From Nonlabens dokdonensis DSW-6 (GTDB taxonomy: Bacteria; Bacteroidota; Bacteroidia; Flavobacteriales; Flavobacteriaceae): a stretch of DNA of 64,000 nt. The position numbers and the translations under genes were made by a program. Within the stretch, counting starts at the first letter, position 1, and the number at the start of each line of letters is the position of its first letter. Shown here one piece after another: positions 1 to 64,000 of this stretch. The notes under the pieces were generated by a model. That model had not been told where the DNA came from. It made no database searches and saw only the letters and a program-made list of their open reading frames with translations. The stretch covers positions 2,853,501 to 2,917,500 of the forward strand of contig NC_020156.1 in the NCBI RefSeq assembly GCF_000332115.1, in the 5' to 3' direction.

Positions 1-1837
1 TTAACTGTTGATTAGGAATATGGTCGAATTCTATAAGTATAACCTCGTCATAAAATCTTTTTGTTCCTGACTGAACTTTTACATTCATAATATCTTCTCT
101 CTCCACATCACTAGATCTAATTTCTATCACATGAGTTCTAGTGTCTCCCTTTTTCATAGAAAATGGTTTGATATTATAATTAGGCTCTTCCCAGTAAGGC
201 CCAGTTCTTTTGTATACTATTAGGCTGTCAATATCCTTGAAAGCTTTTAGTTTTACATTAACTTGTTTAACTTCATTATTAGAGAATATATAAACAGGGT
301 TTTCTATTGAGATTGAAACCTCGGGCACAATGTGAAAAGGTTCATTAACTTCTCCACGCACAGGATCGGTTCTTTTATGAATGATAGGGATTTCTCGATA
401 AAGCTCTGTTCCATTGAGCTCAATGAGCGCTCTGACCATAAACTCGCTTTGTTTCTCTGGTAAACCTGTAAGACTGCGATCTTTAAAACTGTACATTCCC
501 AAGGTACCTTTTTCTTTTAAGTAATAGGGAGTGCTGGCTTCATAGATGGCAGGAATTTGAAGTGTTCCAGAAATTCTTTTACTTTCATTTTGATTTAAAG
601 AAAAGGACTTTTCTTTAATGGTTACCAATTGATTGGAGAGTAAGCTAATTCTAAACTCTTCATCAGATCGATTAGTCAATTCAATAGCAACTTCCAAAGA
701 TTCTCCGGCGGTTGCGGTATTAGTAGCAACACTTGCTTCTAGATAAACACCAGTTATATCAAGAAGAATTTGGTCTAATTCTGCGAGCTTGATGTTTTTC
801 CAATGCTCTTCTTTAAGGTTAGAGATTTGTGATCTCAACTTCAATAAGGCAGGAATACTAGCTGTTGGTTTCTTGAAGTTATAATTTGCTATAATAGAAT
901 TTAATTGAGTTTGTATGCGACTGCCACCTTTCACACGTGTCCATGTGGTATTAATACCTGAAAATAAATCAGATTTATCGGTAGGGAAAGAACCCTTTAG
1001 GTATTCTAAATATTCAGTTTGAGTACCTCGAGAACCGCTACTACCAAAGCCTTGAGATTTGTGCTGGCTTCTACTCAGTGCTGCTATTTCACTATTAGAC
1101 AACCCTTTATGTGGATAATAGGTACCTGCGTTTATTTCTAGAAGATTTGTTTTATCTGCCTTTTCAAAAGCTTCTTGACTGCCATAAAACCACCAGCTCG
1201 TGTTAAAAAATATGCGTTGCGCTTGCCATGTATCTAGATCTTTTAATTGATTTGCATAAATGGTTTCATCTGCAGCAAACTCATAAACTTTCATACTCAA
1301 CATCGCGCTAGTCGTGTGATGTCCATGCGTTGTTCCAGGTGTGCGGTGATTGAATCTATTGATAATAACGTCTGGTTTGAACTCTCTAATAATTTGTACC
1401 ATATCTTCCATCACCTCTTGCTGATCCCATATTTCTAAAGTTTCATCAGGATGCTTTGAATAACCAAAATCGTTAGCTCTTGTAAAAAACTGTTGTCCAC
1501 CATCTATATTTCTCGCTTCTAGAAGTTCTTGTGTTCTTATCATTCCTAATTGCTCTCGCAGTTGTGGACCTATTAAGTTTTGACCACCATCACCGCGTGT
1601 AAGAGAAAGGTATGCGGTGCGTGCCATTCTATCGTTTGCAAGCCATGAGATAAGTCTGGTATTTTCATCGTCTGGATGTGCAGCAACGTATAACGCAGTT
1701 CCTAAGAAGCCTAATTTCTCAATTTTATGAAAAATCTCTGCAGTGTTGGGTTGTTTGTGAGCTAGTCTATTCTCTTGAGCAACAGCGGTTGACAAGAATA
1801 ATAATACAATCGTAGAGGTAAAAATAAAATTCTTCAT
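1..1837 (-). CDS. PIG-L family deacetylase, secreted, C-terminus off the window (partial)
   Basis: The reading frame opens at an ATG at 1837 and stays open to base 1, giving 612 visible codons without a stop, so the 3' end lies outside the window. Residues 1-20 are a signal peptide ending in AVAQ. The metal-binding motif AHPDDE of the LmbE/PIG-L deacetylases is at about residues 53-58, and a GHHTTS segment with the second metal-ligand histidines is near residue 173. The rest is a long extension without a family I can name; long secreted PIG-L proteins of this kind occur in Bacteroidota. The family removes acetyl groups from N-acetylglucosamine-type substrates; the substrate here is unknown. 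Family call is firm, role is inference. Confidence 0.88.
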   Translation of the reverse strand, partial: MKNFIFTSTIVLLFLSTAVAQENRLAHKQPNTAEIFHKIEKLGFLGTALYVAAHPDDENTRLISWLANDRMARTAYLSLTRGDGGQNLIGPQLREQLGMIRTQELLEARNIDGGQQFFTRANDFGYSKHPDETLEIWDQQEVMEDMVQIIREFKPDVIINRFNHRTPGTTHGHHTTSAMLSMKVYEFAADETIYANQLKDLDTWQAQRIFFNTSWWFYGSQEAFEKADKTNLLEINAGTYYPHKGLSNSEIAALSRSQHKSQGFGSSGSRGTQTEYLEYLKGSFPTDKSDLFSGINTTWTRVKGGSRIQTQLNSIIANYNFKKPTASIPALLKLRSQISNLKEEHWKNIKLAELDQILLDITGVYLEASVATNTATAGESLEVAIELTNRSDEEFRISLLSNQLVTIKEKSFSLNQNESKRISGTLQIPAIYEASTPYYLKEKGTLGMYSFKDRSLTGLPEKQSEFMVRALIELNGTELYREIPIIHKRTDPVRGEVNEPFHIVPEVSISIENPVYIFSNNEVKQVNVKLKAFKDIDSLIVYKRTGPYWEEPNYNIKPFSMKKGDTRTHVIEIRSSDVEREDIMNVKVQSGTKRFYDEVILIEFDHIPNQQL

Positions 1838-1990
1838 ACAGTCTGTGAAGATAGAATTTTCTAATCTTAATATTTTGTGAAGTTTTACTTTCAAAATTTC
1901 ATGCAAAGAAGCTTCCGAATATCTAAACCGATTTTTAAAAATAGCTCTTGTTTTACATTGAAATGAAGGTTTCAAGAGTTTCTTATAGTT

Positions 1991-2007
1991 CCGCTTTCGC
2001 GAAAGCG
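1991..2007. repeat. Palindromic repeat copy 1 (CGCTTTCGCGAAAGCG)
   Basis: Exact core in the gap between the PIG-L gene and the DUF1206 gene. The left arm is extended to CCGC, the right arm reads GCGAGA. Confidence 0.95.
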
Positions 2008-2042
2008 AGAATACGAAAAACTTAAATATTTTCAAGCTAATT

Positions 2043-2819
2043 TTACTTAATAGGAATATTACGGTGCTTACCGCTTATAATTAAGTAGAGGCCGTAACAA
2101 GTGAGTCCAGAAGCTACTATACCCATAATAACAGCCCCATATTGTACACTCATAAATTGAAATGCAGCATCTGCTCCTTTGGGTAAGTTTTTAAGGCCAT
2201 AATAAAGTGAGCGGTACATAATGTATGAGAAAACTCCAAAAACGATCCCGCGACTAAATCTTCCTACACGTCCTAGAAGCATCAAGTATTTGTATTGCAA
2301 ATCAGTTAGATTATCTTTGTGCATCATCTTATCCATCATAGAAGAAAAAGAAATCCACCATTCATTAATTGCACTTACGGCTAGACCTGATGCGATAATA
2401 AACACAATAATTTTGCCCCATATTGTTTGTAGTAAAATGACTTTCCAGCCCGAATCTCCAGAATCATTAGGCATTCCAAACAGTAATTTCAAACAAGTGA
2501 AAAGAAGTAAACAATAACCAAGACCGTTAATTAAATAGGCAGCCCTACGATAAAAAGGTTTTTCAGTAGAACCGTCATAATCTTGCTTATTAAATGTGAG
2601 GTAAAAGCGAGAAAAAATATAACCAGCTAGTCCTACACTCATTGCAAATAGCAACACTCTGCCAAAGGTCAACTCAGATATCCATTCCAATACATCATCT
2701 CCACCCTTAAGAGCATATTGTAACTGGAAAGCAGTTATGAGTGCCATAATCCCCATGAGGCCAAAGACAACACCTTTAGTGGCGATGCCTATACGACTGT
2801 ATCTTCTGTAATTTTTCAA
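2043..2819 (-). CDS. DUF1206 domain membrane protein
   Basis: This 258-residue protein is strongly hydrophobic with about six membrane segments arranged as three pairs. The pairs repeat a pattern seen as RYSRIGIATKGVVFGLMGIMAL near the start and GRVGRFSRGIVFGVFSYIMY near residue 185, which is the repeated motif of DUF1206. It lies in the inner membrane by prediction and its function is not known. It follows the serine hydrolase gene on the same strand after a 64-base gap, so they may be cotranscribed. No clear terminator is visible downstream. Confidence 0.85.
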   Translation of the reverse strand: MKNYRRYSRIGIATKGVVFGLMGIMALITAFQLQYALKGGDDVLEWISELTFGRVLLFAMSVGLAGYIFSRFYLTFNKQDYDGSTEKPFYRRAAYLINGLGYCLLLFTCLKLLFGMPNDSGDSGWKVILLQTIWGKIIVFIIASGLAVSAINEWWISFSSMMDKMMHKDNLTDLQYKYLMLLGRVGRFSRGIVFGVFSYIMYRSLYYGLKNLPKGADAAFQFMSVQYGAVIMGIVASGLTCYGLYLIISGKHRNIPIK

Positions 2820-2883
2820 TCTAAGTCTTTAAAAAACCAAATATAAAAAGGAGCAAGAAGAGCAAAGTATAATTATCAAAACT

Positions 2884-3987
2884 TTAGTTACTTGTAACAT
2901 CCATAATCTTTGCCCACATTTCATCATGTAAGGTAACAGGAACTAGACTTCCTGAAGGCTCGTTACCCATTCTGATTACTACCATATTTAAGCTAGGCAC
3001 CACATCTATAAATTGGCCGTTTTTACCTAATGCACTTATCATATCCACTGGTCCCGATGGTGTTAAGGATGACGGAATCGTTGCTGTTGAGCCTGGAAAC
3101 CTTAAAGAATTTTTACCGTTTAACCACCACAAGTATCCATAGGACTCATTAATATTTTGAGATGTGTTGGTCATGTCATTAAAATAGGTACTATCGCCTA
3201 ATACAGTTGTTCCATTCCAGTTTCCTCTGTTTAATGTAAGTAAACCAAAACGGGCAGCGCTTCTAGCAGTACTAATAAATAAATTACTGGATTGTGCAGT
3301 ATTTGTCCATAATCCAGTCATGCCTATTTTGTCTTTTATCGCGCTTGTGGTATAATCATTATTTGATACTCCAGTAGCAGCTTCTAGAATATCATGAGTA
3401 ATCAGATAAGTTCCATTATGGTAGTACCATTCATCGCCTGCATCGTTGAGATAGTTTAGGCAAGATGGGTCATAACAATTGTCATTTGTTACGTTATAAT
3501 CAATACCAGTTGTAAAAGTCAAGTGATTTCGTATCGTGATTAAATCTTCTTTAGCTTGTGGCATGCTAGTCCATCCAGCACCTAAGTAGTCCGATGTTTT
3601 ATCGTTGATATCTAAAAATCCATCTTCTTGTGCTATTCCTATTAACGTGCCTGTTAAAGATTTTCCTGCACTTGCCCAGTACCAATTGCTATTTACATCA
3701 AATGGTTGACCAAGCAAATCATTATTCCAGTATTCCTCAACAACGATTTTACCATTAACGAGAATTATAAAAGCTCTCGTTTCATTAGTTTCTAAAAACG
3801 TGTTGAGTTCAGTAAGTTTTTGAGTGTCCCAATTTAATGATTCTGGAGTTGAGGTTTCCCAGCTATTGCCATTTAATGAAGGAAAGTAGGCCTCTTCAAT
3901 AGGAATGAATAGATTATCATCAGTACTATTGCAAGAGGAAAGAATTACTACAAATAGAGTCAAAGAAAAATACCAATATTTCATCAT
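2884..3987 (-). CDS. Serine hydrolase lipoprotein, class C beta-lactamase fold
   Basis: The 367-residue product begins with a hydrophobic stretch and a lipobox ILSSC with the cysteine at residue 19, so it should be an outer-membrane or periplasmic lipoprotein. The catalytic SxxK tetrad is SAGK at residues 106-109, and YHN near residue 190 is the usual second motif (YxN). This is the fold of class C beta-lactamases, esterases and D-Ala peptidases; the true substrate cannot be told and a beta-lactam role is not implied. Two start codons are adjacent (MMK); either is possible. It is divergent from icmF with about 120 bases between them. Confidence 0.88.
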   Translation of the reverse strand: MMKYWYFSLTLFVVILSSCNSTDDNLFIPIEEAYFPSLNGNSWETSTPESLNWDTQKLTELNTFLETNETRAFIILVNGKIVVEEYWNNDLLGQPFDVNSNWYWASAGKSLTGTLIGIAQEDGFLDINDKTSDYLGAGWTSMPQAKEDLITIRNHLTFTTGIDYNVTNDNCYDPSCLNYLNDAGDEWYYHNGTYLITHDILEAATGVSNNDYTTSAIKDKIGMTGLWTNTAQSSNLFISTARSAARFGLLTLNRGNWNGTTVLGDSTYFNDMTNTSQNINESYGYLWWLNGKNSLRFPGSTATIPSSLTPSGPVDMISALGKNGQFIDVVPSLNMVVIRMGNEPSGSLVPVTLHDEMWAKIMDVTSN

Positions 3988-4076
3988 GATTGATTTTTAG
4001 ATTACAAGAATAATCATTTGACCATAAATAAATGTAAAAGTTTAAAGAGTACTAACCAACTACGTTATCGATTTCG

Positions 4077-4084
4077 TAATTTTG
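4077..4084 (+). promoter_or_regulatory. Candidate -7 element (TAATTTTG) upstream of icmF
   Basis: TAATTTTG fits the Bacteroidota -7 consensus TAnnTTTG and lies 25 bases before the icmF start. I see no good TTG -33 element at the usual distance, so this is only a partial match. Confidence 0.4.
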
Positions 4085-4109
4085 CAAATCTTTAAATGAG
4101 AATATCGCA

Positions 4110-7100
4110 ATGCAAGATCAAACACCATATGTTCCAGTAAATAAAGTAAGAATAGTAACGGCTGCCAGTCTTTTTGACGGTCACGATGCTGCTATTAATA
4201 TCATGCGTCGTATCATTCAATCGACCGGTTGTGAAGTGATTCACTTAGGACACGATAGAAGTGTAGAAGAAGTGGTAAATACCGCTATTCAGGAAGATGC
4301 AAATGGTATTGCCATGACTTCTTATCAAGGTGGTCACAATGAGTACTTTAAGTACATGCGTGATTTATTAGTAGAAAAAGGCGCAGGACACATCAAGATT
4401 TTTGGTGGTGGAGGTGGAGTGATTCTACCATCAGAGATTCAAGAATTGATGGATTATGGAATCACACGCATCTATTCACCAGACGATGGTCGTGAGATGG
4501 GATTGCAAGGAATGATTAATGACTTAGTGAAGCAGTGTGATGTTCCTGTTCCCGCTTTCGCGAAAGCGGTAAAGAAACAAGAAACAAGAAACAAGAAACA
4601 AGATGAAGTTTCAAGAGAATTAGTTTCTGAAAATCTAAAAGAAAAACACGTTCCATCCATAGCTCGGTTAATATCGTTGGCAGAAAATAGACATGAAGAG
4701 TTCGACGATCTTTTTTCCCCTTTAGGGAAAATGTCCGCGGGACAAAAGGGGCTTGCACCAGTTCTAGGAATTACAGGAACCGGTGGAGCTGGAAAGTCAT
4801 CACTTGTAGATGAATTAATACGTAGGTTTTTAATCGATTTCCCAGAGAAAAACATTGGAATTATTTCTGTTGATCCATCAAAACGTAAAACTGGTGGAGC
4901 ATTACTAGGCGATAGAATACGCATGAATGCGATTAATAACGATCGCGTTTATATGAGATCGCTAGCTACGAGACAATCTAATTTAGCCTTATCAAAGCAC
5001 GTTCAAGAAGCGGTAGATGTTCTAAAAGCTGCAGACTATGATTTAATCATTTTAGAAACTAGTGGAATAGGCCAGAGCGATACTGAAATCTTAGAACACA
5101 GTGATGTGTCTTTATATGTAATGACACCAGAATTTGGTGCAGCCACACAATTAGAGAAAATTGACATGCTTGATTTTGCAGATGTAGTGGCAATCAACAA
5201 ATTTGATAAACGTGGTTCACTAGATGCATTACGCGATGTAAAAAAACAATACCAGCGCAATCATAACTTATGGGAAGCAGATCCTGCAACGCTACCAGTT
5301 TATGGAACCATAGCAAGCCAATTCAACGATCCAGGAATGAATGCTCTGTATGAAGCGCTAATGGCTGAGGTAACTAAGAAAACGGGAGTTGACCTGAGTT
5401 CTAAAAACGAGCTCAATAAAACACAGAGCGAAAAGATATTTGTGATTCCGCCATCGAGAACTCGTTACCTAAGCGAAATTGCCGAAAGTAACAGAGCTTA
5501 TGACAACACTGCAGCAGCGCAATCTACAGTAGCTCAAAAACTATACGGTGTCTATCAAACCATCAATACCTTAATTGATCAAAATGAAAATGCCAGTTCG
5601 AGCGACAGTCGAGAACGATTTATCACCGAAAAAGGATTAAATGAAGACTACATCTTATCTCAAACACAAGCTGACGATGCAGACTTTATGAATCTACTGA
5701 TTGCTCAGTTTAACAAATCACTTAAAGACCTCGATCCCTACAACTGGGAAATCATCACCACTTGGGATGATAAAGTAAATAAGTACAAGCAGCCTATTTA
5801 CGAATTCCAAGTACGTGACAAAGTCATTAAAATTGAAACGCATACCGAGTCACTTTCTCATAAGATGATTCCTAAAGTAGCGCTGCCTAAGTATAGCGCT
5901 TGGGGCGATATTTTAAAATGGTGTCTACAAGAAAATGTACCAGGAGAATTCCCGTATACCGCAGGATTATATCCGTTTAAAAGAACAGGTGAAGATCCTA
6001 CCAGAATGTTCGCTGGTGAAGGTGGACCAGAACGTACTAACAAGCGTTTCCACTATGTAAGTCTAGGTATGCCTGCAAAACGTTTGAGTACCGCATTTGA
6101 TAGTGTCACTCTTTACGGTAATGATCCAGGATTGCGACCAGATATTTATGGTAAAATCGGAAATGCTGGAGTTAGCATTTGCTGTCTAGATGATGCAAAG
6201 AAATTGTATTCTGGATTTGATTTGTCGCATGCCATGACATCGGTTTCTATGACTATTAATGGTCCAGCGCCTATGCTATTAGGGTTCTTTATGAATGCTG
6301 CGATAGACCAGAACTGTGAAAGATTCATTACAGAAAACGGACTAGGCGATAAAGTAGAGGCAAAGCTCAAAGAAGTTTATGACGATAATAAGGTAGAACG
6401 TCCATCTTATTTAAACGCTCAAGGCGAAAAGGTATATTCTAAAAATGGTCAAGTAGATGTAACTAAACTTCCGGAAGGTAATGATGGTTTAGGTTTAATG
6501 CTTCTTGGTTTAACAGGAGATCAAATCCTCGATCCAGCAGATTATGCCAAAATCAAACAAGAAACTCTTGCGCAAGTACGCGGAACCGTTCAAGCAGATA
6601 TACTCAAAGAAGACCAAGCACAAAACACCTGTATTTTCTCAACTGAATTTGCATTGCGTTTAATGGGTGATGTACAACAGTATTTTATTGAAGAAAAAGT
6701 GCGTAACTTCTATAGTGTATCCATCTCAGGATATCACATTGCAGAGGCTGGAGCAAATCCGATTACGCAATTGGCTTTCACACTGGCAAACGGATTTACT
6801 TATGTAGAATACTACTTAAGTCGTGGGATGGATATCAATAAATTTGGTCCTAACTTGAGTTTCTTCTTCTCCAATGGTATCGATCCAGAATACTCTGTGA
6901 TAGGTCGTGTGGCTAGGAAGATTTGGGCCAAAGCGATGAAGAACAAATACGGAGCCAACTCTCGTGCACAAATGCTGAAATACCACATTCAGACCAGTGG
7001 CCGTTCACTACACGCACAAGAAATAGATTTTAACGATATACGTACGACCTTGCAAGCGCTTTATGCGATCAATGATAACTGTAACTCATTACACACAAAT

Positions 7101-7679
7101 GCTTATGATGAGGCAATCACCACGCCTACAGAAGAGTCAGTAAGACGTGCGATGGCAATACAGCTGATTATCAATAAAGAGTTAGGTCTTGCCAAAAACG
7201 AGAATCCTATCCAAGGAGCGTTTATCATTGAAGAGTTGACAGACCTTGTAGAAACTGCCGTTTTAGAAGAGTTTGACCGCATCACAGAACGTGGTGGTGT
7301 CCTCGGAGCGATGGAAACCATGTATCAGCGTAGTAAGATTCAAGAAGAATCGATGCACTATGAGATGTTGAAGCATACTGGCGAGTTCCCAATAATTGGA
7401 GTAAATACCTTCTTGAGTTCAAAAGGTAGCCCGACGGTTTTACCAGCTGAGGTAATCCGTGCAACAGAAGAAGAAAAACAAGCTCAAATAGCAACTAAGG
7501 ATAATTTACATTCCGCTTTCGCGAAAGCGCAACAAGAACAATTATCTCAAATCCAAAAAGCAGCAGTTGAACAAGGAAATATCTTTGAGCACTTAATGGA
7601 AGCTACTAAGATTTGTACGTTAGGTCAAATTACTGAAGCATTGTTTGAAGTAGGTGGGCAGTATAGACGTAATATGTAA
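4110..7679 (+). CDS. icmF: Fused isobutyryl-CoA mutase (IcmF): B12 domain, G-protein chaperone, mutase
   Basis: The 1189-residue protein has the IcmF domain order. Residues 5-145 are the cobalamin-binding domain, with DGH at 24-26 giving the cobalt-ligand histidine and a GGGGG loop near 95. Residues about 175-470 are the MeaB-like GTPase chaperone, with P-loop GTGGAGKSS near 223 and NKFDK near 363. From about 560 onwards is the mutase barrel, with the segment [15 protein letters not shown] typical of IcmF rather than methylmalonyl-CoA mutase. It interconverts isobutyryl-CoA and butyryl-CoA and related branched and linear acyl-CoAs using adenosylcobalamin in the cytoplasm. Three linkers carry repeat-derived insertions (residues 149-164, about 494-503, 1135-1140), which help explain a length above the usual roughly 1100. 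The gene appears monocistronic. Confidence 0.95.
4552..4569. repeat. Palindromic repeat copy 2, inside icmF
   Basis: Full 18-base palindrome CCGCTTTCGCGAAAGCGG encoding PAFAKA at residues 149-154, in the linker between the cobalamin and GTPase domains. Confidence 0.95.
4574..4601 (+). repeat. Four tandem copies of the 7-mer GAAACAA inside icmF
   Basis: Four exact head-to-tail 7-base units follow the palindrome by four bases and encode the Lys/Gln-rich stretch [10 protein letters not shown]. Seven is not a multiple of three, so gain or loss of one unit would shift the frame. Confidence 0.93.
5590..5616 (+). repeat. 25-base dispersed repeat inside icmF (copy 1)
   Basis: ATGCCAGTTCGAGCGACAGT followed by CGAGAA matches 8180-8205 with a single difference. 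In icmF it encodes ASSSDSRE at about residues 495-502, in the helical linker before the mutase domain. Confidence 0.85.
7513..7529. repeat. Palindromic repeat copy 3, near the icmF C-terminus
   Basis: Exact core encoding SAFAKA at residues 1135-1140, in a charged segment after the mutase barrel. Confidence 0.95.
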
Positions 7680-7728
7680 GATGGTGTTGCCATTTTATAT
7701 GTTGCATAAATACTAAGGTTTAAAAACT

Positions 7729-7750
7729 CCTCGCCTTAGAAAAGGCGAGG
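7729..7750 (+). terminator. Hairpin downstream of icmF
   Basis: CCTCGCCTT and AAGGCGAGG form a 9-bp stem with a 4-base loop, 50 bases after the icmF stop. No T-run follows, so it may be a repeat hairpin rather than an intrinsic terminator. Confidence 0.4.
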
Positions 7751-7990
7751 ACAGATTTGGCAGCTGTGCTGCAAATTAGGAGTGGTTGAAAAGTGCTGGA
7801 ATTATCGATAAAACTTGTATTTGTTTTGGCGCAATCACCGCATCAATCCTTTCCGACCAAAACTCGCTACGGCTCGTTTTGCCCACCTTTCCTTTGCCAA
7901 GGAAAGGAGTTTCTATTTCCATTGTTAATAATCCGCTACAGAGCATATTTGTTTTTTGCATTTATCGATATTATTTAAATTCAATTTGAA

Positions 7991-8059
7991 GCCTTTCCCT
8001 TTGGAAAGGGAAAAAAGCAAAGAAGCGACAGCGATGCACAAAAAGGGTTCGGCGCGATG
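7991..8059. repeat. Dispersed intergenic element of about 70 bases, copy 1
   Basis: It begins with a CCTTTCCCTT/AAGGGAAA hairpin, then shares AGCGACAGCGATG, a run around AAAGGGTT and GGCGCGATG in the same order and spacing as 53843-53913. Confidence 0.75.
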
Positions 8060-8179
8060 CAAGAATGGATCGAGAATCAGTTAACTAAACAACTGTTTGG
8101 GCTTAAAACCTGTCAGGTTACCACTGCTTCTCCCTTGCGAAACCTTACAGGTTAGAGCAAAGCTTTTGATTAAAACAAG

Positions 8180-8206
8180 ATGCCAGTTCGAGCGAGAGTC
8201 GAGAAT
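8180..8206 (+). repeat. 25-base dispersed repeat, intergenic (copy 2)
   Basis: ATGCCAGTTCGAGCGAGAGT followed by CGAGAA; differs from the icmF copy at one base. A shorter inverted relative is at 60853-60870. Confidence 0.85.
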
Positions 8207-8316
8207 AGTTTAAGTCAAGAGTAAATTCCTGAATCATCAATTTTTCAAAAACTTTACTTATTCGTTCTTTAGTTAGTTAATTAGTTTTTCCTTTTATTTG
8301 TAGGAAATATTTGATT

Positions 8317-10938
8317 ATGAGAAAATTGATACTTTTTGTTAGTTTGGTTTATTCTATTTACAGTTTGGGTCAAAACATTAATATTCCAGACCCAATTTTA
8401 AAAAATAGATTAGTTACTTTAAATTTTAATAATAATACAGCTTTTGATCAGAACGGAGATAGTATCAAAATTGATTTAGACAATGATAATGAAGTAAGTG
8501 TTACAGAAGCTGCTCGCGTTTATGAACTTCACTTTAATCAATTAAGTTTTCAGTCAGGTATAGGCTTAAATGATTTTCCTAATCTTGAAACACTTTACAT
8601 TCAAGCCTCTCATATGACCGTATTCACATTGGATGGATTATCAAATTTAAAAGATTTGCGAGTTGAAGGTCATAGGGGCAATGTTTTTGGTACAGTTTGG
8701 CTTACATCCTTAACCTTAAATAATCTAATAACTTTATCAGAAGTAAGATTAGATTCAAATGATAATTTAAGTACACTTAACATGAGTAATTTACCAGCTT
8801 TAGAAATTTTTCAAGTTCGATTTAGTGCTTTGACATCGCTAGATTTTACTGGTATGCAAAATTTAGAGAGAATTACTGCTGATAATAATAACCTCACCAA
8901 TGTAAACTTAACTGGCTTACCAAGTCTTGAATACCTGACATTGTCTAGAAATCAGCTTACCTCTATTGATATAACTACTTTACCTATTTTGAGAAGTTTA
9001 GGCGTCAATGTTAATTCATTAACTTCATTGGATATAAGTAATAATCCACTCATACACACTATTTATGCTATGGAAAATCAATTAAATTCTCTAACATTTA
9101 ATGGTCAATATACGATTCTTAACAACCTCGATTTAGGACAGAATCAATTCACATCCATTGATGTTTTACAGTTTCCCAATTTAGAGAGGTTAGATCTTGA
9201 TGACAATATGTTGAGTAGCATTGATATCTCGTCTAGTGATAATTTAGATTTTTTAAGAGTTGGTAACAATAACTTAAATAATATAGATGTCACGGATAGA
9301 GTAAATTTGCGAAATCTATATATTAATGAAAATAATTTAATAAATTTTGATATTGGGCAAATGGGTGTCAACCATTCTTCAAGACTAATTAATTTGTCTG
9401 ATAATATTTTATTAGAATCAATTAACGTAAAAAATAATCTTTCAGATGTATTTTTCCAAAATAATATCAATAATCTTCCTAATTTATTGTACGTATGCGT
9501 TGATGATCAGGAATTATCAAATTTTTCAAATTCATTTCCAAATACTGTTGTAAACAGCTATTGCTCATTCACACCAGGAGGTAATTTTAATGAAATAAAA
9601 GGAAGTATTTCTATAGATGTTGACAACAACGGTTGCGACACAACAGATCCAGTTTTTCCAAATTTTAATTTTACAGCAACAGATGGAACAATCACGGGAG
9701 TAATTTCTTCAAATCAAGCAGGAGAATATTATGCGCCAGTTCAAGACGGTCAACACACTATCACCCCAAACCCAGAAAACCCAACCTACTGGAATTTTTC
9801 ACCAGCAAATGTGGTAGTAGACTTCCCAACTCAAACAAGCCCATTTACACAAGATTTTTGTGTAACCGCAAATGGAACAGTAGAAGACTTAGAAGTAGTT
9901 GTTGTACCACTAGAACAAGCACGACCAGGATTTGATACAGACTATAAAGTGGTCATTAAAAATAAAGGAAATGTTACGACTAGCGGTTCTGTAACACTCG
10001 ATTTTGAAGAAGGGTTTATAACCTTACTTTCTTCCACGCCTACAGCTGCAATGCCAATAACTAATCAATTGAGTTGGTCAGTGAGTAATTTGCAGCCATT
10101 CCAGATGGAAGAATATGAGTTCACGATGACTCTAAATACGCCAACTCAAGCTACCAATCCTTTAAATGGTGGTGATATACTCACCTTTACAGGAACAGTT
10201 ACGGGAACTGGAGCAGACGCCATGCCAGCAGATAATGTGATGGTTTTTGATCAAACGGTAGTCAACTCTTATGATCCTAACGATAAAACTTGTCTAGAAG
10301 GGAAAACTATTGATCCTAGCGATGTTGGAGAGTACGTGCATTACATGATCCGTTTTGAGAACACAGGAACAGCTAGTGCGGTGAATATTGTGGTAAAGGA
10401 TGAGATTGATTTGAGTCAGTTTGATATCACGACATTGATTCCGTTAGGTGGTAGTCATGATTACTATACGAGAATCAGAGAAGGAAATGTGGTAGAATTT
10501 ATTCATGAAGATATCAATTTAGATTTCAACGATGCGACTAATGATGGTCATGTATTATTTAAAATCAAAACTTTAAACACTTTAGTGACTGGAGATACTT
10601 TTGATAATACTGCAGAGATTTATTTTGATTTTAATTTCCCAATCGTGACCAATACCGAAACGGTAACGGTTCAAAGTACTGCGAGCATCTATGAAGCAAC
10701 AGATGCATCTATTGCGGTGTATCCTAATCCTACATCAAGCTTATTAAACATAACTAGTGAAAATGGTATTCAGAATGTTACCGTTATGAATATAAATGGT
10801 AGGTTACTATCACAATATCAGTTTACGAGCAATCAGTTAGCACAACAGATTGACGTTTCTAATCTAGGAACAGGAATGTATTTTGTGACCATAGTTAGTG
10901 ACTTAGGCAGTAGTACTCAAAAGGTCGTGGTAGAGTAG
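8317..10938 (+). CDS. Leucine-rich repeat surface protein with T9SS type A sorting domain
   Basis: I start at the ATG at 8317, because the frame upstream offers only a TTG and the signal peptide begins here (MRKLILFVSLVYSIYSLGQ). The 873-residue product has an LRR region from about 40 to 400 with repeats such as LTSLDISNNPLIHTI. A beta-rich module containing NSYDPNDKTCLEG follows, then a type A tail from about 800 with YPNPTSSLLNI and a terminal QKVVVE. The protein should cross the outer membrane by the type IX system and be anchored or released at the surface; its binding partner is unknown. It is first of three tandem relatives, and its middle module is nearly identical in DNA to that of the third gene. 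Confidence 0.88.
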   Translation: MRKLILFVSLVYSIYSLGQNINIPDPILKNRLVTLNFNNNTAFDQNGDSIKIDLDNDNEVSVTEAARVYELHFNQLSFQSGIGLNDFPNLETLYIQASHMTVFTLDGLSNLKDLRVEGHRGNVFGTVWLTSLTLNNLITLSEVRLDSNDNLSTLNMSNLPALEIFQVRFSALTSLDFTGMQNLERITADNNNLTNVNLTGLPSLEYLTLSRNQLTSIDITTLPILRSLGVNVNSLTSLDISNNPLIHTIYAMENQLNSLTFNGQYTILNNLDLGQNQFTSIDVLQFPNLERLDLDDNMLSSIDISSSDNLDFLRVGNNNLNNIDVTDRVNLRNLYINENNLINFDIGQMGVNHSSRLINLSDNILLESINVKNNLSDVFFQNNINNLPNLLYVCVDDQELSNFSNSFPNTVVNSYCSFTPGGNFNEIKGSISIDVDNNGCDTTDPVFPNFNFTATDGTITGVISSNQAGEYYAPVQDGQHTITPNPENPTYWNFSPANVVVDFPTQTSPFTQDFCVTANGTVEDLEVVVVPLEQARPGFDTDYKVVIKNKGNVTTSGSVTLDFEEGFITLLSSTPTAAMPITNQLSWSVSNLQPFQMEEYEFTMTLNTPTQATNPLNGGDILTFTGTVTGTGADAMPADNVMVFDQTVVNSYDPNDKTCLEGKTIDPSDVGEYVHYMIRFENTGTASAVNIVVKDEIDLSQFDITTLIPLGGSHDYYTRIREGNVVEFIHEDINLDFNDATNDGHVLFKIKTLNTLVTGDTFDNTAEIYFDFNFPIVTNTETVTVQSTASIYEATDASIAVYPNPTSSLLNITSENGIQNVTVMNINGRLLSQYQFTSNQLAQQIDVSNLGTGMYFVTIVSDLGSSTQKVVVE

Positions 10939-10954
10939 TAAGCTGGGGTTTGTT

Positions 10955-10972
10955 ACGCTTTCGCGAAAGCGT
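10955..10972. repeat. Palindromic repeat copy 4 (ACGCTTTCGCGAAAGCGT)
   Basis: Exact core between the first and second type A genes; the outer bases also pair, A with T. Confidence 0.95.
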
Positions 10973-11006
10973 AATTGCAATTATTAATCATACTTAAATT
11001 TTATTT

Positions 11007-13991
11007 ATGAAAGGATTCTTTTTTATTATCGCTGTAAGTTTATTCAGTTTGTCTAGCGCGCAATGTACTTATAAATTAAAGTACCAGTCATCGCAAATTT
11101 TTACCGATAGAAGCAACATTCCCACTTACCAGTATACCATTAATTCGGGCCAGCCACAAAATATCTCAGGTGCTGCGGCAAATGGTTATGAACATACAAT
11201 TACGGTTAATGATGGTGATTTGATAATATTTACACTGACCTCTTTTGGTATGGATAGTGATGGAACCACACAGTACGGTGAATTAGCCATTGAAGATTCT
11301 GATGGGATTACCGTAGGCCAAACAGTAGAATTAATGAAAGAAGGAAGCAATGTTACTGCTGTTGCATCTTGTACAACCTGTCCAGTTATAACTAACCTTA
11401 CTTTATCTAGACCTACCATATCAATATCTCCTTATCCTAATTTATTACGATGGAATGCTGGTGGCACAGAAACACAGTGGGAAATTGTTGCAGTACCATA
11501 TGCTACTGATGTTAACGATGTGATGAACACAGTGTGGTCTACAACAGTTAATACCACAACCTTTGAATTCACTCCTAATATTTTACCTGATAATGAGTTG
11601 TATTCCATCTATGTAAGAGCTCTCTGTGGTACTTCTAGTTTTAGTAAATTCAAATTAAGCAAAGTGCTAAAATCTGGAACTCCTGCAGAAATTCCAAGTA
11701 GTGCTTATGATTACAGCTTTTCTAATCAAATTGTAGATCGTAAAGGTGGCTATTTTGAGTTTGAGGATCTTGATATCAATCATGATAATATCATTCAGGA
11801 AAGAGAATTAAACAATGTAAGAAGCATAAGTCTAGATTTTAAAAGTTCACTCAACTTAACTCCTATATTAACTCGATTACAATCCGTGGAAATTGCAACT
11901 ATAGCGGGAGATCAAACAACGCCAGTAGATATTTCTCAATTAATTAATTTAAAGGGTATTTCATTAAAAGAATTAAGTTCTTCCTCTATTGATTTAACGT
12001 CAAATACTTTTTTACAAGGTATTATAATTGATTATAGTGCCACATCACTAACTGATGTTAATACAAACGGATTAAATTTTTTAGAAGTTTTTATGGCGCT
12101 CAATTCTAGAATAGAAACAGTAGATTTTTCTACAAATCCATTGATTAGGAAGGTTTATTTACCAGTATCTTTTCTAGATTGTAATGATTTAACTGGTGCA
12201 AATTCAATAACATTCCTTAGGCTTTCTGATAATGGCTCTTTGTTGAACACTGATGTGGTGAGCACTTTACAAAATTTAGAAATTCTTTATTTAACAAGCA
12301 CAAGCCTTTTAGATTTTGATTTAAGTAGCTTACCGGAATTAAGAGAATTTAGATCAACTAATTCTTCTTTAGTCGCTGTAAATTTTAATTCCAACACGAA
12401 ACTTGAAAAATACGATTTAAGTGATTGTGACGATTTAATAGCTATTTATCACCGTAATGGTAGATTCAACGATTACAATCCAAATTTTTCTCCTGGTTAT
12501 TTTGTTTTTGATGATACGCCTGCATTACAATATATTTGTGTAGATGATTTTAACGTAGCAAGCGTTAATAGTGAATTAGCTCAATTTCCTGTTAGAACTG
12601 CCGTGGTTAATAATGATTGTTCATTAGGTGTAGATGGTGCTATAAATCGAGTTACTGGAACTGTAACTTTGGATAGCGACTTAAATGGATGTGATTTAGT
12701 CGATCCAAGATTTGCACATATTAAAATGGAAAACATACAAAATGGTACTTTTTTCTCGGCTAACTCAAATGGAGAATATACTTTACCATTAACTAATGGC
12801 GTTTTTAATTATGCACCTGTGTTAGAAAATCCAACTTATTTTAATGTATCGCCTAATTCTTTAAACGTTACATTTCCAACAACAGCAACTCCATACAATC
12901 AAGATTTTTGTATAACTCCCTTAGGCTCTATTGAAGATTTAGAAATAATTATTGTACCGTTAAATGATGCAGTTCCAGGATTTGATGCTAGTTACAAGGT
13001 GATGATTAAAAATAAAGGCACTGTGATTCAAGATGGATCTTTTTACATAGAATATGATCCAAATTATGAGACTTTGGTCTCTACGAGTCCCGTAGCAAAC
13101 ATTTTGAGTGCTAATAGATTAGAATGGTCATTTTTTGGAATAGAGCCATTTGAGGTAAGAAACTTTGAATTTGTCATGAATTTAAATACTCCTACTGACG
13201 CTGTTTTCCCTCTTAACTTAGGAGACAATGTAGATTATTTAGGTATTGTATCTACTAGCTCTGGTAATGATCAAATGCTTACAGATAATATTTTCAATCT
13301 CAAACAAATAGTAGTTAACAGTTTTGATCCTAATGATAAAACATGTTTGCAAGGTTCAGTTATTGAACCATCTCAAATAGGTGATTATATACACTATATG
13401 ATAAGATTTGAAAATTTAGGAACAGCACCTGCGAGAAATGTCATTATTACTGATCAGATTGATATTACTAAATTTGATCTATCTTCTATTGTTCCTATGG
13501 AATCTTCTCACGATTATGTCTTTCAAAATTTATCTGGTAATGAGATTAAATTCTTTTTTGAAAACATCAATCTAGACTTCAATGATGCGACTAATGATGG
13601 TTACGTGTTATTTAAAATCAAAACGCTCACCACGTTAACTGAAGGTGATACTTTTGATAATACTGCAGAGATTTATTTTGATTTTAACTTCCCGATTGTG
13701 ACAAATACAGAAACGGTAACTATAATGACAACTGCAAGTATAGGAGAAACTACGGATCGTTCCATTTCAGTATATCCTAATCCTGCAAAAGATTTTATAA
13801 CAGTTTCCTCAGTGAACAATCTTAAGAGTGCCACATTAATTGATGTAAACGGTAGAACTTTATCTCAAACTAATTTTACCGGAAACACAACAGAACAACG
13901 CATTTCTTTAGAGAACCTAACTTCAGGAGTTTACTTTGTCACTATTCAAAGTGATTTAGGTCAAAAGGTGGAGAAAGTGATTGTGGAGTAA
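11007..13991 (+). CDS. Secreted repeat protein with T9SS type A sorting domain
   Basis: The 994-residue product starts with a signal peptide MKGFFFIIAVSLFSLSSAQ. Residues 20-120 look like a beta-sandwich, about 125-225 resembles a fibronectin type III domain, and 240-560 has irregular LRR-like repeats. It then carries the same NSFDPNDKTCLQG module as its neighbours and a type A tail (SVYPNPAKDFITV to the end, EKVIVE). Its last roughly 290 bases are nearly identical to those of the third gene, while the middle has diverged, so the tail has been shared by recombination. Likely a surface protein exported by the type IX system; ligand unknown. An intrinsic terminator follows. Confidence 0.85.
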   Translation: MKGFFFIIAVSLFSLSSAQCTYKLKYQSSQIFTDRSNIPTYQYTINSGQPQNISGAAANGYEHTITVNDGDLIIFTLTSFGMDSDGTTQYGELAIEDSDGITVGQTVELMKEGSNVTAVASCTTCPVITNLTLSRPTISISPYPNLLRWNAGGTETQWEIVAVPYATDVNDVMNTVWSTTVNTTTFEFTPNILPDNELYSIYVRALCGTSSFSKFKLSKVLKSGTPAEIPSSAYDYSFSNQIVDRKGGYFEFEDLDINHDNIIQERELNNVRSISLDFKSSLNLTPILTRLQSVEIATIAGDQTTPVDISQLINLKGISLKELSSSSIDLTSNTFLQGIIIDYSATSLTDVNTNGLNFLEVFMALNSRIETVDFSTNPLIRKVYLPVSFLDCNDLTGANSITFLRLSDNGSLLNTDVVSTLQNLEILYLTSTSLLDFDLSSLPELREFRSTNSSLVAVNFNSNTKLEKYDLSDCDDLIAIYHRNGRFNDYNPNFSPGYFVFDDTPALQYICVDDFNVASVNSELAQFPVRTAVVNNDCSLGVDGAINRVTGTVTLDSDLNGCDLVDPRFAHIKMENIQNGTFFSANSNGEYTLPLTNGVFNYAPVLENPTYFNVSPNSLNVTFPTTATPYNQDFCITPLGSIEDLEIIIVPLNDAVPGFDASYKVMIKNKGTVIQDGSFYIEYDPNYETLVSTSPVANILSANRLEWSFFGIEPFEVRNFEFVMNLNTPTDAVFPLNLGDNVDYLGIVSTSSGNDQMLTDNIFNLKQIVVNSFDPNDKTCLQGSVIEPSQIGDYIHYMIRFENLGTAPARNVIITDQIDITKFDLSSIVPMESSHDYVFQNLSGNEIKFFFENINLDFNDATNDGYVLFKIKTLTTLTEGDTFDNTAEIYFDFNFPIVTNTETVTIMTTASIGETTDRSISVYPNPAKDFITVSSVNNLKSATLIDVNGRTLSQTNFTGNTTEQRISLENLTSGVYFVTIQSDLGQKVEKVIVE

Positions 13992-14014
13992 ACACATACG
14001 ATTTTTATTTGAGC

Positions 14015-14045
14015 AAGGCCTTTTCTAATGAAGAGGCTTTTTTTC
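14015..14045 (+). terminator. Intrinsic terminator after the second type A gene
   Basis: AAGGCCTTTTC and GAAGAGGCTTT form a stem around TAAT and run into a T-tract. The same structure follows the third gene. Confidence 0.75.
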
Positions 14046-14061
14046 CGCTTTCGCGAAAGCG
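14045..14061. repeat. Palindromic repeat copy 5
   Basis: Exact core abutting the T-tract of the preceding terminator. Confidence 0.95.
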
Positions 14062-14149
14062 ATACCTCAATTTAAATTAATTCTAGAAAATAAACTTTTC
14101 AATACGCAACTTTTTGTATCATTCTGTATCTTTAGAAAAATCACCAGTT

Positions 14150-16636
14150 ATGAAATATCCTTTTAAGCTTTTATCATTTTTAATTTTGTTTTCGTTTTTG
14201 GGCTTTTCTCAAGATGAAGGTACATTTTGGTATTTTGGAGAAAATGCTGGACTTGATTTTTCTACAAGTCCTCCATCAAGCATTTCGGATGGAGCTTTAA
14301 ACTCTTTTGAAGGTTGTTCAACTATAAGCGATGGTCTAGGTAATTTATTAATGTATACCGACGGTACTACCATCTGGAATCGAAATCACATTCCTATGCC
14401 TAATGGCACTGGTTTATCAGGCAATTCGTCTAGTGCTCAGTCTTCTACTATAATCAAAGATCTAAACAGTCCTAATTTGTATTATATTCTTAGTGTGGGT
14501 GTTTCTTCAGGATTATATTACTCCATTGTAGATATGAATTTAGAAAATGGATTGGGAAATGTAGTTAATGGAAGAAGAAATATACTAATCGATCAAAACA
14601 CTCAGGAGAAAGTAACTTTTACTATAAATAGTGCAGGTGATGCATACTGGATCATAACTTTTGATGAGCCCGAATATAAAGTTTATCGCGCCGCAGGAGG
14701 AATTGTTTTTAGTTCAAGTTTGGTAACATCAAATTTGCCAGCGACTTCGATTTTAGCCGATAATCGTGGGATGTTAAAAGTTTCACCTGATGGCACAAAA
14801 TTAATTAATACAAGTGTTGGTGATGGAGCTATTATGACCACATTTGACCGTTCTACTGGTATCGTAAGTAATCCGATTCAATTATTTGGTTTAGGATTTA
14901 ATAATTTTTATGGAGCAGAATTTAGTCCAGATTCTAACCTTGTTTATTTAAATGGGAATTCATCATTGACAGGTAATAACTGTGGGACATCAAATCAAAG
15001 AGAAATTTATCAATATCAAATTGGTGGCTCGGCAAATTGGAATACTCAACCTATTGCATTAGGAGGTTCAATAGGAGCAAACTCTGGTCGTGGTGCATTA
15101 CAATTGGCCAAAGACGGAAAGATTTATTTTGCCAGAACTTGTCAGCCTTGGTTAGGAGTAATTAATAACCCAACTGTTATAGGTACAGGAGCTAATTATG
15201 TGGATGATGCTGTTCCATTAGCTAATAGTAGTCTAAGTAGGGAAGGTCTACCTAATACCTATGTTTTTGATTATCGAGATACTTACAATACTATTATAGG
15301 AAGTTCTGTTCTAGACGTTGATAGTAATGGTTGTGACGTGACTGACCCAGCATTTTCAAATTTATTTTATACACTTAGTTCCAGTAACTTCAATTCTTAT
15401 GCTATTTCAAATCAAAATGGCACTTATGAAACATTATCTCCAAACGGGATTTTCACACTTACTCCACAACCTGAAAACCCAACCTACTGGAATTTTTCAC
15501 CAGCAAATGTGGTAGTAGACTTTCCAACTCAAACCAGTCCATTCACTCAAGACTTTTGCGTCACCGCAAATGGTACCATTGAAGACTTAGAGGTATTTGT
15601 TCTACCATTAGAACAAGCTCGTCCAGGTTTTGATACAGACTATAAAGTGGTAATAAAAAACAAAGGAAATCAAACGGCAAGTGGTTCAGTGACTCTGGAC
15701 TTTGAAGAAGATTTTATGACCTTACTTTCTACTAATCCTAATGCAGGAAACACACCTAGCAATCAATTAAGTTGGTCATTTAGTAATTTGCAGCCTTTTC
15801 AAATGGAAGAATATGAGTTTACCATGACTTTAAATACGCCTACTCAGGCTACGAATCCATTAAATGGTGGTGATACCTTAATCTTTACAGGAACTGTTAC
15901 CGGAACAGGAATAGACGCCATGCCAGCAGACAACACCATGGTATTTGATCAAACGGTTGTTAATTCTTATGATCCTAATGATAAAACTTGTCTGGAAGGA
16001 GAAACTATCGAACCTAGCGATGTCGGAGAATATGTGCATTACATGATCCGTTTTGAAAACACAGGAACAGCTAGTGCGGTTAATGTGGTGATTAAAGATG
16101 AAATAGACTTGACTCAGTTTGATATCACGACATTGATTCCGTTAGGTGGTAGTCACGATTATTATACGAGAATCAGAGAAGGAAACGTGGTAGAATTCAT
16201 TCATGAAAACATCAATCTAGATTTTAACGATGCGACTAATGATGGTCATGTATTATTTAAAATCAAAACGTTGAACACCTTAACTGATGGCGATACATTT
16301 GATAATACGGCTGAGATTTATTTTGATTTTAATTTCCCGATCGTGACAAATACAGAAACGGTAACTATAATGACTACAGCAAGTATAGGAGAAACTACGG
16401 ATCGTTCCATTTCAGTATATCCTAATCCTGCAAAAGATTTTATAACAGTTTCCTCAGTGAACAAGCTTAAGAGTGCCACATTAATTGATGTAAACGGTAG
16501 AACTTTATCTCAAACTAATTTTACCGGAAACACAACAGAACAACGCATTTCTTTAGATAAGCTAACTTCAGGAGTTTACTTTGTCACAATTCAGAGTGAT
16601 TTAGGTAAAAAGGTAGAGAAAGTGATTGTGGAGTAA
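14150..16636 (+). CDS. Beta-propeller-like surface protein with T9SS type A sorting domain
   Basis: I choose the ATG at 14150 because a signal peptide (MKYPFKLLSFLILFSFLGFSQ) begins there; the frame is open 12 codons upstream but without signal character. The 828-residue product opens with FWYFGENAGLDF and a repeat domain of about 390 residues resembling a beta-propeller. That N-terminus is homologous to the three type B proteins at 37.9-46.2 kb (WYFG...GIDF), yet here it is joined to the DPNDK module and a type A tail. The middle matches the 8317 gene and the final part the 11007 gene almost base for base, so this gene is a mosaic. Predicted surface protein; ligand unknown. Confidence 0.86.
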   Translation: MKYPFKLLSFLILFSFLGFSQDEGTFWYFGENAGLDFSTSPPSSISDGALNSFEGCSTISDGLGNLLMYTDGTTIWNRNHIPMPNGTGLSGNSSSAQSSTIIKDLNSPNLYYILSVGVSSGLYYSIVDMNLENGLGNVVNGRRNILIDQNTQEKVTFTINSAGDAYWIITFDEPEYKVYRAAGGIVFSSSLVTSNLPATSILADNRGMLKVSPDGTKLINTSVGDGAIMTTFDRSTGIVSNPIQLFGLGFNNFYGAEFSPDSNLVYLNGNSSLTGNNCGTSNQREIYQYQIGGSANWNTQPIALGGSIGANSGRGALQLAKDGKIYFARTCQPWLGVINNPTVIGTGANYVDDAVPLANSSLSREGLPNTYVFDYRDTYNTIIGSSVLDVDSNGCDVTDPAFSNLFYTLSSSNFNSYAISNQNGTYETLSPNGIFTLTPQPENPTYWNFSPANVVVDFPTQTSPFTQDFCVTANGTIEDLEVFVLPLEQARPGFDTDYKVVIKNKGNQTASGSVTLDFEEDFMTLLSTNPNAGNTPSNQLSWSFSNLQPFQMEEYEFTMTLNTPTQATNPLNGGDTLIFTGTVTGTGIDAMPADNTMVFDQTVVNSYDPNDKTCLEGETIEPSDVGEYVHYMIRFENTGTASAVNVVIKDEIDLTQFDITTLIPLGGSHDYYTRIREGNVVEFIHENINLDFNDATNDGHVLFKIKTLNTLTDGDTFDNTAEIYFDFNFPIVTNTETVTIMTTASIGETTDRSISVYPNPAKDFITVSSVNKLKSATLIDVNGRTLSQTNFTGNTTEQRISLDKLTSGVYFVTIQSDLGKKVEKVIVE

Positions 16637-16666
16637 ACTAGATTTACTAATAATTTGAAAACTACA

Positions 16667-16696
16667 AAGCCTTTTCTAATGAAGAGGCTTTTTTGT
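16667..16696 (+). terminator. Intrinsic terminator after the third type A gene
   Basis: AAGCCTTTTC and GAAGAGGCTT form a 10-bp stem (one G-U pair) with loop TAAT, followed by a T-run. Confidence 0.82.
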
Positions 16697-16697
16697 T

Positions 16698-16715
16698 CCG
16701 CTTTCTCGAAAGCGG
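16698..16715. repeat. Palindromic repeat, variant copy (CCGCTTTCTCGAAAGCGG)
   Basis: One base differs from the full palindrome: the central CGCG is CTCG. This is the only imperfect copy I found. Confidence 0.85.
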
Positions 16716-17050
16716 TAAAAGCCCCATCATAAAACGTTCATTAAGCTACTTATGAAAAGCTGATATTTTTCAAAACTTAATTGACTTTATATCTAGCAAC
16801 TGTCGGATTGTTCAAAATGTATAGGACATAGATAGTTTCTAATTTAACGGTACATTATTCAAACACAGGAAAAACGTTAAACATTATCTAACAAAAATAG
16901 CAGATCATCAGCATTAAATCGGTTTTATCGATTTTTAGAATTCGTTATAATTATTAACATTTGTTACGTGGTATTTTTGCAAAATCAAAGTAAAATAAAA
17001 ACTATAACTACCATTATTACGTAGTTATAGATGTAAATAAATTCTTAATT
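16716..17050. other. Intergenic region before a VGINT protein
   Basis: About 335 bases, AT-rich, without a credible gene. TATTTTTG at 16972-16979 fits the -7 consensus TAnnTTTG but I see no properly spaced -33 TTG. The promoter of the following gene probably lies here. Confidence 0.4.
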
Positions 17051-17788
17051 ATGAAAAATATATTGTTTTTGTTAATGACGATTTTAGGTACGTCGAGTGC
17101 CTTCTCCCAAGTAGGAATTAACACACCAACTCCTGACGAGTCTGCCGTTTTAGACATCTCATCGAGTGATAAAGGAGTATTGTTCCCACGTATGGATTTA
17201 GGGGACTTAACCGTTGCAGATCCAGTTGTAAATCCAGAAGAAAGTTTGGTAGTATGGAATACAGATGCTGCAAACGGCGGAGCGGCAAAAGGATTTTATT
17301 ATTGGGATGACATGTGGAAACCTTTTGGGTCAGCTGCTAACTCTAATAACGAATTATCTGGTGTTTTTGGTAAATTAACTTTGGACTCAAATTTGAGTAT
17401 TAACTTAAGAAGGTATAATAACACTTCAATTAACGGCTCTTCCTCTGGAACTTCGTCGGGAACATCACTCAATAAAGGTCAGTTTACCATACGTCCAGAG
17501 GTCGATGGCAGGTATCAAGTGATTTATACGGTTAGTTATAAAAAAGATAATAATTCAGGTGCAGATGAGATCGAATTTTACTTTTCTGAGAATACAAATG
17601 CCATAAACGAAAGTAAGAAAACCGGTAGTTTGTCAACCTCTAAAACCACAGTTACTAACACTATCGAGCTAGATCTTAGAGCAAATCAAACCTACGGCAT
17701 CGGTTTTTCAAGAAGTAATGAGGCTCCTAACAATGTACCATTAACGATTTTTGCTGACTTAACAGAGTTTAGCATTCAGCGTCTTTAA
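17051..17788 (+). CDS. Secreted VGINT-type protein with a possible C1q/TNF-like domain
   Basis: The 245-residue product has a signal peptide MKNILFLLMTILGTSSAFSQ followed by VGINTPTPDESAVLDISS and LFPRMDL, the N-terminal signature of a large group of secreted Bacteroidota proteins. The C-terminal 135 residues are beta-rich; the segments DGRYQVIYTVSYKK and FSIQRL at the end suggest a C1q/TNF-like jelly-roll, which is inference. No T9SS sorting tail is visible. It converges with the tandem-repeat VGINT gene, with 157 bases between their ends. Function unknown; possibly a surface or adhesion component. Confidence 0.7.
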   Translation: MKNILFLLMTILGTSSAFSQVGINTPTPDESAVLDISSSDKGVLFPRMDLGDLTVADPVVNPEESLVVWNTDAANGGAAKGFYYWDDMWKPFGSAANSNNELSGVFGKLTLDSNLSINLRRYNNTSINGSSSGTSSGTSLNKGQFTIRPEVDGRYQVIYTVSYKKDNNSGADEIEFYFSENTNAINESKKTGSLSTSKTTVTNTIELDLRANQTYGIGFSRSNEAPNNVPLTIFADLTEFSIQRL

Positions 17789-17863
17789 GGTAGTTCGATT
17801 ATTACGCTTTTTCTGATGCTGTGCTTATCCTATGAATTAAAGCGCAAGTAATTTTTATAGTTT

Positions 17864-17880
17864 CGCTTTCGCGAAAGCGG
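17864..17880. repeat. Palindromic repeat copy 6
   Basis: Exact core between the two convergent VGINT genes; the right arm extends to GCGGAA. Confidence 0.95.
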
Positions 17881-17945
17881 AACTTCAACAACTAGTAGTT
17901 CATTTTAACACCATAGCTTTTCTTCATCAATCTTGTAATTGAAAT

Positions 17946-20900
17946 CTAGTACCTCATTAAATCAATTATATACCATGAAGCACCATCGCTTTGAATGGTT
18001 ATACTGCGCACGCCACCAGCATTTGTATTAAGTCCGTAAGTCGAGAAATTGCTTCCGCCTGGCTCTGTAAAATCGTTACCGAGAGCGGTAAGTGTAATGT
18101 TATTGCTACCGGTAGCCATTACTATTTTATAAACTCTTCCCGTATTGGTCGTATTTGCATTAGGAATAGAAACCGAACCAGATACGATAACCGTGTAATC
18201 ATTATCTGCAACGGTACCGCTTGCCATATTACGGATGTTCATAGAAACGCTACCATTTACATCTATGGTACTGGTAGTCGTCGTAGTGTTAATTCCAACA
18301 GTTTGACTAGAAGTAGATTGAATTATATTACCGTTTACCGACCATGGATCGTTTACAGTTACCCAACTAGTATTTCCACTACCATCGGTTTGCAAAAACT
18401 CATTAGCGTTACCATTTGTATTTGGCAACGTATACTGATTACCATTATTTCCTAATTCTATGGCTCCTAGGACAGAAAGTGGCGCGGCGTCGTCTAAATC
18501 TATAGCCACTTTGTTGACAGCACCTTGTTTGAAAAGAAATGCGTTATCTGTTGGATCATATTGTAAATCAAAAGTACTACCAGGAGATTCCGTAAGTATG
18601 GTTCTAGTCACATTAGTACCAGAATTAGAAGCGTACATCGTTAGAAAATCGTCTGGAGTGGTTGTAGTGTTATCAAGAATGATGCGCTCGTTAGTTCTCA
18701 AAAAGAGGTCATCACCAGGAGTTCTCAATCTAATTTGAGTCGCAAGAGTTTCATCCCAAAATCCAATATCTGCATTTTCCCAAGTGGTCCAAGAGGTTGT
18801 GCCGCTTCCATCGGTTTGTAATATTTCATTAGTGTTACCATTGGTGTTAGGCAACGTATATTGATTACCGTTATTTCCTAATTCTATGGCTCCTAGGACA
18901 GAAAGTGGCGCGGCGTCGTCTAAATCTATAGCCACTTTGTTGACAGCACCTTGTTTAAAAAGAAATGCGTTATCTGTTGGATCATATTGTAAATCAAAAG
19001 TACTACCAGGAGATTCCGTAAGTATGGTTCTAGTTACATTAGTACCAGTATTAGAAGTGTACATCGTGAGAAAATCGTCTGGAGTGGTTGTAGTGTTATC
19101 AAGAATGATGCGCTCGTTAGTTCTCAAAAAGAGGTCATCACCAGGAGTTCTCAATCTAATTTGAGTTGCAAGAGTTTCATCCCAAAATCCAATATCTGCA
19201 TTTTCCCAAGTGGTCCAAGAAGTTGTACCGCTTCCATCTGTTTGTAATATTTCATTTGTGTTACCATTTGTATTAGGCAGCGTATACTGATTACCATTAT
19301 TTCCTAATTCTATGGCTCCTAGGACAGAAAGTGGCGCAGCGCCATCTAGATCTATAGCCACTTTGTTGACAGCACCTTGTTTAAAAAGAAATGCATTATC
19401 TGTAGGATCATATTGTAAGTCAAAAGTACTACCAGGAGATTCCGTAAGTATGGTTCTAGTCACATTAGTACCAGAATTAGAAGCGTACATCGTTAGAAAA
19501 TCGTCTGGAGTGGTTGTAGTGTTATCAAGAATGATGCGCTCGTTTGTTCTCAAAAAGAGGTCATCACCAGGAGTTCTTAATCTAATTTGAGCTGCCAGTG
19601 TCTCGTCCCAAAATCCAATATCTGCATTTTCCCAAGTGGTCCAAGAGGTTGTGCCGCTTCCATCGGTTTGTAATATTTCATTAGTGTTACCATTTGTATT
19701 GGGCAACGTATACTGATTACCATTATTTCCTAATTCTATGGCTCCTAGGACAGAAAGTGGCGCGGCGCCATCTAGATCTATAGCCACTTTGTTGACAGCA
19801 CCTTGTTTAAAAAGAAATGCGTTATCTGTAGGATCATATTGTAAGTCAAAAGTACTACCAGGAGATTCCGTAAGTATGGTTCTAGTCACATTAGTACCAG
19901 TATTAGAAGCGTACATCGTTAGAAAATCGTCTGGAGTGGTTGTAGTGTTATCAAGAATGATGCGCTCGTTAGTTCTCAAAAAGAGATCATCACCAGGAGT
20001 TCTCAATCTAATTTGAGTTGCAAGAGCTTCATCCCAAAATCCAATATCTGCATTTTCCCAAGTGGTCCAAGAGGTTGTGCCGCTTCCATCGGTTTGTAAT
20101 ATTTCATTAGTGTTACCATTTGTACTAGGCAACGTATATTGATTACCGTTATTTCCTAATTCTATGGCTCCTAGGACAGAAAGTGGCGCGGCGCCATCAA
20201 GATCTATAGCCACTTTGTTGACAGCACCTTGTTTAAAAAGAAATGCGTTATCTGTGGGATCATATTGTAAATCAAAAGTACTACCAGGAGATTCCGTAAG
20301 TATGGTTCTAGTCACATTAGTACCAGAATTAGAAGCGTACATCGTTAGAAAATCGTCTGGAGTAGTAGTAGTGTTATCAAGAATGATGCGCTCGTTAGTT
20401 CTCAAAAAGAGGTCGTCACCAGGAGTTCTCAATCTAATTTGAGTTGCAAGAGCTTCATCCCAAAATCCAATATCTGCATTTTCCCAAGTGGTCCAAGAGG
20501 TTGTGCCGCTTCCATCGGTTTGTAATATTTCATTAGTGTTACCATTTGTATTAGGCAACGTATACTGATTACCATTATTTCCTAATTCTATGGCTCCTAG
20601 GACAGAAAGTGGCGCTGCGTCGTCTAGATCTATAGCCACTTTGTTGACAGCACCTTGTTTAAAAAGAAATGCGTTATCTGTGGGATCATATTGTAAGTCA
20701 AAAGTACTACCAGGAGATTCCGTAAGTATGGTTCTCGTCACATTAGTACCAGTATTAGAAGCGTACATCGTTAGAAAATCGTCTGGAGTAGTAGTAGTGT
20801 TATCTAGAATGATGCGCTCGTTAGTTCTAAAATAAAGATCACTTCCTAAATTAATAGGTCGTATTCTACCAGAATTATCCACATATACATCGCTTATGTT

Positions 20901-21200
20901 CATTGGGTTCAATACATTCATCCATCCATTTCCGTGATCATAAAAATAGAAACCGCGATCATAACCGACGATGTTTGTAGATAAGAATAATAGCATACCA
21001 TCTTGATCTGCAGTTACGTTAATAGGAAATGCTGTTACTCTAGGGATGAGTAATCCATCAGGCGTCGTTGAAGCACTTGCCTGAATATCTAAAGTTGATT
21101 TTGGGTCGTCTGTATTTATTCCTACTTGTGCTTTTAAATTATTGATTGAGGCTATAAAAATAAAGAGTATTAAGAGGCTTTTATGTGGACAATATTTCAT
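17946..21200 (-). CDS. VGINT-type secreted protein built of six 142-residue tandem repeats
   Basis: The 1084-residue product has a signal peptide ending at about residue 24 (LKAQ), then VGINTDDPKSTLDIQ. From about residue 118 to 950 it consists of nearly six copies of a 142-residue unit (FLRTNERIILDN ... LQTDGSGTTSW ... FWDEALATQIRLRTPGDDL) that differ by only a few residues. The C-terminus, from IDVNGSVSMN to DLMRY, is a unique beta-rich domain of about 110 residues, perhaps a cap. No T9SS sorting tail is evident. The repeats look like stacked beta-structure, so an elongated stalk or fibre at the cell surface is plausible but unproven. The gene is divergent from the EEP-family gene. Confidence 0.78.
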   Translation of the reverse strand: MKYCPHKSLLILFIFIASINNLKAQVGINTDDPKSTLDIQASASTTPDGLLIPRVTAFPINVTADQDGMLLFLSTNIVGYDRGFYFYDHGNGWMNVLNPMNISDVYVDNSGRIRPINLGSDLYFRTNERIILDNTTTTPDDFLTMYASNTGTNVTRTILTESPGSTFDLQYDPTDNAFLFKQGAVNKVAIDLDDAAPLSVLGAIELGNNGNQYTLPNTNGNTNEILQTDGSGTTSWTTWENADIGFWDEALATQIRLRTPGDDLFLRTNERIILDNTTTTPDDFLTMYASNSGTNVTRTILTESPGSTFDLQYDPTDNAFLFKQGAVNKVAIDLDGAAPLSVLGAIELGNNGNQYTLPSTNGNTNEILQTDGSGTTSWTTWENADIGFWDEALATQIRLRTPGDDLFLRTNERIILDNTTTTPDDFLTMYASNTGTNVTRTILTESPGSTFDLQYDPTDNAFLFKQGAVNKVAIDLDGAAPLSVLGAIELGNNGNQYTLPNTNGNTNEILQTDGSGTTSWTTWENADIGFWDETLAAQIRLRTPGDDLFLRTNERIILDNTTTTPDDFLTMYASNSGTNVTRTILTESPGSTFDLQYDPTDNAFLFKQGAVNKVAIDLDGAAPLSVLGAIELGNNGNQYTLPNTNGNTNEILQTDGSGTTSWTTWENADIGFWDETLATQIRLRTPGDDLFLRTNERIILDNTTTTPDDFLTMYTSNTGTNVTRTILTESPGSTFDLQYDPTDNAFLFKQGAVNKVAIDLDDAAPLSVLGAIELGNNGNQYTLPNTNGNTNEILQTDGSGTTSWTTWENADIGFWDETLATQIRLRTPGDDLFLRTNERIILDNTTTTPDDFLTMYASNSGTNVTRTILTESPGSTFDLQYDPTDNAFLFKQGAVNKVAIDLDDAAPLSVLGAIELGNNGNQYTLPNTNGNANEFLQTDGSGNTSWVTVNDPWSVNGNIIQSTSSQTVGINTTTTTSTIDVNGSVSMNIRNMASGTVADNDYTVIVSGSVSIPNANTTNTGRVYKIVMATGSNNITLTALGNDFTEPGGSNFSTYGLNTNAGGVRSITIQSDGASWYIIDLMRY
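18345..20850 (-). repeat. Tandem array, period 426 bp, about 5.9 copies
   Basis: Equivalent positions recur at 18460, 18886, 19312, 19738, 20164 and 20590, an exact spacing of 426 bases (142 codons). Copies are nearly identical in DNA. Reading in coding order, the residue in SN(T/S)GTN alternates T,S,T,S,T,S through all six copies. Confidence 0.95.
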
Positions 21201-21356
21201 GATTGGTTTGAATTAGTACACTAACTTAATGAATATAAGCGCGATAAGTATACGTTATTCGACGAGTAGCTATTAAATTCGATTTTCAACTATTCTTATT
21301 AATGCCAGCTGGAATAAAAAAAACATTTACTAAGCTTTAGTAAGTAATAGGCCTAA

Positions 21357-21494
21357 AAAAAGGAGAATTTAATACTATACCATTTACAGATACATTTTTA
21401 TATCGGTTCTAGCGAGTGGTTAAAATCATTAGCGGATTATCAATCAACTGATTTAAATAAAGCTGGTTTTGATGTAAGAAGATGGAAGACTTGA
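21357..21494 (+). pseudogene. Possible coding remnant without a start
   Basis: A 45-codon open stretch ends in TGA and reads ...HFYIGSSEWLKSLADYQSTDLNKAGFDVRRWKT in part, with more balanced amino-acid content than the surrounding AT-rich DNA. There is no start codon and I recognise no family, so it may be the tail of a lost gene or chance. Confidence 0.2.
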
Positions 21495-21510
21495 ATAATG
21501 TTTTAAGTTT

Positions 21511-21530
21511 TCCGCTTTCGCGAAAGCGGA
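21511..21530. repeat. Palindromic repeat copy 7 (extended to 20 bases)
   Basis: TCCGCTTTCGCGAAAGCGGA, a perfect 20-base palindrome in the divergent region. Confidence 0.95.
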
Positions 21531-21670
21531 ATTACAACTACCCTATTTTATTGAAAGCAAACTATGTAGGTTTTAAGTAACAGTAAATTCACTTGTAAAT
21601 CATAGATTGATTTATTAAAGCCGTCTTAAGTGGAACGATATTTTCTCAATGATTTGTTATCTTCATCAAT

Positions 21671-22756
21671 ATGTGGAGAAAATCATTTCAAATTATAGGT
21701 ATAATAGCGGCGTTAATGAGTTTATTGCCGCTTCTTGCAGCAGATTATTGGTGGATTAGAGCTTTTGATTTTCCACATCTCCAATTTACAGGGTTTACCT
21801 TGCTAGCGATCATTCTATTCTTTTTTACCTTTAAACCTAAATGGATCAATGATTATTTCTATATCCTTATTTTATTAGGATGTTTTGCATTTCAATTTTA
21901 TAGGTTTATAGATTATACACCTTTTGTGAGTACTGAAGTAAGTGAAAGTTCTGACGGTATTACCCAAGAAGATATTGTAAGTGTGTATAACGTGAACTTG
22001 CTACAAGAAAATAAAGAAAGCGAGGCTTTAATTGAAGAAATCAAAAGCAAGCAACCTGATATAATTGTTTTTACTGAGGCAAATCAGCGGTGGAAAGAAA
22101 CAATTGAAAGTAGCTTGGGGAATTCATATGCTTATAAAATCGAGCAACCGCAGGAAAATACTTATGGAATGCTATTGTATTCCAAAATGGAATTGATCGA
22201 TGGTACGATTAAATTTAGGGTAGACCCTAAAATACCATCCATTGAAGCAAAAGTGAAAATGAGAAACGGCGACCTTTTCCAATTGTATGCTATTCACCCT
22301 ACGCCGCCTATGCCTCAACACAATCCTAAAAGCACTGATAGAGATAAAGAACTGATGCAAATAGCCTTAGAAAGCTATGAAGCTACTTTACCGGTAGTTG
22401 TTATGGGTGATTTTAACGATGTAGCGTGGTCAGATAGTACACAGCTTACTAAAACTGTAGGTAAATTATTAGATGTAAGAATAGGTAGAGGTTTTTACAA
22501 TACTTACCATGCGAAATACCCTATTTTTAGATGGTCGCTAGATCATATACTTACTTCTTCAGAATTTAGATTAAAAGATAATGGTACAGGAGTTAGTTTC
22601 GGTAGTGATCATTTCCCTTATTGGGTTGTTTTATCTTTTGAGCCAGAATTATCAAAAGAACAAACTCCCGAAGAACCTTCAGAAGCGGATTTAGATAGGG
22701 CTAAGGAGCAAATGAATAGGTCTGAGAAAGAAAATGTAGCTGATAACTCAAAATAA
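21671..22756 (+). CDS. Membrane-anchored endonuclease/exonuclease/phosphatase (EEP) family protein
   Basis: The 361-residue product has three N-terminal membrane segments (residues about 7-25, 35-55 and 62-82) followed by an EEP catalytic domain facing the periplasm or outside. Motifs seen are VYNVNLL with the first Asn, DIIVFTEAN with the metal-ligand Glu, VMGDFND with Asp/Asn, SLDHIL, and GSDHFP with the catalytic Asp-His near the end. The tail after residue 325 is charged and low in complexity. EEP enzymes cleave phosphodiester or phosphomonoester bonds in nucleic acids, lipids or inositol phosphates; substrate here is unknown. The gene is convergent with crcB, 29 bases apart. Confidence 0.85.
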   Translation: MWRKSFQIIGIIAALMSLLPLLAADYWWIRAFDFPHLQFTGFTLLAIILFFFTFKPKWINDYFYILILLGCFAFQFYRFIDYTPFVSTEVSESSDGITQEDIVSVYNVNLLQENKESEALIEEIKSKQPDIIVFTEANQRWKETIESSLGNSYAYKIEQPQENTYGMLLYSKMELIDGTIKFRVDPKIPSIEAKVKMRNGDLFQLYAIHPTPPMPQHNPKSTDRDKELMQIALESYEATLPVVVMGDFNDVAWSDSTQLTKTVGKLLDVRIGRGFYNTYHAKYPIFRWSLDHILTSSEFRLKDNGTGVSFGSDHFPYWVVLSFEPELSKEQTPEEPSEADLDRAKEQMNRSEKENVADNSK

Positions 22757-22785
22757 TTATGGTTTGCAAAACTTATTTGAATTAT

Positions 22786-23154
22786 CTATATAATTTTATT
22801 GATATAAGAAAAACTTAGCGCTGCTGCAGCGATTCCAAGAGATATGCTTAAGAGCAAATAAAGAAGGGCTGTTACATAAGAGGCATTCTTAAGGAGTAGA
22901 AAAAGCTCCACACTGAAAGTAGAAAAGGTGGTAAGACCACCACAAAAGCCTATCCCTAACAAAACGTACCATTGATAGGTCAATTCTTCTTTTTGGAAAG
23001 CAGCTAGAAAACCTCCTAAAAGTAAGCATCCTAATAAGTTTACAGTCAAAGTAGGAATCCACTTTAATTCATTTACATTTAAAATAGTAGAAATATAAAA
23101 CCTGAGACTACTTCCTAATCCACCACCTAAGAAAACAAGTAATAAGGCTTTCAT
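22786..23154 (-). CDS. crcB: Fluoride channel CrcB/FluC
   Basis: The 122-residue protein has four membrane helices. It shows FLGGGLGSSLRF at residues 8-19 and GFCGGLTTFSTFSVE at about 72-86, the fluoride-pore signature of the Fluc family, with the TTFSTF segment that lines the pore. Fluc proteins work as antiparallel dimers in the inner membrane and export fluoride. The start codon abuts the stop of the SRPBCC gene with no bases between, so both are likely on one mRNA. I saw no fluoride riboswitch upstream of the pair. Length is normal for the family. Confidence 0.93.
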   Translation of the reverse strand: MKALLLVFLGGGLGSSLRFYISTILNVNELKWIPTLTVNLLGCLLLGGFLAAFQKEELTYQWYVLLGIGFCGGLTTFSTFSVELFLLLKNASYVTALLYLLLSISLGIAAAALSFSYINKII

Positions 23155-24177
23155 TTATTGAATAGGGAAATAAATTTCTGTAAGATAATTAGCTGGATTA
23201 GCAGTCAATTCAGGATCTGTTTTATAGATCTCATAAACAGGTAAATCTGATCTTAGAAGACCGTTTTGAGCTATAAATTCTTCTCCTTTTTTCCACGCCT
23301 CGTTTAAGTGCTTATAAGCACCTTTTAAGGTGACTTTTACTGCTTTTGTTGGTTCTTGATAACTACTAAGAATATTACTGCCAGTAGCAGTAATTTCTCG
23401 ATTTTGAACTGGCACAGCCGCAGAAAAAATAGTGCTATTATTTGAAGGGTCTATGGTTTCATAAATAATTTTAGGCATGCCGTACAGGTCGATATTATTG
23501 CGTTGCATGTAGGACATAATGTTTTGCAACATTTGAGACTTTAACTGTGCTACGTTATTTAGTTTTGAACTTGAGGACATGTATAGAAAATATCCGCCGC
23601 CAGTCTCGATAATGCCATCTACATTTATAGAATAGACATTCATTTTTTCCTTTACGACTTGTTCTAGATTTTTTAATCCTTGCTCGTATTTTGGGGAAAT
23701 CTCTTCTTCCATATTGAAGCCAAAAACAGCACTCATTACTTTATCCAGTAGTCCTTGTTCTCCTTTAATATTCCAAACTACTTCAGTACCATTTTCTACT
23801 TCATTGAGATTCATTGTTACCTCGCTAGTAGAGTCAGTCATACCATTGTTATAGTACATGTCCATAAGTACAGATGTATTAGGATCAAGACCTTTAATCG
23901 TCATTTTTCCATTTCCATTGTCATCAGTAAACGTATAATAACCGTCAACACCTCTAGTCTGTGTTCCCATTGTTGAAGTTATATTTTCATCTTCTAACCA
24001 TGGATTCCAATTATCCCATTGTTTAAAATCTTCTATTTGCTCATAAATAACCTCTGCCGGAGCATCGATTGTTCTTTTTTCTGTAATGTCGTAAGAGCCA
24101 TCTTTAAGGGAGAAAAAAATAGAACCACCTATGATGATGATGAGAAGCAGTATAAAAATGTATTTAAAAATTTTCAT
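23155..24177 (-). CDS. SRPBCC family protein with C-terminal GyrI-like effector-binding domain
   Basis: The 340-residue product has an N-terminal membrane anchor (residues 5-23). Residues about 28-165 look like a polyketide-cyclase/SRPBCC lipid-binding fold (DITEKRTIDAPAEVIYEQIEDFKQWDNWNPW in pieces: RTIDAPAEVIY, WDNWNPW). Residues about 180-340 resemble the GyrI-like/AraC effector-binding fold, ending VYEIYKTDPELTANPANYLTEIYFPI in part. Such two-domain proteins are known in Bacteroidota and probably bind small hydrophobic ligands; no substrate is known. It is immediately upstream of crcB on the same strand. Confidence 0.75.
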   Translation of the reverse strand: MKIFKYIFILLLIIIIGGSIFFSLKDGSYDITEKRTIDAPAEVIYEQIEDFKQWDNWNPWLEDENITSTMGTQTRGVDGYYTFTDDNGNGKMTIKGLDPNTSVLMDMYYNNGMTDSTSEVTMNLNEVENGTEVVWNIKGEQGLLDKVMSAVFGFNMEEEISPKYEQGLKNLEQVVKEKMNVYSINVDGIIETGGGYFLYMSSSSKLNNVAQLKSQMLQNIMSYMQRNNIDLYGMPKIIYETIDPSNNSTIFSAAVPVQNREITATGSNILSSYQEPTKAVKVTLKGAYKHLNEAWKKGEEFIAQNGLLRSDLPVYEIYKTDPELTANPANYLTEIYFPIQ

Positions 24178-24280
24178 TTGGGATCTTTAGCGCATCAAAT
24201 ATACAATTATTGCTATTTACAAAGTATTAAAGATATGCAAGAGTATCCATGAATGAATTAAGTTACTTTCAATTTTAACC

Positions 24281-24312
24281 AAAAAAAACTGCCAGATAAA
24301 AATCTGACAGTT
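24281..24312 (-). terminator. Strong intrinsic terminator
   Basis: On the minus strand AACTGTCAGAT and ATCTGGCAGTT pair over 11 positions with one internal mismatch, followed by eight T residues. It ends either the 3' region of the two-component operon or the candidate small RNA just upstream. Confidence 0.85.
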
Positions 24313-24400
24313 CTATGAGAAAGTCATAATAATATGAACTTTCTTCCCCCTAAAAATGTGTTTTTGTATTCCCTATTAATTTTATAGGGTAAAGATAAGA
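24281..24400 (-). ncRNA. Candidate small RNA with three hairpins
   Basis: Between a NarL-like inverted repeat at 24421-24436 and the terminator at 24281-24312 lie about 85 bases with no protein gene. On the minus strand they hold the hairpin CCCTAT-7-ATAGGG, then GAAAGTTCATA/TATGACTTTC with a bulge, then the terminator hairpin. A TATCTTTA resembling a -7 element precedes the first hairpin. It could instead be the 3' untranslated region of the response regulator gene, which ends 220 bases upstream. No known RNA family is recognised. Confidence 0.33.
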
Positions 24401-24420
24401 TACATTTCCATTTTATAAAA

Positions 24421-24436
24421 TACCCATTAAGGGGTA
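24421..24436. promoter_or_regulatory. NarL-like 7-2-7 inverted repeat (TACCCATTAAGGGGTA)
   Basis: Both halves, TACCCAT and TACCCCT (reverse strand), fit the NarL heptamer TACYYMT and are spaced by two bases as in NarL/NarP sites. It lies downstream of a NarL-family response regulator gene and upstream of the candidate small RNA. Confidence 0.5.
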
Positions 24437-24622
24437 TATTCTGTTAAAATTTGGATTATTGATAAAAGTCTGGTATTCAATCAATTTAATTCCATCTTAA
24501 TATCATGTAATAAAGTCTATTTGAAACTATTCATTAAAGCACCTTTATCATAAAAGTAAAAGGGAAATTCTTCTCAAGGTTCCAAAAACGTAAAGTTCTT
24601 ATTGAAAATACTTAATTGCTCT

Positions 24623-25249
24623 CTATTTATAGTGTTTATAAAGACCTAAAGCATAGCGCATCAGTTCTCCCTTACCTTGTAATCCAAGTTTTTGAATCAT
24701 GTTTTTGCGATGTTTAGAAACCGTACTGACAGCTGTAAATCTTTCTGCTGCAATTTCTGAAGAACTTTTCCCTTGAGCAATTAATTTTAATATCTCGCTT
24801 TCACTCGGAGAAAGAATTGTTTTTCTCTTTGAAACCTCAGAATTTCCAACAGCGTCTATTCTGATTGATGGATCAAAATAACGTTCTCCATTTGCTACTG
24901 CAATAATAGCTTTCCTCACTTCATTCAAAGTCCGTCTTTTTAAAACATATCCATGAGCTCCAGCTTTTATCATATCTCTGATAGCATCCTCATTTTCAAA
25001 CATAGAAAAGGCAATCACTTTAGTTTCAGGATACTTCTCGTTAATCTTAGTACAAAGTTCTACACCATTCATTCTAGGCATGCTCACATCACTTAGAACG
25101 ATGTCTGCAGTTTTATGATGTAAGATTTCCAGTAATTCCTTACCATCTTTTGCAGTAGCAATGACCTTTATTTCTTCATCATACTTGAAAAGCAATTGAA
25201 GTCCATCAATTAAGGATTCATGGTCTTCAGCTATAATTAGTTTTATCAT
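24623..25249 (-). CDS. NarL/LuxR-family response regulator
   Basis: I start at the ATG at 25249, giving MIKLIIAEDHESL; the frame is open five codons further but that would extend beyond the family's usual start. The 208-residue protein has a receiver domain with the acidic pair ED near residues 8-9, the phospho-acceptor Asp in VLSDVSMPRMNG near 54, and Lys in VLKRRT near 104. A LuxR-type helix-turn-helix follows at about 140-200 (LSPSESEILKLIAQGKSSSEIA region). It is the cytoplasmic output of the kinase encoded upstream, whose 3' end it overlaps by 23 bases, implying translational coupling. The two TACCC-type inverted repeats flanking the operon are candidate targets. Confidence 0.92.
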   Translation of the reverse strand: MIKLIIAEDHESLIDGLQLLFKYDEEIKVIATAKDGKELLEILHHKTADIVLSDVSMPRMNGVELCTKINEKYPETKVIAFSMFENEDAIRDMIKAGAHGYVLKRRTLNEVRKAIIAVANGERYFDPSIRIDAVGNSEVSKRKTILSPSESEILKLIAQGKSSSEIAAERFTAVSTVSKHRKNMIQKLGLQGKGELMRYALGLYKHYK

Positions 25250-27014
25250 AATAGGGAATATCAATGTTAATAGTAGTTCCTCTTCCTACATGAGAGTCAA
25301 CTTCAAAAGTACCCTCTAAATTTTCTACTCTTTTTTCTATATTGCTCAATCCCATACCGTCGGACTGAGGAAGGACAGTTGCATTGAAACCAGTACCATT
25401 ATCTTCAACCATGATATTCAAATTCTCATCGTATGAAGTCAAATTAATAGTAGCAACTGAGGCTTGAGCATGTTTCATAATATTATTAAGTAATTCTTGA
25501 ACTGTTCTAAAGATGATAAGTTCCATACTACTTTCTAATTTTTTGTCTAAACCATGATGAATAAATTCTACATTTAATTTTCCACTTGAGGTTATTTTAT
25601 CTGTAAGAGTTTGTATAGATGGTATTAAACCTTTGCTTGCGAGTACGCCATTATTCCTATTATGCGACATGGTTCTTATAGTTTCATAAGTGTCATCTAG
25701 AATTTGCTCCGTACGATGGTATACTTCAAGACCTTGTTCATCTTTTACGTTGTTTTTTAAATTTTCAAAGTATAGTTTTACAGTAGTTAATGAGCTTCCT
25801 AAATTATCATGAAGTTCTTCAGCAAGTTTTTTACGCTCTTTTTCTTGACCAGTTATCATAGCGTCTATTGTAGCTAGCTCCTGATTTTTTAAAATGGTGT
25901 CTGCTCGTTGTTTTTCTAATTCTTGCTCTTTTTGGGCAAGTAATTTTTTCTTACGCTGGTTATTATATATGAATAGTCCAAGTAATACAAGTATTGCAGC
26001 TCCACTTGATAAGGCATAAATTTGAGCACGTTGTGCTTCGGTAGCCGCTTTTAATTCTAGATTTTCTTTTTCTTTTTGAGTGGTTTGATACTTAGTTTCT
26101 AGCTCTTGAATATTTGCCATTAAATTGTCAGGCTCCAATTGTTCTCTTAACTCATCTATTTCTTGATAACTTTCAGTAGCTTTTTTATACTCTTCATTAT
26201 TAGCATATGCGCCTGCAATATTTTCCAGAAATATTAACCTCGTAGTTTTTATTTCTTTTGTAAGGTCTAATTCAAGTGCTTTTTGAAAGTAGGAAATAGC
26301 TTTAGTAAAATTATGTTGCTCATTATACAACTGACCATAATTGTTATAGAGATAGGCCAACTCATCTACATCTTTATTTATCTTTAGTAACACTTCTTTT
26401 TTATCGTAATAATAAAGAGTGCTGTCTAAATTTCCATTTAGGTAGTGAGCGACACCAATATTTGAGAGATTTTTAAGAGCGATATTATTTTTCCCTTCAT
26501 CTCTGGCTAGCTCATCAATTTTGCGAAATAACTCTACTGCAAGACTATAATCTTGACTTGTTATGGCAAGAAGTGCCCTTCTACTATTACAACTTATTTT
26601 TTTCTCTACATCGTTACTTGAACTAGCTATTTCACAATTTTCTTCAACAAGTTGTTCTTTTATTGCAGTAGGTTTTCGGAGAATTCCAACTATATCTAGC
26701 AGTAAATCATTAGTTTTAAAAAGTAAATTTGAGTTTTCTAACTTTGTGAATACCTCTTTGGCTTTTAAAGCTTCTTCGTACGCTTTTTCATGATCCTCAT
26801 AAGCTAAGTAAATATTCGCTAAGCTTAAATAGAATGATCCTAGTTCATTTTGGGACAACTTTGAACTATCAATTTGTTTAGTTAGTTCTTCAGCTTCATG
26901 AAAATTTTCATTCTCAATTAGTTTATGAAGTGAGTCTATAATTACAGCTTCTGGTTGTTGACTAAAAGCAAAGAAACTTAGGAAAAGTAGTGAGCTAAAA
27001 CAAATTTTAAACAT
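25227..27014 (-). CDS. TPR-containing sensor histidine kinase, HisKA_3 type
   Basis: The 595-residue product begins with a signal sequence (MFKICFSSLLFLSFFAFSQ), followed by tetratricopeptide-like repeats to about residue 310 in the periplasm, a membrane helix at about 333-352, a coiled coil, and a cytoplasmic kinase. The H-box is ERKKLAEELHDNLGSSL near residue 400, typical of the HisKA_3/HPK7 group that pairs with NarL-type regulators. The ATPase domain has QELLNNIMKHA (N box), VEDNGTGF (G1) and a GxGL motif. This TPR-TM-HisKA_3 plan is common in Bacteroidota; the signal is unknown. The operon is lipoprotein, kinase, regulator. Confidence 0.9.
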   Translation of the reverse strand: MFKICFSSLLFLSFFAFSQQPEAVIIDSLHKLIENENFHEAEELTKQIDSSKLSQNELGSFYLSLANIYLAYEDHEKAYEEALKAKEVFTKLENSNLLFKTNDLLLDIVGILRKPTAIKEQLVEENCEIASSSNDVEKKISCNSRRALLAITSQDYSLAVELFRKIDELARDEGKNNIALKNLSNIGVAHYLNGNLDSTLYYYDKKEVLLKINKDVDELAYLYNNYGQLYNEQHNFTKAISYFQKALELDLTKEIKTTRLIFLENIAGAYANNEEYKKATESYQEIDELREQLEPDNLMANIQELETKYQTTQKEKENLELKAATEAQRAQIYALSSGAAILVLLGLFIYNNQRKKKLLAQKEQELEKQRADTILKNQELATIDAMITGQEKERKKLAEELHDNLGSSLTTVKLYFENLKNNVKDEQGLEVYHRTEQILDDTYETIRTMSHNRNNGVLASKGLIPSIQTLTDKITSSGKLNVEFIHHGLDKKLESSMELIIFRTVQELLNNIMKHAQASVATINLTSYDENLNIMVEDNGTGFNATVLPQSDGMGLSNIEKRVENLEGTFEVDSHVGRGTTINIDIPYYDKTNYS

Positions 27015-27035
27015 TACCCTTATTAAATTTTTCGA

Positions 27036-27665
27036 TTAAGGTAATTTACTTAGAATAAGACCTCCGGTTGCAGTGGCATCGTGAGCTGGCCCTTCTAAAC
27101 CGAAGCCCTTATGGCTATTTTCAGAGTTTTCTTTATGTTCATGGGTTGTATTGCAGGGTTCTGTTGAGTAGGATACCAAGTTAGTTATATCAAATCTAAA
27201 AACGTCATCCTTAGAATCCTTGAAGGTAAGCCAGTTGTGATTAAAAGCGCTTATTTCTATTTGATTTCCACCATTGTCACTTTTATCATAAAAATATGTC
27301 AATACTCTAGTTTCATTACAGTAATTGAGACCTATTAATCTTATAGAAGGTTTGTCAGTTCTTAAAGTGCCGCTCGTTGCGATGTATTTGTTGTTATTAG
27401 AATCAAGCTCCCAGTTGACTTGTAAATACACTTCGTATTCCTGATCAATTAAATATTCTTTACTTTGATTCTTTTGATCCAATACAATATTAAATATAGG
27501 TATGTTGCTGGATATAGGATCATGTAAAAATTTTAAAGACTTATCTTCTGTGCTTTTTTCGATAATTTTTTCATTATCGTTAATAGTATTTTCATTATCA
27601 GGGTTTTCTTTACAAGATGAGAATAGAATTATGCAAAGTAGAGGCAATAAAATTTTAGTTTTCAT
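27036..27665 (-). CDS. Lipoprotein of unknown function, first gene of the two-component operon
   Basis: The 209-residue product has a lipoprotein signal (LCIILFSSC, cysteine near residue 18) and no family I recognise. Its centre is beta-rich, and the C-terminal part has a His/Glu-rich stretch (CNTTHEHKENSENSHKG) that might bind metal. Its stop is 21 bases before the kinase start, so it is probably cotranscribed with the sensor and regulator and could be a periplasmic accessory or a target of the system. A TACCC-type inverted repeat lies about 50 bases upstream of its start codon, consistent with autoregulation. Function is open. Confidence 0.7.
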   Translation of the reverse strand: MKTKILLPLLCIILFSSCKENPDNENTINDNEKIIEKSTEDKSLKFLHDPISSNIPIFNIVLDQKNQSKEYLIDQEYEVYLQVNWELDSNNNKYIATSGTLRTDKPSIRLIGLNYCNETRVLTYFYDKSDNGGNQIEISAFNHNWLTFKDSKDDVFRFDITNLVSYSTEPCNTTHEHKENSENSHKGFGLEGPAHDATATGGLILSKLP

Positions 27666-27717
27666 TTGATTGAATTTAAAGAAGAATAAAAATGTTAGTT
27701 TTAAATGGAATTTGAAA

Positions 27718-27733
27718 TACCCTTTAAAGGGTA
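27718..27733. promoter_or_regulatory. NarL-like 7-2-7 inverted repeat (TACCCTTTAAAGGGTA)
   Basis: A perfect palindrome extending to AAATACCC...GGGTATTT (27715-27736), with the same 7-2-7 geometry as the site at 24421. It lies upstream of the lipoprotein/kinase/regulator operon. Confidence 0.5.
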
Positions 27734-27791
27734 TTTTTTAAATCATCCATCTTTAAAGAAACCATAAAAATTACATACTAACAATTTAAAA

Positions 27792-27822
27792 CTAAAAAAT
27801 CCTATCAAAAGGATAGGATTTA
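27792..27822 (-). terminator. Intrinsic terminator after the M28 peptidase gene
   Basis: AAATCCTATC and GGATAGGATTT pair around a short loop; on the minus strand the stem is followed by TTTTTTA. It lies just downstream of the peptidase stop codon. Confidence 0.78.
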
Positions 27823-27846
27823 GGTTAAAGGGCTAAGAATAGTGAA

Positions 27847-29187
27847 TTATCTAAAAACTCCACTAGGAAAACTCACCATACTTTCTATACCATCTTTACC
27901 TACGGCGGCAACTCCAAAAAACGAATTGTCTATTACTATTTCTTTCAGTGTATACTCAGTAACATCACCTACATATCGAGAATTATCCCATGTAGGACTT
28001 GTGGTATCTCGCCAGTAAATTTTATAACCTACAGCATCTTTTACCTTATCCCATTTTAACTTGGCATCTGCCTCAACAATTCCACCTATTTTGACATTTT
28101 CAGGTGGAGTAGGAGCCCAAGCTAACTGTGCCAAATTAATAGCATTTACTGCAGTTAACTTTCTAGCATAAGGAAAATTTACATGCTTTACCACATCTCC
28201 ATAAGCGATACCATCTTCTACGCGTATGTCTTGATGCTGTTGGGTGTAATTTTCATGAGCCTCCATAATACGTATTCCTGGAAAACCTAAATCAGCAAAA
28301 GGCCTGTGGTGACCTCCACGACCGAAACGATCTAATCTGTAAACCATCATAGGCTTCATCTCTGGCATATACACTTTTACCGATTTGTGAATATAACGAG
28401 CCAGCTGTCTAGAAATACCGTCTACTTCACCACCATAGAAACGACGCATGCGACGTTGTCTTTCAGTTTCAGTAGGGTCTGTAGGTTCAGAGAAGATTCT
28501 AAATTCTCTATTATCAATCACGCCATCCACACCTTTTATGTTACCTATCATGTCGTTATTTAAAAAACCGATCACGTTCCATTCTTTTTTCTTTGCATAT
28601 TCTGCAAGACCTTTACCACCGAATAGTCCTTGTTCTTCACCACTCAATCCTACGTATACGATACTGTTTTTAAATTTTCTCTTAGATAGCACTCTTGCTG
28701 CTTCTATAGTTCCTGCCATTCCACTGGCATTGTCATTTGCACCAGGCGCATCAGTAGTAAAATCCATGGTATCACTTGCTCTGGAATCAATATCGCCACT
28801 CATCATTACCATGTCATTAGGATTATCTGTACCTCTTTGAATAGCAACAACATTAACTACGTAGGCATCTTTAGGAACACGATTTCCCATTTCTGTAGTT
28901 ACCAGATCCTTTTGGTAAAACACTTCTAGACAGCCACCGCAATCTGCTGATATTTTATCAAATTCTGCTTTGATCCATCTTCTAGCAGCACCTATTCCTC
29001 TCGTGTTAGAAACCGTATCTGAGAAAGTGTTTCTCGTACCAAAACCTGCTAGTTTTCGCACGTCATTCTCAATGCGATCTGCACTTACTTCATCTATTAT
29101 GTTATACAAATCCATTTGATTCTCACTTGGGACTTGAGCTGTTACCATCCCACTAATTATAAAGGCAAAGAATATTATTTTTTTCAT
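27847..29187 (-). CDS. M28 family zinc metallopeptidase with C-terminal fibronectin III domain
   Basis: The 446-residue product has a signal peptide (MKKIIFFAFIISGMVTAQ). The peptidase domain shows the dizinc motifs: Asp in GDIDSRASD near 131, Asp in APGANDNASG near 150, the catalytic/ligand Glu pair in LSGEEQG near 184, Asp in NNDMIGN near 210, and the final His in GHHRPFADLGFPGIRI near 290. Residues about 355-446 look like a fibronectin type III domain (VKIGGIVEADAKLKW). It is a secreted or periplasmic aminopeptidase-like enzyme, probably for scavenging peptides. It stands alone, ended by its own terminator. Confidence 0.92.
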   Translation of the reverse strand: MKKIIFFAFIISGMVTAQVPSENQMDLYNIIDEVSADRIENDVRKLAGFGTRNTFSDTVSNTRGIGAARRWIKAEFDKISADCGGCLEVFYQKDLVTTEMGNRVPKDAYVVNVVAIQRGTDNPNDMVMMSGDIDSRASDTMDFTTDAPGANDNASGMAGTIEAARVLSKRKFKNSIVYVGLSGEEQGLFGGKGLAEYAKKKEWNVIGFLNNDMIGNIKGVDGVIDNREFRIFSEPTDPTETERQRRMRRFYGGEVDGISRQLARYIHKSVKVYMPEMKPMMVYRLDRFGRGGHHRPFADLGFPGIRIMEAHENYTQQHQDIRVEDGIAYGDVVKHVNFPYARKLTAVNAINLAQLAWAPTPPENVKIGGIVEADAKLKWDKVKDAVGYKIYWRDTTSPTWDNSRYVGDVTEYTLKEIVIDNSFFGVAAVGKDGIESMVSFPSGVFR

Positions 29188-29291
29188 TTTAACTAATTTG
29201 GGTCTAAGATAGCAACTAGCAAACTTTGAAACTCTACTAAATTGTTAAAGAATGGAATCTGGATTGTTCAACTTTTACTTATTTCTTGTGA

Positions 29292-29307
29292 CGCTTTCGC
29301 GAAAGCG
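29292..29307. repeat. Palindromic repeat copy 8
   Basis: Exact core between the M28 peptidase start and the terminator of the first MscS gene. Confidence 0.95.
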
Positions 29308-29312
29308 AGATC

Positions 29313-29341
29313 AAAAAAAAGCCAATCATAATAGATTGGCT
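29313..29341 (-). terminator. Intrinsic terminator after the first MscS gene
   Basis: AGCCAATC and GATTGGCT form an 8-bp stem with a 6-base loop, with eight T on the minus strand. Confidence 0.85.
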
Positions 29342-29365
29342 CTTGTGGAGGAATAATAGTTTTAA

Positions 29366-30226
29366 TTATGCTTTTTTCTTGATTTCTACTGCATGCGGAT
29401 AAGGAATCTCGATATTTTCCTTGTCTAAAGTTAACTTTGTGTTTTCTACTGTCCAAAAATATACATCCCAATAATCTTCTGGTTTGCAGTATGGTCTTAC
29501 AGCTAAATTTACAGAACTATCTGCTAGCTCGCTCACATTCACAGAAGGCGCTGGATCTTTTAGAACCTGAGAGTTTGATTCAAGCATACTTAATAAGGCA
29601 TCTTTTGCTTGTTTTATATTTTCACCATAGCCTATTCCTACAGTGGTATCAACTCTCATTTTACCTTCTGCAGAGTAATTTACGACATTGCCATTTGCCA
29701 TCGGGCCATTGGGAATAATAGCAAGTTTATTTTGTGGGGTAATTAGCTTTGTAACGAGAATGTCTATTTCTTTAACAGCACCTAACTCACCTTGAGCCTC
29801 TATTAAATCTCCTATTTTATAAGGTTTAAATATTAGAATTAGCACTCCACCTGCAAAGTTAGATAATGAGCCTTGTAACGCAAGACCTATCGCGAGACCT
29901 GCTGCTGCTAGGATTGCTGCAAAGCTTGCTGTCTCAACTCCTAATGTACCTGCGACAGTAACCACTAATAGAACAGTTAATGTCCACTTAATAAGATTAG
30001 TTAAAAACTTTCTTAAGGTGAGGTCATAATCTCTTTTCTCCATCAACTTGCGTACGAACTTCACAAGTTTTTTAATGATGAATGCTCCTATGATGTAAAT
30101 TAAAATTGCTTTTAATAAAGGCACACCATATTCAAGTGCATAACTTGTTATATTCTCAATACTGAAACCGCTAGAATCAATATTGATATCTGCGTTTTCA
30201 GCTTCAACAATTGGGTTTTGAATCAT
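29366..30226 (-). CDS. Small-conductance mechanosensitive channel (MscS family)
   Basis: The 286-residue protein has the compact MscS layout: three membrane helices in the first 125 residues, the third being the glycine/alanine-rich pore helix (FAAILAAAGLAIGLALQGSLSNFAGG), and then a beta domain with the motif FKPYKIGDLIEAQGELGAVKEIDI and a C-terminal alpha/beta domain. It opens under membrane tension to release solutes during osmotic down-shock. It is a paralogue of the next gene upstream, and both have their own terminators, so they are probably separate transcription units. Confidence 0.94.
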   Translation of the reverse strand: MIQNPIVEAENADINIDSSGFSIENITSYALEYGVPLLKAILIYIIGAFIIKKLVKFVRKLMEKRDYDLTLRKFLTNLIKWTLTVLLVVTVAGTLGVETASFAAILAAAGLAIGLALQGSLSNFAGGVLILIFKPYKIGDLIEAQGELGAVKEIDILVTKLITPQNKLAIIPNGPMANGNVVNYSAEGKMRVDTTVGIGYGENIKQAKDALLSMLESNSQVLKDPAPSVNVSELADSSVNLAVRPYCKPEDYWDVYFWTVENTKLTLDKENIEIPYPHAVEIKKKA

Positions 30227-30352
30227 TTTAAAATTATTTATAGGTTGTTTTAAGCAAAGCTATTGACTTATAAATCAGATTTTAAAAATGATAGATACAT
30301 TTTATTCCTTTTGCTTTTCATCAATTAAAAAATGCTCATAATCGATTTTAAA

Positions 30353-30383
30353 CAAAAAAAAGTCACTTCGATTGAAGTGACTT
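30353..30383 (-). terminator. Intrinsic terminator after the second MscS gene
   Basis: AAGTCACTTC and GAAGTGACTT form a 10-bp stem with loop GATT, with a T-run on the minus strand. Confidence 0.87.
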
Positions 30384-30404
30384 TGTAATATAATTAGAGT
30401 TAAA

Positions 30405-31226
30405 TTATCCTTGCTTTTGTATTTCCACTTGATGTGGATAAGGAATTTCAACTCCAATGGCATCTAATGCAGGTTTAAAGTTTTTTTGTAAATAGAAGTT
30501 AACTGTCCAAACATCTGCAGTAAGTGTATAAGGACGTACAATTATATTGATAGAACTTCCTGCATTTTCAGTAACCTCTACTACAGGTGCTGGCTCTTCT
30601 AACACTAGTGGATGATCAGTACACAACTTTCTTAATGTCTCAAGAACTTTAGGAACATCTGCATCATAACTTACACCTATCATAGTCTCACATCTCAAAA
30701 TACCTTCACTATTAAAGTTTATAATATTACCATTAAGTAATGGGCCATTAGGTATAATCGCTAGTTTACGAGAAAAGGTCACCACTTTAGTTTGTAAAAT
30801 ATCGATTTCTTTTATAGTTCCAGTGATACCTTGTGCTTCAATCGTGTCACCTACTTTAAAAGGTTTAAATAACAGTAATAAAACGCCACCTGCAAAATTA
30901 GATAAAGAGCCTTGTAAAGCAAGTCCTATAGCTAGTCCTGCGGCTCCTATTATTGCTGCAAAGCTAGTTGTTTCTATACCTATCGTGCCTATAATCGATA
31001 CCATTAGTAAGATCCACAATGCCCAGCTAATGAGGTTAAGTAGAAACTTTTCTAATGTCACATCGTACTCACGTAAGGACATAAATTTTCTGGCTAGCTT
31101 CACAACTCTTTTAATTAACCATCTACCTATAATGTAGATAAGAATTGCTTTTAAAATAGGGATACCGTAATCTAAAATCAGTTCAAACCCTTTTTCAACA
31201 TTAAAATTTTCAAACAATTTATTCAT
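30405..31226 (-). CDS. Small-conductance mechanosensitive channel (MscS family), paralogue
   Basis: The 273-residue protein matches its downstream neighbour along its length: ILKAILIYIIG in the first helix, pore helix FAAIIGAAGLAIGLALQGSLSNFAGG, then FKPFKVGDTIEAQGITGTIKEIDI. The two differ mainly in the N-terminal tail and the C-terminal domain, so they arose by tandem duplication well before now. Role as above: an osmotic safety valve in the inner membrane. The palindromic repeat at 31300 sits upstream. Confidence 0.94.
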   Translation of the reverse strand: MNKLFENFNVEKGFELILDYGIPILKAILIYIIGRWLIKRVVKLARKFMSLREYDVTLEKFLLNLISWALWILLMVSIIGTIGIETTSFAAIIGAAGLAIGLALQGSLSNFAGGVLLLLFKPFKVGDTIEAQGITGTIKEIDILQTKVVTFSRKLAIIPNGPLLNGNIINFNSEGILRCETMIGVSYDADVPKVLETLRKLCTDHPLVLEEPAPVVEVTENAGSSINIIVRPYTLTADVWTVNFYLQKNFKPALDAIGVEIPYPHQVEIQKQG

Positions 31227-31299
31227 AGCTGCAAAGTTAAAATAAGCCTACACAACTGGTGTTTAGGATTTGTTAATACTCTTAGTTTGTTTAGTTAAC

Positions 31300-31315
31300 C
31301 GCTTTCGCGAAAGCG
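31300..31315. repeat. Palindromic repeat copy 9
   Basis: Exact core between the MscS start and the terminator of the fad operon. Confidence 0.95.
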
Positions 31316-31330
31316 AGATTATAAAACAAA

Positions 31331-31365
31331 AAAAAGCCGCTAACAATTGAACTTGGTAGCGGCTT
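31331..31365 (-). terminator. Intrinsic terminator of the fad operon
   Basis: AAGCCGCTA and TAGCGGCTT form a 9-bp stem, with a T-run on the minus strand, 20 bases after the acyl-CoA dehydrogenase stop. Confidence 0.87.
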
Positions 31366-31384
31366 ATAGAAAGTCTAAAGACTT

Positions 31385-33196
31385 CTAAAATGGATATTTA
31401 TTAGCCTCTGTTACAGTATCTGCAATTGTATTTCTCAATCCTACAATGTTAGGTAAGTTAGTATACTTAGTAAAACGCTTTAATCCCATAAGCATCATAC
31501 GTTGTTCATCACCTTCTGCAAAGCTGGATATTCCTTCTTCGGCTCTAGCTTGAACAATTTTTGAAGCTTGATAGAGGTAATATTGTGACATGGCAATTTG
31601 CTCTTTTTGAGCTTCTACACTTGTACGAGCAATATTCTTTTGGGTTCTTAGAATCGCACTTTCTGCCATGTAGATTTCAATAAGAATATCTGACGCAGCA
31701 AGAAGTAATTGTTGGTTTTCTTCTAAGGCTGGTCCAAATTTTTGAACAGCGCTTCCTGCTACCATTAAAAATACTTTTTTCAATTTCTTGATCATATCCA
31801 TTTCTTCGCTCAACGGCTCAGAGAAATCTGGAGTGTCAAAAGAAGGGATAGAAGTAAGCTCATTTCCTACTGCCATAGCAGGTTCTAAAAGATTCACATG
31901 ACCTTTCATAGCTTTTTTAACTAGCATTCCTACTGCTAGCATGCGGTTGATCTCGTTAGTACCTTCATAGATACGTGATATACGAGCATCTCTCCATGCA
32001 GCTTCCATAGGAGCATCTGCACTGAAGCCCATACCACCATAAATCTGTATACCTTCATCACTACAAATTTGCATGTCTTCAGATACGGCTACTTTAAGAA
32101 TAGAACATTCTATAGCAAATTCTTCAACTCCTTTCAATTCTGACTCTGCAAAAGTTGCTCCTTCTTCTTGACGTTTATGGATTCTGTTTTCAATGTCTTT
32201 TGCTGCACGATAAGAAGCACTTTCTCCTACATAAGCGTTAGTAGCCATTTCAGCAATCTTTTTACGGATCGCACCAAATTTTGCAATAGGAGTATTGAAT
32301 TGCTCACGTTCATTGGCGTATTGTGTAGCCAGTGTAATAACACGACGTTGTGCGTCTAGACATGCTGCTGCAAGTTTTATACGACCTACATTCAATGCAT
32401 TCATAGCTATTTTAAATCCTTCACCGCGACCAGCCAGCATATTTTCTACAGGAACCATGCAGTCATTAAAGAATACCTGTCGAGTAGAAGAGGAGTGGAT
32501 ACCTAACTTCTTCTCTTCTTCACCCATGGAAATACCATTGCTAGGATCATTTTCTACGATAAAACCAGTAATGTTTTTATCGTCTCCAAGTCGAGCAAAT
32601 ACTACAAATACATTACAGAAACCGGCGTTTGAGATCCACATTTTCTGACCGTTAATTTTATAGTGTTTTCCATCCTCGGTAAGTTCTGCTTTAGTTTTAC
32701 CAGAGTTGGCATCACTTCCTGCACCAGGTTCTGTTAAACAATAAGCTCCAAACCACTCACCAGTAGCAAGTTTAGGCACATATTTTTTCTTTTGCTCTTC
32801 TGTACCATACAAAGTGATAGGCATAGTACCAATACCAGTATGTGCTCCAAAAGCAGTCGCAATAGAACCAGTAGCTCCAGAAATATAGTCACAAACGAGC
32901 ATAGTAGAAACAAAGCCCATTCCTAAACCGTCATATTCTTCGGGAATAGCAATTCCCAAGAATCCCATTTCACCAGCCTTACGCATTACTTCTTCGGTAA
33001 GTGCGTAATCTTTCTTTTCAAAACGTTCTTTATGAGGAACAATTTCTTTATCCACAAATTCTGTAACGCTATCACGCATCATTTTTTGCTCATCAGAAAA
33101 ATCTTCTGGAGTAAAAATATCTTCTGGATTTGATTCTTTTACGATGAATTGTCCACCGCGTATCATACTTTCTTTATTTATCGTTTCTTGTGACAT
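31385..33196 (-). CDS. fadE: Acyl-CoA dehydrogenase (FadE-like)
   Basis: The 603-residue flavoenzyme has the acyl-CoA dehydrogenase core, with YCLTEPGAGSDANSGKT near residue 155-170 and WISNAG near 190 contacting FAD, and the catalytic base in RIYEGTNEINRML near 430. The C-terminal extension of about 160 residues is typical of the long FadE enzymes of Bacillus and Bacteroidota. It catalyses the first step of fatty acid beta-oxidation, acyl-CoA to trans-2-enoyl-CoA, in the cytoplasm. It is the last gene of a marR-fadN-fadA-fadE locus, separated from fadA by a four-helix-bundle gene. Confidence 0.94.
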   Translation of the reverse strand: MSQETINKESMIRGGQFIVKESNPEDIFTPEDFSDEQKMMRDSVTEFVDKEIVPHKERFEKKDYALTEEVMRKAGEMGFLGIAIPEEYDGLGMGFVSTMLVCDYISGATGSIATAFGAHTGIGTMPITLYGTEEQKKKYVPKLATGEWFGAYCLTEPGAGSDANSGKTKAELTEDGKHYKINGQKMWISNAGFCNVFVVFARLGDDKNITGFIVENDPSNGISMGEEEKKLGIHSSSTRQVFFNDCMVPVENMLAGRGEGFKIAMNALNVGRIKLAAACLDAQRRVITLATQYANEREQFNTPIAKFGAIRKKIAEMATNAYVGESASYRAAKDIENRIHKRQEEGATFAESELKGVEEFAIECSILKVAVSEDMQICSDEGIQIYGGMGFSADAPMEAAWRDARISRIYEGTNEINRMLAVGMLVKKAMKGHVNLLEPAMAVGNELTSIPSFDTPDFSEPLSEEMDMIKKLKKVFLMVAGSAVQKFGPALEENQQLLLAASDILIEIYMAESAILRTQKNIARTSVEAQKEQIAMSQYYLYQASKIVQARAEEGISSFAEGDEQRMMLMGLKRFTKYTNLPNIVGLRNTIADTVTEANKYPF

Positions 33197-33237
33197 ATCT
33201 ATCTTTTATCTTTTATTTGACCTTTAGTGATTAGAAT

Positions 33238-33262
33238 TAAGAGATGAGAAATTAGAAATAAG
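33238..33262. repeat. AT-rich repeat flanking the four-helix-bundle gene, downstream side
   Basis: The segment containing AGAGATGAGAAATTAGAAAT resembles the reverse complement of 33628-33651 (AGAAATTAGAGATAAGAAAT). The two copies lie in inverted orientation on either side of the inserted gene. Confidence 0.5.
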
Positions 33263-33265
33263 ACT

Positions 33266-33625
33266 TTATAACTGTCCCATAAATCCAATTACCATTCTTT
33301 GAAATTCATTGTTTTTATTATCTAAAATTTCAAACTCTTCATTTGAAATATATTTTGCATGTCGTGCAGCTATTAATTGGGTTCCCAATTCAAATGAAGA
33401 ACCTAGAGAATAATCTAAGAAAGTACTAAAAGCTTTGTCTGTTCTAGCTGAACCTTCCGCAATATTAGACGGCATTGAAACGGCACAACTAGTTAATTGA
33501 GACGTTAACCTATATTCCTCACGTTTTGGAAAGCTTGCGGTCAAATCATATACATCTGTCATGATTTCTGTACCCAGCTGCCAAATCTTGAGGTTTCTAT
33601 GATTATGTCTTTTTCGTTGACTCAT
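33266..33625 (-). CDS. Four-helix-bundle protein of the 23S rRNA intervening-sequence family
   Basis: The 119-residue protein has the family pattern: NLKIWQLGTEIMTDVYDLTASFPKREEYRLTSQL, in part, then SMPSNIAEGSARTDKAFSTFLDYSLGSSFELGTQL. These small proteins form pentameric four-helix bundles; relatives are encoded in 23S rRNA intervening sequences and one is the Avd subunit of diversity-generating retroelements. No reverse transcriptase or variable repeat is visible near it. Its position inside the fad operon, between fadA and fadE, with similar AT-rich sequences inverted on each side, suggests it inserted there. Function is unknown. Confidence 0.85.
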   Translation of the reverse strand: MSQRKRHNHRNLKIWQLGTEIMTDVYDLTASFPKREEYRLTSQLTSCAVSMPSNIAEGSARTDKAFSTFLDYSLGSSFELGTQLIAARHAKYISNEEFEILDNKNNEFQRMVIGFMGQL

Positions 33626-33627
33626 TA

Positions 33628-33651
33628 ATCTAATTTCTTATCTCTAATTTC
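33628..33651. repeat. AT-rich repeat flanking the four-helix-bundle gene, upstream side
   Basis: TCTAATTTCTTATCTCTAAT and following bases; the inverted counterpart is at 33238-33262. Confidence 0.5.
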
Positions 33652-33660
33652 TATTATCTA

Positions 33661-34854
33661 TTAAGAAAGAAATTCATAAACTCCACAAGCTCCTTGACCA
33701 GTCCCTACGCACATAGTAACCAATCCATACTTGTTTTTCATATCTTGTTTGCGCATTTCATCAAATAACTGAACGCTTAATTTTGCTCCTGTACAACCTA
33801 GTGGATGTCCTAAAGAAATTGCTCCTCCATTAGGATTTATAATATCAGGATTAAGACCTAACTCACGTATAACAGCTAGAGATTGAGACGCAAACGCCTC
33901 GTTTAACTCTATCATATCAACGTCATTTAAAGTAAGACCAGCCTGTTTCAATGCTTTCGGAATTGCTTTTACAGGTCCTATTCCCATAATTCTAGGAGGA
34001 ACACCTGCAGCGGCAAAGTTCACCATACGTGCAACAGGCTCTAAGTTTAATTCTTTCACCATTTCTTCACTCATAACTAAAACCATTGCAGCACCATCAC
34101 TCATTTGTGAAGAATTACCAGCAGTTACAGAACCACCAGCTGCAAAAACAGGACGTAATTTTGCGAGAACTTCTAATTTAGTATCTGCTCGTGGTCCTTC
34201 ATCTTTATGAACTGTGTAAGTTCTTGTTTCCTTTTTTCCATCATCGTTTAAGAAAGTTTCTTCTACTTGTATAGGAACGATTTGATCTTGGAAACGTCCT
34301 TCAGCTTGTGCTTTTAAGGCTTTTTGATGTGAATTGTATGCAAACTGATCTTGATCTTCTCGAGATACATTAAATTCATTTGCAACGGCTTCAGCTGTTA
34401 GTCCCATTCCCCAATAATAATCCTCATTACCAGCTTTGGCAACGCGATAATCTGGAGTAGGCTTATATCCACCCATTGGAATATAACTCATAGACTCTGC
34501 ACCACCAGCGATGATACAATCTGCCATTCCGGATTGGATTTTTGCGGTTGCCATCGCGATGGTTTCAACACCACTAGCACAGTACCTATTAACTGTTACA
34601 CCTGGTACATCATCAATTTTTAATCCCATCAATGAAATTAGACGCGCCATGTTCAATCCTTGCTCTGCTTCTGGCATGGCGTTACCTATGATTACATCAT
34701 CTATTCTTGTTTTATCAAGATTAGGAACATCTTTAAGCATTGCCTCAATGGTTTCGGCAGCAAGCTCATCAGGTCTTTTAAATCGGAAAACTCCTTTAGG
34801 TGCTTTTCCTACAGCTGTTCTTTTTGCAGCTACTATATATGCGGTTTTCATCAT
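33661..34854 (-). CDS. fadA: Acetyl-CoA C-acyltransferase (3-ketoacyl-CoA thiolase)
   Basis: The 397-residue thiolase has the acyl-accepting cysteine in [10 protein letters not shown] near residue 91, the catalytic His in GHPLGCTGA near 352, and the second cysteine in [15 protein letters not shown] near the end. It performs the last step of beta-oxidation, cleaving 3-ketoacyl-CoA with CoA to acetyl-CoA, in the cytoplasm. Its start (two adjacent ATG codons) is four bases after the fadN stop, so the two are cotranscribed and may form a complex, as in other beta-oxidation multienzymes. Confidence 0.95.
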
Positions 34855-34858
34855 CTTC

Positions 34859-37267
34859 TTAGTTTCTTAACGGTTTACCTTTTTGCAACATATGTTGTAG
34901 GCGTTCTAATGTTTTGCGTTCTCCTGTTAAGCTTAAAAACGCTTCACGTTCCAGGTCTAGCAAGTATTGTTCCGATACTAGAGTAGGAGAACTTAAATCT
35001 CCACCAGCCATTACATATGCTAGTTTGTTAGCGATTTTCTTATCGTGTTCAGATATATACTTTCCAGCTTCCATTTGGTCTGTTCCTACTAAAAACATAC
35101 CTAACGCTTGCTTTCCTAATACTTTGATATCCTTACGCATTGGAGCTTGTGTGTAACCTTTATCTGCTAATAGTCGTGCTTGCGCTTTCGCGAAAGCGAT
35201 ACGTCTATTATCATTTACCACAACATGATCAGTTCCTTTTCTAAGGATACCTAGATCAAATGCTTCATAAGCTGAAGTAGCCACTTTTGCCATTCCTACT
35301 GTCAAGAAATATTCCTGAAGTCTGTTTAATTCTACGTCGTTTTTCTCGAAAGTATCACTAGCTCTCAGTGCCATTTCTTTAGAGCCACCACCACCAGGAA
35401 TGACTCCTACGCCAAACTCTACTAAACCAATATAAGTCTCTGCACTTGCTACAGCAACATCAGAGTGCATGGTCATTTCACATCCACCACCTAATGCCAT
35501 TTGATGAGGCGCTACTATCGTAGGAATGCTGCTATAACGCAACCTCATTACGGTGTTTTGGAATTGCTTAATTGCCATGTTGAGCTCGTCATATTCTTGC
35601 TCTACAGCCATCATGAATATCATCCCGATGTTTGCTCCTACAGAAAAGTTAGCTCCATTGTTTGCCACAACTAATCCGTCGAAACGATCTTCCGCAATAT
35701 CGATGGCCTTATTTAATCCTGCTAAAACGTCTCCACCGATAGAATTCATTTTGGATGTAAATTCAACATTTAAGATTCCATCGCCTATATCATGAACTGT
35801 AACTCCAGAATTTTTAAATACTGGTGCATTTGCTCGTAAATTGTCAAGAATAATAAATCCATCCTGACCTGGTTTCTTCACATAGTCCTTATCTGGAATA
35901 GAATAGTAGTATGTCGCTCCATCTTTAACTGTATAGAAGGATTCAAATCCTTTTTCTAACATTTCTGTGATCCAAGGTGCAGGTTCTTTTCCGATTGCTT
36001 CCATAAGTTCGATACCTTTTGCAACACCTACGGCATCCCAAACTTGGTATGGTCCATGTTCCCAGCCAAATCCTGCACTCATCGCGTCGTCTATGCGATA
36101 AAGCTCGTCAGATATTTCTGGAATTCTATGTTGTACATAAGCAAACAAAGAAGCAAATGATTTTCTATAAAAATCACCAGCTTTATCCTTTCCTTTAATC
36201 AAAACAGGAAAACGATCTGCTACGTTATCTATGGACTTTGTCAATTCAAGCGTCGCAAACTTTGCGCGAGGCTGATTCTCGTATTCCATAGAATCTAGAT
36301 TCAAGGCTAAAATCTCTTTCTTTCCTGCTTTATCTACATTCTTTTTATAGAATCCTTGACCAGTTTTTGATCCCAACCATTTATTCTCCATCATCGTACT
36401 GATGAAATCTGGTAGTTTAAATGTGTCTTTGTGCTCATCTTGTGGGCAGTTTTCATAGACACCATTTGCTACATGAACTAATGTATCTAATCCAACAACA
36501 TCTACTGTTCTAAAGGTTGCAGACTTTGCTCGACCTATAACTGGTCCGGTTAATTTATCTACTTCTGAAACTGTAAGCCCCATTTCTTTAACCGTGTGGA
36601 ATAAACTTTGTATGGAAAAAATCCCAATTCTATTACCTATAAATGCCGGTGTGTCTTTTGCAAGAACAGATGTCTTACCTAAAAACTTCTCACCGTATTC
36701 CATTAAGAAATCTGTCACGGCAGGATCGCAATTAGGACCTGGCACCACCTCAAATAATTTTAAGTATCGTGGTGGATTGAAAAAGTGTGTTACTGCAAAG
36801 TGTTTCTGGAAGTCCTCACTACGTCCCTCATTCATAAAAGAAATAGGAATACCAGATGTATTTGAAGTAATCAAAGTGCCAGGTTTGCGGTGCTTTTCAA
36901 TTTGTTCAAAAACAGACTTTTTAATGTCTAGTCTTTCAACAACCACTTCTATGATCCAGTCGGTATCCTTTATTTTGGACAAGTCATCATCAAGATTTCC
37001 AGTAGAAATCCTATTTGCAAATGATTTATCATAAAGAGGAGCTGGCTTACTTTTTATAGCTGCCGCAAGGTTGTCATTCACCATGCGATTACGCACTACT
37101 TTATCTTCTAGGGTAAGACCTTTAGCTTTTTCTTTATCGCTAAGTTCTCTTGGGACAATATCCAAAAGAAGAACTTCACAACCTATATTAGCAAAATGAC
37201 AAGCGATACCACTTCCCATAATCCCAGAACCTATTACGGTTACATGTTTTATTCTACGTTTTCCCAT
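34859..37267 (-). CDS. fadN: 3-hydroxyacyl-CoA dehydrogenase / enoyl-CoA hydratase fusion (FadN-like)
   Basis: The 802-residue fusion begins with the NAD-binding motif VTVIGSGIMGSGIACHFAN (residues 9-27) and the hydroxyacyl-CoA dehydrogenase domains. The crotonase domain follows at about 510-660 with GGGCEMTMHSDVAVASAETYIG, in part, and VIPGGGGSKEMAL. The domain order, dehydrogenase before hydratase, is that of Bacillus FadN and opposite to FadB/FadJ of E. coli. It carries out hydration of enoyl-CoA and oxidation to 3-ketoacyl-CoA. A palindromic repeat encodes IAFAKAQ near residue 691-697. It follows the marR gene by one base. Confidence 0.94.
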   Translation of the reverse strand: MGKRRIKHVTVIGSGIMGSGIACHFANIGCEVLLLDIVPRELSDKEKAKGLTLEDKVVRNRMVNDNLAAAIKSKPAPLYDKSFANRISTGNLDDDLSKIKDTDWIIEVVVERLDIKKSVFEQIEKHRKPGTLITSNTSGIPISFMNEGRSEDFQKHFAVTHFFNPPRYLKLFEVVPGPNCDPAVTDFLMEYGEKFLGKTSVLAKDTPAFIGNRIGIFSIQSLFHTVKEMGLTVSEVDKLTGPVIGRAKSATFRTVDVVGLDTLVHVANGVYENCPQDEHKDTFKLPDFISTMMENKWLGSKTGQGFYKKNVDKAGKKEILALNLDSMEYENQPRAKFATLELTKSIDNVADRFPVLIKGKDKAGDFYRKSFASLFAYVQHRIPEISDELYRIDDAMSAGFGWEHGPYQVWDAVGVAKGIELMEAIGKEPAPWITEMLEKGFESFYTVKDGATYYYSIPDKDYVKKPGQDGFIILDNLRANAPVFKNSGVTVHDIGDGILNVEFTSKMNSIGGDVLAGLNKAIDIAEDRFDGLVVANNGANFSVGANIGMIFMMAVEQEYDELNMAIKQFQNTVMRLRYSSIPTIVAPHQMALGGGCEMTMHSDVAVASAETYIGLVEFGVGVIPGGGGSKEMALRASDTFEKNDVELNRLQEYFLTVGMAKVATSAYEAFDLGILRKGTDHVVVNDNRRIAFAKAQARLLADKGYTQAPMRKDIKVLGKQALGMFLVGTDQMEAGKYISEHDKKIANKLAYVMAGGDLSSPTLVSEQYLLDLEREAFLSLTGERKTLERLQHMLQKGKPLRN
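35183..35198. repeat. Palindromic repeat copy 10, inside fadN
   Basis: Exact core read as AFAKA in RRIAFAKAQARLL, in the C-terminal helical part of the protein. Confidence 0.95.
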
Positions 37268-37268
37268 A

Positions 37269-37727
37269 TTATTTTTGAGCTAATAGACTTTGTTTTTTAA
37301 ATATTTTTTTTGAGTTGACGATCTCATTAATTTTATATGCTACTTCCAGAAAGGTTTCTATTTTCTCTGGTTCAATTTCATTTTTTACAACTTGATCAAA
37401 AGTTTTAACTACTGATTTTGAGAATTCTCTCATTTCTTGTCCAAAATCGGTAAGATGAATCAGTACGCTTCTTCCATCTTCTGGATTTTTTCTACGTTCA
37501 ATAAGTCCTTTATTTTCCATCATTTTTAGGGTACGAGATAAAGATGTAGCTTCCATACCCATTTTAGGACCTAATGCAGTACTTGGTGTGCCTGTTTCAG
37601 GATCAATACTTATAAGAGCAAAACCAGTAGACATAGTACTACCTTTTACTGAGGCTTGTTCATTATACATTTTTGATACAGACATCCACGTTGCCCTTAA
37701 AATGTAATCAATTGTTTTATCTCTCAT
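37269..37727 (-). CDS. MarR-family regulator of the fad operon
   Basis: The 152-residue protein has a winged helix-turn-helix of MarR type, with recognition region LSRTLKMMENKGLIERRKNPEDGRSVLIHLT (residues about 83-113, in part) and dimerisation helices at both ends. It is the first gene of the beta-oxidation operon, one base from fadN, so it likely represses or tunes the operon in response to an acyl-CoA or fatty acid; that role is inferred from position. A set of inverted repeats directly upstream of its start could be its operator. Confidence 0.88.
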   Translation of the reverse strand: MRDKTIDYILRATWMSVSKMYNEQASVKGSTMSTGFALISIDPETGTPSTALGPKMGMEATSLSRTLKMMENKGLIERRKNPEDGRSVLIHLTDFGQEMREFSKSVVKTFDQVVKNEIEPEKIETFLEVAYKINEIVNSKKIFKKQSLLAQK

Positions 37728-37734
37728 AATTTAA

Positions 37735-37768
37735 ATTGTAGTGCAATATACAAAATATTGTTATGCAC
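37735..37768. promoter_or_regulatory. Candidate MarR operator with nested inverted repeats
   Basis: Within 40 bases of the marR start are TTGTA/TACAA (37735-37752), CAATAT-5-ATATTG (37744-37760) and GTGCA/TGCAC arms around the latter. The placement over the likely promoter fits autorepression; the binding protein is inferred. Confidence 0.38.
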
Positions 37769-37824
37769 GCATAGTAAATGTATTAAAAAAATCAAACGTT
37801 ATAGTAAAATATTGGTTTAGTTAT

Positions 37825-37840
37825 CGCTTTCGCGAAAGCG
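37825..37840. repeat. Palindromic repeat copy 11
   Basis: Exact core, right arm GCGGAA, between the fad promoter region and the terminator of the type B gene cluster. Confidence 0.95.
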
Positions 37841-37852
37841 GAATAAATATCT

Positions 37853-37889
37853 AAAAAAAAGTCCTAATACTACACAAGCATTAGGACTT
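37853..37889 (-). terminator. Intrinsic terminator of the T9SS type B gene cluster
   Basis: AAGTCCTAAT and ATTAGGACTT form a 10-bp stem with an 11-base loop; eight T follow on the minus strand. Confidence 0.87.
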
Positions 37890-37911
37890 TTAATTTGCTT
37901 ATCAAATGCAA

Positions 37912-40833
37912 TTAATAATTGATATATACCCAGCTAGCGGTATCTTCAATATCCACATCATTATATTGTATCACATAGAAGTAAACTCCAGTAGGTAGCA
38001 ACCCATCGCCAGCGTTTAATCCAGTATTAGGAATTCCTGCAAACTCTTGATAATTTGAAGCAGAAGTTTCATAGATAACAGAACCATTACGATTAAATAC
38101 TTTCAAGTTGAAATTATTATACTGCTCTGCAAGTCCAGGAATAGAAAATGTATCATTTATACCATCATTATTAGGGCTAAAGCCTTCAGGAAATATAATT
38201 TCACACCTTTCAAAAATAATAGTGAACTGTGATGTGTTAAAACAACCTGTTGTGTTGTCTTCTAATCGAGCAAATAACAAATCGCTCGTTACACCAGCTT
38301 GGAAAGGAACTATGTAACTAAGAGGTAAAGAATTTACTCCTGCTTGGGCATCAGCATCGGTTGTGTAATAAGTGATTGTAAAGTCTGCTGGGTTATTACC
38401 ATTTAGTATAATAGCATCCTGCACAGAAAGGTCAAATAAGTTTTGATTGAGATCTACACTATCATCACAAATGTTAGTAAGATCAGGAGCGTTACCAATA
38501 GAAGGAGCAGCAAGAACAGTAATCATAAAACTAGTGGTGTTATAACATCCAGCTGGAGTTTCTGATCGTACAAAAATCTCTTCGTTACCAGAAACGGTAT
38601 ATGGAGAAGGCAAAGCACCTACACCAGAGTCAGCATCATTTAGAGAGTTGTGAAATGTAACATTGTTCATTCCGGTAGGGTTTATAGTGGTAATAAGACC
38701 ATCTAAATCAAAATCACCACTTCCATCTAATGGCGCGTCATCACACACTTCGATATCGGCTGGTGCAGTTATTGCTGGTCGAGCAAACACTGTCAAGTTA
38801 AGAATACCAGTTCCAAAACAGTCTGCATCATTAACATTTTGTAATCTAATATAAACCACATCGTTTGCTGAAGTGCTTGTATAAGGAACGGTTAAATCAA
38901 TTGGGTTCATTCCAGTATCGGCATCCATTTGGGTAGTATGAATAGTATAGGCAACGTCTGTAGGATTACCAGCTGCATTTTCAATTACTGGTAAATAGTC
39001 TGCAAGATCAAAGTCCTCTATTCCATCCTCACTGGCATCATCACATAGTTCAAAATCGGGAATGTTAGAAACAGAAGGTGTGGTACTTACGGTCAAATCA
39101 AAAGAGGCAACGGCGCTACAGCCATCATCTACAGGAGAGATATTGTTTGAAATTCTCACCCATACTTGAATTGTTCCTACACTTACGTCATAATTATCAG
39201 GTAGTGGATTCGTATCCATTTCAGCATCTGTCATTGTAGGGTGATACGAGATATCAAAAGTTGCCGCATCTTGCGTTCCTAAAACATCTGCCGTAAATTG
39301 TGTAAGATCTATTATTTCTGAACCAGAGTTATCATCATCACAATAATCAAGTAGTGTAGTGTCAATAGGATCTACGATCCCGTTCTCATAAATAGTAATA
39401 TCTTGTGTAAAGTCTCTAACATCGCCAGAAACATTCGTAACAGTTACACTTACTGTGTAAGTTCCTGCAGTTGCATAAGTATTTTGTACAACTCCAGGAC
39501 CAGTTACTGAAAGTGTATTACCATCACCAAAATCCCACATAGATGCAGCCACTTGAGGTAAACATGCTAGTTGGAAATCAGTAGCGTCTCCTTGACATTG
39601 ATCACTTACTGTAAAAAAGCTTTGGAAATTAGATTGAATAAAAACTGGTAACCCTTGTTTACCTAAACCAGGTGAAATATCTACCGCCGTTGCATTATAA
39701 GTAGGTGTTGCAGTTTCTGAATTTTCTATGCGACCCAACCATGGTTGATCAAATCGAGCAACATAAATATTCCCATCGCGTCCTAATTGCAAAGTACCTC
39801 TTGATTCATTATTAACTGTAGAGAAAGTATTTTTAGAAGATATAATATTTGCAGGATCACAAAGATCATATTGAACTAAATCTTTTCTTGCAGGACCGCT
39901 GTAAGCTGTACTGATATCGTGATATAGATATTGTGAAGATGCGGAGAATTCCACACCATAAACGGTACCTGTATCCAATTGCAATCCATTACCGCCAAAT
40001 TGACCATTTGCTGGATTAAATTCATAAAGGTAACAACCATTCCCTGGAGAAGCCGTACCAAAGTTATGATTTGCTATTGCAATTTTAGTTCCGTCTGGAG
40101 ATATACGCAACATACCGTTTTCACTTCCAGACGATCCGTTTGTTACTGGAAACCATCCTAAATTGGAGTTAGATGATTGCGGAATAGGAGAAGGGAATAC
40201 AAAAGAAATTCCAGCGCCTGGAATACCTCGTACTTCCCATGTAAATAAAGCGTTATAGTCACCAGAGCCTGGACTTGCAGCTGTAGCATTACTCTCAGCA
40301 AAGGTCATTACGTAAGCATTATTTGATCCAGTTTTGATAGTCGCAGCAACTTTTTCGGCAGAACTGTCTATTAATATAATATTTTTAATTCCAGCTACTA
40401 CGTCACCTAGACCTCCATTCAAGTTCATTTCTATCCTAGAATAAGCTAAACCTGTACTGAAATCTCCAACAGTGAATACAAAGTATACATCAGGAGTTTC
40501 TGGTGCTTTCACTACAATAGCAGACTGAGTAGATGAAAAGTTTCCAAATAGACCAGTTCCATTAGGCATAATATTTCCATTACGATTCCATACCGTGCTA
40601 CCATCTGTAAAAAAGAGTAGGTTTCCTTGTTCATCAGAAATGGCACCAACTCCTTCGTCAGTATCTAGACCGGAAGCCGCAACAAAGGGTAATGATGATC
40701 TGTTTTGTGGATTAGGGGTAAACTCCACGGCTGCTCCATCTCCGAAAACCCACCAAGATGATTCCTCTTGAGCATTGACTTGTAAACTAAAAATTAGAAT
40801 AATAGTTAAGAGTAGTAGTTTTTTCATGTTCAA
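37912..40833 (-). CDS. PKD-containing surface protein with T9SS type B sorting domain
   Basis: The 973-residue product has a signal peptide MKKLLLLTIILIFSLQVNAQ preceded by two residues. Residues about 25-400 form a propeller-like domain opening WWVFGDGAAVEF. A PKD domain with WDFGDGNTLSVTGPG is near 430-480, and four related modules with a CDD...G.FDL motif follow. The last 90 residues are the type B (gliding-motility-associated) tail, PEGFSPNNDGINDTFSIPGL to WVYINY. It is expected at the cell surface after type IX export. It is the third of three tandem paralogues, probably one operon with gaps of 17 and 30 bases. Confidence 0.9.
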   Translation of the reverse strand: MNMKKLLLLTIILIFSLQVNAQEESSWWVFGDGAAVEFTPNPQNRSSLPFVAASGLDTDEGVGAISDEQGNLLFFTDGSTVWNRNGNIMPNGTGLFGNFSSTQSAIVVKAPETPDVYFVFTVGDFSTGLAYSRIEMNLNGGLGDVVAGIKNIILIDSSAEKVAATIKTGSNNAYVMTFAESNATAASPGSGDYNALFTWEVRGIPGAGISFVFPSPIPQSSNSNLGWFPVTNGSSGSENGMLRISPDGTKIAIANHNFGTASPGNGCYLYEFNPANGQFGGNGLQLDTGTVYGVEFSASSQYLYHDISTAYSGPARKDLVQYDLCDPANIISSKNTFSTVNNESRGTLQLGRDGNIYVARFDQPWLGRIENSETATPTYNATAVDISPGLGKQGLPVFIQSNFQSFFTVSDQCQGDATDFQLACLPQVAASMWDFGDGNTLSVTGPGVVQNTYATAGTYTVSVTVTNVSGDVRDFTQDITIYENGIVDPIDTTLLDYCDDDNSGSEIIDLTQFTADVLGTQDAATFDISYHPTMTDAEMDTNPLPDNYDVSVGTIQVWVRISNNISPVDDGCSAVASFDLTVSTTPSVSNIPDFELCDDASEDGIEDFDLADYLPVIENAAGNPTDVAYTIHTTQMDADTGMNPIDLTVPYTSTSANDVVYIRLQNVNDADCFGTGILNLTVFARPAITAPADIEVCDDAPLDGSGDFDLDGLITTINPTGMNNVTFHNSLNDADSGVGALPSPYTVSGNEEIFVRSETPAGCYNTTSFMITVLAAPSIGNAPDLTNICDDSVDLNQNLFDLSVQDAIILNGNNPADFTITYYTTDADAQAGVNSLPLSYIVPFQAGVTSDLLFARLEDNTTGCFNTSQFTIIFERCEIIFPEGFSPNNDGINDTFSIPGLAEQYNNFNLKVFNRNGSVIYETSASNYQEFAGIPNTGLNAGDGLLPTGVYFYVIQYNDVDIEDTASWVYINY

Positions 40834-40850
40834 ATTATTGTTTTTCTATC

Positions 40851-42899
40851 TTATTGTAAATATACATAACCAGCTACTGGCTTTGTGTTTGGTTCATTCA
40901 ATTCTATGACATAGAAATAGGTACCTGTAGGCAATCTACTTCCCGTACTAAACAAGCCAGTATTAGAAGTTCCATTCCAGCTACCAGTTTCATTATTTCC
41001 TTCCCATATTTTCTGTCCGTACCTGCTAAATATATGCATTTTATGTTTATCATATATGTTATAAAGTCCAGAAACGATAAACGTATCATTTAATCCATCA
41101 CCGTCAGGTGTTAAAACGTTAAATACCTTTATCGGACAGTTTTCTATGCATATTTCAAAAGAAAATATTTCAAAACAGTTTTCATTTGAAACCCTAAAAA
41201 ATAAAACTTGACAACGATCTTGATTTATGTAACTCGATGGGTTGGTAATTCTATTTACATCTAATATAGCATCTTCCTCTTGCTCATAGAAATTTACCAT
41301 TTGATTGCCTGAGGTAGATGCAGCAGACGATATAAGTGTTAAATCAAATGTTGCTTGATCAAACCCTTTTTCACATACTTCTAATTTTTCAGGAAAACTA
41401 TTTACCATGACTGCATCAAATACAATTATGGTTGTGGTTGTAGTAAAAATTTGATTTAACGTTTCTACTGTTGCAGTGATGGTATAAGTTCCTGGTGCTG
41501 TGAATAAGTGACTCGGTTCTAACTCACTTGAAATATTATTAGCTCCAGAATTAGGATCTCCGAAATCCCAATTTATAGAAACTATACTAGCCGATGTATT
41601 TATATTAAAATCCTGCTCTTCACCAAAGCAGTGATCTATTGCTATAATTTCTCCATTTAACAAAAAGGACTGAACAAAAATGGGAAGTCCATACCAAGCA
41701 GTAGCGTTTTGTGTAAGTGGGAAGGAATTAAAGGTATAGTTTGCCGCAACACCAGCGTTATCTGGATTGTTTATAACACTCAATTCACCTTGTTGAAATC
41801 GGGAATGATAAATCTTGTTATCAAGCCCCAATTGTAAAGCACCTCTAAAAGGAGTAATATTATCTTGATGTACTAGTGTTGCACTGTTAGCAACATTTAC
41901 GGCTGTTAAATCGTATTGTACAATTTCTCCTCTTATTAAATCAAATACTTGAGATGTAGAGGCGTTCATATAATCTACTTCGGCATACAAGTACTGTCCG
42001 TTTCCAGAAAACTCTACACCATAGATAGAGCCTCCATCTTGTCTCGTGAGCAAAGGTTGTGGGTTTGATACTACTCCATTACTATTGTCAAAATCATATA
42101 AATAAAGCTCGCCTCCATTGGCATAAGCTATACTACGTGCGGTTAAAACATCCGTTATTCCTGTAAATTCTGCTGTGGTGTTGTTGGAAAAATGTGCCGC
42201 GACAAGTTTATTACCTCGAGCATTAACTTTAATATAACCTCTCATTGCCGCAACATCGACATTTGTAATAGGTGTGGTGACTAACTCGATAAAAGGAGCA
42301 ACTGTAGAAGTGACTGGCGTCATGGATAATCCATTTGCAGTCAACTCATAAGAGAAAAATCGGTCTTCAAATTGTGAGATGATCCAAAATCCATCTCCAG
42401 ACGCATTAGAAATCGCTGTTAGCTTTTCTGAGGTAATGGGTAACAGGTTAATATTTTTATTAGAAATATCTACATCACCAGTTCCACCGTTGAGTGTCAT
42501 GTCAACAATAGAATAATGCAGGCCTTCAGTATCCCGATAAACTAAATCATCAGTGTCCACCGTAAAGATGTAAAAAATGTTTGGGTTGCCTGGTAACGGG
42601 ACTATAATTGCGCTACTTGTGCTTGAAGAGTTTCCTTTCAAACCAGTTCCATTAGGCATGATCACATGATTTGCATCATAAACTAAGGATCCATCGGTAT
42701 AAAATAATAGATTTCCAAACTGGTCAGATATAGTTGCGCAACCTTCTCCGGTAACTAATTGTCCGTTATCTATTGCAACTGCTGTTCCAGAACTGAAATC
42801 AATACCTGCATTGATCCCAAAGTACCAAAAGGATGATTCTAATTGCGCTTTCGCGAAAGCGGAACTAATAAATATTAAAAGATATAAAAAGTACTTCAT
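40851..42899 (-). CDS. PKD-containing surface protein with T9SS type B sorting domain, shorter paralogue
   Basis: The 682-residue product has the propeller-like domain (FWYFGINAGIDFSSG at residues 24-38), a single PKD domain (INWDFGDPNSG near 445) and a type B tail (FNVLTPDGDGLNDTFIVSGL to AGYVYLQ). It has a single CEKG..FDL module rather than the several of its neighbours, which makes it shorter. The signal peptide ends SSAFAKAQ, and AFAKA is encoded by a copy of the genomic palindrome, so the repeat supplies the signal peptidase site. Same operon and role as its neighbours. Confidence 0.9.
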   Translation of the reverse strand: MKYFLYLLIFISSAFAKAQLESSFWYFGINAGIDFSSGTAVAIDNGQLVTGEGCATISDQFGNLLFYTDGSLVYDANHVIMPNGTGLKGNSSSTSSAIIVPLPGNPNIFYIFTVDTDDLVYRDTEGLHYSIVDMTLNGGTGDVDISNKNINLLPITSEKLTAISNASGDGFWIISQFEDRFFSYELTANGLSMTPVTSTVAPFIELVTTPITNVDVAAMRGYIKVNARGNKLVAAHFSNNTTAEFTGITDVLTARSIAYANGGELYLYDFDNSNGVVSNPQPLLTRQDGGSIYGVEFSGNGQYLYAEVDYMNASTSQVFDLIRGEIVQYDLTAVNVANSATLVHQDNITPFRGALQLGLDNKIYHSRFQQGELSVINNPDNAGVAANYTFNSFPLTQNATAWYGLPIFVQSFLLNGEIIAIDHCFGEEQDFNINTSASIVSINWDFGDPNSGANNISSELEPSHLFTAPGTYTITATVETLNQIFTTTTTIIVFDAVMVNSFPEKLEVCEKGFDQATFDLTLISSAASTSGNQMVNFYEQEEDAILDVNRITNPSSYINQDRCQVLFFRVSNENCFEIFSFEICIENCPIKVFNVLTPDGDGLNDTFIVSGLYNIYDKHKMHIFSRYGQKIWEGNNETGSWNGTSNTGLFSTGSRLPTGTYFYVIELNEPNTKPVAGYVYLQ
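42846..42861. repeat. Palindromic repeat copy 12, encoding a signal peptidase site
   Basis: Exact core read as SAFAKA at residues 13-18 of the type B protein, directly before the Gln that should begin the mature chain. Confidence 0.95.
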
Positions 42900-42929
42900 T
42901 GCTCTACTGTAAAAATAGGCAATCTCAAT

Positions 42930-45900
42930 TTATCTTTTTAATGAAAAATGGGAAGAAAATTCAGTTCCATCCATCAAGGTAGCTTTAAACCAATAGTCAC
43001 TGGAAGGTAGAGGTGAGCCATTATAGGTGCCATCCCAACCTGGGCCTTGTGGTGAAACTTGTTTGAGCAACTTACCAAATCGGTCAAAAATAAATATTTC
43101 AGAATTGGGTTCAAATACCACTGACACGCCTAAAAGTTGCCAGTAATCGTTAAAGCCATCATTATTAGGAGTAAAAAATCTAGGATATCCTACAATACTA
43201 AAATCTTGTGTGGTAGTACCACATCCATTTCTATCTCTTACATAAGCGGTATAAAAGCCTGGAGCTAGATTTTCAAATGATGGACTATCTTGATATGGAT
43301 CTAGTGGATCAAGGCGGTATTCATAATCACCAAGTCCAGTAACATTTATAGTTGCTGATCCAAATGAACTTGTTCCTGCATTTATAGTATCAATACTTGT
43401 GATAGTAGCTGGTTCACTTATGATAACGTTAATTCTTCTTAATCTTGAACAGCCTTCTAAATTTGAAACGGTTACTTCATAATCACCACCTGTTGTTACC
43501 ATAATGGATTCTGTTGTTTCACCTGTGTTCCATAAATAGGTGTAGTCTGATGGAGTACCTGTAATAAGACCGCTGTCTAAAGTCAAGGCTTGCGGATTAT
43601 TTCCACAGTAATCAAAAAACTCGGAAGTTTCAATAACAGGTAAGTCGTTTACCGTTAAAGCTACTTCACTTATTCCAAAACAGTTTCCGTCTGGAGACTC
43701 TGCTCTGGCAAAGACAGTTTGATTGCCTGCAATAGTATTGGTATATAAATCAGGAAGTGTGTTTTGCTCTGTTAAAGCATCATTCAATGATTCATAATAA
43801 CTTACCGTAACATTTGATGGTGCGCTGATTAAAACATCTGCATTTGCATTTGAAAGGGTAAATTCAGTAAACCCATCTTCGGTTCCGTCGTTATCACATA
43901 AGGATAAACTAGAATTTTGAGCATCGCTCGCACTTACTGATAAAGTAACTGTAGAAGTGTTGAAACATCCTGTCGTATTATCAGTAACTCTGGCAATGAT
44001 AGTCTGAAGCGGTGTAAGATTTGTATAATTGGTATTATCTAAAGGGTTGGTATTATTATCTGCATTAGATTGATTGATGAAGTAGGATACGGTAACGTTT
44101 GTTGCGTTATTGCTTATCGCATTATCAAAACTCATAAAACTGAAAACAGTTCTACCATCTGCAACGCCATCCTCATCACACTGGAAAGCATCAAAATCGT
44201 TGGCAACAGGTTTTGGGTTCACAACAAGATCAAAAGATAAACTTGTATCTGCACATACTGCTTGTTGATTATTTTCTACACGTACAAAAATAGTCTCACG
44301 GAATGGAGTTGTATTGTCATAGCTCAACGGTAAATCACTTGCACCTAAGTCTGCATCGTTTTGAGAAGTGTGGTAGCTTACTGTAAAATCACTAGGGTTT
44401 TGTGATCCTAAAATAGTACTTGTTTGAGCATCTAAATTGAAATTAACGATTCCATCAAAATCATCATCACAAGCTTCTAGATCGGTCACTGGATTAGCAA
44501 TAGGTTGTTCAAATAATTCAATATCAAAGCTTGTGGTTTCATAACAATCTTCGTTACTTCTATTATAAATTCTAGCAACTAATGTTTCTTGAGCATTACT
44601 AGATTGATATGGGATGGTAATAGGATTAACATTACTATCTGCATCTGTCTGATTTGTAAAGTAATCTACGACAAATGCGTTAGGATCTTGAGCTCCTAAA
44701 ATTTGAACCGTAGCTGTATTTTGAAGATCGTAAGTTTCTCTACCATCTTGATTTTCATCACATGCTGCAATTGGATTAATTGTATTTGCAACTGGTGATT
44801 CATATATTTCTACAGTAGTACGATACACTCTTGTACTACCGCCAGTTGTTAAGGATAAAACGACATTATAAGTTCCAGCATTTGCATATATATGTGTAGG
44901 ACTCTCGAGTGTGGACGTAGTACCATCCCCAAATTCCCATAATATTGCATCTGGTGGAGTATCAGATTGAAATGAAAATAAAGTTCCATCTCCTTCACAA
45001 AAATTTTCAACTTCTATTAAAGCAAAGAAACTCTGGATGAAAGGCGGTAAACCTTGGGTGGAAGATCTACCAGCTAATGGAATTGCATCATGTTGATAAT
45101 TGCATCCAGGTCCTATGACGTTAGGATTGTTGATAACACCTAAAAAAGGTCTACCTATATCATAAGTATCGGCTAAAGCTCTATATATTTTACCGTCTAT
45201 TCCTAATTGCAAAGAACCTCTATATCCTTGTCTAGTGTCAACGTCTATTCCAGTTAAAGTCGTTCCTCCTAAATTTCTAGCTGTTAAAGCAAACTGATAT
45301 AACGTGCTGGTATGGTCAGAAGGTAAATTACTACTGGCATCATTTGTAGCGGTGATGTATAACAAATTACCGTCTGGTGAAAACTCCACACCATAACCAT
45401 TATTGTTGGGTGACTGCATCAACAATTGCCTTTCGTTTGAAACAATTCCTGTATTAGGATCAAAATCATAGATGTAGCTACCTGCTCCAGTATTTCTAGA
45501 CATATTACAGGATACTAAAAACCTTCCATCTGGTGAAAATTTTAAATTCCCTCTTCTTCCTCCGCCTTGAGCGATAGGTGTAGCAACATTTGCTGAAATC
45601 ACTGGAGTAGGATTTACTCCTGTAGGTCCTACTGTAAAAGTGTGGAATGAGTCATAGCTTCCAAAGCCAGTACTATTTGCAAAGGTGGTGACTAGAATCT
45701 CATCATTAGTTGCATGATTAATTGCAGATAATTTCTCAGCAGCCTCAGCTACGAGTAGCGGTGGATTTGCGATACTTGTTGTTACAGCTCCAAATCCGTT
45801 ATTGAGTGTCATATCAACCTCATAATAATGCACTCCTTCAGCACCGCCAAAAGAGGGAAGATCTACCGTGAAAATATAATAAATATTAGCATCTTGAGGC

Positions 45901-46229
45901 TTAGGGATGATGATAGCACTCTGTGTACTTGAGGGATTTCCTCTTAGGCCTTGTCCATTTTGCATAATCTGATGCGAGCGATCAAAGACAACTGTTCCAT
46001 CTGTATAAAATAGAAGTTGCCCATTATCATCAGATATAGAGGCACAACCTTCATTAGTCGATACTTGACCGTCTGTAAGAGCGGTGACTGCACCGGTAGA
46101 TGGATCAAAATTAATCCCAGCATTAAAACCAAAATACCAATTAGAAGCTTGTAATTGAGCGTTAACACTATAGCTCAGAGATAAAAAAGCCGTTAATAGA
46201 AGGATTGGGAAGATATTCTTTTTCTGCAT
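42930..46229 (-). CDS. PKD and adhesin-repeat surface protein with T9SS type B sorting domain
   Basis: The 1099-residue product begins with a signal peptide (LLLTAFLSLSYSVNAQ), then the propeller-like domain (NWYFGFNAGINFDPSTG), a PKD domain (ILWEFGDGTTSTLESPTH near 435), and four repeats with the pattern ACD..DGR..FDL...I...QNP..F.V.Y. The tail GYPRFFTPNNDGFNDYWQLLG to FSLKR is of type B. Such repeats are found in gliding-associated surface proteins of flavobacteria. It is the first gene of the three-gene cluster, so a promoter should lie in 46230-46303. Ligand unknown. Confidence 0.9.
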   Translation of the reverse strand: MQKKNIFPILLLTAFLSLSYSVNAQLQASNWYFGFNAGINFDPSTGAVTALTDGQVSTNEGCASISDDNGQLLFYTDGTVVFDRSHQIMQNGQGLRGNPSSTQSAIIIPKPQDANIYYIFTVDLPSFGGAEGVHYYEVDMTLNNGFGAVTTSIANPPLLVAEAAEKLSAINHATNDEILVTTFANSTGFGSYDSFHTFTVGPTGVNPTPVISANVATPIAQGGGRRGNLKFSPDGRFLVSCNMSRNTGAGSYIYDFDPNTGIVSNERQLLMQSPNNNGYGVEFSPDGNLLYITATNDASSNLPSDHTSTLYQFALTARNLGGTTLTGIDVDTRQGYRGSLQLGIDGKIYRALADTYDIGRPFLGVINNPNVIGPGCNYQHDAIPLAGRSSTQGLPPFIQSFFALIEVENFCEGDGTLFSFQSDTPPDAILWEFGDGTTSTLESPTHIYANAGTYNVVLSLTTGGSTRVYRTTVEIYESPVANTINPIAACDENQDGRETYDLQNTATVQILGAQDPNAFVVDYFTNQTDADSNVNPITIPYQSSNAQETLVARIYNRSNEDCYETTSFDIELFEQPIANPVTDLEACDDDFDGIVNFNLDAQTSTILGSQNPSDFTVSYHTSQNDADLGASDLPLSYDNTTPFRETIFVRVENNQQAVCADTSLSFDLVVNPKPVANDFDAFQCDEDGVADGRTVFSFMSFDNAISNNATNVTVSYFINQSNADNNTNPLDNTNYTNLTPLQTIIARVTDNTTGCFNTSTVTLSVSASDAQNSSLSLCDNDGTEDGFTEFTLSNANADVLISAPSNVTVSYYESLNDALTEQNTLPDLYTNTIAGNQTVFARAESPDGNCFGISEVALTVNDLPVIETSEFFDYCGNNPQALTLDSGLITGTPSDYTYLWNTGETTESIMVTTGGDYEVTVSNLEGCSRLRRINVIISEPATITSIDTINAGTSSFGSATINVTGLGDYEYRLDPLDPYQDSPSFENLAPGFYTAYVRDRNGCGTTTQDFSIVGYPRFFTPNNDGFNDYWQLLGVSVVFEPNSEIFIFDRFGKLLKQVSPQGPGWDGTYNGSPLPSSDYWFKATLMDGTEFSSHFSLKR

Positions 46230-46303
46230 TGTGCGAATTTAATACACAGATATTACATTTTAATAACATTTAACAAATCTTAAATATCTCTTAAATAAGC
46301 ATA

Positions 46304-46345
46304 AAAGTGTTACCAGAATCATGACCATGATTTCGGTAACACTTT
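46304..46345 (-). terminator. Intrinsic terminator of the ABC exporter operon
   Basis: AAAGTGTTACC and GGTAACACTTT form an 11-bp stem, with a second inner stem ATCATG/CATGAT, followed by TTTTA on the minus strand. Confidence 0.72.
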
Positions 46346-46366
46346 TTGAACATTATAAATTAAAAA

Positions 46367-47209
46367 TTATAAGTCTCTACTTTTCAAAAGTCGATAAGAC
46401 CAATATATAAATAAACTACTCCATATACATACAGAAACTACATCCAGCCACTCAATGTCATAACCGAATTGAATCCCATCCATAGGCAACTGTTTCATCG
46501 TAGATTGAACTAATTCAATCTTTGTAAACGGTTGTTTAATTAAATTAGACATCGCATTCAATGGTAAAATATGTAACAACCATTCATAGATGGTGGTATC
46601 GTAAAATGCATCAATTCCTCTTGCAATCAGGTTTAAAATCCCTTCAAAAATGTACCAAACAAAAACAAAACCTAAAGCAAACGCACTTCTTTTAACAAGT
46701 ATTCCTGCAAATAAACAAAAACAAAAGAATACTAAATGTGCTAAGAAAAAGGCTCCTAAGTAACCCATTTGAGAAAATATGATCCCAGGCTCGTTGAAAT
46801 CTGAATAAATCAACCCTAAGATTAAAGATGCTACAAAAACAACAACCGTAGTTAATATGGCCAGAGAAGTAGCAAGGTAAAATTTAGATAGTATCAATTC
46901 CTTTTTACTCAACCCATCGATAAGATTTTGTTTCAAGGTTCGATTACTATATTCATTTGCAGTTAATGAAACAATTACAATAGCAATAAAAATCTTAAGG
47001 AAACTTGTAAAATAAGTAGAAATATGCCAAATCAATGGAAAATTAAAAATCCCTAAATCAGATAAACTACCACTAAATTGATTAAAACTTATTCTTATCA
47101 TTCCTGACAACATAAGTAAAACTACTATCACTAAATAAATAATAGTAAGCACCTTACTGCTCTTACTGTATCTAAATTTATGAAATTCTATATCTAATAA
47201 TCTTTTCAT
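46367..47209 (-). CDS. ABC-2 type transporter permease
   Basis: The 280-residue protein has about six membrane helices (first at residues 20-40) and the polar first cytoplasmic loop typical of ABC-2 permeases, including SLTANEYSNRTLKQNLIDGLSKKELILSKF in part. It pairs with the ATPase encoded eight bases upstream. Such exporters move lipids, antibiotics or peptides, or act in stress protection; substrate is not predictable. The pair has no dedicated regulator next to it. Confidence 0.88.
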   Translation of the reverse strand: MKRLLDIEFHKFRYSKSSKVLTIIYLVIVVLLMLSGMIRISFNQFSGSLSDLGIFNFPLIWHISTYFTSFLKIFIAIVIVSLTANEYSNRTLKQNLIDGLSKKELILSKFYLATSLAILTTVVVFVASLILGLIYSDFNEPGIIFSQMGYLGAFFLAHLVFFCFCLFAGILVKRSAFALGFVFVWYIFEGILNLIARGIDAFYDTTIYEWLLHILPLNAMSNLIKQPFTKIELVQSTMKQLPMDGIQFGYDIEWLDVVSVCIWSSLFIYWSYRLLKSRDL

Positions 47210-47217
47210 GGCGCTGC

Positions 47218-48114
47218 TTAATTTTGGTTAGTTAATTCAATAAATTGGTCTTCAAGACTCTGCTTTTTATGTAAAAGCTTGCTTAGAATTATGCCACTTT
47301 CAAAAGCATCTTTATTGATTTGAGCATTATCTACATCTTCATAAAGTTTCACTTCCAGACCATCATCATGCTTTGTTATAGAGCCGGCATAAGGCTTGTC
47401 TTTGAGAAATTCATGTAACGCATCTCTATTTGCAGCATCTATAAAAATGGAGCCATGATTTCTATTCATTTCTCCTACTGGACCAGAATATAGCATTTTC
47501 CCATTTCTAAGAACCACAACATCCGTACACACCTTTTCTACTTCATCAAGTAAATGAGACGCAAGTAAAATAGTAGTTCCATTAGATGCAATTTGTTGAA
47601 TAATATCTCTTATCTGTCGTATTCCTTTAGGATCAAGTCCATTGGTCGGTTCGTCTAGAATTAAAATTTCGGGATCATTAAGCAATGCGCTGGCAATCGC
47701 AAGCCTTTGTTTCATCCCGAGTGAATAAGTTTTAAAAGGAGAATGCTTTCGCGAAAGCAAGTCTACAACAGTCAGTTTTTCTTCAATTTTTGAAGGATCA
47801 ATATTTTTAATCTTACAAACCAATTCTAGATTTTGTACCGCACTCATACTAGGATAAAAATTAGGTCGCTCGATAATTGCACCTATTCTTTTAAGCGCAT
47901 CGTGATTTGAAGTATTGCCTTCAAACCAAGTATAATCACCACTAGTGGGATTCACGACATTGAGTACCATGCCCAGTGTGGTAGATTTACCACTACCATT
48001 AGGACCTAGAATACCATAAACATGGCCTTTCTTGATTTGAAATGAAATACGATCTACCGCAGTAAGCGCGCCGTAATTTTTATGAAGTTGATTAATTTCA
48101 AGGATGGTTTCCAT
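47218..48114 (-). CDS. ABC transporter ATP-binding protein
   Basis: The 298-residue ATPase has Walker A GPNGSGKST near residue 40, the signature YSLGMKQRL near 134, Walker B ILILDEPTNGLDP near 155, and the switch His in LLASHLLDE near 190. The last 80 residues are the extra domain seen in ABC-2 exporters of the CcmA/bacitracin type. A copy of the genomic palindrome encodes LSRKH just before the signature motif, in a frame different from all other coding copies. It is divergent from the kinase-like gene, 59 bases away. Confidence 0.93.
   Translation of the reverse strand: METILEINQLHKNYGALTAVDRISFQIKKGHVYGILGPNGSGKSTTLGMVLNVVNPTSGDYTWFEGNTSNHDALKRIGAIIERPNFYPSMSAVQNLELVCKIKNIDPSKIEEKLTVVDLLSRKHSPFKTYSLGMKQRLAIASALLNDPEILILDEPTNGLDPKGIRQIRDIIQQIASNGTTILLASHLLDEVEKVCTDVVVLRNGKMLYSGPVGEMNRNHGSIFIDAANRDALHEFLKDKPYAGSITKHDDGLEVKLYEDVDNAQINKDAFESGIILSKLLHKKQSLEDQFIELTNQN
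47744..47759. repeat. Palindromic repeat copy 13, inside the ABC ATPase gene
   Basis: TGCTTTCGCGAAAGCA: the 14-base core is exact, with T and A as the pairing outer bases instead of C and G. It is read as LSRKH. Confidence 0.92.
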
Positions 48115-48173
48115 GAATAAAGTTTTTTTGTTGTATTATGTGACTGCAAGAAACGAAAAATGTTACTGTATTT

Positions 48174-49238
48174 ATGTCAGAAAAAGTTCTCAACGATAAG
48201 TTGTTGTCTAATAAAAAACCTACATTCCCTATAGGAAGCTCATTAGAAGATTATGTAAAACGTTACAATAGAAGTACTTCAATACCGGTTTCCTATGATG
48301 ATTTGTTAAGATTTGCCGGTTGTATTACCGTTTATGATAAAAATGATGAAGACACTTTATGGGTGCGCTGCTACTATTCTGATGCAGATCGTGAACAAAT
48401 CGATGCTAATTTGAAGCGTATTTATGATATACTTCATAGTGATGGTAGAGATCAAACATTGGATTATTTGAGTGTCGATGCTGTAGATTACTGTACGTTT
48501 GGGAACACAAGGCCTTTCCGTATTAGAATTCGTAACATCTTGAATGATGGATTTACCTATTTCTACGTAAAACAAGCAGATGCTTCTAGAGTTTACGGTC
48601 TTGAATTAGAACATCTACTTTCTCCACATCGTATTAGTTTTTTAGTTCATAAAAACACCTTAATTGAAGAGCACATCGCAGGAATTCCTGGCGATGAGTT
48701 TATAGCGACTTATATGGAAGGTTGCGACCATCAAGAGCTTACTCAAATAGCAAAAGAATTTGTAAAGTTTAATGAGCGATGCCTAATCAGACTTCTAGGA
48801 GACATGCGTTCTTATAATTATGTGGTCATACCTACGCACGATTTTGACCGAGTTAGTTATGCGATACGTGCTATAGACTTTGATCAGCAATCTTATGAGG
48901 GAAAACTCAAAGTGTACCGACCTCAGTTTTTTAAGGAAAACTTACCTATGGTATTAAATGTGGCAGATTGCTTAAAAAATGAAAGTATCGAGCAGTATAA
49001 AAAGGAAGAACGTTCTCTTATTGCAAAACGATTGATCAACACTCAAAAACGGTACAAACAATTGATCAAATGCATGAAAGCCGACTATATTTCTACACCT
49101 ACAAAATTCAAGCAACTCAAAAGAGAACTTCATGAATTTACAGGAGATATTGCGTTCAAATCCACTAGAAGTATGGGAGGCGTTTTAAATACGGCATTAG
49201 ATTTTGTAAAAAGAAATTACCACGATCTAGATCACTAG
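48174..49238 (+). CDS. Conserved protein with protein-kinase-like motifs
   Basis: I know no name for this 354-residue cytoplasmic protein. It carries spaced residues that match a divergent kinase fold: Lys133 in FYVKQA as the beta-3 lysine, Glu144 or Glu146 in GLELEHL as the helix-C acid, EEHIAG at 165-170 as a hinge, Asp210 and Asn215 in LLGDMRSYNYVV as a catalytic loop, and Asp235 in RAIDFDQ in the position of the metal-binding DFG-like motif. The C-terminal 100 residues are helical and basic. Substrate and partners are unknown. The fold call is inference from motif order alone. Confidence 0.6.
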   Translation: MSEKVLNDKLLSNKKPTFPIGSSLEDYVKRYNRSTSIPVSYDDLLRFAGCITVYDKNDEDTLWVRCYYSDADREQIDANLKRIYDILHSDGRDQTLDYLSVDAVDYCTFGNTRPFRIRIRNILNDGFTYFYVKQADASRVYGLELEHLLSPHRISFLVHKNTLIEEHIAGIPGDEFIATYMEGCDHQELTQIAKEFVKFNERCLIRLLGDMRSYNYVVIPTHDFDRVSYAIRAIDFDQQSYEGKLKVYRPQFFKENLPMVLNVADCLKNESIEQYKKEERSLIAKRLINTQKRYKQLIKCMKADYISTPTKFKQLKRELHEFTGDIAFKSTRSMGGVLNTALDFVKRNYHDLDH

Positions 49239-49242
49239 ATAA

Positions 49243-49291
49243 AATCAAAAAAAGTCCGATAAATAAAACAATTCAGTTCATTTATCGGACT
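49243..49291 (-). terminator. Intrinsic terminator between convergent genes
   Basis: AGTCCGATAAAT and ATTTATCGGACT form a 12-bp stem. The T-run is on the minus strand, so it mainly ends the nucleoid-protein operon, though it may act for both sides. Confidence 0.85.
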
Positions 49292-49313
49292 ATTTAAAAT
49301 TCAAATCTTATTA

Positions 49314-49343
49314 TGCGATATGCGATATTCGATATTCGATATT
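49314..49343. repeat. Short tandem repeat based on GCGATAT/TCGATAT
   Basis: Consecutive units of seven to eight bases (TGCGATA, TGCGATATTCGATATTCGATA) lie a few bases from the stop of the nucleoid-associated protein gene. Confidence 0.75.
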
Positions 49344-49348
49344 CTTTA

Positions 49349-50407
49349 CTATTTTTTCTCCTCGCGATTAAAGTAAACTAAGTAGTAATACATTTGTTTT
49401 TCTTCATCCCAGCCTTTTTCAATGTATTTCTCTGCACTATCAGGATTTGTAAAGTCCATTTTTATTTGCACATGCGTGTCTAGATTGATCACATTTTTAA
49501 TTCCTTTACGAGCGGCACTAACGGCCGTGTTAGAAATAGGGAAGGAGCTCACATCTTCTATGGAGTGCTTAGGTCCTTTTTCTATTTTATAATTCCTAAA
49601 TTCTGGAATTAAATCTGGATTATCGAGTGTTTCATTTAAAAAGGCAGTCTCTTCAAAATTATCGTTTTTAGCAAAATGATTCACCGCACGATTCATAAAC
49701 ATGACCTCTTCCTTTTTATCTTCGGCAGGTAGTACCACGTCTTTTGCAAAGTCCTGACAAAACTTCAAATACTTCTTTGTAAAGAAATTTTCATCTTCAA
49801 ATACATCCACTCCTAGAAAACTATCCAGCCAGTACTTAGCATCATAACGGTTAGAATCTACAGAAAGAATCTTGTATCCGGCTTCTTCTTCTACATTAAA
49901 TATAATCGCGCCTTTGTCCAATTTGTTTAAATTGACACCTTGCTGCAAGATCATTTTTAAGTCCGTTTCTCCTTCTTCAAATTGCAAGAATTCTTGCTTG
50001 ATCTCGCTCTTAAAAATCCCAATCGCATCCGTTTTATTATTGTCTACCATTACGTTGTCAAAATAACAGATGTATACCTCACCACTTCGTATGTGTGGAT
50101 GCTCTGATTGCTCGTACAAGTGTTTTGCCATCTTCTTGCTGTTTTCAAGTAAAGAAGCTGGTGTGGAGAATACCGCTTTCGCGAAAGCGTACATATCATG
50201 AAACTCTAAGTCATCTTCATGAAAGAAACTATAATAAGCCTCTTCCTTAGAGCGGAATGGTTTTAGGAAATACTCCTTCAATAGGGAATGCATCTCGTCG
50301 TCCAGCGCAGTACTGTTACTAGACGTGAGTAGTAGTTCACCCTTATTTTTGTTACCTACACGATGTATGGCAAGATTTTCAATTCTGGTATTAAATAGAT
50401 TGATCAT
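49349..50407 (-). CDS. Nucleoid-associated protein of the NdpA/YejK family
   Basis: The 352-residue protein matches NdpA-type proteins by its opening (IENLAIHRVGNKNKGELLLTSS, in part), a central segment GAIIFNVEEEAGYKILSVDSN and the overall charge pattern. The family binds DNA on the nucleoid; its exact role is poorly defined. A palindromic repeat is read as YAFAKAVF near residue 73-80. It is preceded by the pRiA4b ORF3-like gene with three bases between, so they share an mRNA. Confidence 0.82.
   Translation of the reverse strand: MINLFNTRIENLAIHRVGNKNKGELLLTSSNSTALDDEMHSLLKEYFLKPFRSKEEAYYSFFHEDDLEFHDMYAFAKAVFSTPASLLENSKKMAKHLYEQSEHPHIRSGEVYICYFDNVMVDNNKTDAIGIFKSEIKQEFLQFEEGETDLKMILQQGVNLNKLDKGAIIFNVEEEAGYKILSVDSNRYDAKYWLDSFLGVDVFEDENFFTKKYLKFCQDFAKDVVLPAEDKKEEVMFMNRAVNHFAKNDNFEETAFLNETLDNPDLIPEFRNYKIEKGPKHSIEDVSSFPISNTAVSAARKGIKNVINLDTHVQIKMDFTNPDSAEKYIEKGWDEEKQMYYYLVYFNREEKK
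50173..50190. repeat. Palindromic repeat copy 14, inside the NdpA-like gene
   Basis: Exact core read as YAFAKAV. Confidence 0.95.
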
Positions 50408-50410
50408 AGT

Positions 50411-50941
50411 CTAGTAGAGGTCATTTTCATCAAAGGATTCATCATCATAAAATTCATCATCGCCGTCATCTATATCACCGCGATACTCTTCTTCACCATC
50501 ATCATGAAAACGAGGATCTGCTTCAAACTCCTTGTCTGGAGCACTGTCTGGTAATTCACCGACAGAAAAAATCACTTGTGGATAAGCAGTACCAGAAACT
50601 GGTGCTACCACATCTGCAAGCTCTACGGAGAATGTCCACAGACTCAAGAAGTCATAAATGTAGATCATTCTGGTTTTCTTTTTACTCATGGCGTTTTCCA
50701 TGAGCGTATCGGCCATTTTTTTAACAGGTGACATGCCGCCGCTCATATCAAAAAGGCAGTATTCTTCACCTTGATTCCATTCTTCATCACTGGCATAAAA
50801 GCTCGCCATCTCATCTCCAGGCAACTGAAATGCCTGCACAATAACATTATGAAACTCTTCTAGAGTAGCGTTGTCTTCTATTTCAATATCTCTAAAACAG
50901 TCCACACTGGCATCCAGAAGAACTCTTAATCTATAGATCAT
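50411..50941 (-). CDS. Plasmid pRiA4b ORF3-like family protein
   Basis: The 176-residue protein has the family pattern: a start YRLRVLLDASVDCFRDIEI, a helix with TLEEFHNVIVQAFQLPGDEMASFY (in part), and MIYIYDFLSLWTFSVEL. It ends with about 50 very acidic residues (many Asp/Glu in the last 40), which the core family lacks. The family takes its name from a plasmid ORF and also appears near insertion elements, but no mobile element is visible here. Function is unknown. Linked to the nucleoid-associated protein gene. Confidence 0.82.
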   Translation of the reverse strand: MIYRLRVLLDASVDCFRDIEIEDNATLEEFHNVIVQAFQLPGDEMASFYASDEEWNQGEEYCLFDMSGGMSPVKKMADTLMENAMSKKKTRMIYIYDFLSLWTFSVELADVVAPVSGTAYPQVIFSVGELPDSAPDKEFEADPRFHDDGEEEYRGDIDDGDDEFYDDESFDENDLY

Positions 50942-51031
50942 TTACTTCATTTTTTAAGGATGGCAAAGATAAGATTTTTTGAGGTCGAAGTTAAGTTTGA
51001 ATTGGAATTTGAACCTTAAAAAACATCTCTG

Positions 51032-51661
51032 TTAGAATCTAGTTTTAAGTTGATTGATTTTAAGTTTAGTTTCATCATTTAGTTGAGCAATTTTACCTTT
51101 CTCAGATTGCAGAGCTAGTTTGATCAAAGAGTTTCCTATATCGACTAATTCTTTCATTTTCGTACCTTTTCTTGGAGACCAAGTAGTTCCAGTTTTAAGT
51201 GGAGAATCATAAACTGAAAAGTAATAATTATTTCCATCAGTACCGAAATTCATTTTGTGTGGGTATTTTCTTTTACTCATCGCAGCCTTAAATAAATCAA
51301 TATAAAGCTGAGCATCAAACTTACTTATTCGCACCTTAGTTTTTTGAACTTTAATGTCTTCTTTATTCTCATCGGTATACCAAATACTTTTGGTCATTCT
51401 ATGATGAATGATATAATAATTTTCATCTTCTTTCTCTATGGCAACAACTTCCTCCGTGGCAAAAGATGGAATGATTAAAAACCTTACTTCTGGAGCGTCA
51501 GACATTCCATTCATTAATATTTTTCTTATATCTGAATGGTAAACAAAACGAAAATCGTATTCATCAAAAATACTTTTAACTGGCTCTAAATGGTCGTTTT
51601 GAGCATAGATCTTTTTAGAGGCTGAAAGGATGAAAAAGGCTACTATTATTGCAAGCTTCAT
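51032..51661 (-). CDS. Secreted protein of unknown function
   Basis: The 209-residue product has a signal peptide (MKLAIIVAFFILSASKKIYAQ). I recognise no domain. The middle is beta-rich with charged loops and the C-terminus is helical and lysine-rich. It stands alone, with 90 bases to the pRiA4b-type gene and 163 bases to ctaA. The codon use and composition match its neighbours. Confidence 0.65.
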   Translation of the reverse strand: MKLAIIVAFFILSASKKIYAQNDHLEPVKSIFDEYDFRFVYHSDIRKILMNGMSDAPEVRFLIIPSFATEEVVAIEKEDENYYIIHHRMTKSIWYTDENKEDIKVQKTKVRISKFDAQLYIDLFKAAMSKRKYPHKMNFGTDGNNYYFSVYDSPLKTGTTWSPRKGTKMKELVDIGNSLIKLALQSEKGKIAQLNDETKLKINQLKTRF

Positions 51662-51824
51662 AGTTGGTAAGTGTTTTATGAGTTAGACATATGTTAAGGC
51701 TCTAATCAAATTTTTTTTCTATTCGAACAAGATTTGAAATGTCTTTATTCAAATATTTAATACTTATTTTAGGAGGGATCGATATTTCAATAAAAATAAA
51801 ACTATTTAATCAATATTAAAGAAA

Positions 51825-52874
51825 TCACTTCAACGCCACCCTAAGTCGCATCCACAAATAAAATTGCATTCCTAGAATCAATGAAGCTATGACCAAATGC
51901 ACGGCTTGCGATCCAAAAGGAAAATCTAAGTAATTCATAAAAACTCCACTTAGAATCGTGATCACAAATAATACAGCGAGAATCGTGTAGGATCTTTTAG
52001 GATGATGAAATGTATGAACAGCTTTATAAATAAACCAACCATGCAAAACCACTAATAAAATAGAATAACTTCTATGAATCAAGAAAACTAACGGCCCATT
52101 TTCTAACCATGCTGAGCTCAGTGGATAACCAAATAAATCTACCTGCTCATCAATATACTGCCTTACCTGCGTTCCCATAACCACTTGAATTAATGTCAAC
52201 ACGATCAATCCAGCGGCAGCGTTTACCATAGTTTTGTTGCTCTTATAGCGGTAATCGATAGGTTTCACTTCATGAAGCAAATAAATCAATAATCCTACGA
52301 TCAATAATGCAGCAATCATGTGAAAAGTGATCAGCGCTGGCGATAGGTTAGTATCCACTACTATTTTACCGATCACGGCTTGAACTCCCATAGAAATAAC
52401 CGAAACAAAACTAAGAATGGTAAGCTTAGGTCTTTTCTTGATATATCTCAGGGAGAATATAAACATGATAAAAACAACTAGACCACCTAAAGCACCGATC
52501 AGCCTATTGATATATTCCGTCCAAGTATGGTATACATTAAAAACCGAGTAATCGTGTTTAGTGTATGGTTCCCAATTTTCTTCATTAAAAGTTTTTCCTG
52601 TAAAGAAGTCTTCTTTTGCTACGCGCAATTCTTCATCGACTATAATCACCATTCCTTCTTTATAAGGAGTTTCTGGAGAAAACTCAATTTGGGATTGCTC
52701 CGTAGGCGGAATCAAATATCCAAAACACTTAGGCCAGTCTGGACATCCCATACCACTTCCTGTCATACGTACCACCGCGCCAGCAACGATAATCAAATAA
52801 ATTATAATCACACTAGCCATTAGCCACCATCGGTAACGCGATTCTGAAAAGAAGTTTTTTATATTTTGATTCAT
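51825..52874 (-). CDS. ctaA: Heme A synthase (CtaA/COX15 family)
   Basis: The 349-residue membrane protein has eight predicted helices. The first conserved loop is GAVVRMTGSGMGCPDWPKCFGYLIPP in part (residues about 32-58), the hallmark of the family. Histidines that bind heme appear in HTWTEYINRLIG near 116 (with Asn-Arg-Leu), FHMIAAL near 185, HRSYSILLVVLHG near 270 and AVHLVIA near 330. It oxidises the C8 methyl of heme O to make heme A for cytochrome c oxidase, in the inner membrane. No ctaB or cox gene is adjacent. Confidence 0.94.
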   Translation of the reverse strand: MNQNIKNFFSESRYRWWLMASVIIIYLIIVAGAVVRMTGSGMGCPDWPKCFGYLIPPTEQSQIEFSPETPYKEGMVIIVDEELRVAKEDFFTGKTFNEENWEPYTKHDYSVFNVYHTWTEYINRLIGALGGLVVFIMFIFSLRYIKKRPKLTILSFVSVISMGVQAVIGKIVVDTNLSPALITFHMIAALLIVGLLIYLLHEVKPIDYRYKSNKTMVNAAAGLIVLTLIQVVMGTQVRQYIDEQVDLFGYPLSSAWLENGPLVFLIHRSYSILLVVLHGWFIYKAVHTFHHPKRSYTILAVLFVITILSGVFMNYLDFPFGSQAVHLVIASLILGMQFYLWMRLRVALK

Positions 52875-52901
52875 TTAGTTTAATCTGTTTTTTAGCCTTT
52901 C

Positions 52902-52937
52902 TTCCCAAAGAGTAGAATTAATTCTGCCCTTTGGGAA
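52902..52937. repeat. Intergenic hairpin (TTCCCAAAG / CTTTGGGAA)
   Basis: A 9-bp stem encloses AGAATTAATTCT, itself self-complementary. There is no T-run on either side. Next to it, CGCCTTTGGCG and the sequence CTTCGACAAGCTCAGTAC at 52979-52996, which I recall as common in flavobacterial intergenic DNA, form a repeat cluster. Confidence 0.55.
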
Positions 52938-53023
52938 ACACCAGTCGCCTTTGGCGCTCTTTTTATTTAGCAGAATACTTCGACAAGCTCAGTACACGTA
53001 AATTCCGCTTTTTTCAATTTTTT

Positions 53024-53072
53024 AAGTTCGAGTTCGAGTTCGAGTTCGAATTCAAATTCGTGTTCAAGTTCG
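53024..53072. repeat. Hexanucleotide microsatellite, GTTCGA type
   Basis: Four clear GTTCGA units followed by degenerate GTTCAA-like ones, directly after the miaE stop codon. Confidence 0.88.
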
Positions 53073-53678
53073 CTAGTGCATCCTATCACCGCGCACTTCC
53101 AGATTTGGTAAAAAGCCAGCTTCGTGATCCAGCCAGTATTGCCATCTGGTCATAACTTTTTCTTCGTCAAAGAAGTTTTTAGCCAATTTCAAAAAGAGTT
53201 TGTAATGCGCAGCTTCAGCCACCATAAACTGGTGGTAAAAATCTTTTAATTCTTGTTCTTCCAGTTTTTGGGACAAAATCTTAAAACGCTCACAGCTACG
53301 TGCTTCTATCAATGCACAAATCAATAATTGGTCTAGAAACATCTGATCGCGACCAGTTCCTTTAGGTTTTCCTTTCATCAATTCTTTGATGTATTGATCT
53401 GGACGCTGGATTCCTAAGGTTAATCCGCGTTTTTTCAATTCTGCCAGTACCATTCTAAAATGTCCCCATTCTTCTGTTACTACAGGAGAAAGAGCCTCCA
53501 CAATTTCTGGTTTATCAGAGTGCATCTGGATGATAGAAATAATTGTACTTGCCGCTTTTTGTTCACAAAAAGCATGATCAGTTAGTATGTCTTGCATACT
53601 CATAGCAGCAAGATCTACCCATCGAGGATCAGTAGGTAAATTCAATCCTAGCGTGGTTTTAGAAACAGTATTTTCCAT
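53073..53678 (-). CDS. miaE: tRNA-(ms2io6A)-hydroxylase, MiaE-like
   Basis: The 201-residue protein has the ferritin-like diiron pattern of MiaE: EEWGHFRMVLAEL near residues 68-80, LLICALIEARSCERFKIL near 117-134, and MVAEAAHYKLFLKLA near 152-166, which provide the Glu and His ligands. MiaE hydroxylates the isopentenyl group of 2-methylthio-N6-isopentenyladenosine at position 37 of tRNAs. A related methylthiotransferase gene, mtaB, is 4 kb away, but MtaB acts on a different A37 modification. It appears to be a single-gene unit. Confidence 0.9.
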   Translation of the reverse strand: MENTVSKTTLGLNLPTDPRWVDLAAMSMQDILTDHAFCEQKAASTIISIIQMHSDKPEIVEALSPVVTEEWGHFRMVLAELKKRGLTLGIQRPDQYIKELMKGKPKGTGRDQMFLDQLLICALIEARSCERFKILSQKLEEQELKDFYHQFMVAEAAHYKLFLKLAKNFFDEEKVMTRWQYWLDHEAGFLPNLEVRGDRMH

Positions 53679-53842
53679 AATACAAAGGTCGTGAGTTATG
53701 TTGATTTATAACAGTAAAAAGTAGTTTTTTAGTCTGTGAGTTACGGAGTCTTTGAGTTGATCCCAACACTTTAATATTTCATTATTCCTTAAATAAGTGA
53801 AGAAAAATAATTTTCTCTATAGCTTATAAAAATCTCTATCCA

Positions 53843-53913
53843 ACCTTTCCCTTCAGCCGAAGGGAAAAAAGTAAAGTAGCGACAGCGATGAACGCAAAGG
53901 GTTTGGCGCGATG
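53843..53913. repeat. Dispersed intergenic element of about 70 bases, copy 2
   Basis: Starts with a CCTTTCCCTT...AAGGGAAA hairpin and shares AGCGACAGCGATG and GGCGCGATG with 7991-8059 in the same order. Confidence 0.75.
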
Positions 53914-53929
53914 TTTTTTCCTATCTTTA
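53902..53929 (+). promoter_or_regulatory. Weak promoter candidate for the NTF2-like gene
   Basis: TTG at 53902 and TATCTTTA at 53922 are separated by 17 bases; TAnnTTTG is matched except the last base. The -33 part lies within the dispersed element. Confidence 0.3.
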
Positions 53930-53954
53930 AAAACTAATTTTAAACCACACCATC

Positions 53955-54317
53955 ATGACAACCAAAGAAGTAGCAGACCAATTAGTTTCTTATTGCCGTA
54001 ACAATCAAGAAGAAAAAGCCTATCAAGAATTATACAGTCCAGAAATTACTAGTGTAGAAATGACGGAGCCTATGAAAGAAGTTCAAGGTTTTGAAGGAAT
54101 CCAAAAGAAAGGGCAGTGGTGGCAAGAAAATTTTGAAGTACATGGGACAAAAGTTTCTGATCCTGTAGTAGCCGATAATCATTTTGCAGTGACATTTTGG
54201 ATGGATACCACTCATAAACCTAGCGGTCAACGTTCCCAAATGAATGAGATCGCAGTGTACCAAGTTAAAGAAGGGAAAATCTGGCGAGAGCAGTTTTTCT
54301 ACGATACCGAGGAGTAG
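53955..54317 (+). CDS. SnoaL/NTF2-like domain protein
   Basis: The 120-residue protein is a single NTF2-like fold: a helical start (TTKEVADQLVSYCRNNQEEKAYQELYS), EVQGFEGIQKKGQWWQENFE, in part, and beta strands ending AVYQVKEGKIWREQFFYD. SnoaL-like proteins include polyketide cyclases, isomerases and many small stress or binding proteins; catalytic residues cannot be assigned. It is alone on the plus strand and converges with the secreted protein gene at 54658. Cytoplasmic by lack of a signal. Confidence 0.83.
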   Translation: MTTKEVADQLVSYCRNNQEEKAYQELYSPEITSVEMTEPMKEVQGFEGIQKKGQWWQENFEVHGTKVSDPVVADNHFAVTFWMDTTHKPSGQRSQMNEIAVYQVKEGKIWREQFFYDTEE

Positions 54318-54532
54318 TTTTTAGTCTCAATCAGTTTTCAGTCTCAATTTTCAGTCTGTAGTATAAATCTTTGCTTTGCTCAGATTTTTATTAGTTAGCC
54401 ACAAGTGTTTTTAAGCTTAAAATTTATGTATAGTCGATTGATAGCCTTTTTATGGTTATAAAGTCAAACAGAACCTTATTTTCAATGAGTTGCTTATACA
54501 ATACATATGATCGCCGCTATTATTGATATTTT

Positions 54533-54570
54533 AAGTTCAAGTTCAAGTTCAAGTTCAAGTTCAAGTTCAT
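54533..54570. repeat. Hexanucleotide microsatellite, GTTCAA type
   Basis: Six GTTCAA-type units in a row, 16 bases from a palindromic repeat, between convergent genes. Confidence 0.92.
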
Positions 54571-54585
54571 TTTCATGTTTAAATC

Positions 54586-54603
54586 CCGCTTTCGCGAAAG
54601 CGG
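54586..54603. repeat. Palindromic repeat copy 15 (full 18 bases)
   Basis: CCGCTTTCGCGAAAGCGG, just downstream of the GTTCAA microsatellite. Confidence 0.95.
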
Positions 54604-54657
54604 AATAATCATAAAGTACTTAAAAGTATCAAGTTGCTGCTGCGCTCTACAACTTTA

Positions 54658-55512
54658 TTACTCCACCATAATTTTAAGAGAATCTCTTTGACCTTTTCTT
54701 GCTGAAAGAATGATTTGATGCTCCTCATTATTTACGATTACTTTTATAGCGCTAGTATTAGGAGAATTTCTTCCTTCGTTCAATGCTTTTACTTGAATAA
54801 TATTTTCTCCTGATTGTAGTTTCATATTAAAGACTTCCCCTTTTTTTGAAACTTTTACATGAGAAAATAACAGTTGGTTATTGAGATATATATTAACAAT
54901 ATCTCCATCTTCTTGTAAATGATCCCAGACTTTAATTTTTACCGATTTAGTGAAGACTTTTATTTCCTTTTTGCCTAATGAAACAATTTGCTCTTTTTTA
55001 TTTATAACATTAGTTGTATCCTTTTTTATAAATTGAATTCCATCAATTCTTTTAGTAAATATAACTTGTCCTATGGTAGGTGAACAATGATTCTCTGCAT
55101 ATTCTTTGTTTTCTATATCATACTTATTACTCATACCATAGAATGAAGTTTCAAGTGTCATTAATCTGTTTGCAGCATCGACTTTTAATCTGCCTTTTAA
55201 ATTACGTAGACATATGAAAGGACTTTTAGTCTCATCAGGATAGTAAGATTTTACTATTTTATCCCCAATTATTTTGATCTTGCCTTTTTTAATGGTACCG
55301 TAAAAACTATAGGTAAAATAGTTTTTTGTTCCTTTTAAAAAACAAACTTTCCTTCCGGTTATTTTGTTTCTGTCCTGTGAAATATCCATTACAACTTTAC
55401 AGTTACCAGTATTTTCGGACATACGAACACTTTCGCCCATCCACCTGCCACTTATATTTTGGCTCAAACAAAATATGGGTACAAAAAGCGATGAAAATAT
55501 TAGTTGTCTCAT
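54658..55512 (-). CDS. Secreted protein with a shared C-terminal module
   Basis: The 284-residue product has a signal peptide (MRQLIFSSLFVPIFCLSQ). Residues about 20-165 contain a beta-rich region (GRWMGESVRM, GKIKIIGDKIV) that may be a lipocalin-like barrel, which is inference. The last 105 residues, from LGKKEIKVFTKSVKIKVWD to LKIMVE, are nearly identical to the end of the next gene. This KVWDH..EDGD...YLN...LL module recurs at the C-terminus of secreted Bacteroidota proteins; I do not know its job. It lies 145 bases downstream of the LamG gene on the same strand. Confidence 0.7.
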   Translation of the reverse strand: MRQLIFSSLFVPIFCLSQNISGRWMGESVRMSENTGNCKVVMDISQDRNKITGRKVCFLKGTKNYFTYSFYGTIKKGKIKIIGDKIVKSYYPDETKSPFICLRNLKGRLKVDAANRLMTLETSFYGMSNKYDIENKEYAENHCSPTIGQVIFTKRIDGIQFIKKDTTNVINKKEQIVSLGKKEIKVFTKSVKIKVWDHLQEDGDIVNIYLNNQLLFSHVKVSKKGEVFNMKLQSGENIIQVKALNEGRNSPNTSAIKVIVNNEEHQIILSARKGQRDSLKIMVE

Positions 55513-55657
55513 TTATTTGTTTTCTAGTTTTAAAAATCATTCCAAAAATACTCTGCACATACTATCATAAATGCAATCACGACAATTCAAGTTTTCAAAT
55601 TCTATTTACAATAAAGATTAATAAACTTAATTTGCTGGGATAAGAATAAACTATTTT

Positions 55658-57268
55658 TTATTCTACCATAATTTTAAGTGAATCTCTTTGACCTTTCCTT
55701 GCCGAAAGAATGATTTGATGTTCTTCTTTATTAACAATTACTTTTATAGCGCTAGTGTTAGGAGGATTTCTTCCTTCATTCAATGCTTTTACTTGAATAA
55801 TATTTTCACCTGGTTGCAGCACCATATCAAAAAACTTCCCTTTTTTTGAAACTTTTACATGAGAAAATAATAGCTGGTCATTTAGGTAAAGATTTATGAT
55901 GTCTCCATCTTCTTGCAAATGATCCCAGACTTTAATTTTTACAGTTTTAGTGAAGACTTTTATTTCTTTTTTGCCTAGGACAACGATTTCTTCTTCTTTT
56001 AACTTTAAATCCTCTTGGGCAGTTGCCTCACTAGAGTCACGTAATTTAGTATGCTCAAATATTCTAGGAACAACGATTGCCACTGCGTCTATATCTGCTC
56101 CAGCACGCGAACTTTCACATTGTGTTCCTAGATCTATAAGTTTTATAAAATAGAACTTTTCGCCTTCTTTTATACAATCGATCAAATCTATCATAGCAAC
56201 ACCGCCTTTGATGTCTCCGTATTCTATCCAATTAATACCATCCTTACTAATTGATAGATTTGTGGGTTCGGGCACTGGACCTACTTCAAAAACGATTAAG
56301 TCTGGACCTGGAGTTTCTGTTAAAGGAAAATCTGTAAATTCTAGAATAACTTCTCCTTGACAACCTAGTGAATACGAACGGATTTTCGTACTTATTTCTC
56401 CATTATCGTCACGCTGTCCTAAAGCTGTTTGGGCATCTTTATTTTCACTCTTAGTTTTGTTAGCATAAGAAATGTTCTTAGAGATTACAGTTGCTACTTT
56501 AAATGGATCTGCATTTACTATGAGAACATTTTCATCCTTAGCCATAAAAGAATTGGTACTTGGTATGATTTGATCATTACTTGTATTTAAGAATTCAATC
56601 TCATTTTGATCTAATGCGCGAGAAAAAATAAGCATATCGTCCAGACGACCGTTTAAGTAATTTATAGAACCTTTTCTTCCTCTTCCTATTTCCAGCGGTT
56701 CGTTTTTATCAAATCGCTTTGATTTTGTTTTTTCATTTCCTATTAATGATCCGTTTATATAGTACGTTGTCAAGTCTCCTTTAACAACTACGGCAATATG
56801 AAACCATTTTTGCTTTTTGATTCCTATATTTTTTACTCTTTGACTTTTCCCATAAATAGTAAAATCAATAATTCCATCATTTTTAAGACTTAAATTTAAT
56901 CCGTAAAACGGTGTTACTTTAATAGAAGAAGACTTTGATATGATACTATTCCAGCCGTCTTCTTCATTCATATAAACCCATGATGCAAGGGTGAATTCTT
57001 TATTAATACTTGCTAATGATCTGGAATTAGGAACATTGAGATGAGTAAAACCTTCTTTTAATTCTATCGATTTGCTCGCTTGTCCTAGCCGGTCATTTGC
57101 AAATTCTATGGATCCTACATTGTACGCATGATTATTATTTCCACTATAATCCATGGTATTACCATCAAAAGGATAATAAGCTATGATATTAGTAGTGTCT
57201 AGAAATTCTTGTGAATAAATTAAATTTGTAACGAATAGACCGATTACAAGAAAGATTTTTTTGAGCAT
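55658..57268 (-). CDS. LamG-domain secreted protein with a shared C-terminal module
   Basis: The 536-residue product has a signal peptide (MLKKIFLVIGLFVTNLIYSQ). Residues about 30-225 are a LamG/concanavalin-like domain, with YYPFDGNTMDYSGNNNHAYN at the start and GRLDDMLIFSRALDQNEI at the end. Residues about 245-405 form a second region (LGQRDDNGEISTKIRSYSLGCQGEVILEFTD in part, AGADIDAVAIV) typical of secreted cell-surface proteins of this phylum. The C-terminal 105 residues match the preceding gene. A carbohydrate- or matrix-binding surface role is plausible. No type A or B sorting tail is obvious. Confidence 0.8.
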   Translation of the reverse strand: MLKKIFLVIGLFVTNLIYSQEFLDTTNIIAYYPFDGNTMDYSGNNNHAYNVGSIEFANDRLGQASKSIELKEGFTHLNVPNSRSLASINKEFTLASWVYMNEEDGWNSIISKSSSIKVTPFYGLNLSLKNDGIIDFTIYGKSQRVKNIGIKKQKWFHIAVVVKGDLTTYYINGSLIGNEKTKSKRFDKNEPLEIGRGRKGSINYLNGRLDDMLIFSRALDQNEIEFLNTSNDQIIPSTNSFMAKDENVLIVNADPFKVATVISKNISYANKTKSENKDAQTALGQRDDNGEISTKIRSYSLGCQGEVILEFTDFPLTETPGPDLIVFEVGPVPEPTNLSISKDGINWIEYGDIKGGVAMIDLIDCIKEGEKFYFIKLIDLGTQCESSRAGADIDAVAIVVPRIFEHTKLRDSSEATAQEDLKLKEEEIVVLGKKEIKVFTKTVKIKVWDHLQEDGDIINLYLNDQLLFSHVKVSKKGKFFDMVLQPGENIIQVKALNEGRNPPNTSAIKVIVNKEEHQIILSARKGQRDSLKIMVE

Positions 57269-57425
57269 TTAATTATTTATAATCGGTTACTTTAAAATTT
57301 ATCTTCATTAAAAATAATGAATCTAGTTTAGACTCTATTGATCTGTCCTCTAAAGTAGAACAAATTTTCAAAAGTTGTGAATTTCTTTCAACTCAAACTT
57401 CTTTACTATAATTTATTATTCATCT

Positions 57426-57441
57426 CGCTTTCGCGAAAGCG
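57426..57441. repeat. Palindromic repeat copy 16
   Basis: Exact core in the divergent region before mtaB. It is followed at 57464-57492 by ACTGTAAACT repeated either side of GCCGCTGCG. Confidence 0.95.
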
Positions 57442-57497
57442 GTATAAACATAATCCTTATTCACTGTAAACTGCCGCTGCGACTGTAAACTAATACC

Positions 57498-57505
57498 TAT
57501 CTTTG
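57498..57505 (+). promoter_or_regulatory. Candidate -7 element (TATCTTTG) upstream of mtaB
   Basis: Exact match to TAnnTTTG, 24 bases before the mtaB start. No clear -33 TTG is seen at the usual distance. Confidence 0.45.
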
Positions 57506-57529
57506 CAGCCTTAAAAATCAGTAAGAAAC

Positions 57530-58858
57530 ATGCTTGTAGAGACAGCTACAAAATCCGTCGCATTTTATACTTTAGGTTGTAAACTTAATTTCAGTGAAAC
57601 CAGTACCATCGCGCGTTCTTTTAAGCAAGAAGGTTTTGATAAGGTAGACTTTGAAGAAAAGGCAGATATTTATGTCATCAATACCTGCAGCGTTACTGAA
57701 AATGCAGATAAACGTTTTAAATCTATAGTTAAGAAAGCGCAGAAATCAAATGATGATGCTTTTGTAATTGCAGTAGGTTGTTATGCGCAGTTGAAGCCAG
57801 AAGAACTGGCCGCTGTTGATGGAGTAGATCTGGTTTTAGGAGCTACAGAAAAGTTTAAAATCACCGATTATCTTAATCAGCTGTCCAAAGAAGAACCTAC
57901 GCAGGTACATTCTTGCGAGATCAATGAGGCCGATTTTTATGTAGGATCATATTCCATAGGAGATCGTACCAGAGCTTTTCTTAAAGTTCAAGACGGTTGT
58001 GATTACAAATGTACCTATTGCACCATACCGCTAGCACGTGGGATTTCTCGTAGTGATACTTTAGAAAACGTGATGGATAATGCTCGTAAGATAAGTGAGC
58101 AAGGCATCAAAGAAATCGTTCTTACAGGAGTGAATATAGGTGATTATGGAAAGGGCGAGTTTGGTAACAAAAGACATGAGCATACTTTTCTAGATTTAGT
58201 ACATGCGCTGGATACCGTAAAAGGTATTGAACGTTTGCGTATTTCTTCTATCGAGCCCAATTTATTGAAGAATGAAACTATAGAATTTGTCGCAGGAGCA
58301 AATGCTTTTGTGCCACATTTTCATATTCCGTTACAGGTAGGTAATAACGAGTTGCTCGGTAAAATGAAACGTCGTTACAATCGAGAATTGTATAGCGATC
58401 GTGTGAGTAAGATCAAAGAAGTGATGCCAGATTGCTGCATAGGTGTGGATGTGATTGTAGGTTTCCCAGGTGAGACTGACGATCATTTTCTGGACACCTA
58501 TAATTATTTGAGTTATCTAAATATCTCTTACCTACATGTTTTTACTTATTCTGAGCGTGAGAATACGCCAGCGGCTACTATGGAAGGAGCTGTTCCTTTA
58601 AAAGTACGCAAGAAACGTTCTAAAATGTTACGTGGTTTATCAGTAAAAAAACGCCGTGCATTTTATGAAAGCCAGCTAGGTAAAACTAAAACGGTACTTT
58701 GGGAAGCCGAAAATAAAGAAGGATTTATTCAAGGTTTTACAGAGAATTATGTAAAAGTAAAAACCTATTGGAATCCGCAGTTGGTTAATGTATTACAACA
58801 TGTAAAATTACTTTCTATTGATGAAGATGGATTAGTACGCATAGAAACTGTAGATTAA
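57530..58858 (+). CDS. mtaB: tRNA t6A37 methylthiotransferase MtaB
   Basis: The 442-residue radical-SAM enzyme has the three N-terminal cysteines of the methylthiotransferase domain (TLGCKLN near 18, INTCSVT near 50, GCYAQ near 86), the radical-SAM CxxxCxxC in DGCDYKCTYCTIP near 155-167, and a C-terminal TRAM-like domain. The pattern is MtaB rather than MiaB or RimO. It adds a methylthio group to N6-threonylcarbamoyladenosine at position 37 of ANN-decoding tRNAs. It is followed by porQ on the same strand after 79 bases. Confidence 0.93.
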   Translation: MLVETATKSVAFYTLGCKLNFSETSTIARSFKQEGFDKVDFEEKADIYVINTCSVTENADKRFKSIVKKAQKSNDDAFVIAVGCYAQLKPEELAAVDGVDLVLGATEKFKITDYLNQLSKEEPTQVHSCEINEADFYVGSYSIGDRTRAFLKVQDGCDYKCTYCTIPLARGISRSDTLENVMDNARKISEQGIKEIVLTGVNIGDYGKGEFGNKRHEHTFLDLVHALDTVKGIERLRISSIEPNLLKNETIEFVAGANAFVPHFHIPLQVGNNELLGKMKRRYNRELYSDRVSKIKEVMPDCCIGVDVIVGFPGETDDHFLDTYNYLSYLNISYLHVFTYSERENTPAATMEGAVPLKVRKKRSKMLRGLSVKKRRAFYESQLGKTKTVLWEAENKEGFIQGFTENYVKVKTYWNPQLVNVLQHVKLLSIDEDGLVRIETVD

Positions 58859-58937
58859 TTCTTAAAAACTCTACAACAAGCTAAAAATAAATTAAACTTG
58901 CAATCGTTATCCCATTAGCCGTTTATAAAACCATTGA

Positions 58938-59951
58938 ATGCGTCATTTGTTTCTTCTTATTTTTTTATGTTCCGCTTTCGCGAAAGCGCAAATAGGAGGA
59001 CGATCTACCTACCAATTTCTTAATCTGGTTTCCGGTACAAAGCAAGCGGCTTTGGGCGGTAGAGTTCTTACAGGCGTAGATTATGATCCTACTTCAGGGA
59101 TTTTTAATCCTGCAACGATCAATCCTAAAATGGACAATCAGTTGCAAGTAAATTATGTCAATTATTTAGGCGACGTAAATTATGGTACAGCAAGTTATGC
59201 TTACACTTGGGATAGACATGTGCAAACTTTTCACGCTGGTGTGACCTACCTCAATTATGGAACTTTTGATGGGTTTGATGAGCAAGGAAATTCTACAGGA
59301 GAATTTGGTGGTAATGAGGTTGCCGTTTCTATGGGTTATGCCTACAATATACCATGGTCAGATTTTTATGTAGGAGCAAACTTGAAATTGATATCTTCTA
59401 AGCTGGATATTTATACTTCTTTTGGTGGTGCGGTAGATTTAGGAGTTTTGTATTACAATGAAGATAAAGCAATACGAGCAGCATTGGTGGTGCGTAATTT
59501 AGGAACTCAATTCACGCCTTATAATGAGATTTATGAAGATTTGCCTTTAGAAATTTCGGCAGGATTTTCTAATACTATGAAAAACTTACCTTTAAGACTT
59601 CATGTGACTTTAGAAAACCTGCAGCAATGGGATCTGGCTTTTACAAATGAAGCTAATGCGCAAACTGATCTGGACGGAAATGTGATCGAGGACAAGCCTA
59701 GCTTTTTTAATAATGCTTTGAGACACACGGTTTTTGGACTGGAAATTTTCCCAGAGCAAGTTTTTGAAGTGCGATTGGGTTATAGTTTTAGAAGAGCTGA
59801 GGAATTGCGCATCGATAATACCAGAGCTTTTTCTGGAGTAAGCGCAGGATTCTCTCTTAAGATGAATAAATTAAGATTTAGTTATACGCATGCTCGATAT
59901 ACGCTAGCATCGCACACAAGTCTTTTTGGCGTAAATATAAATTTACAGTAA
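58938..59951 (+). CDS. porQ: Type IX secretion system protein PorQ
   Basis: The 337-residue product is an outer-membrane beta-barrel protein of the PorQ family: GGRSTYQFLNLVSGTKQAALGG, in part, near residue 20-40, then repeated amphipathic strands and a terminal aromatic strand. PorQ works with PorU, PorV and PorZ in the attachment complex that processes T9SS cargo; the six cargo genes in this window should be its clients. The signal peptide ends CSAFAKAQ, with AFAKA encoded by the genomic palindrome. The stop codon directly abuts the cmk start. Confidence 0.92.
   Translation: MRHLFLLIFLCSAFAKAQIGGRSTYQFLNLVSGTKQAALGGRVLTGVDYDPTSGIFNPATINPKMDNQLQVNYVNYLGDVNYGTASYAYTWDRHVQTFHAGVTYLNYGTFDGFDEQGNSTGEFGGNEVAVSMGYAYNIPWSDFYVGANLKLISSKLDIYTSFGGAVDLGVLYYNEDKAIRAALVVRNLGTQFTPYNEIYEDLPLEISAGFSNTMKNLPLRLHVTLENLQQWDLAFTNEANAQTDLDGNVIEDKPSFFNNALRHTVFGLEIFPEQVFEVRLGYSFRRAEELRIDNTRAFSGVSAGFSLKMNKLRFSYTHARYTLASHTSLFGVNINLQ
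58972..58988. repeat. Palindromic repeat copy 17, encoding a signal peptidase site
   Basis: Exact core read as SAFAKA at residues 12-17 of PorQ, just before the Gln that should begin the mature protein. Confidence 0.95.
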
Positions 59952-60647
59952 ATGAGTAAAAAAATTACTATTGCAATAGACGGTCATTCCAGCACCGGTA
60001 AAAGTACCGCTGCTAAGCAACTTGCGGTAAAATTACATTATGTATATGTAGATACTGGAGCGATGTATCGTGCTGTTTCTTTTTTCGCTTTAAGCGAAAA
60101 TCTAATAGAATCAGGCCAATTAGATCGTGAAAAGCTGGTAGAACGTTTGCCAGAAATTAAGATCAGTTTTGTTTACAACAAAGAAACAGACCGAGCAGAT
60201 GTTTACCTCAACGGTAAGAACATAGAAAAGGAAATACGCACGCTGGAAGTAAGTAGCATTGTTAGTAAGGTTGCTGAAATTTCTGAAGTACGTGCCAAAC
60301 TTGTCGAGCAACAACAAGCCATGGGAACAGAAAAAGGCATCGTTATGGATGGTCGTGATATAGGGAGCGTTGTTTTTCCAGATGCAGAATTAAAAGTTTT
60401 CATGACCGCAGCTCCAGAAGTACGTGCAGAAAGACGTTATGTAGAACTCGTAGAACGTGGCGATGATGTCACTCTTGATGAGGTGCTTAAAAACGTTATA
60501 GAAAGAGATCATATAGATTCCAATCGAGAAGACAGTCCTTTGATTCAATTACCAGAAGCAAAATTACTGGACACTTCAAATATGACAAGAGAAGAGCAAT
60601 TTGAATTGTTAGTGTCTTGGGCTGAGGCGGCGATTGAGAATAGTTAA
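59952..60647 (+). CDS. cmk: Cytidylate kinase
   Basis: The 231-residue cytoplasmic enzyme has the P-loop DGHSSTGKST (residues 9-18), YVDTGAMYRAV near 31-41 and DGRDIGSVVFP near 133-143, the classical CMP-kinase motifs. It phosphorylates CMP and dCMP to the diphosphates for nucleotide synthesis. It starts immediately after the porQ stop, so the two share an mRNA. Length is normal. Confidence 0.95.
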   Translation: MSKKITIAIDGHSSTGKSTAAKQLAVKLHYVYVDTGAMYRAVSFFALSENLIESGQLDREKLVERLPEIKISFVYNKETDRADVYLNGKNIEKEIRTLEVSSIVSKVAEISEVRAKLVEQQQAMGTEKGIVMDGRDIGSVVFPDAELKVFMTAAPEVRAERRYVELVERGDDVTLDEVLKNVIERDHIDSNREDSPLIQLPEAKLLDTSNMTREEQFELLVSWAEAAIENS

Positions 60648-60955
60648 TATTTTGTCATTCCGCACTTGATGCGGAATCTGCTGGAAGCTATTCTAGATAT
60701 TTATTCAAATTCCCGATCCTCAACCAAACATGCCAAGAGAAAAACTTTACATGTTGAGTGTAAAAATCGGTACTGATCATAGTTGAACTGCTTAATAGAT
60801 TTCAGCACAAGTTTCGTAGAAAACGATTATGTATCGAGATATTTCAAATAGGTCTCGACTCTCGCTCGACCAAGCATCAGGAAGAAATCAAGCTATTGAG
60901 ATTTGACATGCCAACTATTCTTGTTGGCATTGTCTAAATCAGATCGGGATATTAA
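60648..60955. repeat. Intergenic region with dispersed repeat fragments
   Basis: About 300 bases between convergent genes, without a credible ORF. It has a hairpin ATTCCGCA-5-TGCGGAAT (60657-60677), an inverted copy of the 25-base repeat core (GTCTCGACTCTCGCTCGAC, 60852-60870), and a hairpin ATGCCAAC-7-GTTGGCAT (60908-60930). Confidence 0.65.
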
Positions 60956-61465
60956 CTACTCTTTATTATAAACATGTATCCTTCCAGAATCAAGATGTAG
61001 TAAACTAATCGTACCATTCTCTCCATCATTAAGAATTTCATAGGAAAGCGTGTCTTCATCAATAGAACGAGTCAAATTCAAGAATTTTCCAGGATTCACA
61101 TCTGTATCCGCCTTTTTATGTTGATCCATTATTTTATAAGAATACCAATCATGGTCATATGATCCTTCTGTATTTTTTGTGAACATAGAAATCCTATACA
61201 AGGTGATTTGTAACCCTGCAGAAGCATCTTTCTCATGAATCCAGGTGCCAATAGGCAACTTTAATTCTTTAAGATTAGAATTTGGTTTTCCGTATAGCTC
61301 GTCGGCTTCCTCCTTTGTAATTATTTGTTCCGTAGTTTCACCAGCACCATCCCGAACTATCAGTTTATATTCTTTTTTTGATTCCTTATCTCTTTCAAGG
61401 TTTTGATTGATTTCAATGCAAGAAGTTAAAATTAGTAACAACAGTAGAGTGATTAGCATTTTCAT
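60956..61465 (-). CDS. Small lipoprotein of unknown function
   Basis: The 169-residue product has a lipoprotein signal (LLLILTSC, cysteine near residue 16). I recognise no domain. The rest is polar with a beta-rich centre (LPIGTWIHEKDASAGLQITLYRI). It is followed upstream by two other genes on the same strand with short gaps (11 and 3 bases), so the three may form an operon. Either of two ATG codons two residues apart could be the start. Confidence 0.62.
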   Translation of the reverse strand: MKMLITLLLLLILTSCIEINQNLERDKESKKEYKLIVRDGAGETTEQIITKEEADELYGKPNSNLKELKLPIGTWIHEKDASAGLQITLYRISMFTKNTEGSYDHDWYSYKIMDQHKKADTDVNPGKFLNLTRSIDEDTLSYEILNDGENGTISLLHLDSGRIHVYNKE

Positions 61466-61476
61466 ATTTAATTTCT

Positions 61477-61893
61477 TTATTTCATTTTCACAAAAAATCC
61501 AGTCAGGTTAATTTTATTACGATTCTCCCCATTTTTAAACCATAAAGTATCTTCATTACATTTGACTATTTCATAATACTTATACTTGAAATAATCTGTT
61601 CTATAATTTTTTAAGGGAGATAGAGAATCAGTTTTAACATCTGTGTTGGTAACTATAAAGGAATTATTTGGTAAACGTTCAATTTTTGAACTATGATAAA
61701 AACCGTACTTATTGAAAAGTGAATCATTATCAATTTGGAACATAAAAAACGGCTCGTTTTTAAATTCTTCATCATAGATCGTAGTGTACATTCCATCGGA
61801 GATAATACAGTCCACTGAAACTATATTTTTAGGTTCTACGTGACTTAAGCCTGAGAAAATGTACAATAGTAAAAATAGTACTAAATATTTCAT
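61477..61893 (-). CDS. Small secreted protein of unknown function
   Basis: The 138-residue product has a hydrophobic N-terminus (MKYLVLFLLLYIFSGLSH) that could be a signal peptide or anchor. The remainder has alternating polar and aromatic residues suggesting beta-structure and no family I know. It lies between the small lipoprotein and the DUF1801 gene with gaps of 11 and 3 bases. Composition is like its neighbours. Confidence 0.58.
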   Translation of the reverse strand: MKYLVLFLLLYIFSGLSHVEPKNIVSVDCIISDGMYTTIYDEEFKNEPFFMFQIDNDSLFNKYGFYHSSKIERLPNNSFIVTNTDVKTDSLSPLKNYRTDYFKYKYYEIVKCNEDTLWFKNGENRNKINLTGFFVKMK

Positions 61894-61896
61894 GGA

Positions 61897-62355
61897 TTAC
61901 TTCTTTATATTCGCCTCATAAATCTCAATCCATTCTTGAGCTGTCATTTTACCGCACAATTCACCGATTAATTCTAATGGAATCGCATCTACTTTTTTAA
62001 ATCGCACACAGCTTTTTCCCATGTCTAGTTTGTATTTAGAATGTTTAGGAAATTCTTGCTGAAACCATTCTAGCATTTTTGGATCGGCATAAATACCTGA
62101 ATGGTACAATGCGATAAAATTCTTTTGCGATGCGATATTTATAAATGGCAACGGCGTCCATTCTTTCCCAACGTGGTAACCAGGCTTGTAATTTTTTTTA
62201 GGAACGTAAAAACCTATCATTCCATATAACATTCCTTCTTCAAAACCATCAGGTAAATTTTGCAGAATCACTTTTCTTAAGTCTTCCATAGGCTGTTTAC
62301 GGTCTTCAGGAATGCTCTTTAGGTATTTTTCTACGGTAGTTGCGTTGGATGTCAT
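61897..62355 (-). CDS. DUF1801 domain protein
   Basis: I start at the ATG at 62355; two codons upstream only a TTG is available. The 152-residue protein has the DUF1801/YdhG pattern: LRKVILQNLPDGFEEGMLYGMIGFYVP (in part), FINIASQKNFIALYHSGIY, GKSCVRFKKVDAIPLELIGEL. The fold resembles frataxin-like or iron-binding small proteins in some relatives; the function is not established. Possibly first gene of a three-gene unit with the two small exported proteins downstream. Confidence 0.83.
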   Translation of the reverse strand: MTSNATTVEKYLKSIPEDRKQPMEDLRKVILQNLPDGFEEGMLYGMIGFYVPKKNYKPGYHVGKEWTPLPFINIASQKNFIALYHSGIYADPKMLEWFQQEFPKHSKYKLDMGKSCVRFKKVDAIPLELIGELCGKMTAQEWIEIYEANIKK

Positions 62356-62551
62356 GGTCAAATTTTATTATTTAAAAATAACACTTTTGTTAGACAAAGT
62401 TGAGAAAGGTTGAGGTCTAAATAACTCGAGGACTTTATGACTTCTTGTATTTGGGTATTAATACTCATGTATACTAATTATTTAAATCATAAATTTGATT
62501 AAAGTGATGACTGATTAATTTATTCGTCATTTGATACTAACCAATCAATTT

Positions 62552-63373
62552 ATGGAAACTACCTCAACTCCAGCAAGCGCGGTACCTAAGGAAAAAGACG
62601 CTCAACCAAAAACGCCTCCTAAGACGAGTGAATCATCTAAATCTTTGGAGACTGTAAATGCAGAAAATGCCTTTAAAAGTGTTTCTCCACAATTAAAAGA
62701 ATCGCTTACTCACGAGGTGAATCAAATGATGGCTTTTGCAGTTTATAACGGAAAAACCGTCAATACCGATGTCATACCATTAATCCAAAATGATAGTGTA
62801 GACGATTTGATTCACGCACACAATTTACTGTGTGCGAATGTAGCTCCAGCCACGCCAAAATCTATTGCTTATACTTTTCAATTGCGAGAGAAAAATAAAG
62901 ATAAATCGCTACTTACTAAATTACCTTTAGTACGTAATTTGATTATAATGGCGATTATTTTCTTAATCACTTTTATCCTAACAGGACAATCGCCGTTAGT
63001 AAATGATGCTTCTCTTGATCTTGGAGTCATGAATAATCACGGTATTGATTTATTATTTAACCTAGGTTATCTGGTATCTATTTCTGGAATAGGAGTCATC
63101 TTTTATCTCTTGAAAAATGTAACAACAGCAGTTAAAAACAGCACTTTAATACCAGAAGATTCTATTTATTATGTTGCCTTAGTTGTTCTAGGTCTCATAT
63201 CTGGATTAGTGATATCAGAAATTTTAGGTTTTTACGTCAAAGACCCAAATAATATTAATCTTTTTAATAAAAGTGTATTAGCCTTAATAGGAGGCTTTTC
63301 AACAGATGCTATTTTTTCTGTTCTTCAAGGAATTATAGATAAATTAAAAGCACTTTTTACAACTTCTAAATAA
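62552..63373 (+). CDS. Membrane protein of unknown function, first gene of an operon
   Basis: The frame opens at a TTG at 62531, but I start at the ATG at 62552 (METTSTPAS). The 273-residue product has a cytoplasmic N-terminal part of about 130 residues, then four membrane helices from about 137, and ends with an amphipathic segment LIGGFSTDAIFSVLQGIIDKLKAL. The last motif resembles one I have seen in other uncharacterised bacterial membrane proteins. No family name is known to me. The next gene starts six bases after its stop, so they are cotranscribed. Confidence 0.62.
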   Translation: METTSTPASAVPKEKDAQPKTPPKTSESSKSLETVNAENAFKSVSPQLKESLTHEVNQMMAFAVYNGKTVNTDVIPLIQNDSVDDLIHAHNLLCANVAPATPKSIAYTFQLREKNKDKSLLTKLPLVRNLIIMAIIFLITFILTGQSPLVNDASLDLGVMNNHGIDLLFNLGYLVSISGIGVIFYLLKNVTTAVKNSTLIPEDSIYYVALVVLGLISGLVISEILGFYVKDPNNINLFNKSVLALIGGFSTDAIFSVLQGIIDKLKALFTTSK

Positions 63374-63379
63374 CATATT

Positions 63380-63982
63380 ATGAGAAATGTATACCAAAAA
63401 ATTAGCGTTTTAAGTATAGTGCTCGTGCTACTAGTTTCCTGTGCATCCATTCCAGCTTCCACGTCAACATTAAGCAAAGAAGTGATTAAAGAAGCAAACG
63501 GAATGCACGAATTGAACCTAGCGCTTATCGATCAGTTATATGCAGAGCGTAGCCAGCGCATCAATGATTTTATTACCTACCGTTACACGCCAGCTTTGCT
63601 TTCCAATTATGAAAAGCTTCTACCTGATTCTGTAGACTATAAAGAAGAGTTACCTAACATTTTACAAAGTATCATTCCGGTAATCAATAAGAAAAGAGAC
63701 TCCATGCAGAGCGTTTTAAATGTAGAAAAGCAAGGCCTAGTCAAGCAGCTCAACGCAAATTTTTCTACCTATACTAATTCTACCGCTGCTTTACAAGGCT
63801 TGATTGATAGTGCGGTTAAATTAAAAGAATCTGAGAGCAACGCCCTTACCGCTTTGGAAAGTCTTACAGGAGTATCGCCAGGTACAGTGACTAACATAGA
63901 CGCCAGACTAGAAAAATTATTATCGCAATCGGGCAATACCATTGATCAACTTCTTCAACTCACTAACAGGTTAAAAAATTAA
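63380..63982 (+). CDS. Lipoprotein of unknown function, second gene of the operon
   Basis: The 200-residue product has a lipobox (LLVSC, cysteine near residue 21). The mature part is helical with long polar helices and no aromatic core typical of enzymes, suggesting a coiled-coil or adaptor role. It lies between the membrane protein and a third gene starting four bases after its stop. No family known. Confidence 0.6.
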   Translation: MRNVYQKISVLSIVLVLLVSCASIPASTSTLSKEVIKEANGMHELNLALIDQLYAERSQRINDFITYRYTPALLSNYEKLLPDSVDYKEELPNILQSIIPVINKKRDSMQSVLNVEKQGLVKQLNANFSTYTNSTAALQGLIDSAVKLKESESNALTALESLTGVSPGTVTNIDARLEKLLSQSGNTIDQLLQLTNRLKN

Positions 63983-63986
63983 TATC

Positions 63987-64000
63987 ATGAGCATAGATTG
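63987..64000 (+). CDS. Start of a further gene, runs off the window (partial)
   Basis: An ATG at 63987 begins MSID and continues off the end. It is four bases after the preceding stop, which fits a translationally coupled third gene; nothing more can be said. Confidence 0.4.

Follow-up and report, generated by a model that had tools for sequence, protein, structure and literature searches.

Among the closest described systems are the DNA uptake sequences of Neisseria (DUS) and of the Pasteurellaceae (USS), and HIP1 of cyanobacteria (GCGATCGC). According to the parts of PMC1939737 drawn on here, known uptake sequences are non-palindromic, number 1471 and 1965 copies per genome, and show a steep fall from exact to one-mismatch copies. 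The same parts cite Karlin for a significantly even spacing of the Haemophilus and Neisseria sequences and argue that sites serving compaction ought to be spaced more evenly than uptake sequences are. A favoured orientation in reading frames, and a gene-end bias in Pasteurellaceae, are described in the sections of PMC2346458 used here. HIP1 has been linked to two orphan methyltransferases, for GATC and CGATCG (PMC4390886, from an excerpt). In Riemerella columbina, a member of the same family as the organism considered here, own DNA is preferred and, in the portion of PMC7965970 available, no tag is established. No established uptake sequence in Bacteroidota turned up in the open literature searched.

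The window, a stretch of 64 kb from the Nonlabens dokdonensis genome, contains 17 exact copies of a 14-base palindrome and one one-mismatch copy, spanning positions 1993-58987; this recount agrees with that of an earlier, sequence-only reading of the same DNA. The copies, none of which is assigned a strand, are as follows.

1993..2006, exact copy, outside ORFs of at least 150 aa (left unclassified by the context script, no gene being called on its left)
4554..4567, exact copy, within ORF 4110-7679 (+), reads AFAKA
7515..7528, exact copy, within ORF 4110-7679 (+), reads AFAKA
10957..10970, exact copy, intergenic
14047..14060, exact copy, intergenic
16700..16713, one-mismatch copy GCTTTCTCGAAAGC, outside ORFs of at least 150 aa
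17865..17878, exact copy, intergenic
21514..21527, exact copy, intergenic
29293..29306, exact copy, intergenic
31301..31314, exact copy, intergenic
35184..35197, exact copy, within ORF 34859-37267 (-), AFAKA frame
37826..37839, exact copy, intergenic
42847..42860, exact copy, close to the 5' end of ORF 40851-42899 (-), AFAKA frame
47745..47758, exact copy, within ORF 47218-48114 (-), LSRK-type frame
50175..50188, exact copy, within ORF 49349-50407 (-), AFAKA frame
54588..54601, exact copy, intergenic
57427..57440, exact copy, intergenic
58974..58987, exact copy, close to the 5' end of ORF 58938-59951 (+), AFAKA frame

The earlier division into 11 intergenic and seven genic copies is matched by seven copies in ORFs, nine exact copies in gaps, and the copy at 1993 and the mismatch copy outside ORFs of at least 150 aa. 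Within the window the motif recurs every 3.6-3.8 kb, which likewise agrees with the earlier figure of about 3.6 kb. The claim that none is expected by chance also stands: the window holds 18 matches at two mismatches or fewer, against a mean of 0.11 and a maximum of 2 in 100 dinucleotide shuffles. Over 464 kb (the window plus 400 kb of its own genome), 85 exact 14-mers were found, against expectations of 0.001 from a Markov model of order 4 and 0.28 from one of order 5; models of orders 6 and 7, which take in the motif's own signal, expect 23 and 67. The whole genome (3.91 Mb) contains 857 exact 14-mers, against none of the reversed control, and 737 exact copies of the 16-mer CGCTTTCGCGAAAGCG, which is the true core of the palindrome and has symmetric arms on both sides. 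Checks for a genome-wide count close to Markov expectation and for an origin of all copies in one known mobile element both came out negative. Copies are mostly exact, with 85 exact against 8 one-mismatch copies in the 464 kb; the excess is smaller in Dokdonia (34 against 12 in 160 kb). The 16-, 14- and 12-base spellings are absent from the open literature searched, which leaves subscription papers and preprints outside, and the 10-base TTTCGCGAAA occurs there in ten papers with titles on other subjects. Nor did the open literature on Nonlabens and Dokdonia palindromes, uptake sequences, competence, methylomes or highly iterated palindromes hold anything on the motif.

The core is embedded in a larger site of about 46-52 bp. 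The flanking C/G is conserved in 92% of arms at the 85 sites of the 464 kb, an unbiased figure; in the Nonlabens and Dokdonia arm sets, which come partly from loci found via the 16-mer scan, the flanking C is inflated. Beyond it, both sides continue into an arm of weak conservation, with T at -4, -7, -10 and -13 and C scarce out to about -19, mirrored on both sides. The T at every third base of the 5' arm is locked to the core: its excess is 0.225 in Nonlabens, where 5000 shuffles reach at most 0.049, and 0.157 in Dokdonia, where as many shuffles reach at most 0.074. The two arms are nearly independent of each other, by arm counts that are non-independent between related species. The symmetric extension to 18-20 bases described earlier holds for some copies; as a general description it is replaced by a conserved C/G and weak, near-independent arms, which fits better.

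Spacing in the genome of origin is strongly even, with a CV of 0.48 against 1.0 for random placement (172 gaps in a sample covering 22% of the genome, with a 91-kb gap without the motif excluded). Two gaps fall below 1 kb against about 36 expected, and one exceeds 10 kb against about 17. In a subset of 82 gaps the CV is 0.44, and random placement with an equal coding and intergenic mix gives a mean of 1.00 and a lowest value of 0.71 in 2000 trials. Spacing is less even in Dokdonia (CV 0.71, p=0.025; 34 copies in 160 kb), and in G234, a member of a third genus, evenness does not reach significance (CV 0.76, p=0.13; 25 copies, 24 gaps). A simple gene caller of our own, used in place of annotation, placed 41 copies between genes and 43 in ORFs (84 of the 85 copies in 464 kb, one site with no gene on its left being omitted). 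Coding copies favour the AFAKA frame (25/43), and 18 of the 43 lie in the 5' quarter of the gene (KS p=0.006).

The motif is conserved within Nonlabens. Across 11 genomes and one region of 29-45 kb, the exact core is kept while its flanks diverge in 256 of 378 comparisons, which are non-independent as the species are related, against about 6% expected. Only 23 of the 378 differ by indels, so that copies change by point mutation and not by unit insertion; one copy was gained by substitutions. All 23 Nonlabens genomes are dense, with 180-737 copies of the 16-mer each, and Dokdonia sinensis holds 630 and G234 153, against 0-13 in other Flavobacteriaceae sampled (the named scan for the motif covers the best 80 of 111 stretches). 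Neither the ParB nor the AddB single-gene tree unites the dense genera, so the trait may have been gained, lost or transferred more than once. A palindromic dialect of comparable frequency was not seen in the small sample of 100 kb each from G122, G131, G144, G120, G245 and G035. Restriction to few genera, a core kept amid diverging flanks, gain by substitutions and even own-genome spacing together bear out the initial view of a selected or maintained short motif, comparable to HIP1 or uptake signals.

Phages and mobile elements carry the motif at distances similar to those on the chromosome. The examined parts of 30 viral contigs with the 16-mer show 2-6 copies of the 14-mer in 18 of them, and phage copies include some within terminase, portal and head-protein genes. 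As a control, USS cores were counted in HP1, a temperate phage of the uptake-sequence bacterium Haemophilus: there are 17 in 32.4 kb (CV 0.51, p=0.003).

The explanation that we favour, tentatively and at slightly less than an even chance, is that the palindrome is a self-DNA tag, probably one for DNA uptake. A DNA-binding protein of symmetric, probably dimeric form would recognise CGCTTTCGCGAAAGCG and its arms as double-stranded DNA, and kindred DNA would then be preferentially taken up, or otherwise accepted, and recombined. Such biased acceptance could both spread and repair exact copies and space them at about a useful fragment size of a few kb. What was observed of this explanation is abundance, exactness, conservation, symmetric arms, even spacing in Nonlabens, occurrence in few genera, absence from an island and presence in phages and mobile elements. 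Like DUS and USS, the motif has hundreds of exact copies, even spacing (in its own genome), a core with weaker T-rich flanks, coding and intergenic copies, a bias within genes and a distribution over few taxa; USS also occur on a resident temperate phage (HP1). It differs in being a perfect palindrome of 14-16 exact bases with two arms in a 3-base T register, and it is rarer, at one per 4.3 kb, than the known uptake sequences. Its palindromic form counts against the uptake function, since known uptake sequences are not palindromic. So do this lower density, the smaller excess of exact copies and the weaker evenness in Dokdonia, the non-significant evenness in G234, and the failure of the two trees to unite the dense genera. 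The non-palindromic, oriented form, which the motif does not share, is however a trait of the two known groups and lies outside the functional definition. The ComEC and DprA families are present in 23/23 genomes, tagged or not, and do not discriminate. Should the motif prove to be an uptake tag, no earlier one would be known from Bacteroidota as far as the literature searched reaches, and this one would be palindromic; it would also offer an answer for a family with own-DNA preference and no tag (Riemerella columbina, in the portion of PMC7965970 available).

In a broader formulation, which we judge to be about evenly balanced, Nonlabens, Dokdonia and the third genus would share a DNA-binding system whose palindromic sites of about 46-52 bp, with an exact core and T at every third base of each arm, form a spaced lattice over the cell's lasting DNA, be it chromosome, mobile elements or phages. 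This would be a self mark undescribed for Bacteroidota in the literature searched, perhaps gained or passed on more than once.

The main alternative to the uptake tag is a site at which a chromosome-organising protein, acting in nucleoid structure, segregation or nucleoid occlusion, anchors every few kb. A perfect palindrome with symmetric, near-independent arms and a site of this length suits a dimeric double-strand binder, and the very even spacing in Nonlabens is explained equally well. Intergenic copies lie in 23 tandem, 8 convergent and 10 divergent gaps, near the proportion of gap lengths; this lack of any link to transcription direction fits an organising site, as do the strong conservation and the similar density near the origin (50 per 200 kb) and opposite it (42), with no ori/ter preference. 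Such a role remains unlikely given the phage and mobile-element copies, the weaker evenness in Dokdonia and G234, and the 0-13 copies in genera adjoining the dense ones in the ParB tree. Moreover, a 91-kb motif-free stretch is tolerated: an NRPS island, probably acquired DNA, with zero copies. parS and Noc sites are palindromes of 14-16 bp with TTTC and GAAA halves, features that the motif shares, but its register is different and its frequency hundreds of times higher. No Noc-like ParB is common to dense genomes. A single ParB match was found in 6/8 Nonlabens tested, in Dokdonia and in G234; the second match of G014 and G019 is a 616-aa frame found also in genera where the tag is rare. Canonical parS is kept in 8/8 Nonlabens genomes (1-2 copies). 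A retargeted ParB or Noc was therefore rejected: the ParB is ordinary, Nonlabens retains canonical parS, and the dense genomes share no extra ParB. If the site is architectural, the length scale on which a bacterial chromosome is organised could be read directly from the even spacing of the copies. Under either the uptake or the organising function, the short palindrome is an easy bait for its putative binding protein, allows DNA and phages from such hosts to be recognised in metagenomes, and gives genetic work on marine flavobacteria a handle.

It is improbable that the motif is instead the self mark of a defence system, which by modification or protection would spare site-bearing DNA and oblige phages to carry it to survive. 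The phage and mobile-element copies and the limitation to few genera would fit such a mark. However, the N6_N4 methylase family is absent from dense G004, G017 and G250, and the C5 family from dense G015, G022 and G234. To our knowledge no modification site has 14 fixed bases and arms. The earlier suggestion of methylation at TCGCGA is thus not supported by the two families tested, neither being common to dense genomes, and would leave the 14 fixed bases and arms unexplained. The motif resembles HIP1 as a highly iterated palindrome across a clade whose function is unsettled; HIP1, however, is an octamer, and the present sequence is another one, of 14-16 bp with arms and no common N6_N4 or C5 methylase.

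Still less probable is a Chi-like role, in which the AddAB nuclease would respond to the site from either direction and RecA would be loaded on the keto-rich arm with its 3-base register. The motif is found genome-wide at about the density of E. coli Chi (one per 4-5 kb; 58 in 250 kb of K-12), the 5'-arm T register is locked to the core, and a PDDEXK_1 protein of AddB size, named AddB from family and size, occurs in 31/31 genomes tested. Chi is short and not palindromic, whereas this motif is a palindrome with a long footprint, and E. coli Chi is randomly spaced (CV 1.12 in the same 250 kb) against 0.48 here. AddAB as reader of the motif is not supported, the AddB-like protein being equally common in tag-free genomes and its tree, in which 12 of 22 sequences are partial, not uniting the dense genera.

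A mobile or RNA-level element (REP-like palindrome, terminator, promoter or RNA hairpin), for which the palindromic form and the 41/84 intergenic copies would speak, is scarcely credible: homologous positions are conserved across species and a copy arose by substitution, the Y1 transposase family is missing from four dense genomes (G003, G019, G022, G234), 10/41 intergenic copies lie in divergent gaps where a terminator is unneeded, 43/84 lie in ORFs, and inter-arm complementarity is about that of independent arms, with little sign of pairing. The sequence-only reading had also set a transposon aside, as the substitution gain and the lack of a Y1 transposase common to dense genomes confirm. 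A Y1 (RAYT-type) transposase is present in 11/24 genomes tested, G000 included.

The 14-base palindrome GCTTTCGCGAAAGC occurs in the window as 17 exact copies and one single-mismatch copy, just as the sequence-only reading had counted, and since shuffles of the window give 0.11, its claim that chance does not explain this number stands. The window covers positions 2,853,501-2,917,500 of the complete genome of Nonlabens dokdonensis DSW-6 (a single contig of 3,914,632 bp), in which the exact palindrome is found 857 times and its reversed control not once. For a 464-kb portion containing 85 copies, Markov backgrounds of orders 4 and 5 expect 0.001 and 0.28, respectively. Beside these 85 exact forms, the same portion holds 8 forms with one mismatch, one with two and 13 with three, and TTTCGCGAAA is always part of the motif (85 of 86 occurrences in exact copies, 1 in a one-mismatch copy).

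At the 85 sites, 92% of arms begin with a flanking C (left) or G (right), defining a 16-mer that is present 180-737 times per genome in all 23 Nonlabens genomes. Dokdonia sinensis SH27 has 630 copies of the 16-mer and a genome of a third motif-dense genus (G234) has 153; the latter contains 25 exact 14-mers in 160 kb, and the flanking C is less well kept there (62% of arms). The 16-mer is matched in 48 of the 397 Flavobacteriaceae genomes sampled, and members outside the three dense genera have 0-13 copies each. In single-gene trees of ParB and AddB, whose forks are weak, Nonlabens stands apart from Dokdonia and G234, which suggests that the motif may have been gained, lost or transferred more than once. 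The AddB-like protein of Nonlabens (L395-L399) lies on a very long branch relative to other genera in the tree (1.25 changes per column).

To follow the evolution of individual sites, a single region homologous among 11 Nonlabens genomes was compared, giving 378 site-by-genome comparisons aligned across the site. The core is exact in 256 of these, against about 6% expected from a core diverging at the rate of the flanks (mean identity 0.78), and is still exact in 26 of the 43 comparisons with flank identity below 0.70. The other 122 comprise 23 with indels, 15 with one mismatch, 31 with two and 53 with more. The commonest non-motif state, GCTTTTGCAAAAGC (26 cases), is two changes away and synonymous in the AFAKA coding frame of the motif. 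At one site of Flavobacteria bacterium BBFL7, a Nonlabens genome, the motif occupies a position at which three relatives carry a sequence of the GCTTTTGCAAAAGC kind, which indicates that this copy arose by point mutations. The same genome is devoid of two intergenic sites, and the surrounding gap is rearranged there. Nothing resembling insertion of a unit was seen among these comparisons. Exact retention of the core and gain by substitution thus bear out the proposal that the palindrome is a maintained motif and not a transposon.

The motif is also carried by mobile DNA. Among genomes with few copies, 13 stretches from 11 of 42 genomes were examined. Twelve of them (L253-L265 except L259; 0.37-0.42 GC), from genera with otherwise few copies, are related at 67-99.9% identity and show recurrent distances of 2446, 933 and 3460 bp between copies; L259 has no such match to the other 12. 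Judging from their spread, the 12 are probably a family of conjugative-type elements. Separate from these stretches, three further genomes (G120, G330 and G095) have 11-13 copies each. In IMG/VR, 41 matching stretches come from 30 viral contigs, of which 18 (0.36-0.47 GC) have two or more 14-mers in the parts examined; 8 of the 12 single-copy contigs have 0.48 GC or more and may be chance matches. Five of six contigs searched encode phage structural proteins (portal, head, tape measure, terminase, tail sheath, baseplate), one of them together with an integrase, and the sixth (L149) matches solely a family of unknown function. Internal sites were located in a terminase gene, a portal gene and a head-protein or protease gene.

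Copies are evenly spaced in Nonlabens. In 864 kb of the N. dokdonensis genome (22% of this one genome), 172 gaps have a mean of 4.3 kb and a CV of 0.48 (bootstrap 0.44-0.52), one 91-kb gap being left out; 2 are under 1 kb against about 36 expected, and, with the same exclusion, 1 exceeds 10 kb against about 17. Random placement with a matched coding/intergenic mix gives a CV of 1.00 (minimum 0.71 of 2000), compared with 0.44 observed for the same 82 gaps. The CV is 0.66 in another Nonlabens, G003 (60 gaps; random 0.98, p=0.0004), and 0.71 in D. sinensis (33 gaps; random 0.96, p=0.025); evenness is not significant in G234 (0.76, 24 gaps; random 0.94, p=0.13). Dokdonia and G234 follow the spacing rule less closely than Nonlabens does. 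The motif-free 91 kb (G000:C1:131712-222906, L239-L244) contains ORFs of up to 4935 aa; three of five proteins searched are nonribosomal peptide synthetases, and a penicillin-amidase-family gene is also present. From these matches, the region is evidently a nonribosomal peptide synthetase cluster, which appears to have been acquired recently.

Chi of E. coli has a similar density (58 in 250 kb) but, unlike the motif in N. dokdonensis, is spaced as at random (CV 1.12). Haemophilus phage HP1, in contrast, has 17 cores of the uptake sequence (USS) in 32.4 kb (scrambled controls 0, 0, 0 and 3), evenly spaced (CV 0.51, p=0.003), so that a temperate phage of an uptake-sequence host behaves like the motif-bearing phages described here. 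According to the literature, uptake sequences are evenly spaced, become steeply rarer as mismatches are added and have T-rich flanks (PMC1939737); within reading frames one orientation is preferred, and those of Pasteurellaceae are biased towards gene ends (PMC2346458). For Riemerella columbina, of the same family, a preference for self DNA has been shown, and no tag was established (PMC7965970). The motif as such, how far it extends through Nonlabens, how strongly it is conserved and where it stops are well established. Its function is inferred: on these comparisons a self mark of uptake type comes first, tentatively and with somewhat less than even probability. An architectural protein binding the sites comes second and is rather unlikely; the palindromic motif and its evenness in Nonlabens speak for it. 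PMC1939737 itself holds that compaction sites ought to be more evenly spaced than uptake sequences are. The competence families found, ComEC and DprA, are equally present in genera lacking the motif, so they tell nothing either way.

Outside the flanking C/G lies a further signal, weak and symmetric between the two arms. At 210 Nonlabens sites, the frequency of T (negative positions counting outward along the left arm) is 0.77 at -4, 0.56 at -7, 0.70 at -10 and 0.59 at -13, and C is scarce (0.075 across -19 to -4). The 101 Dokdonia sites follow this pattern with T lower at -4 (0.46) and higher at -3 (0.80); in G234 (25 sites) it is faint beyond -7. The three-base register of T exceeds all 5000 within-arm shuffles in both Nonlabens and Dokdonia; intergenic copies show it more strongly than coding ones, so it is not a codon effect. 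To our knowledge, such a register is established for no protein. In a plain comparison of frequencies, arm complementarity from position 4 outward is close to that of independent arms (at position 4, for instance, 0.59 against 0.61 in Nonlabens and 0.43 against 0.36 in Dokdonia). Positions 1 and 2 show a slight apparent excess (in Nonlabens, 0.86 against 0.82 and 0.37 against 0.29, respectively). T/A occupies both arms at -4/+4 in 55 of 84 copies, where independence predicts about 56. The arms thus look nearly independent of each other, which favours a protein that recognises the DNA in its double-stranded form over an extended hairpin or a cruciform.

With gene calls from a simple caller, the 84 classified copies divide into 43 inside ORFs and 41 in gaps, a density per base about five times higher in gaps. 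The latter are tandem (23), convergent (8) or divergent (10), close to their shares of gap length. Among coding copies every frame occurs (AFAKA 25, LSRK-type 13, RFRES 5), and 18 of the 43 fall in the first quarter of their gene, a preference for this part. The motif is about as dense near the origin, with 50 copies in the 200 kb surrounding parS (1.526 Mb), as it is opposite, with 42 copies per 200 kb.

The canonical parS core GTTTCACGTGAAAC lies at G000:C1:1525833 and 1527726. Two copies about 1.9 kb apart are found in 7 of the 8 Nonlabens genomes tested and one copy in the eighth; only 1 of 19 other family genomes tested has it, and a different parS may be common among the remaining members. 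Two 11-mers are possibly other iterated elements: per 100 kb (L325-L334), TTCCGAAGAAA occurs 7 times in G144 (0.19 expected) and 6 times in G120 (0.02 expected), and ATTTCAGAAAT 8 times in 100 kb of G120 (0.15 expected). The palindrome itself is absent from G144 and occurs 12 times in G120. Finally, a tandem array at 18382-20832 of the window (5.8 copies of a 426-bp unit, 95% matches) sits inside a 1084-aa ORF at 17946-21200 on the minus strand.
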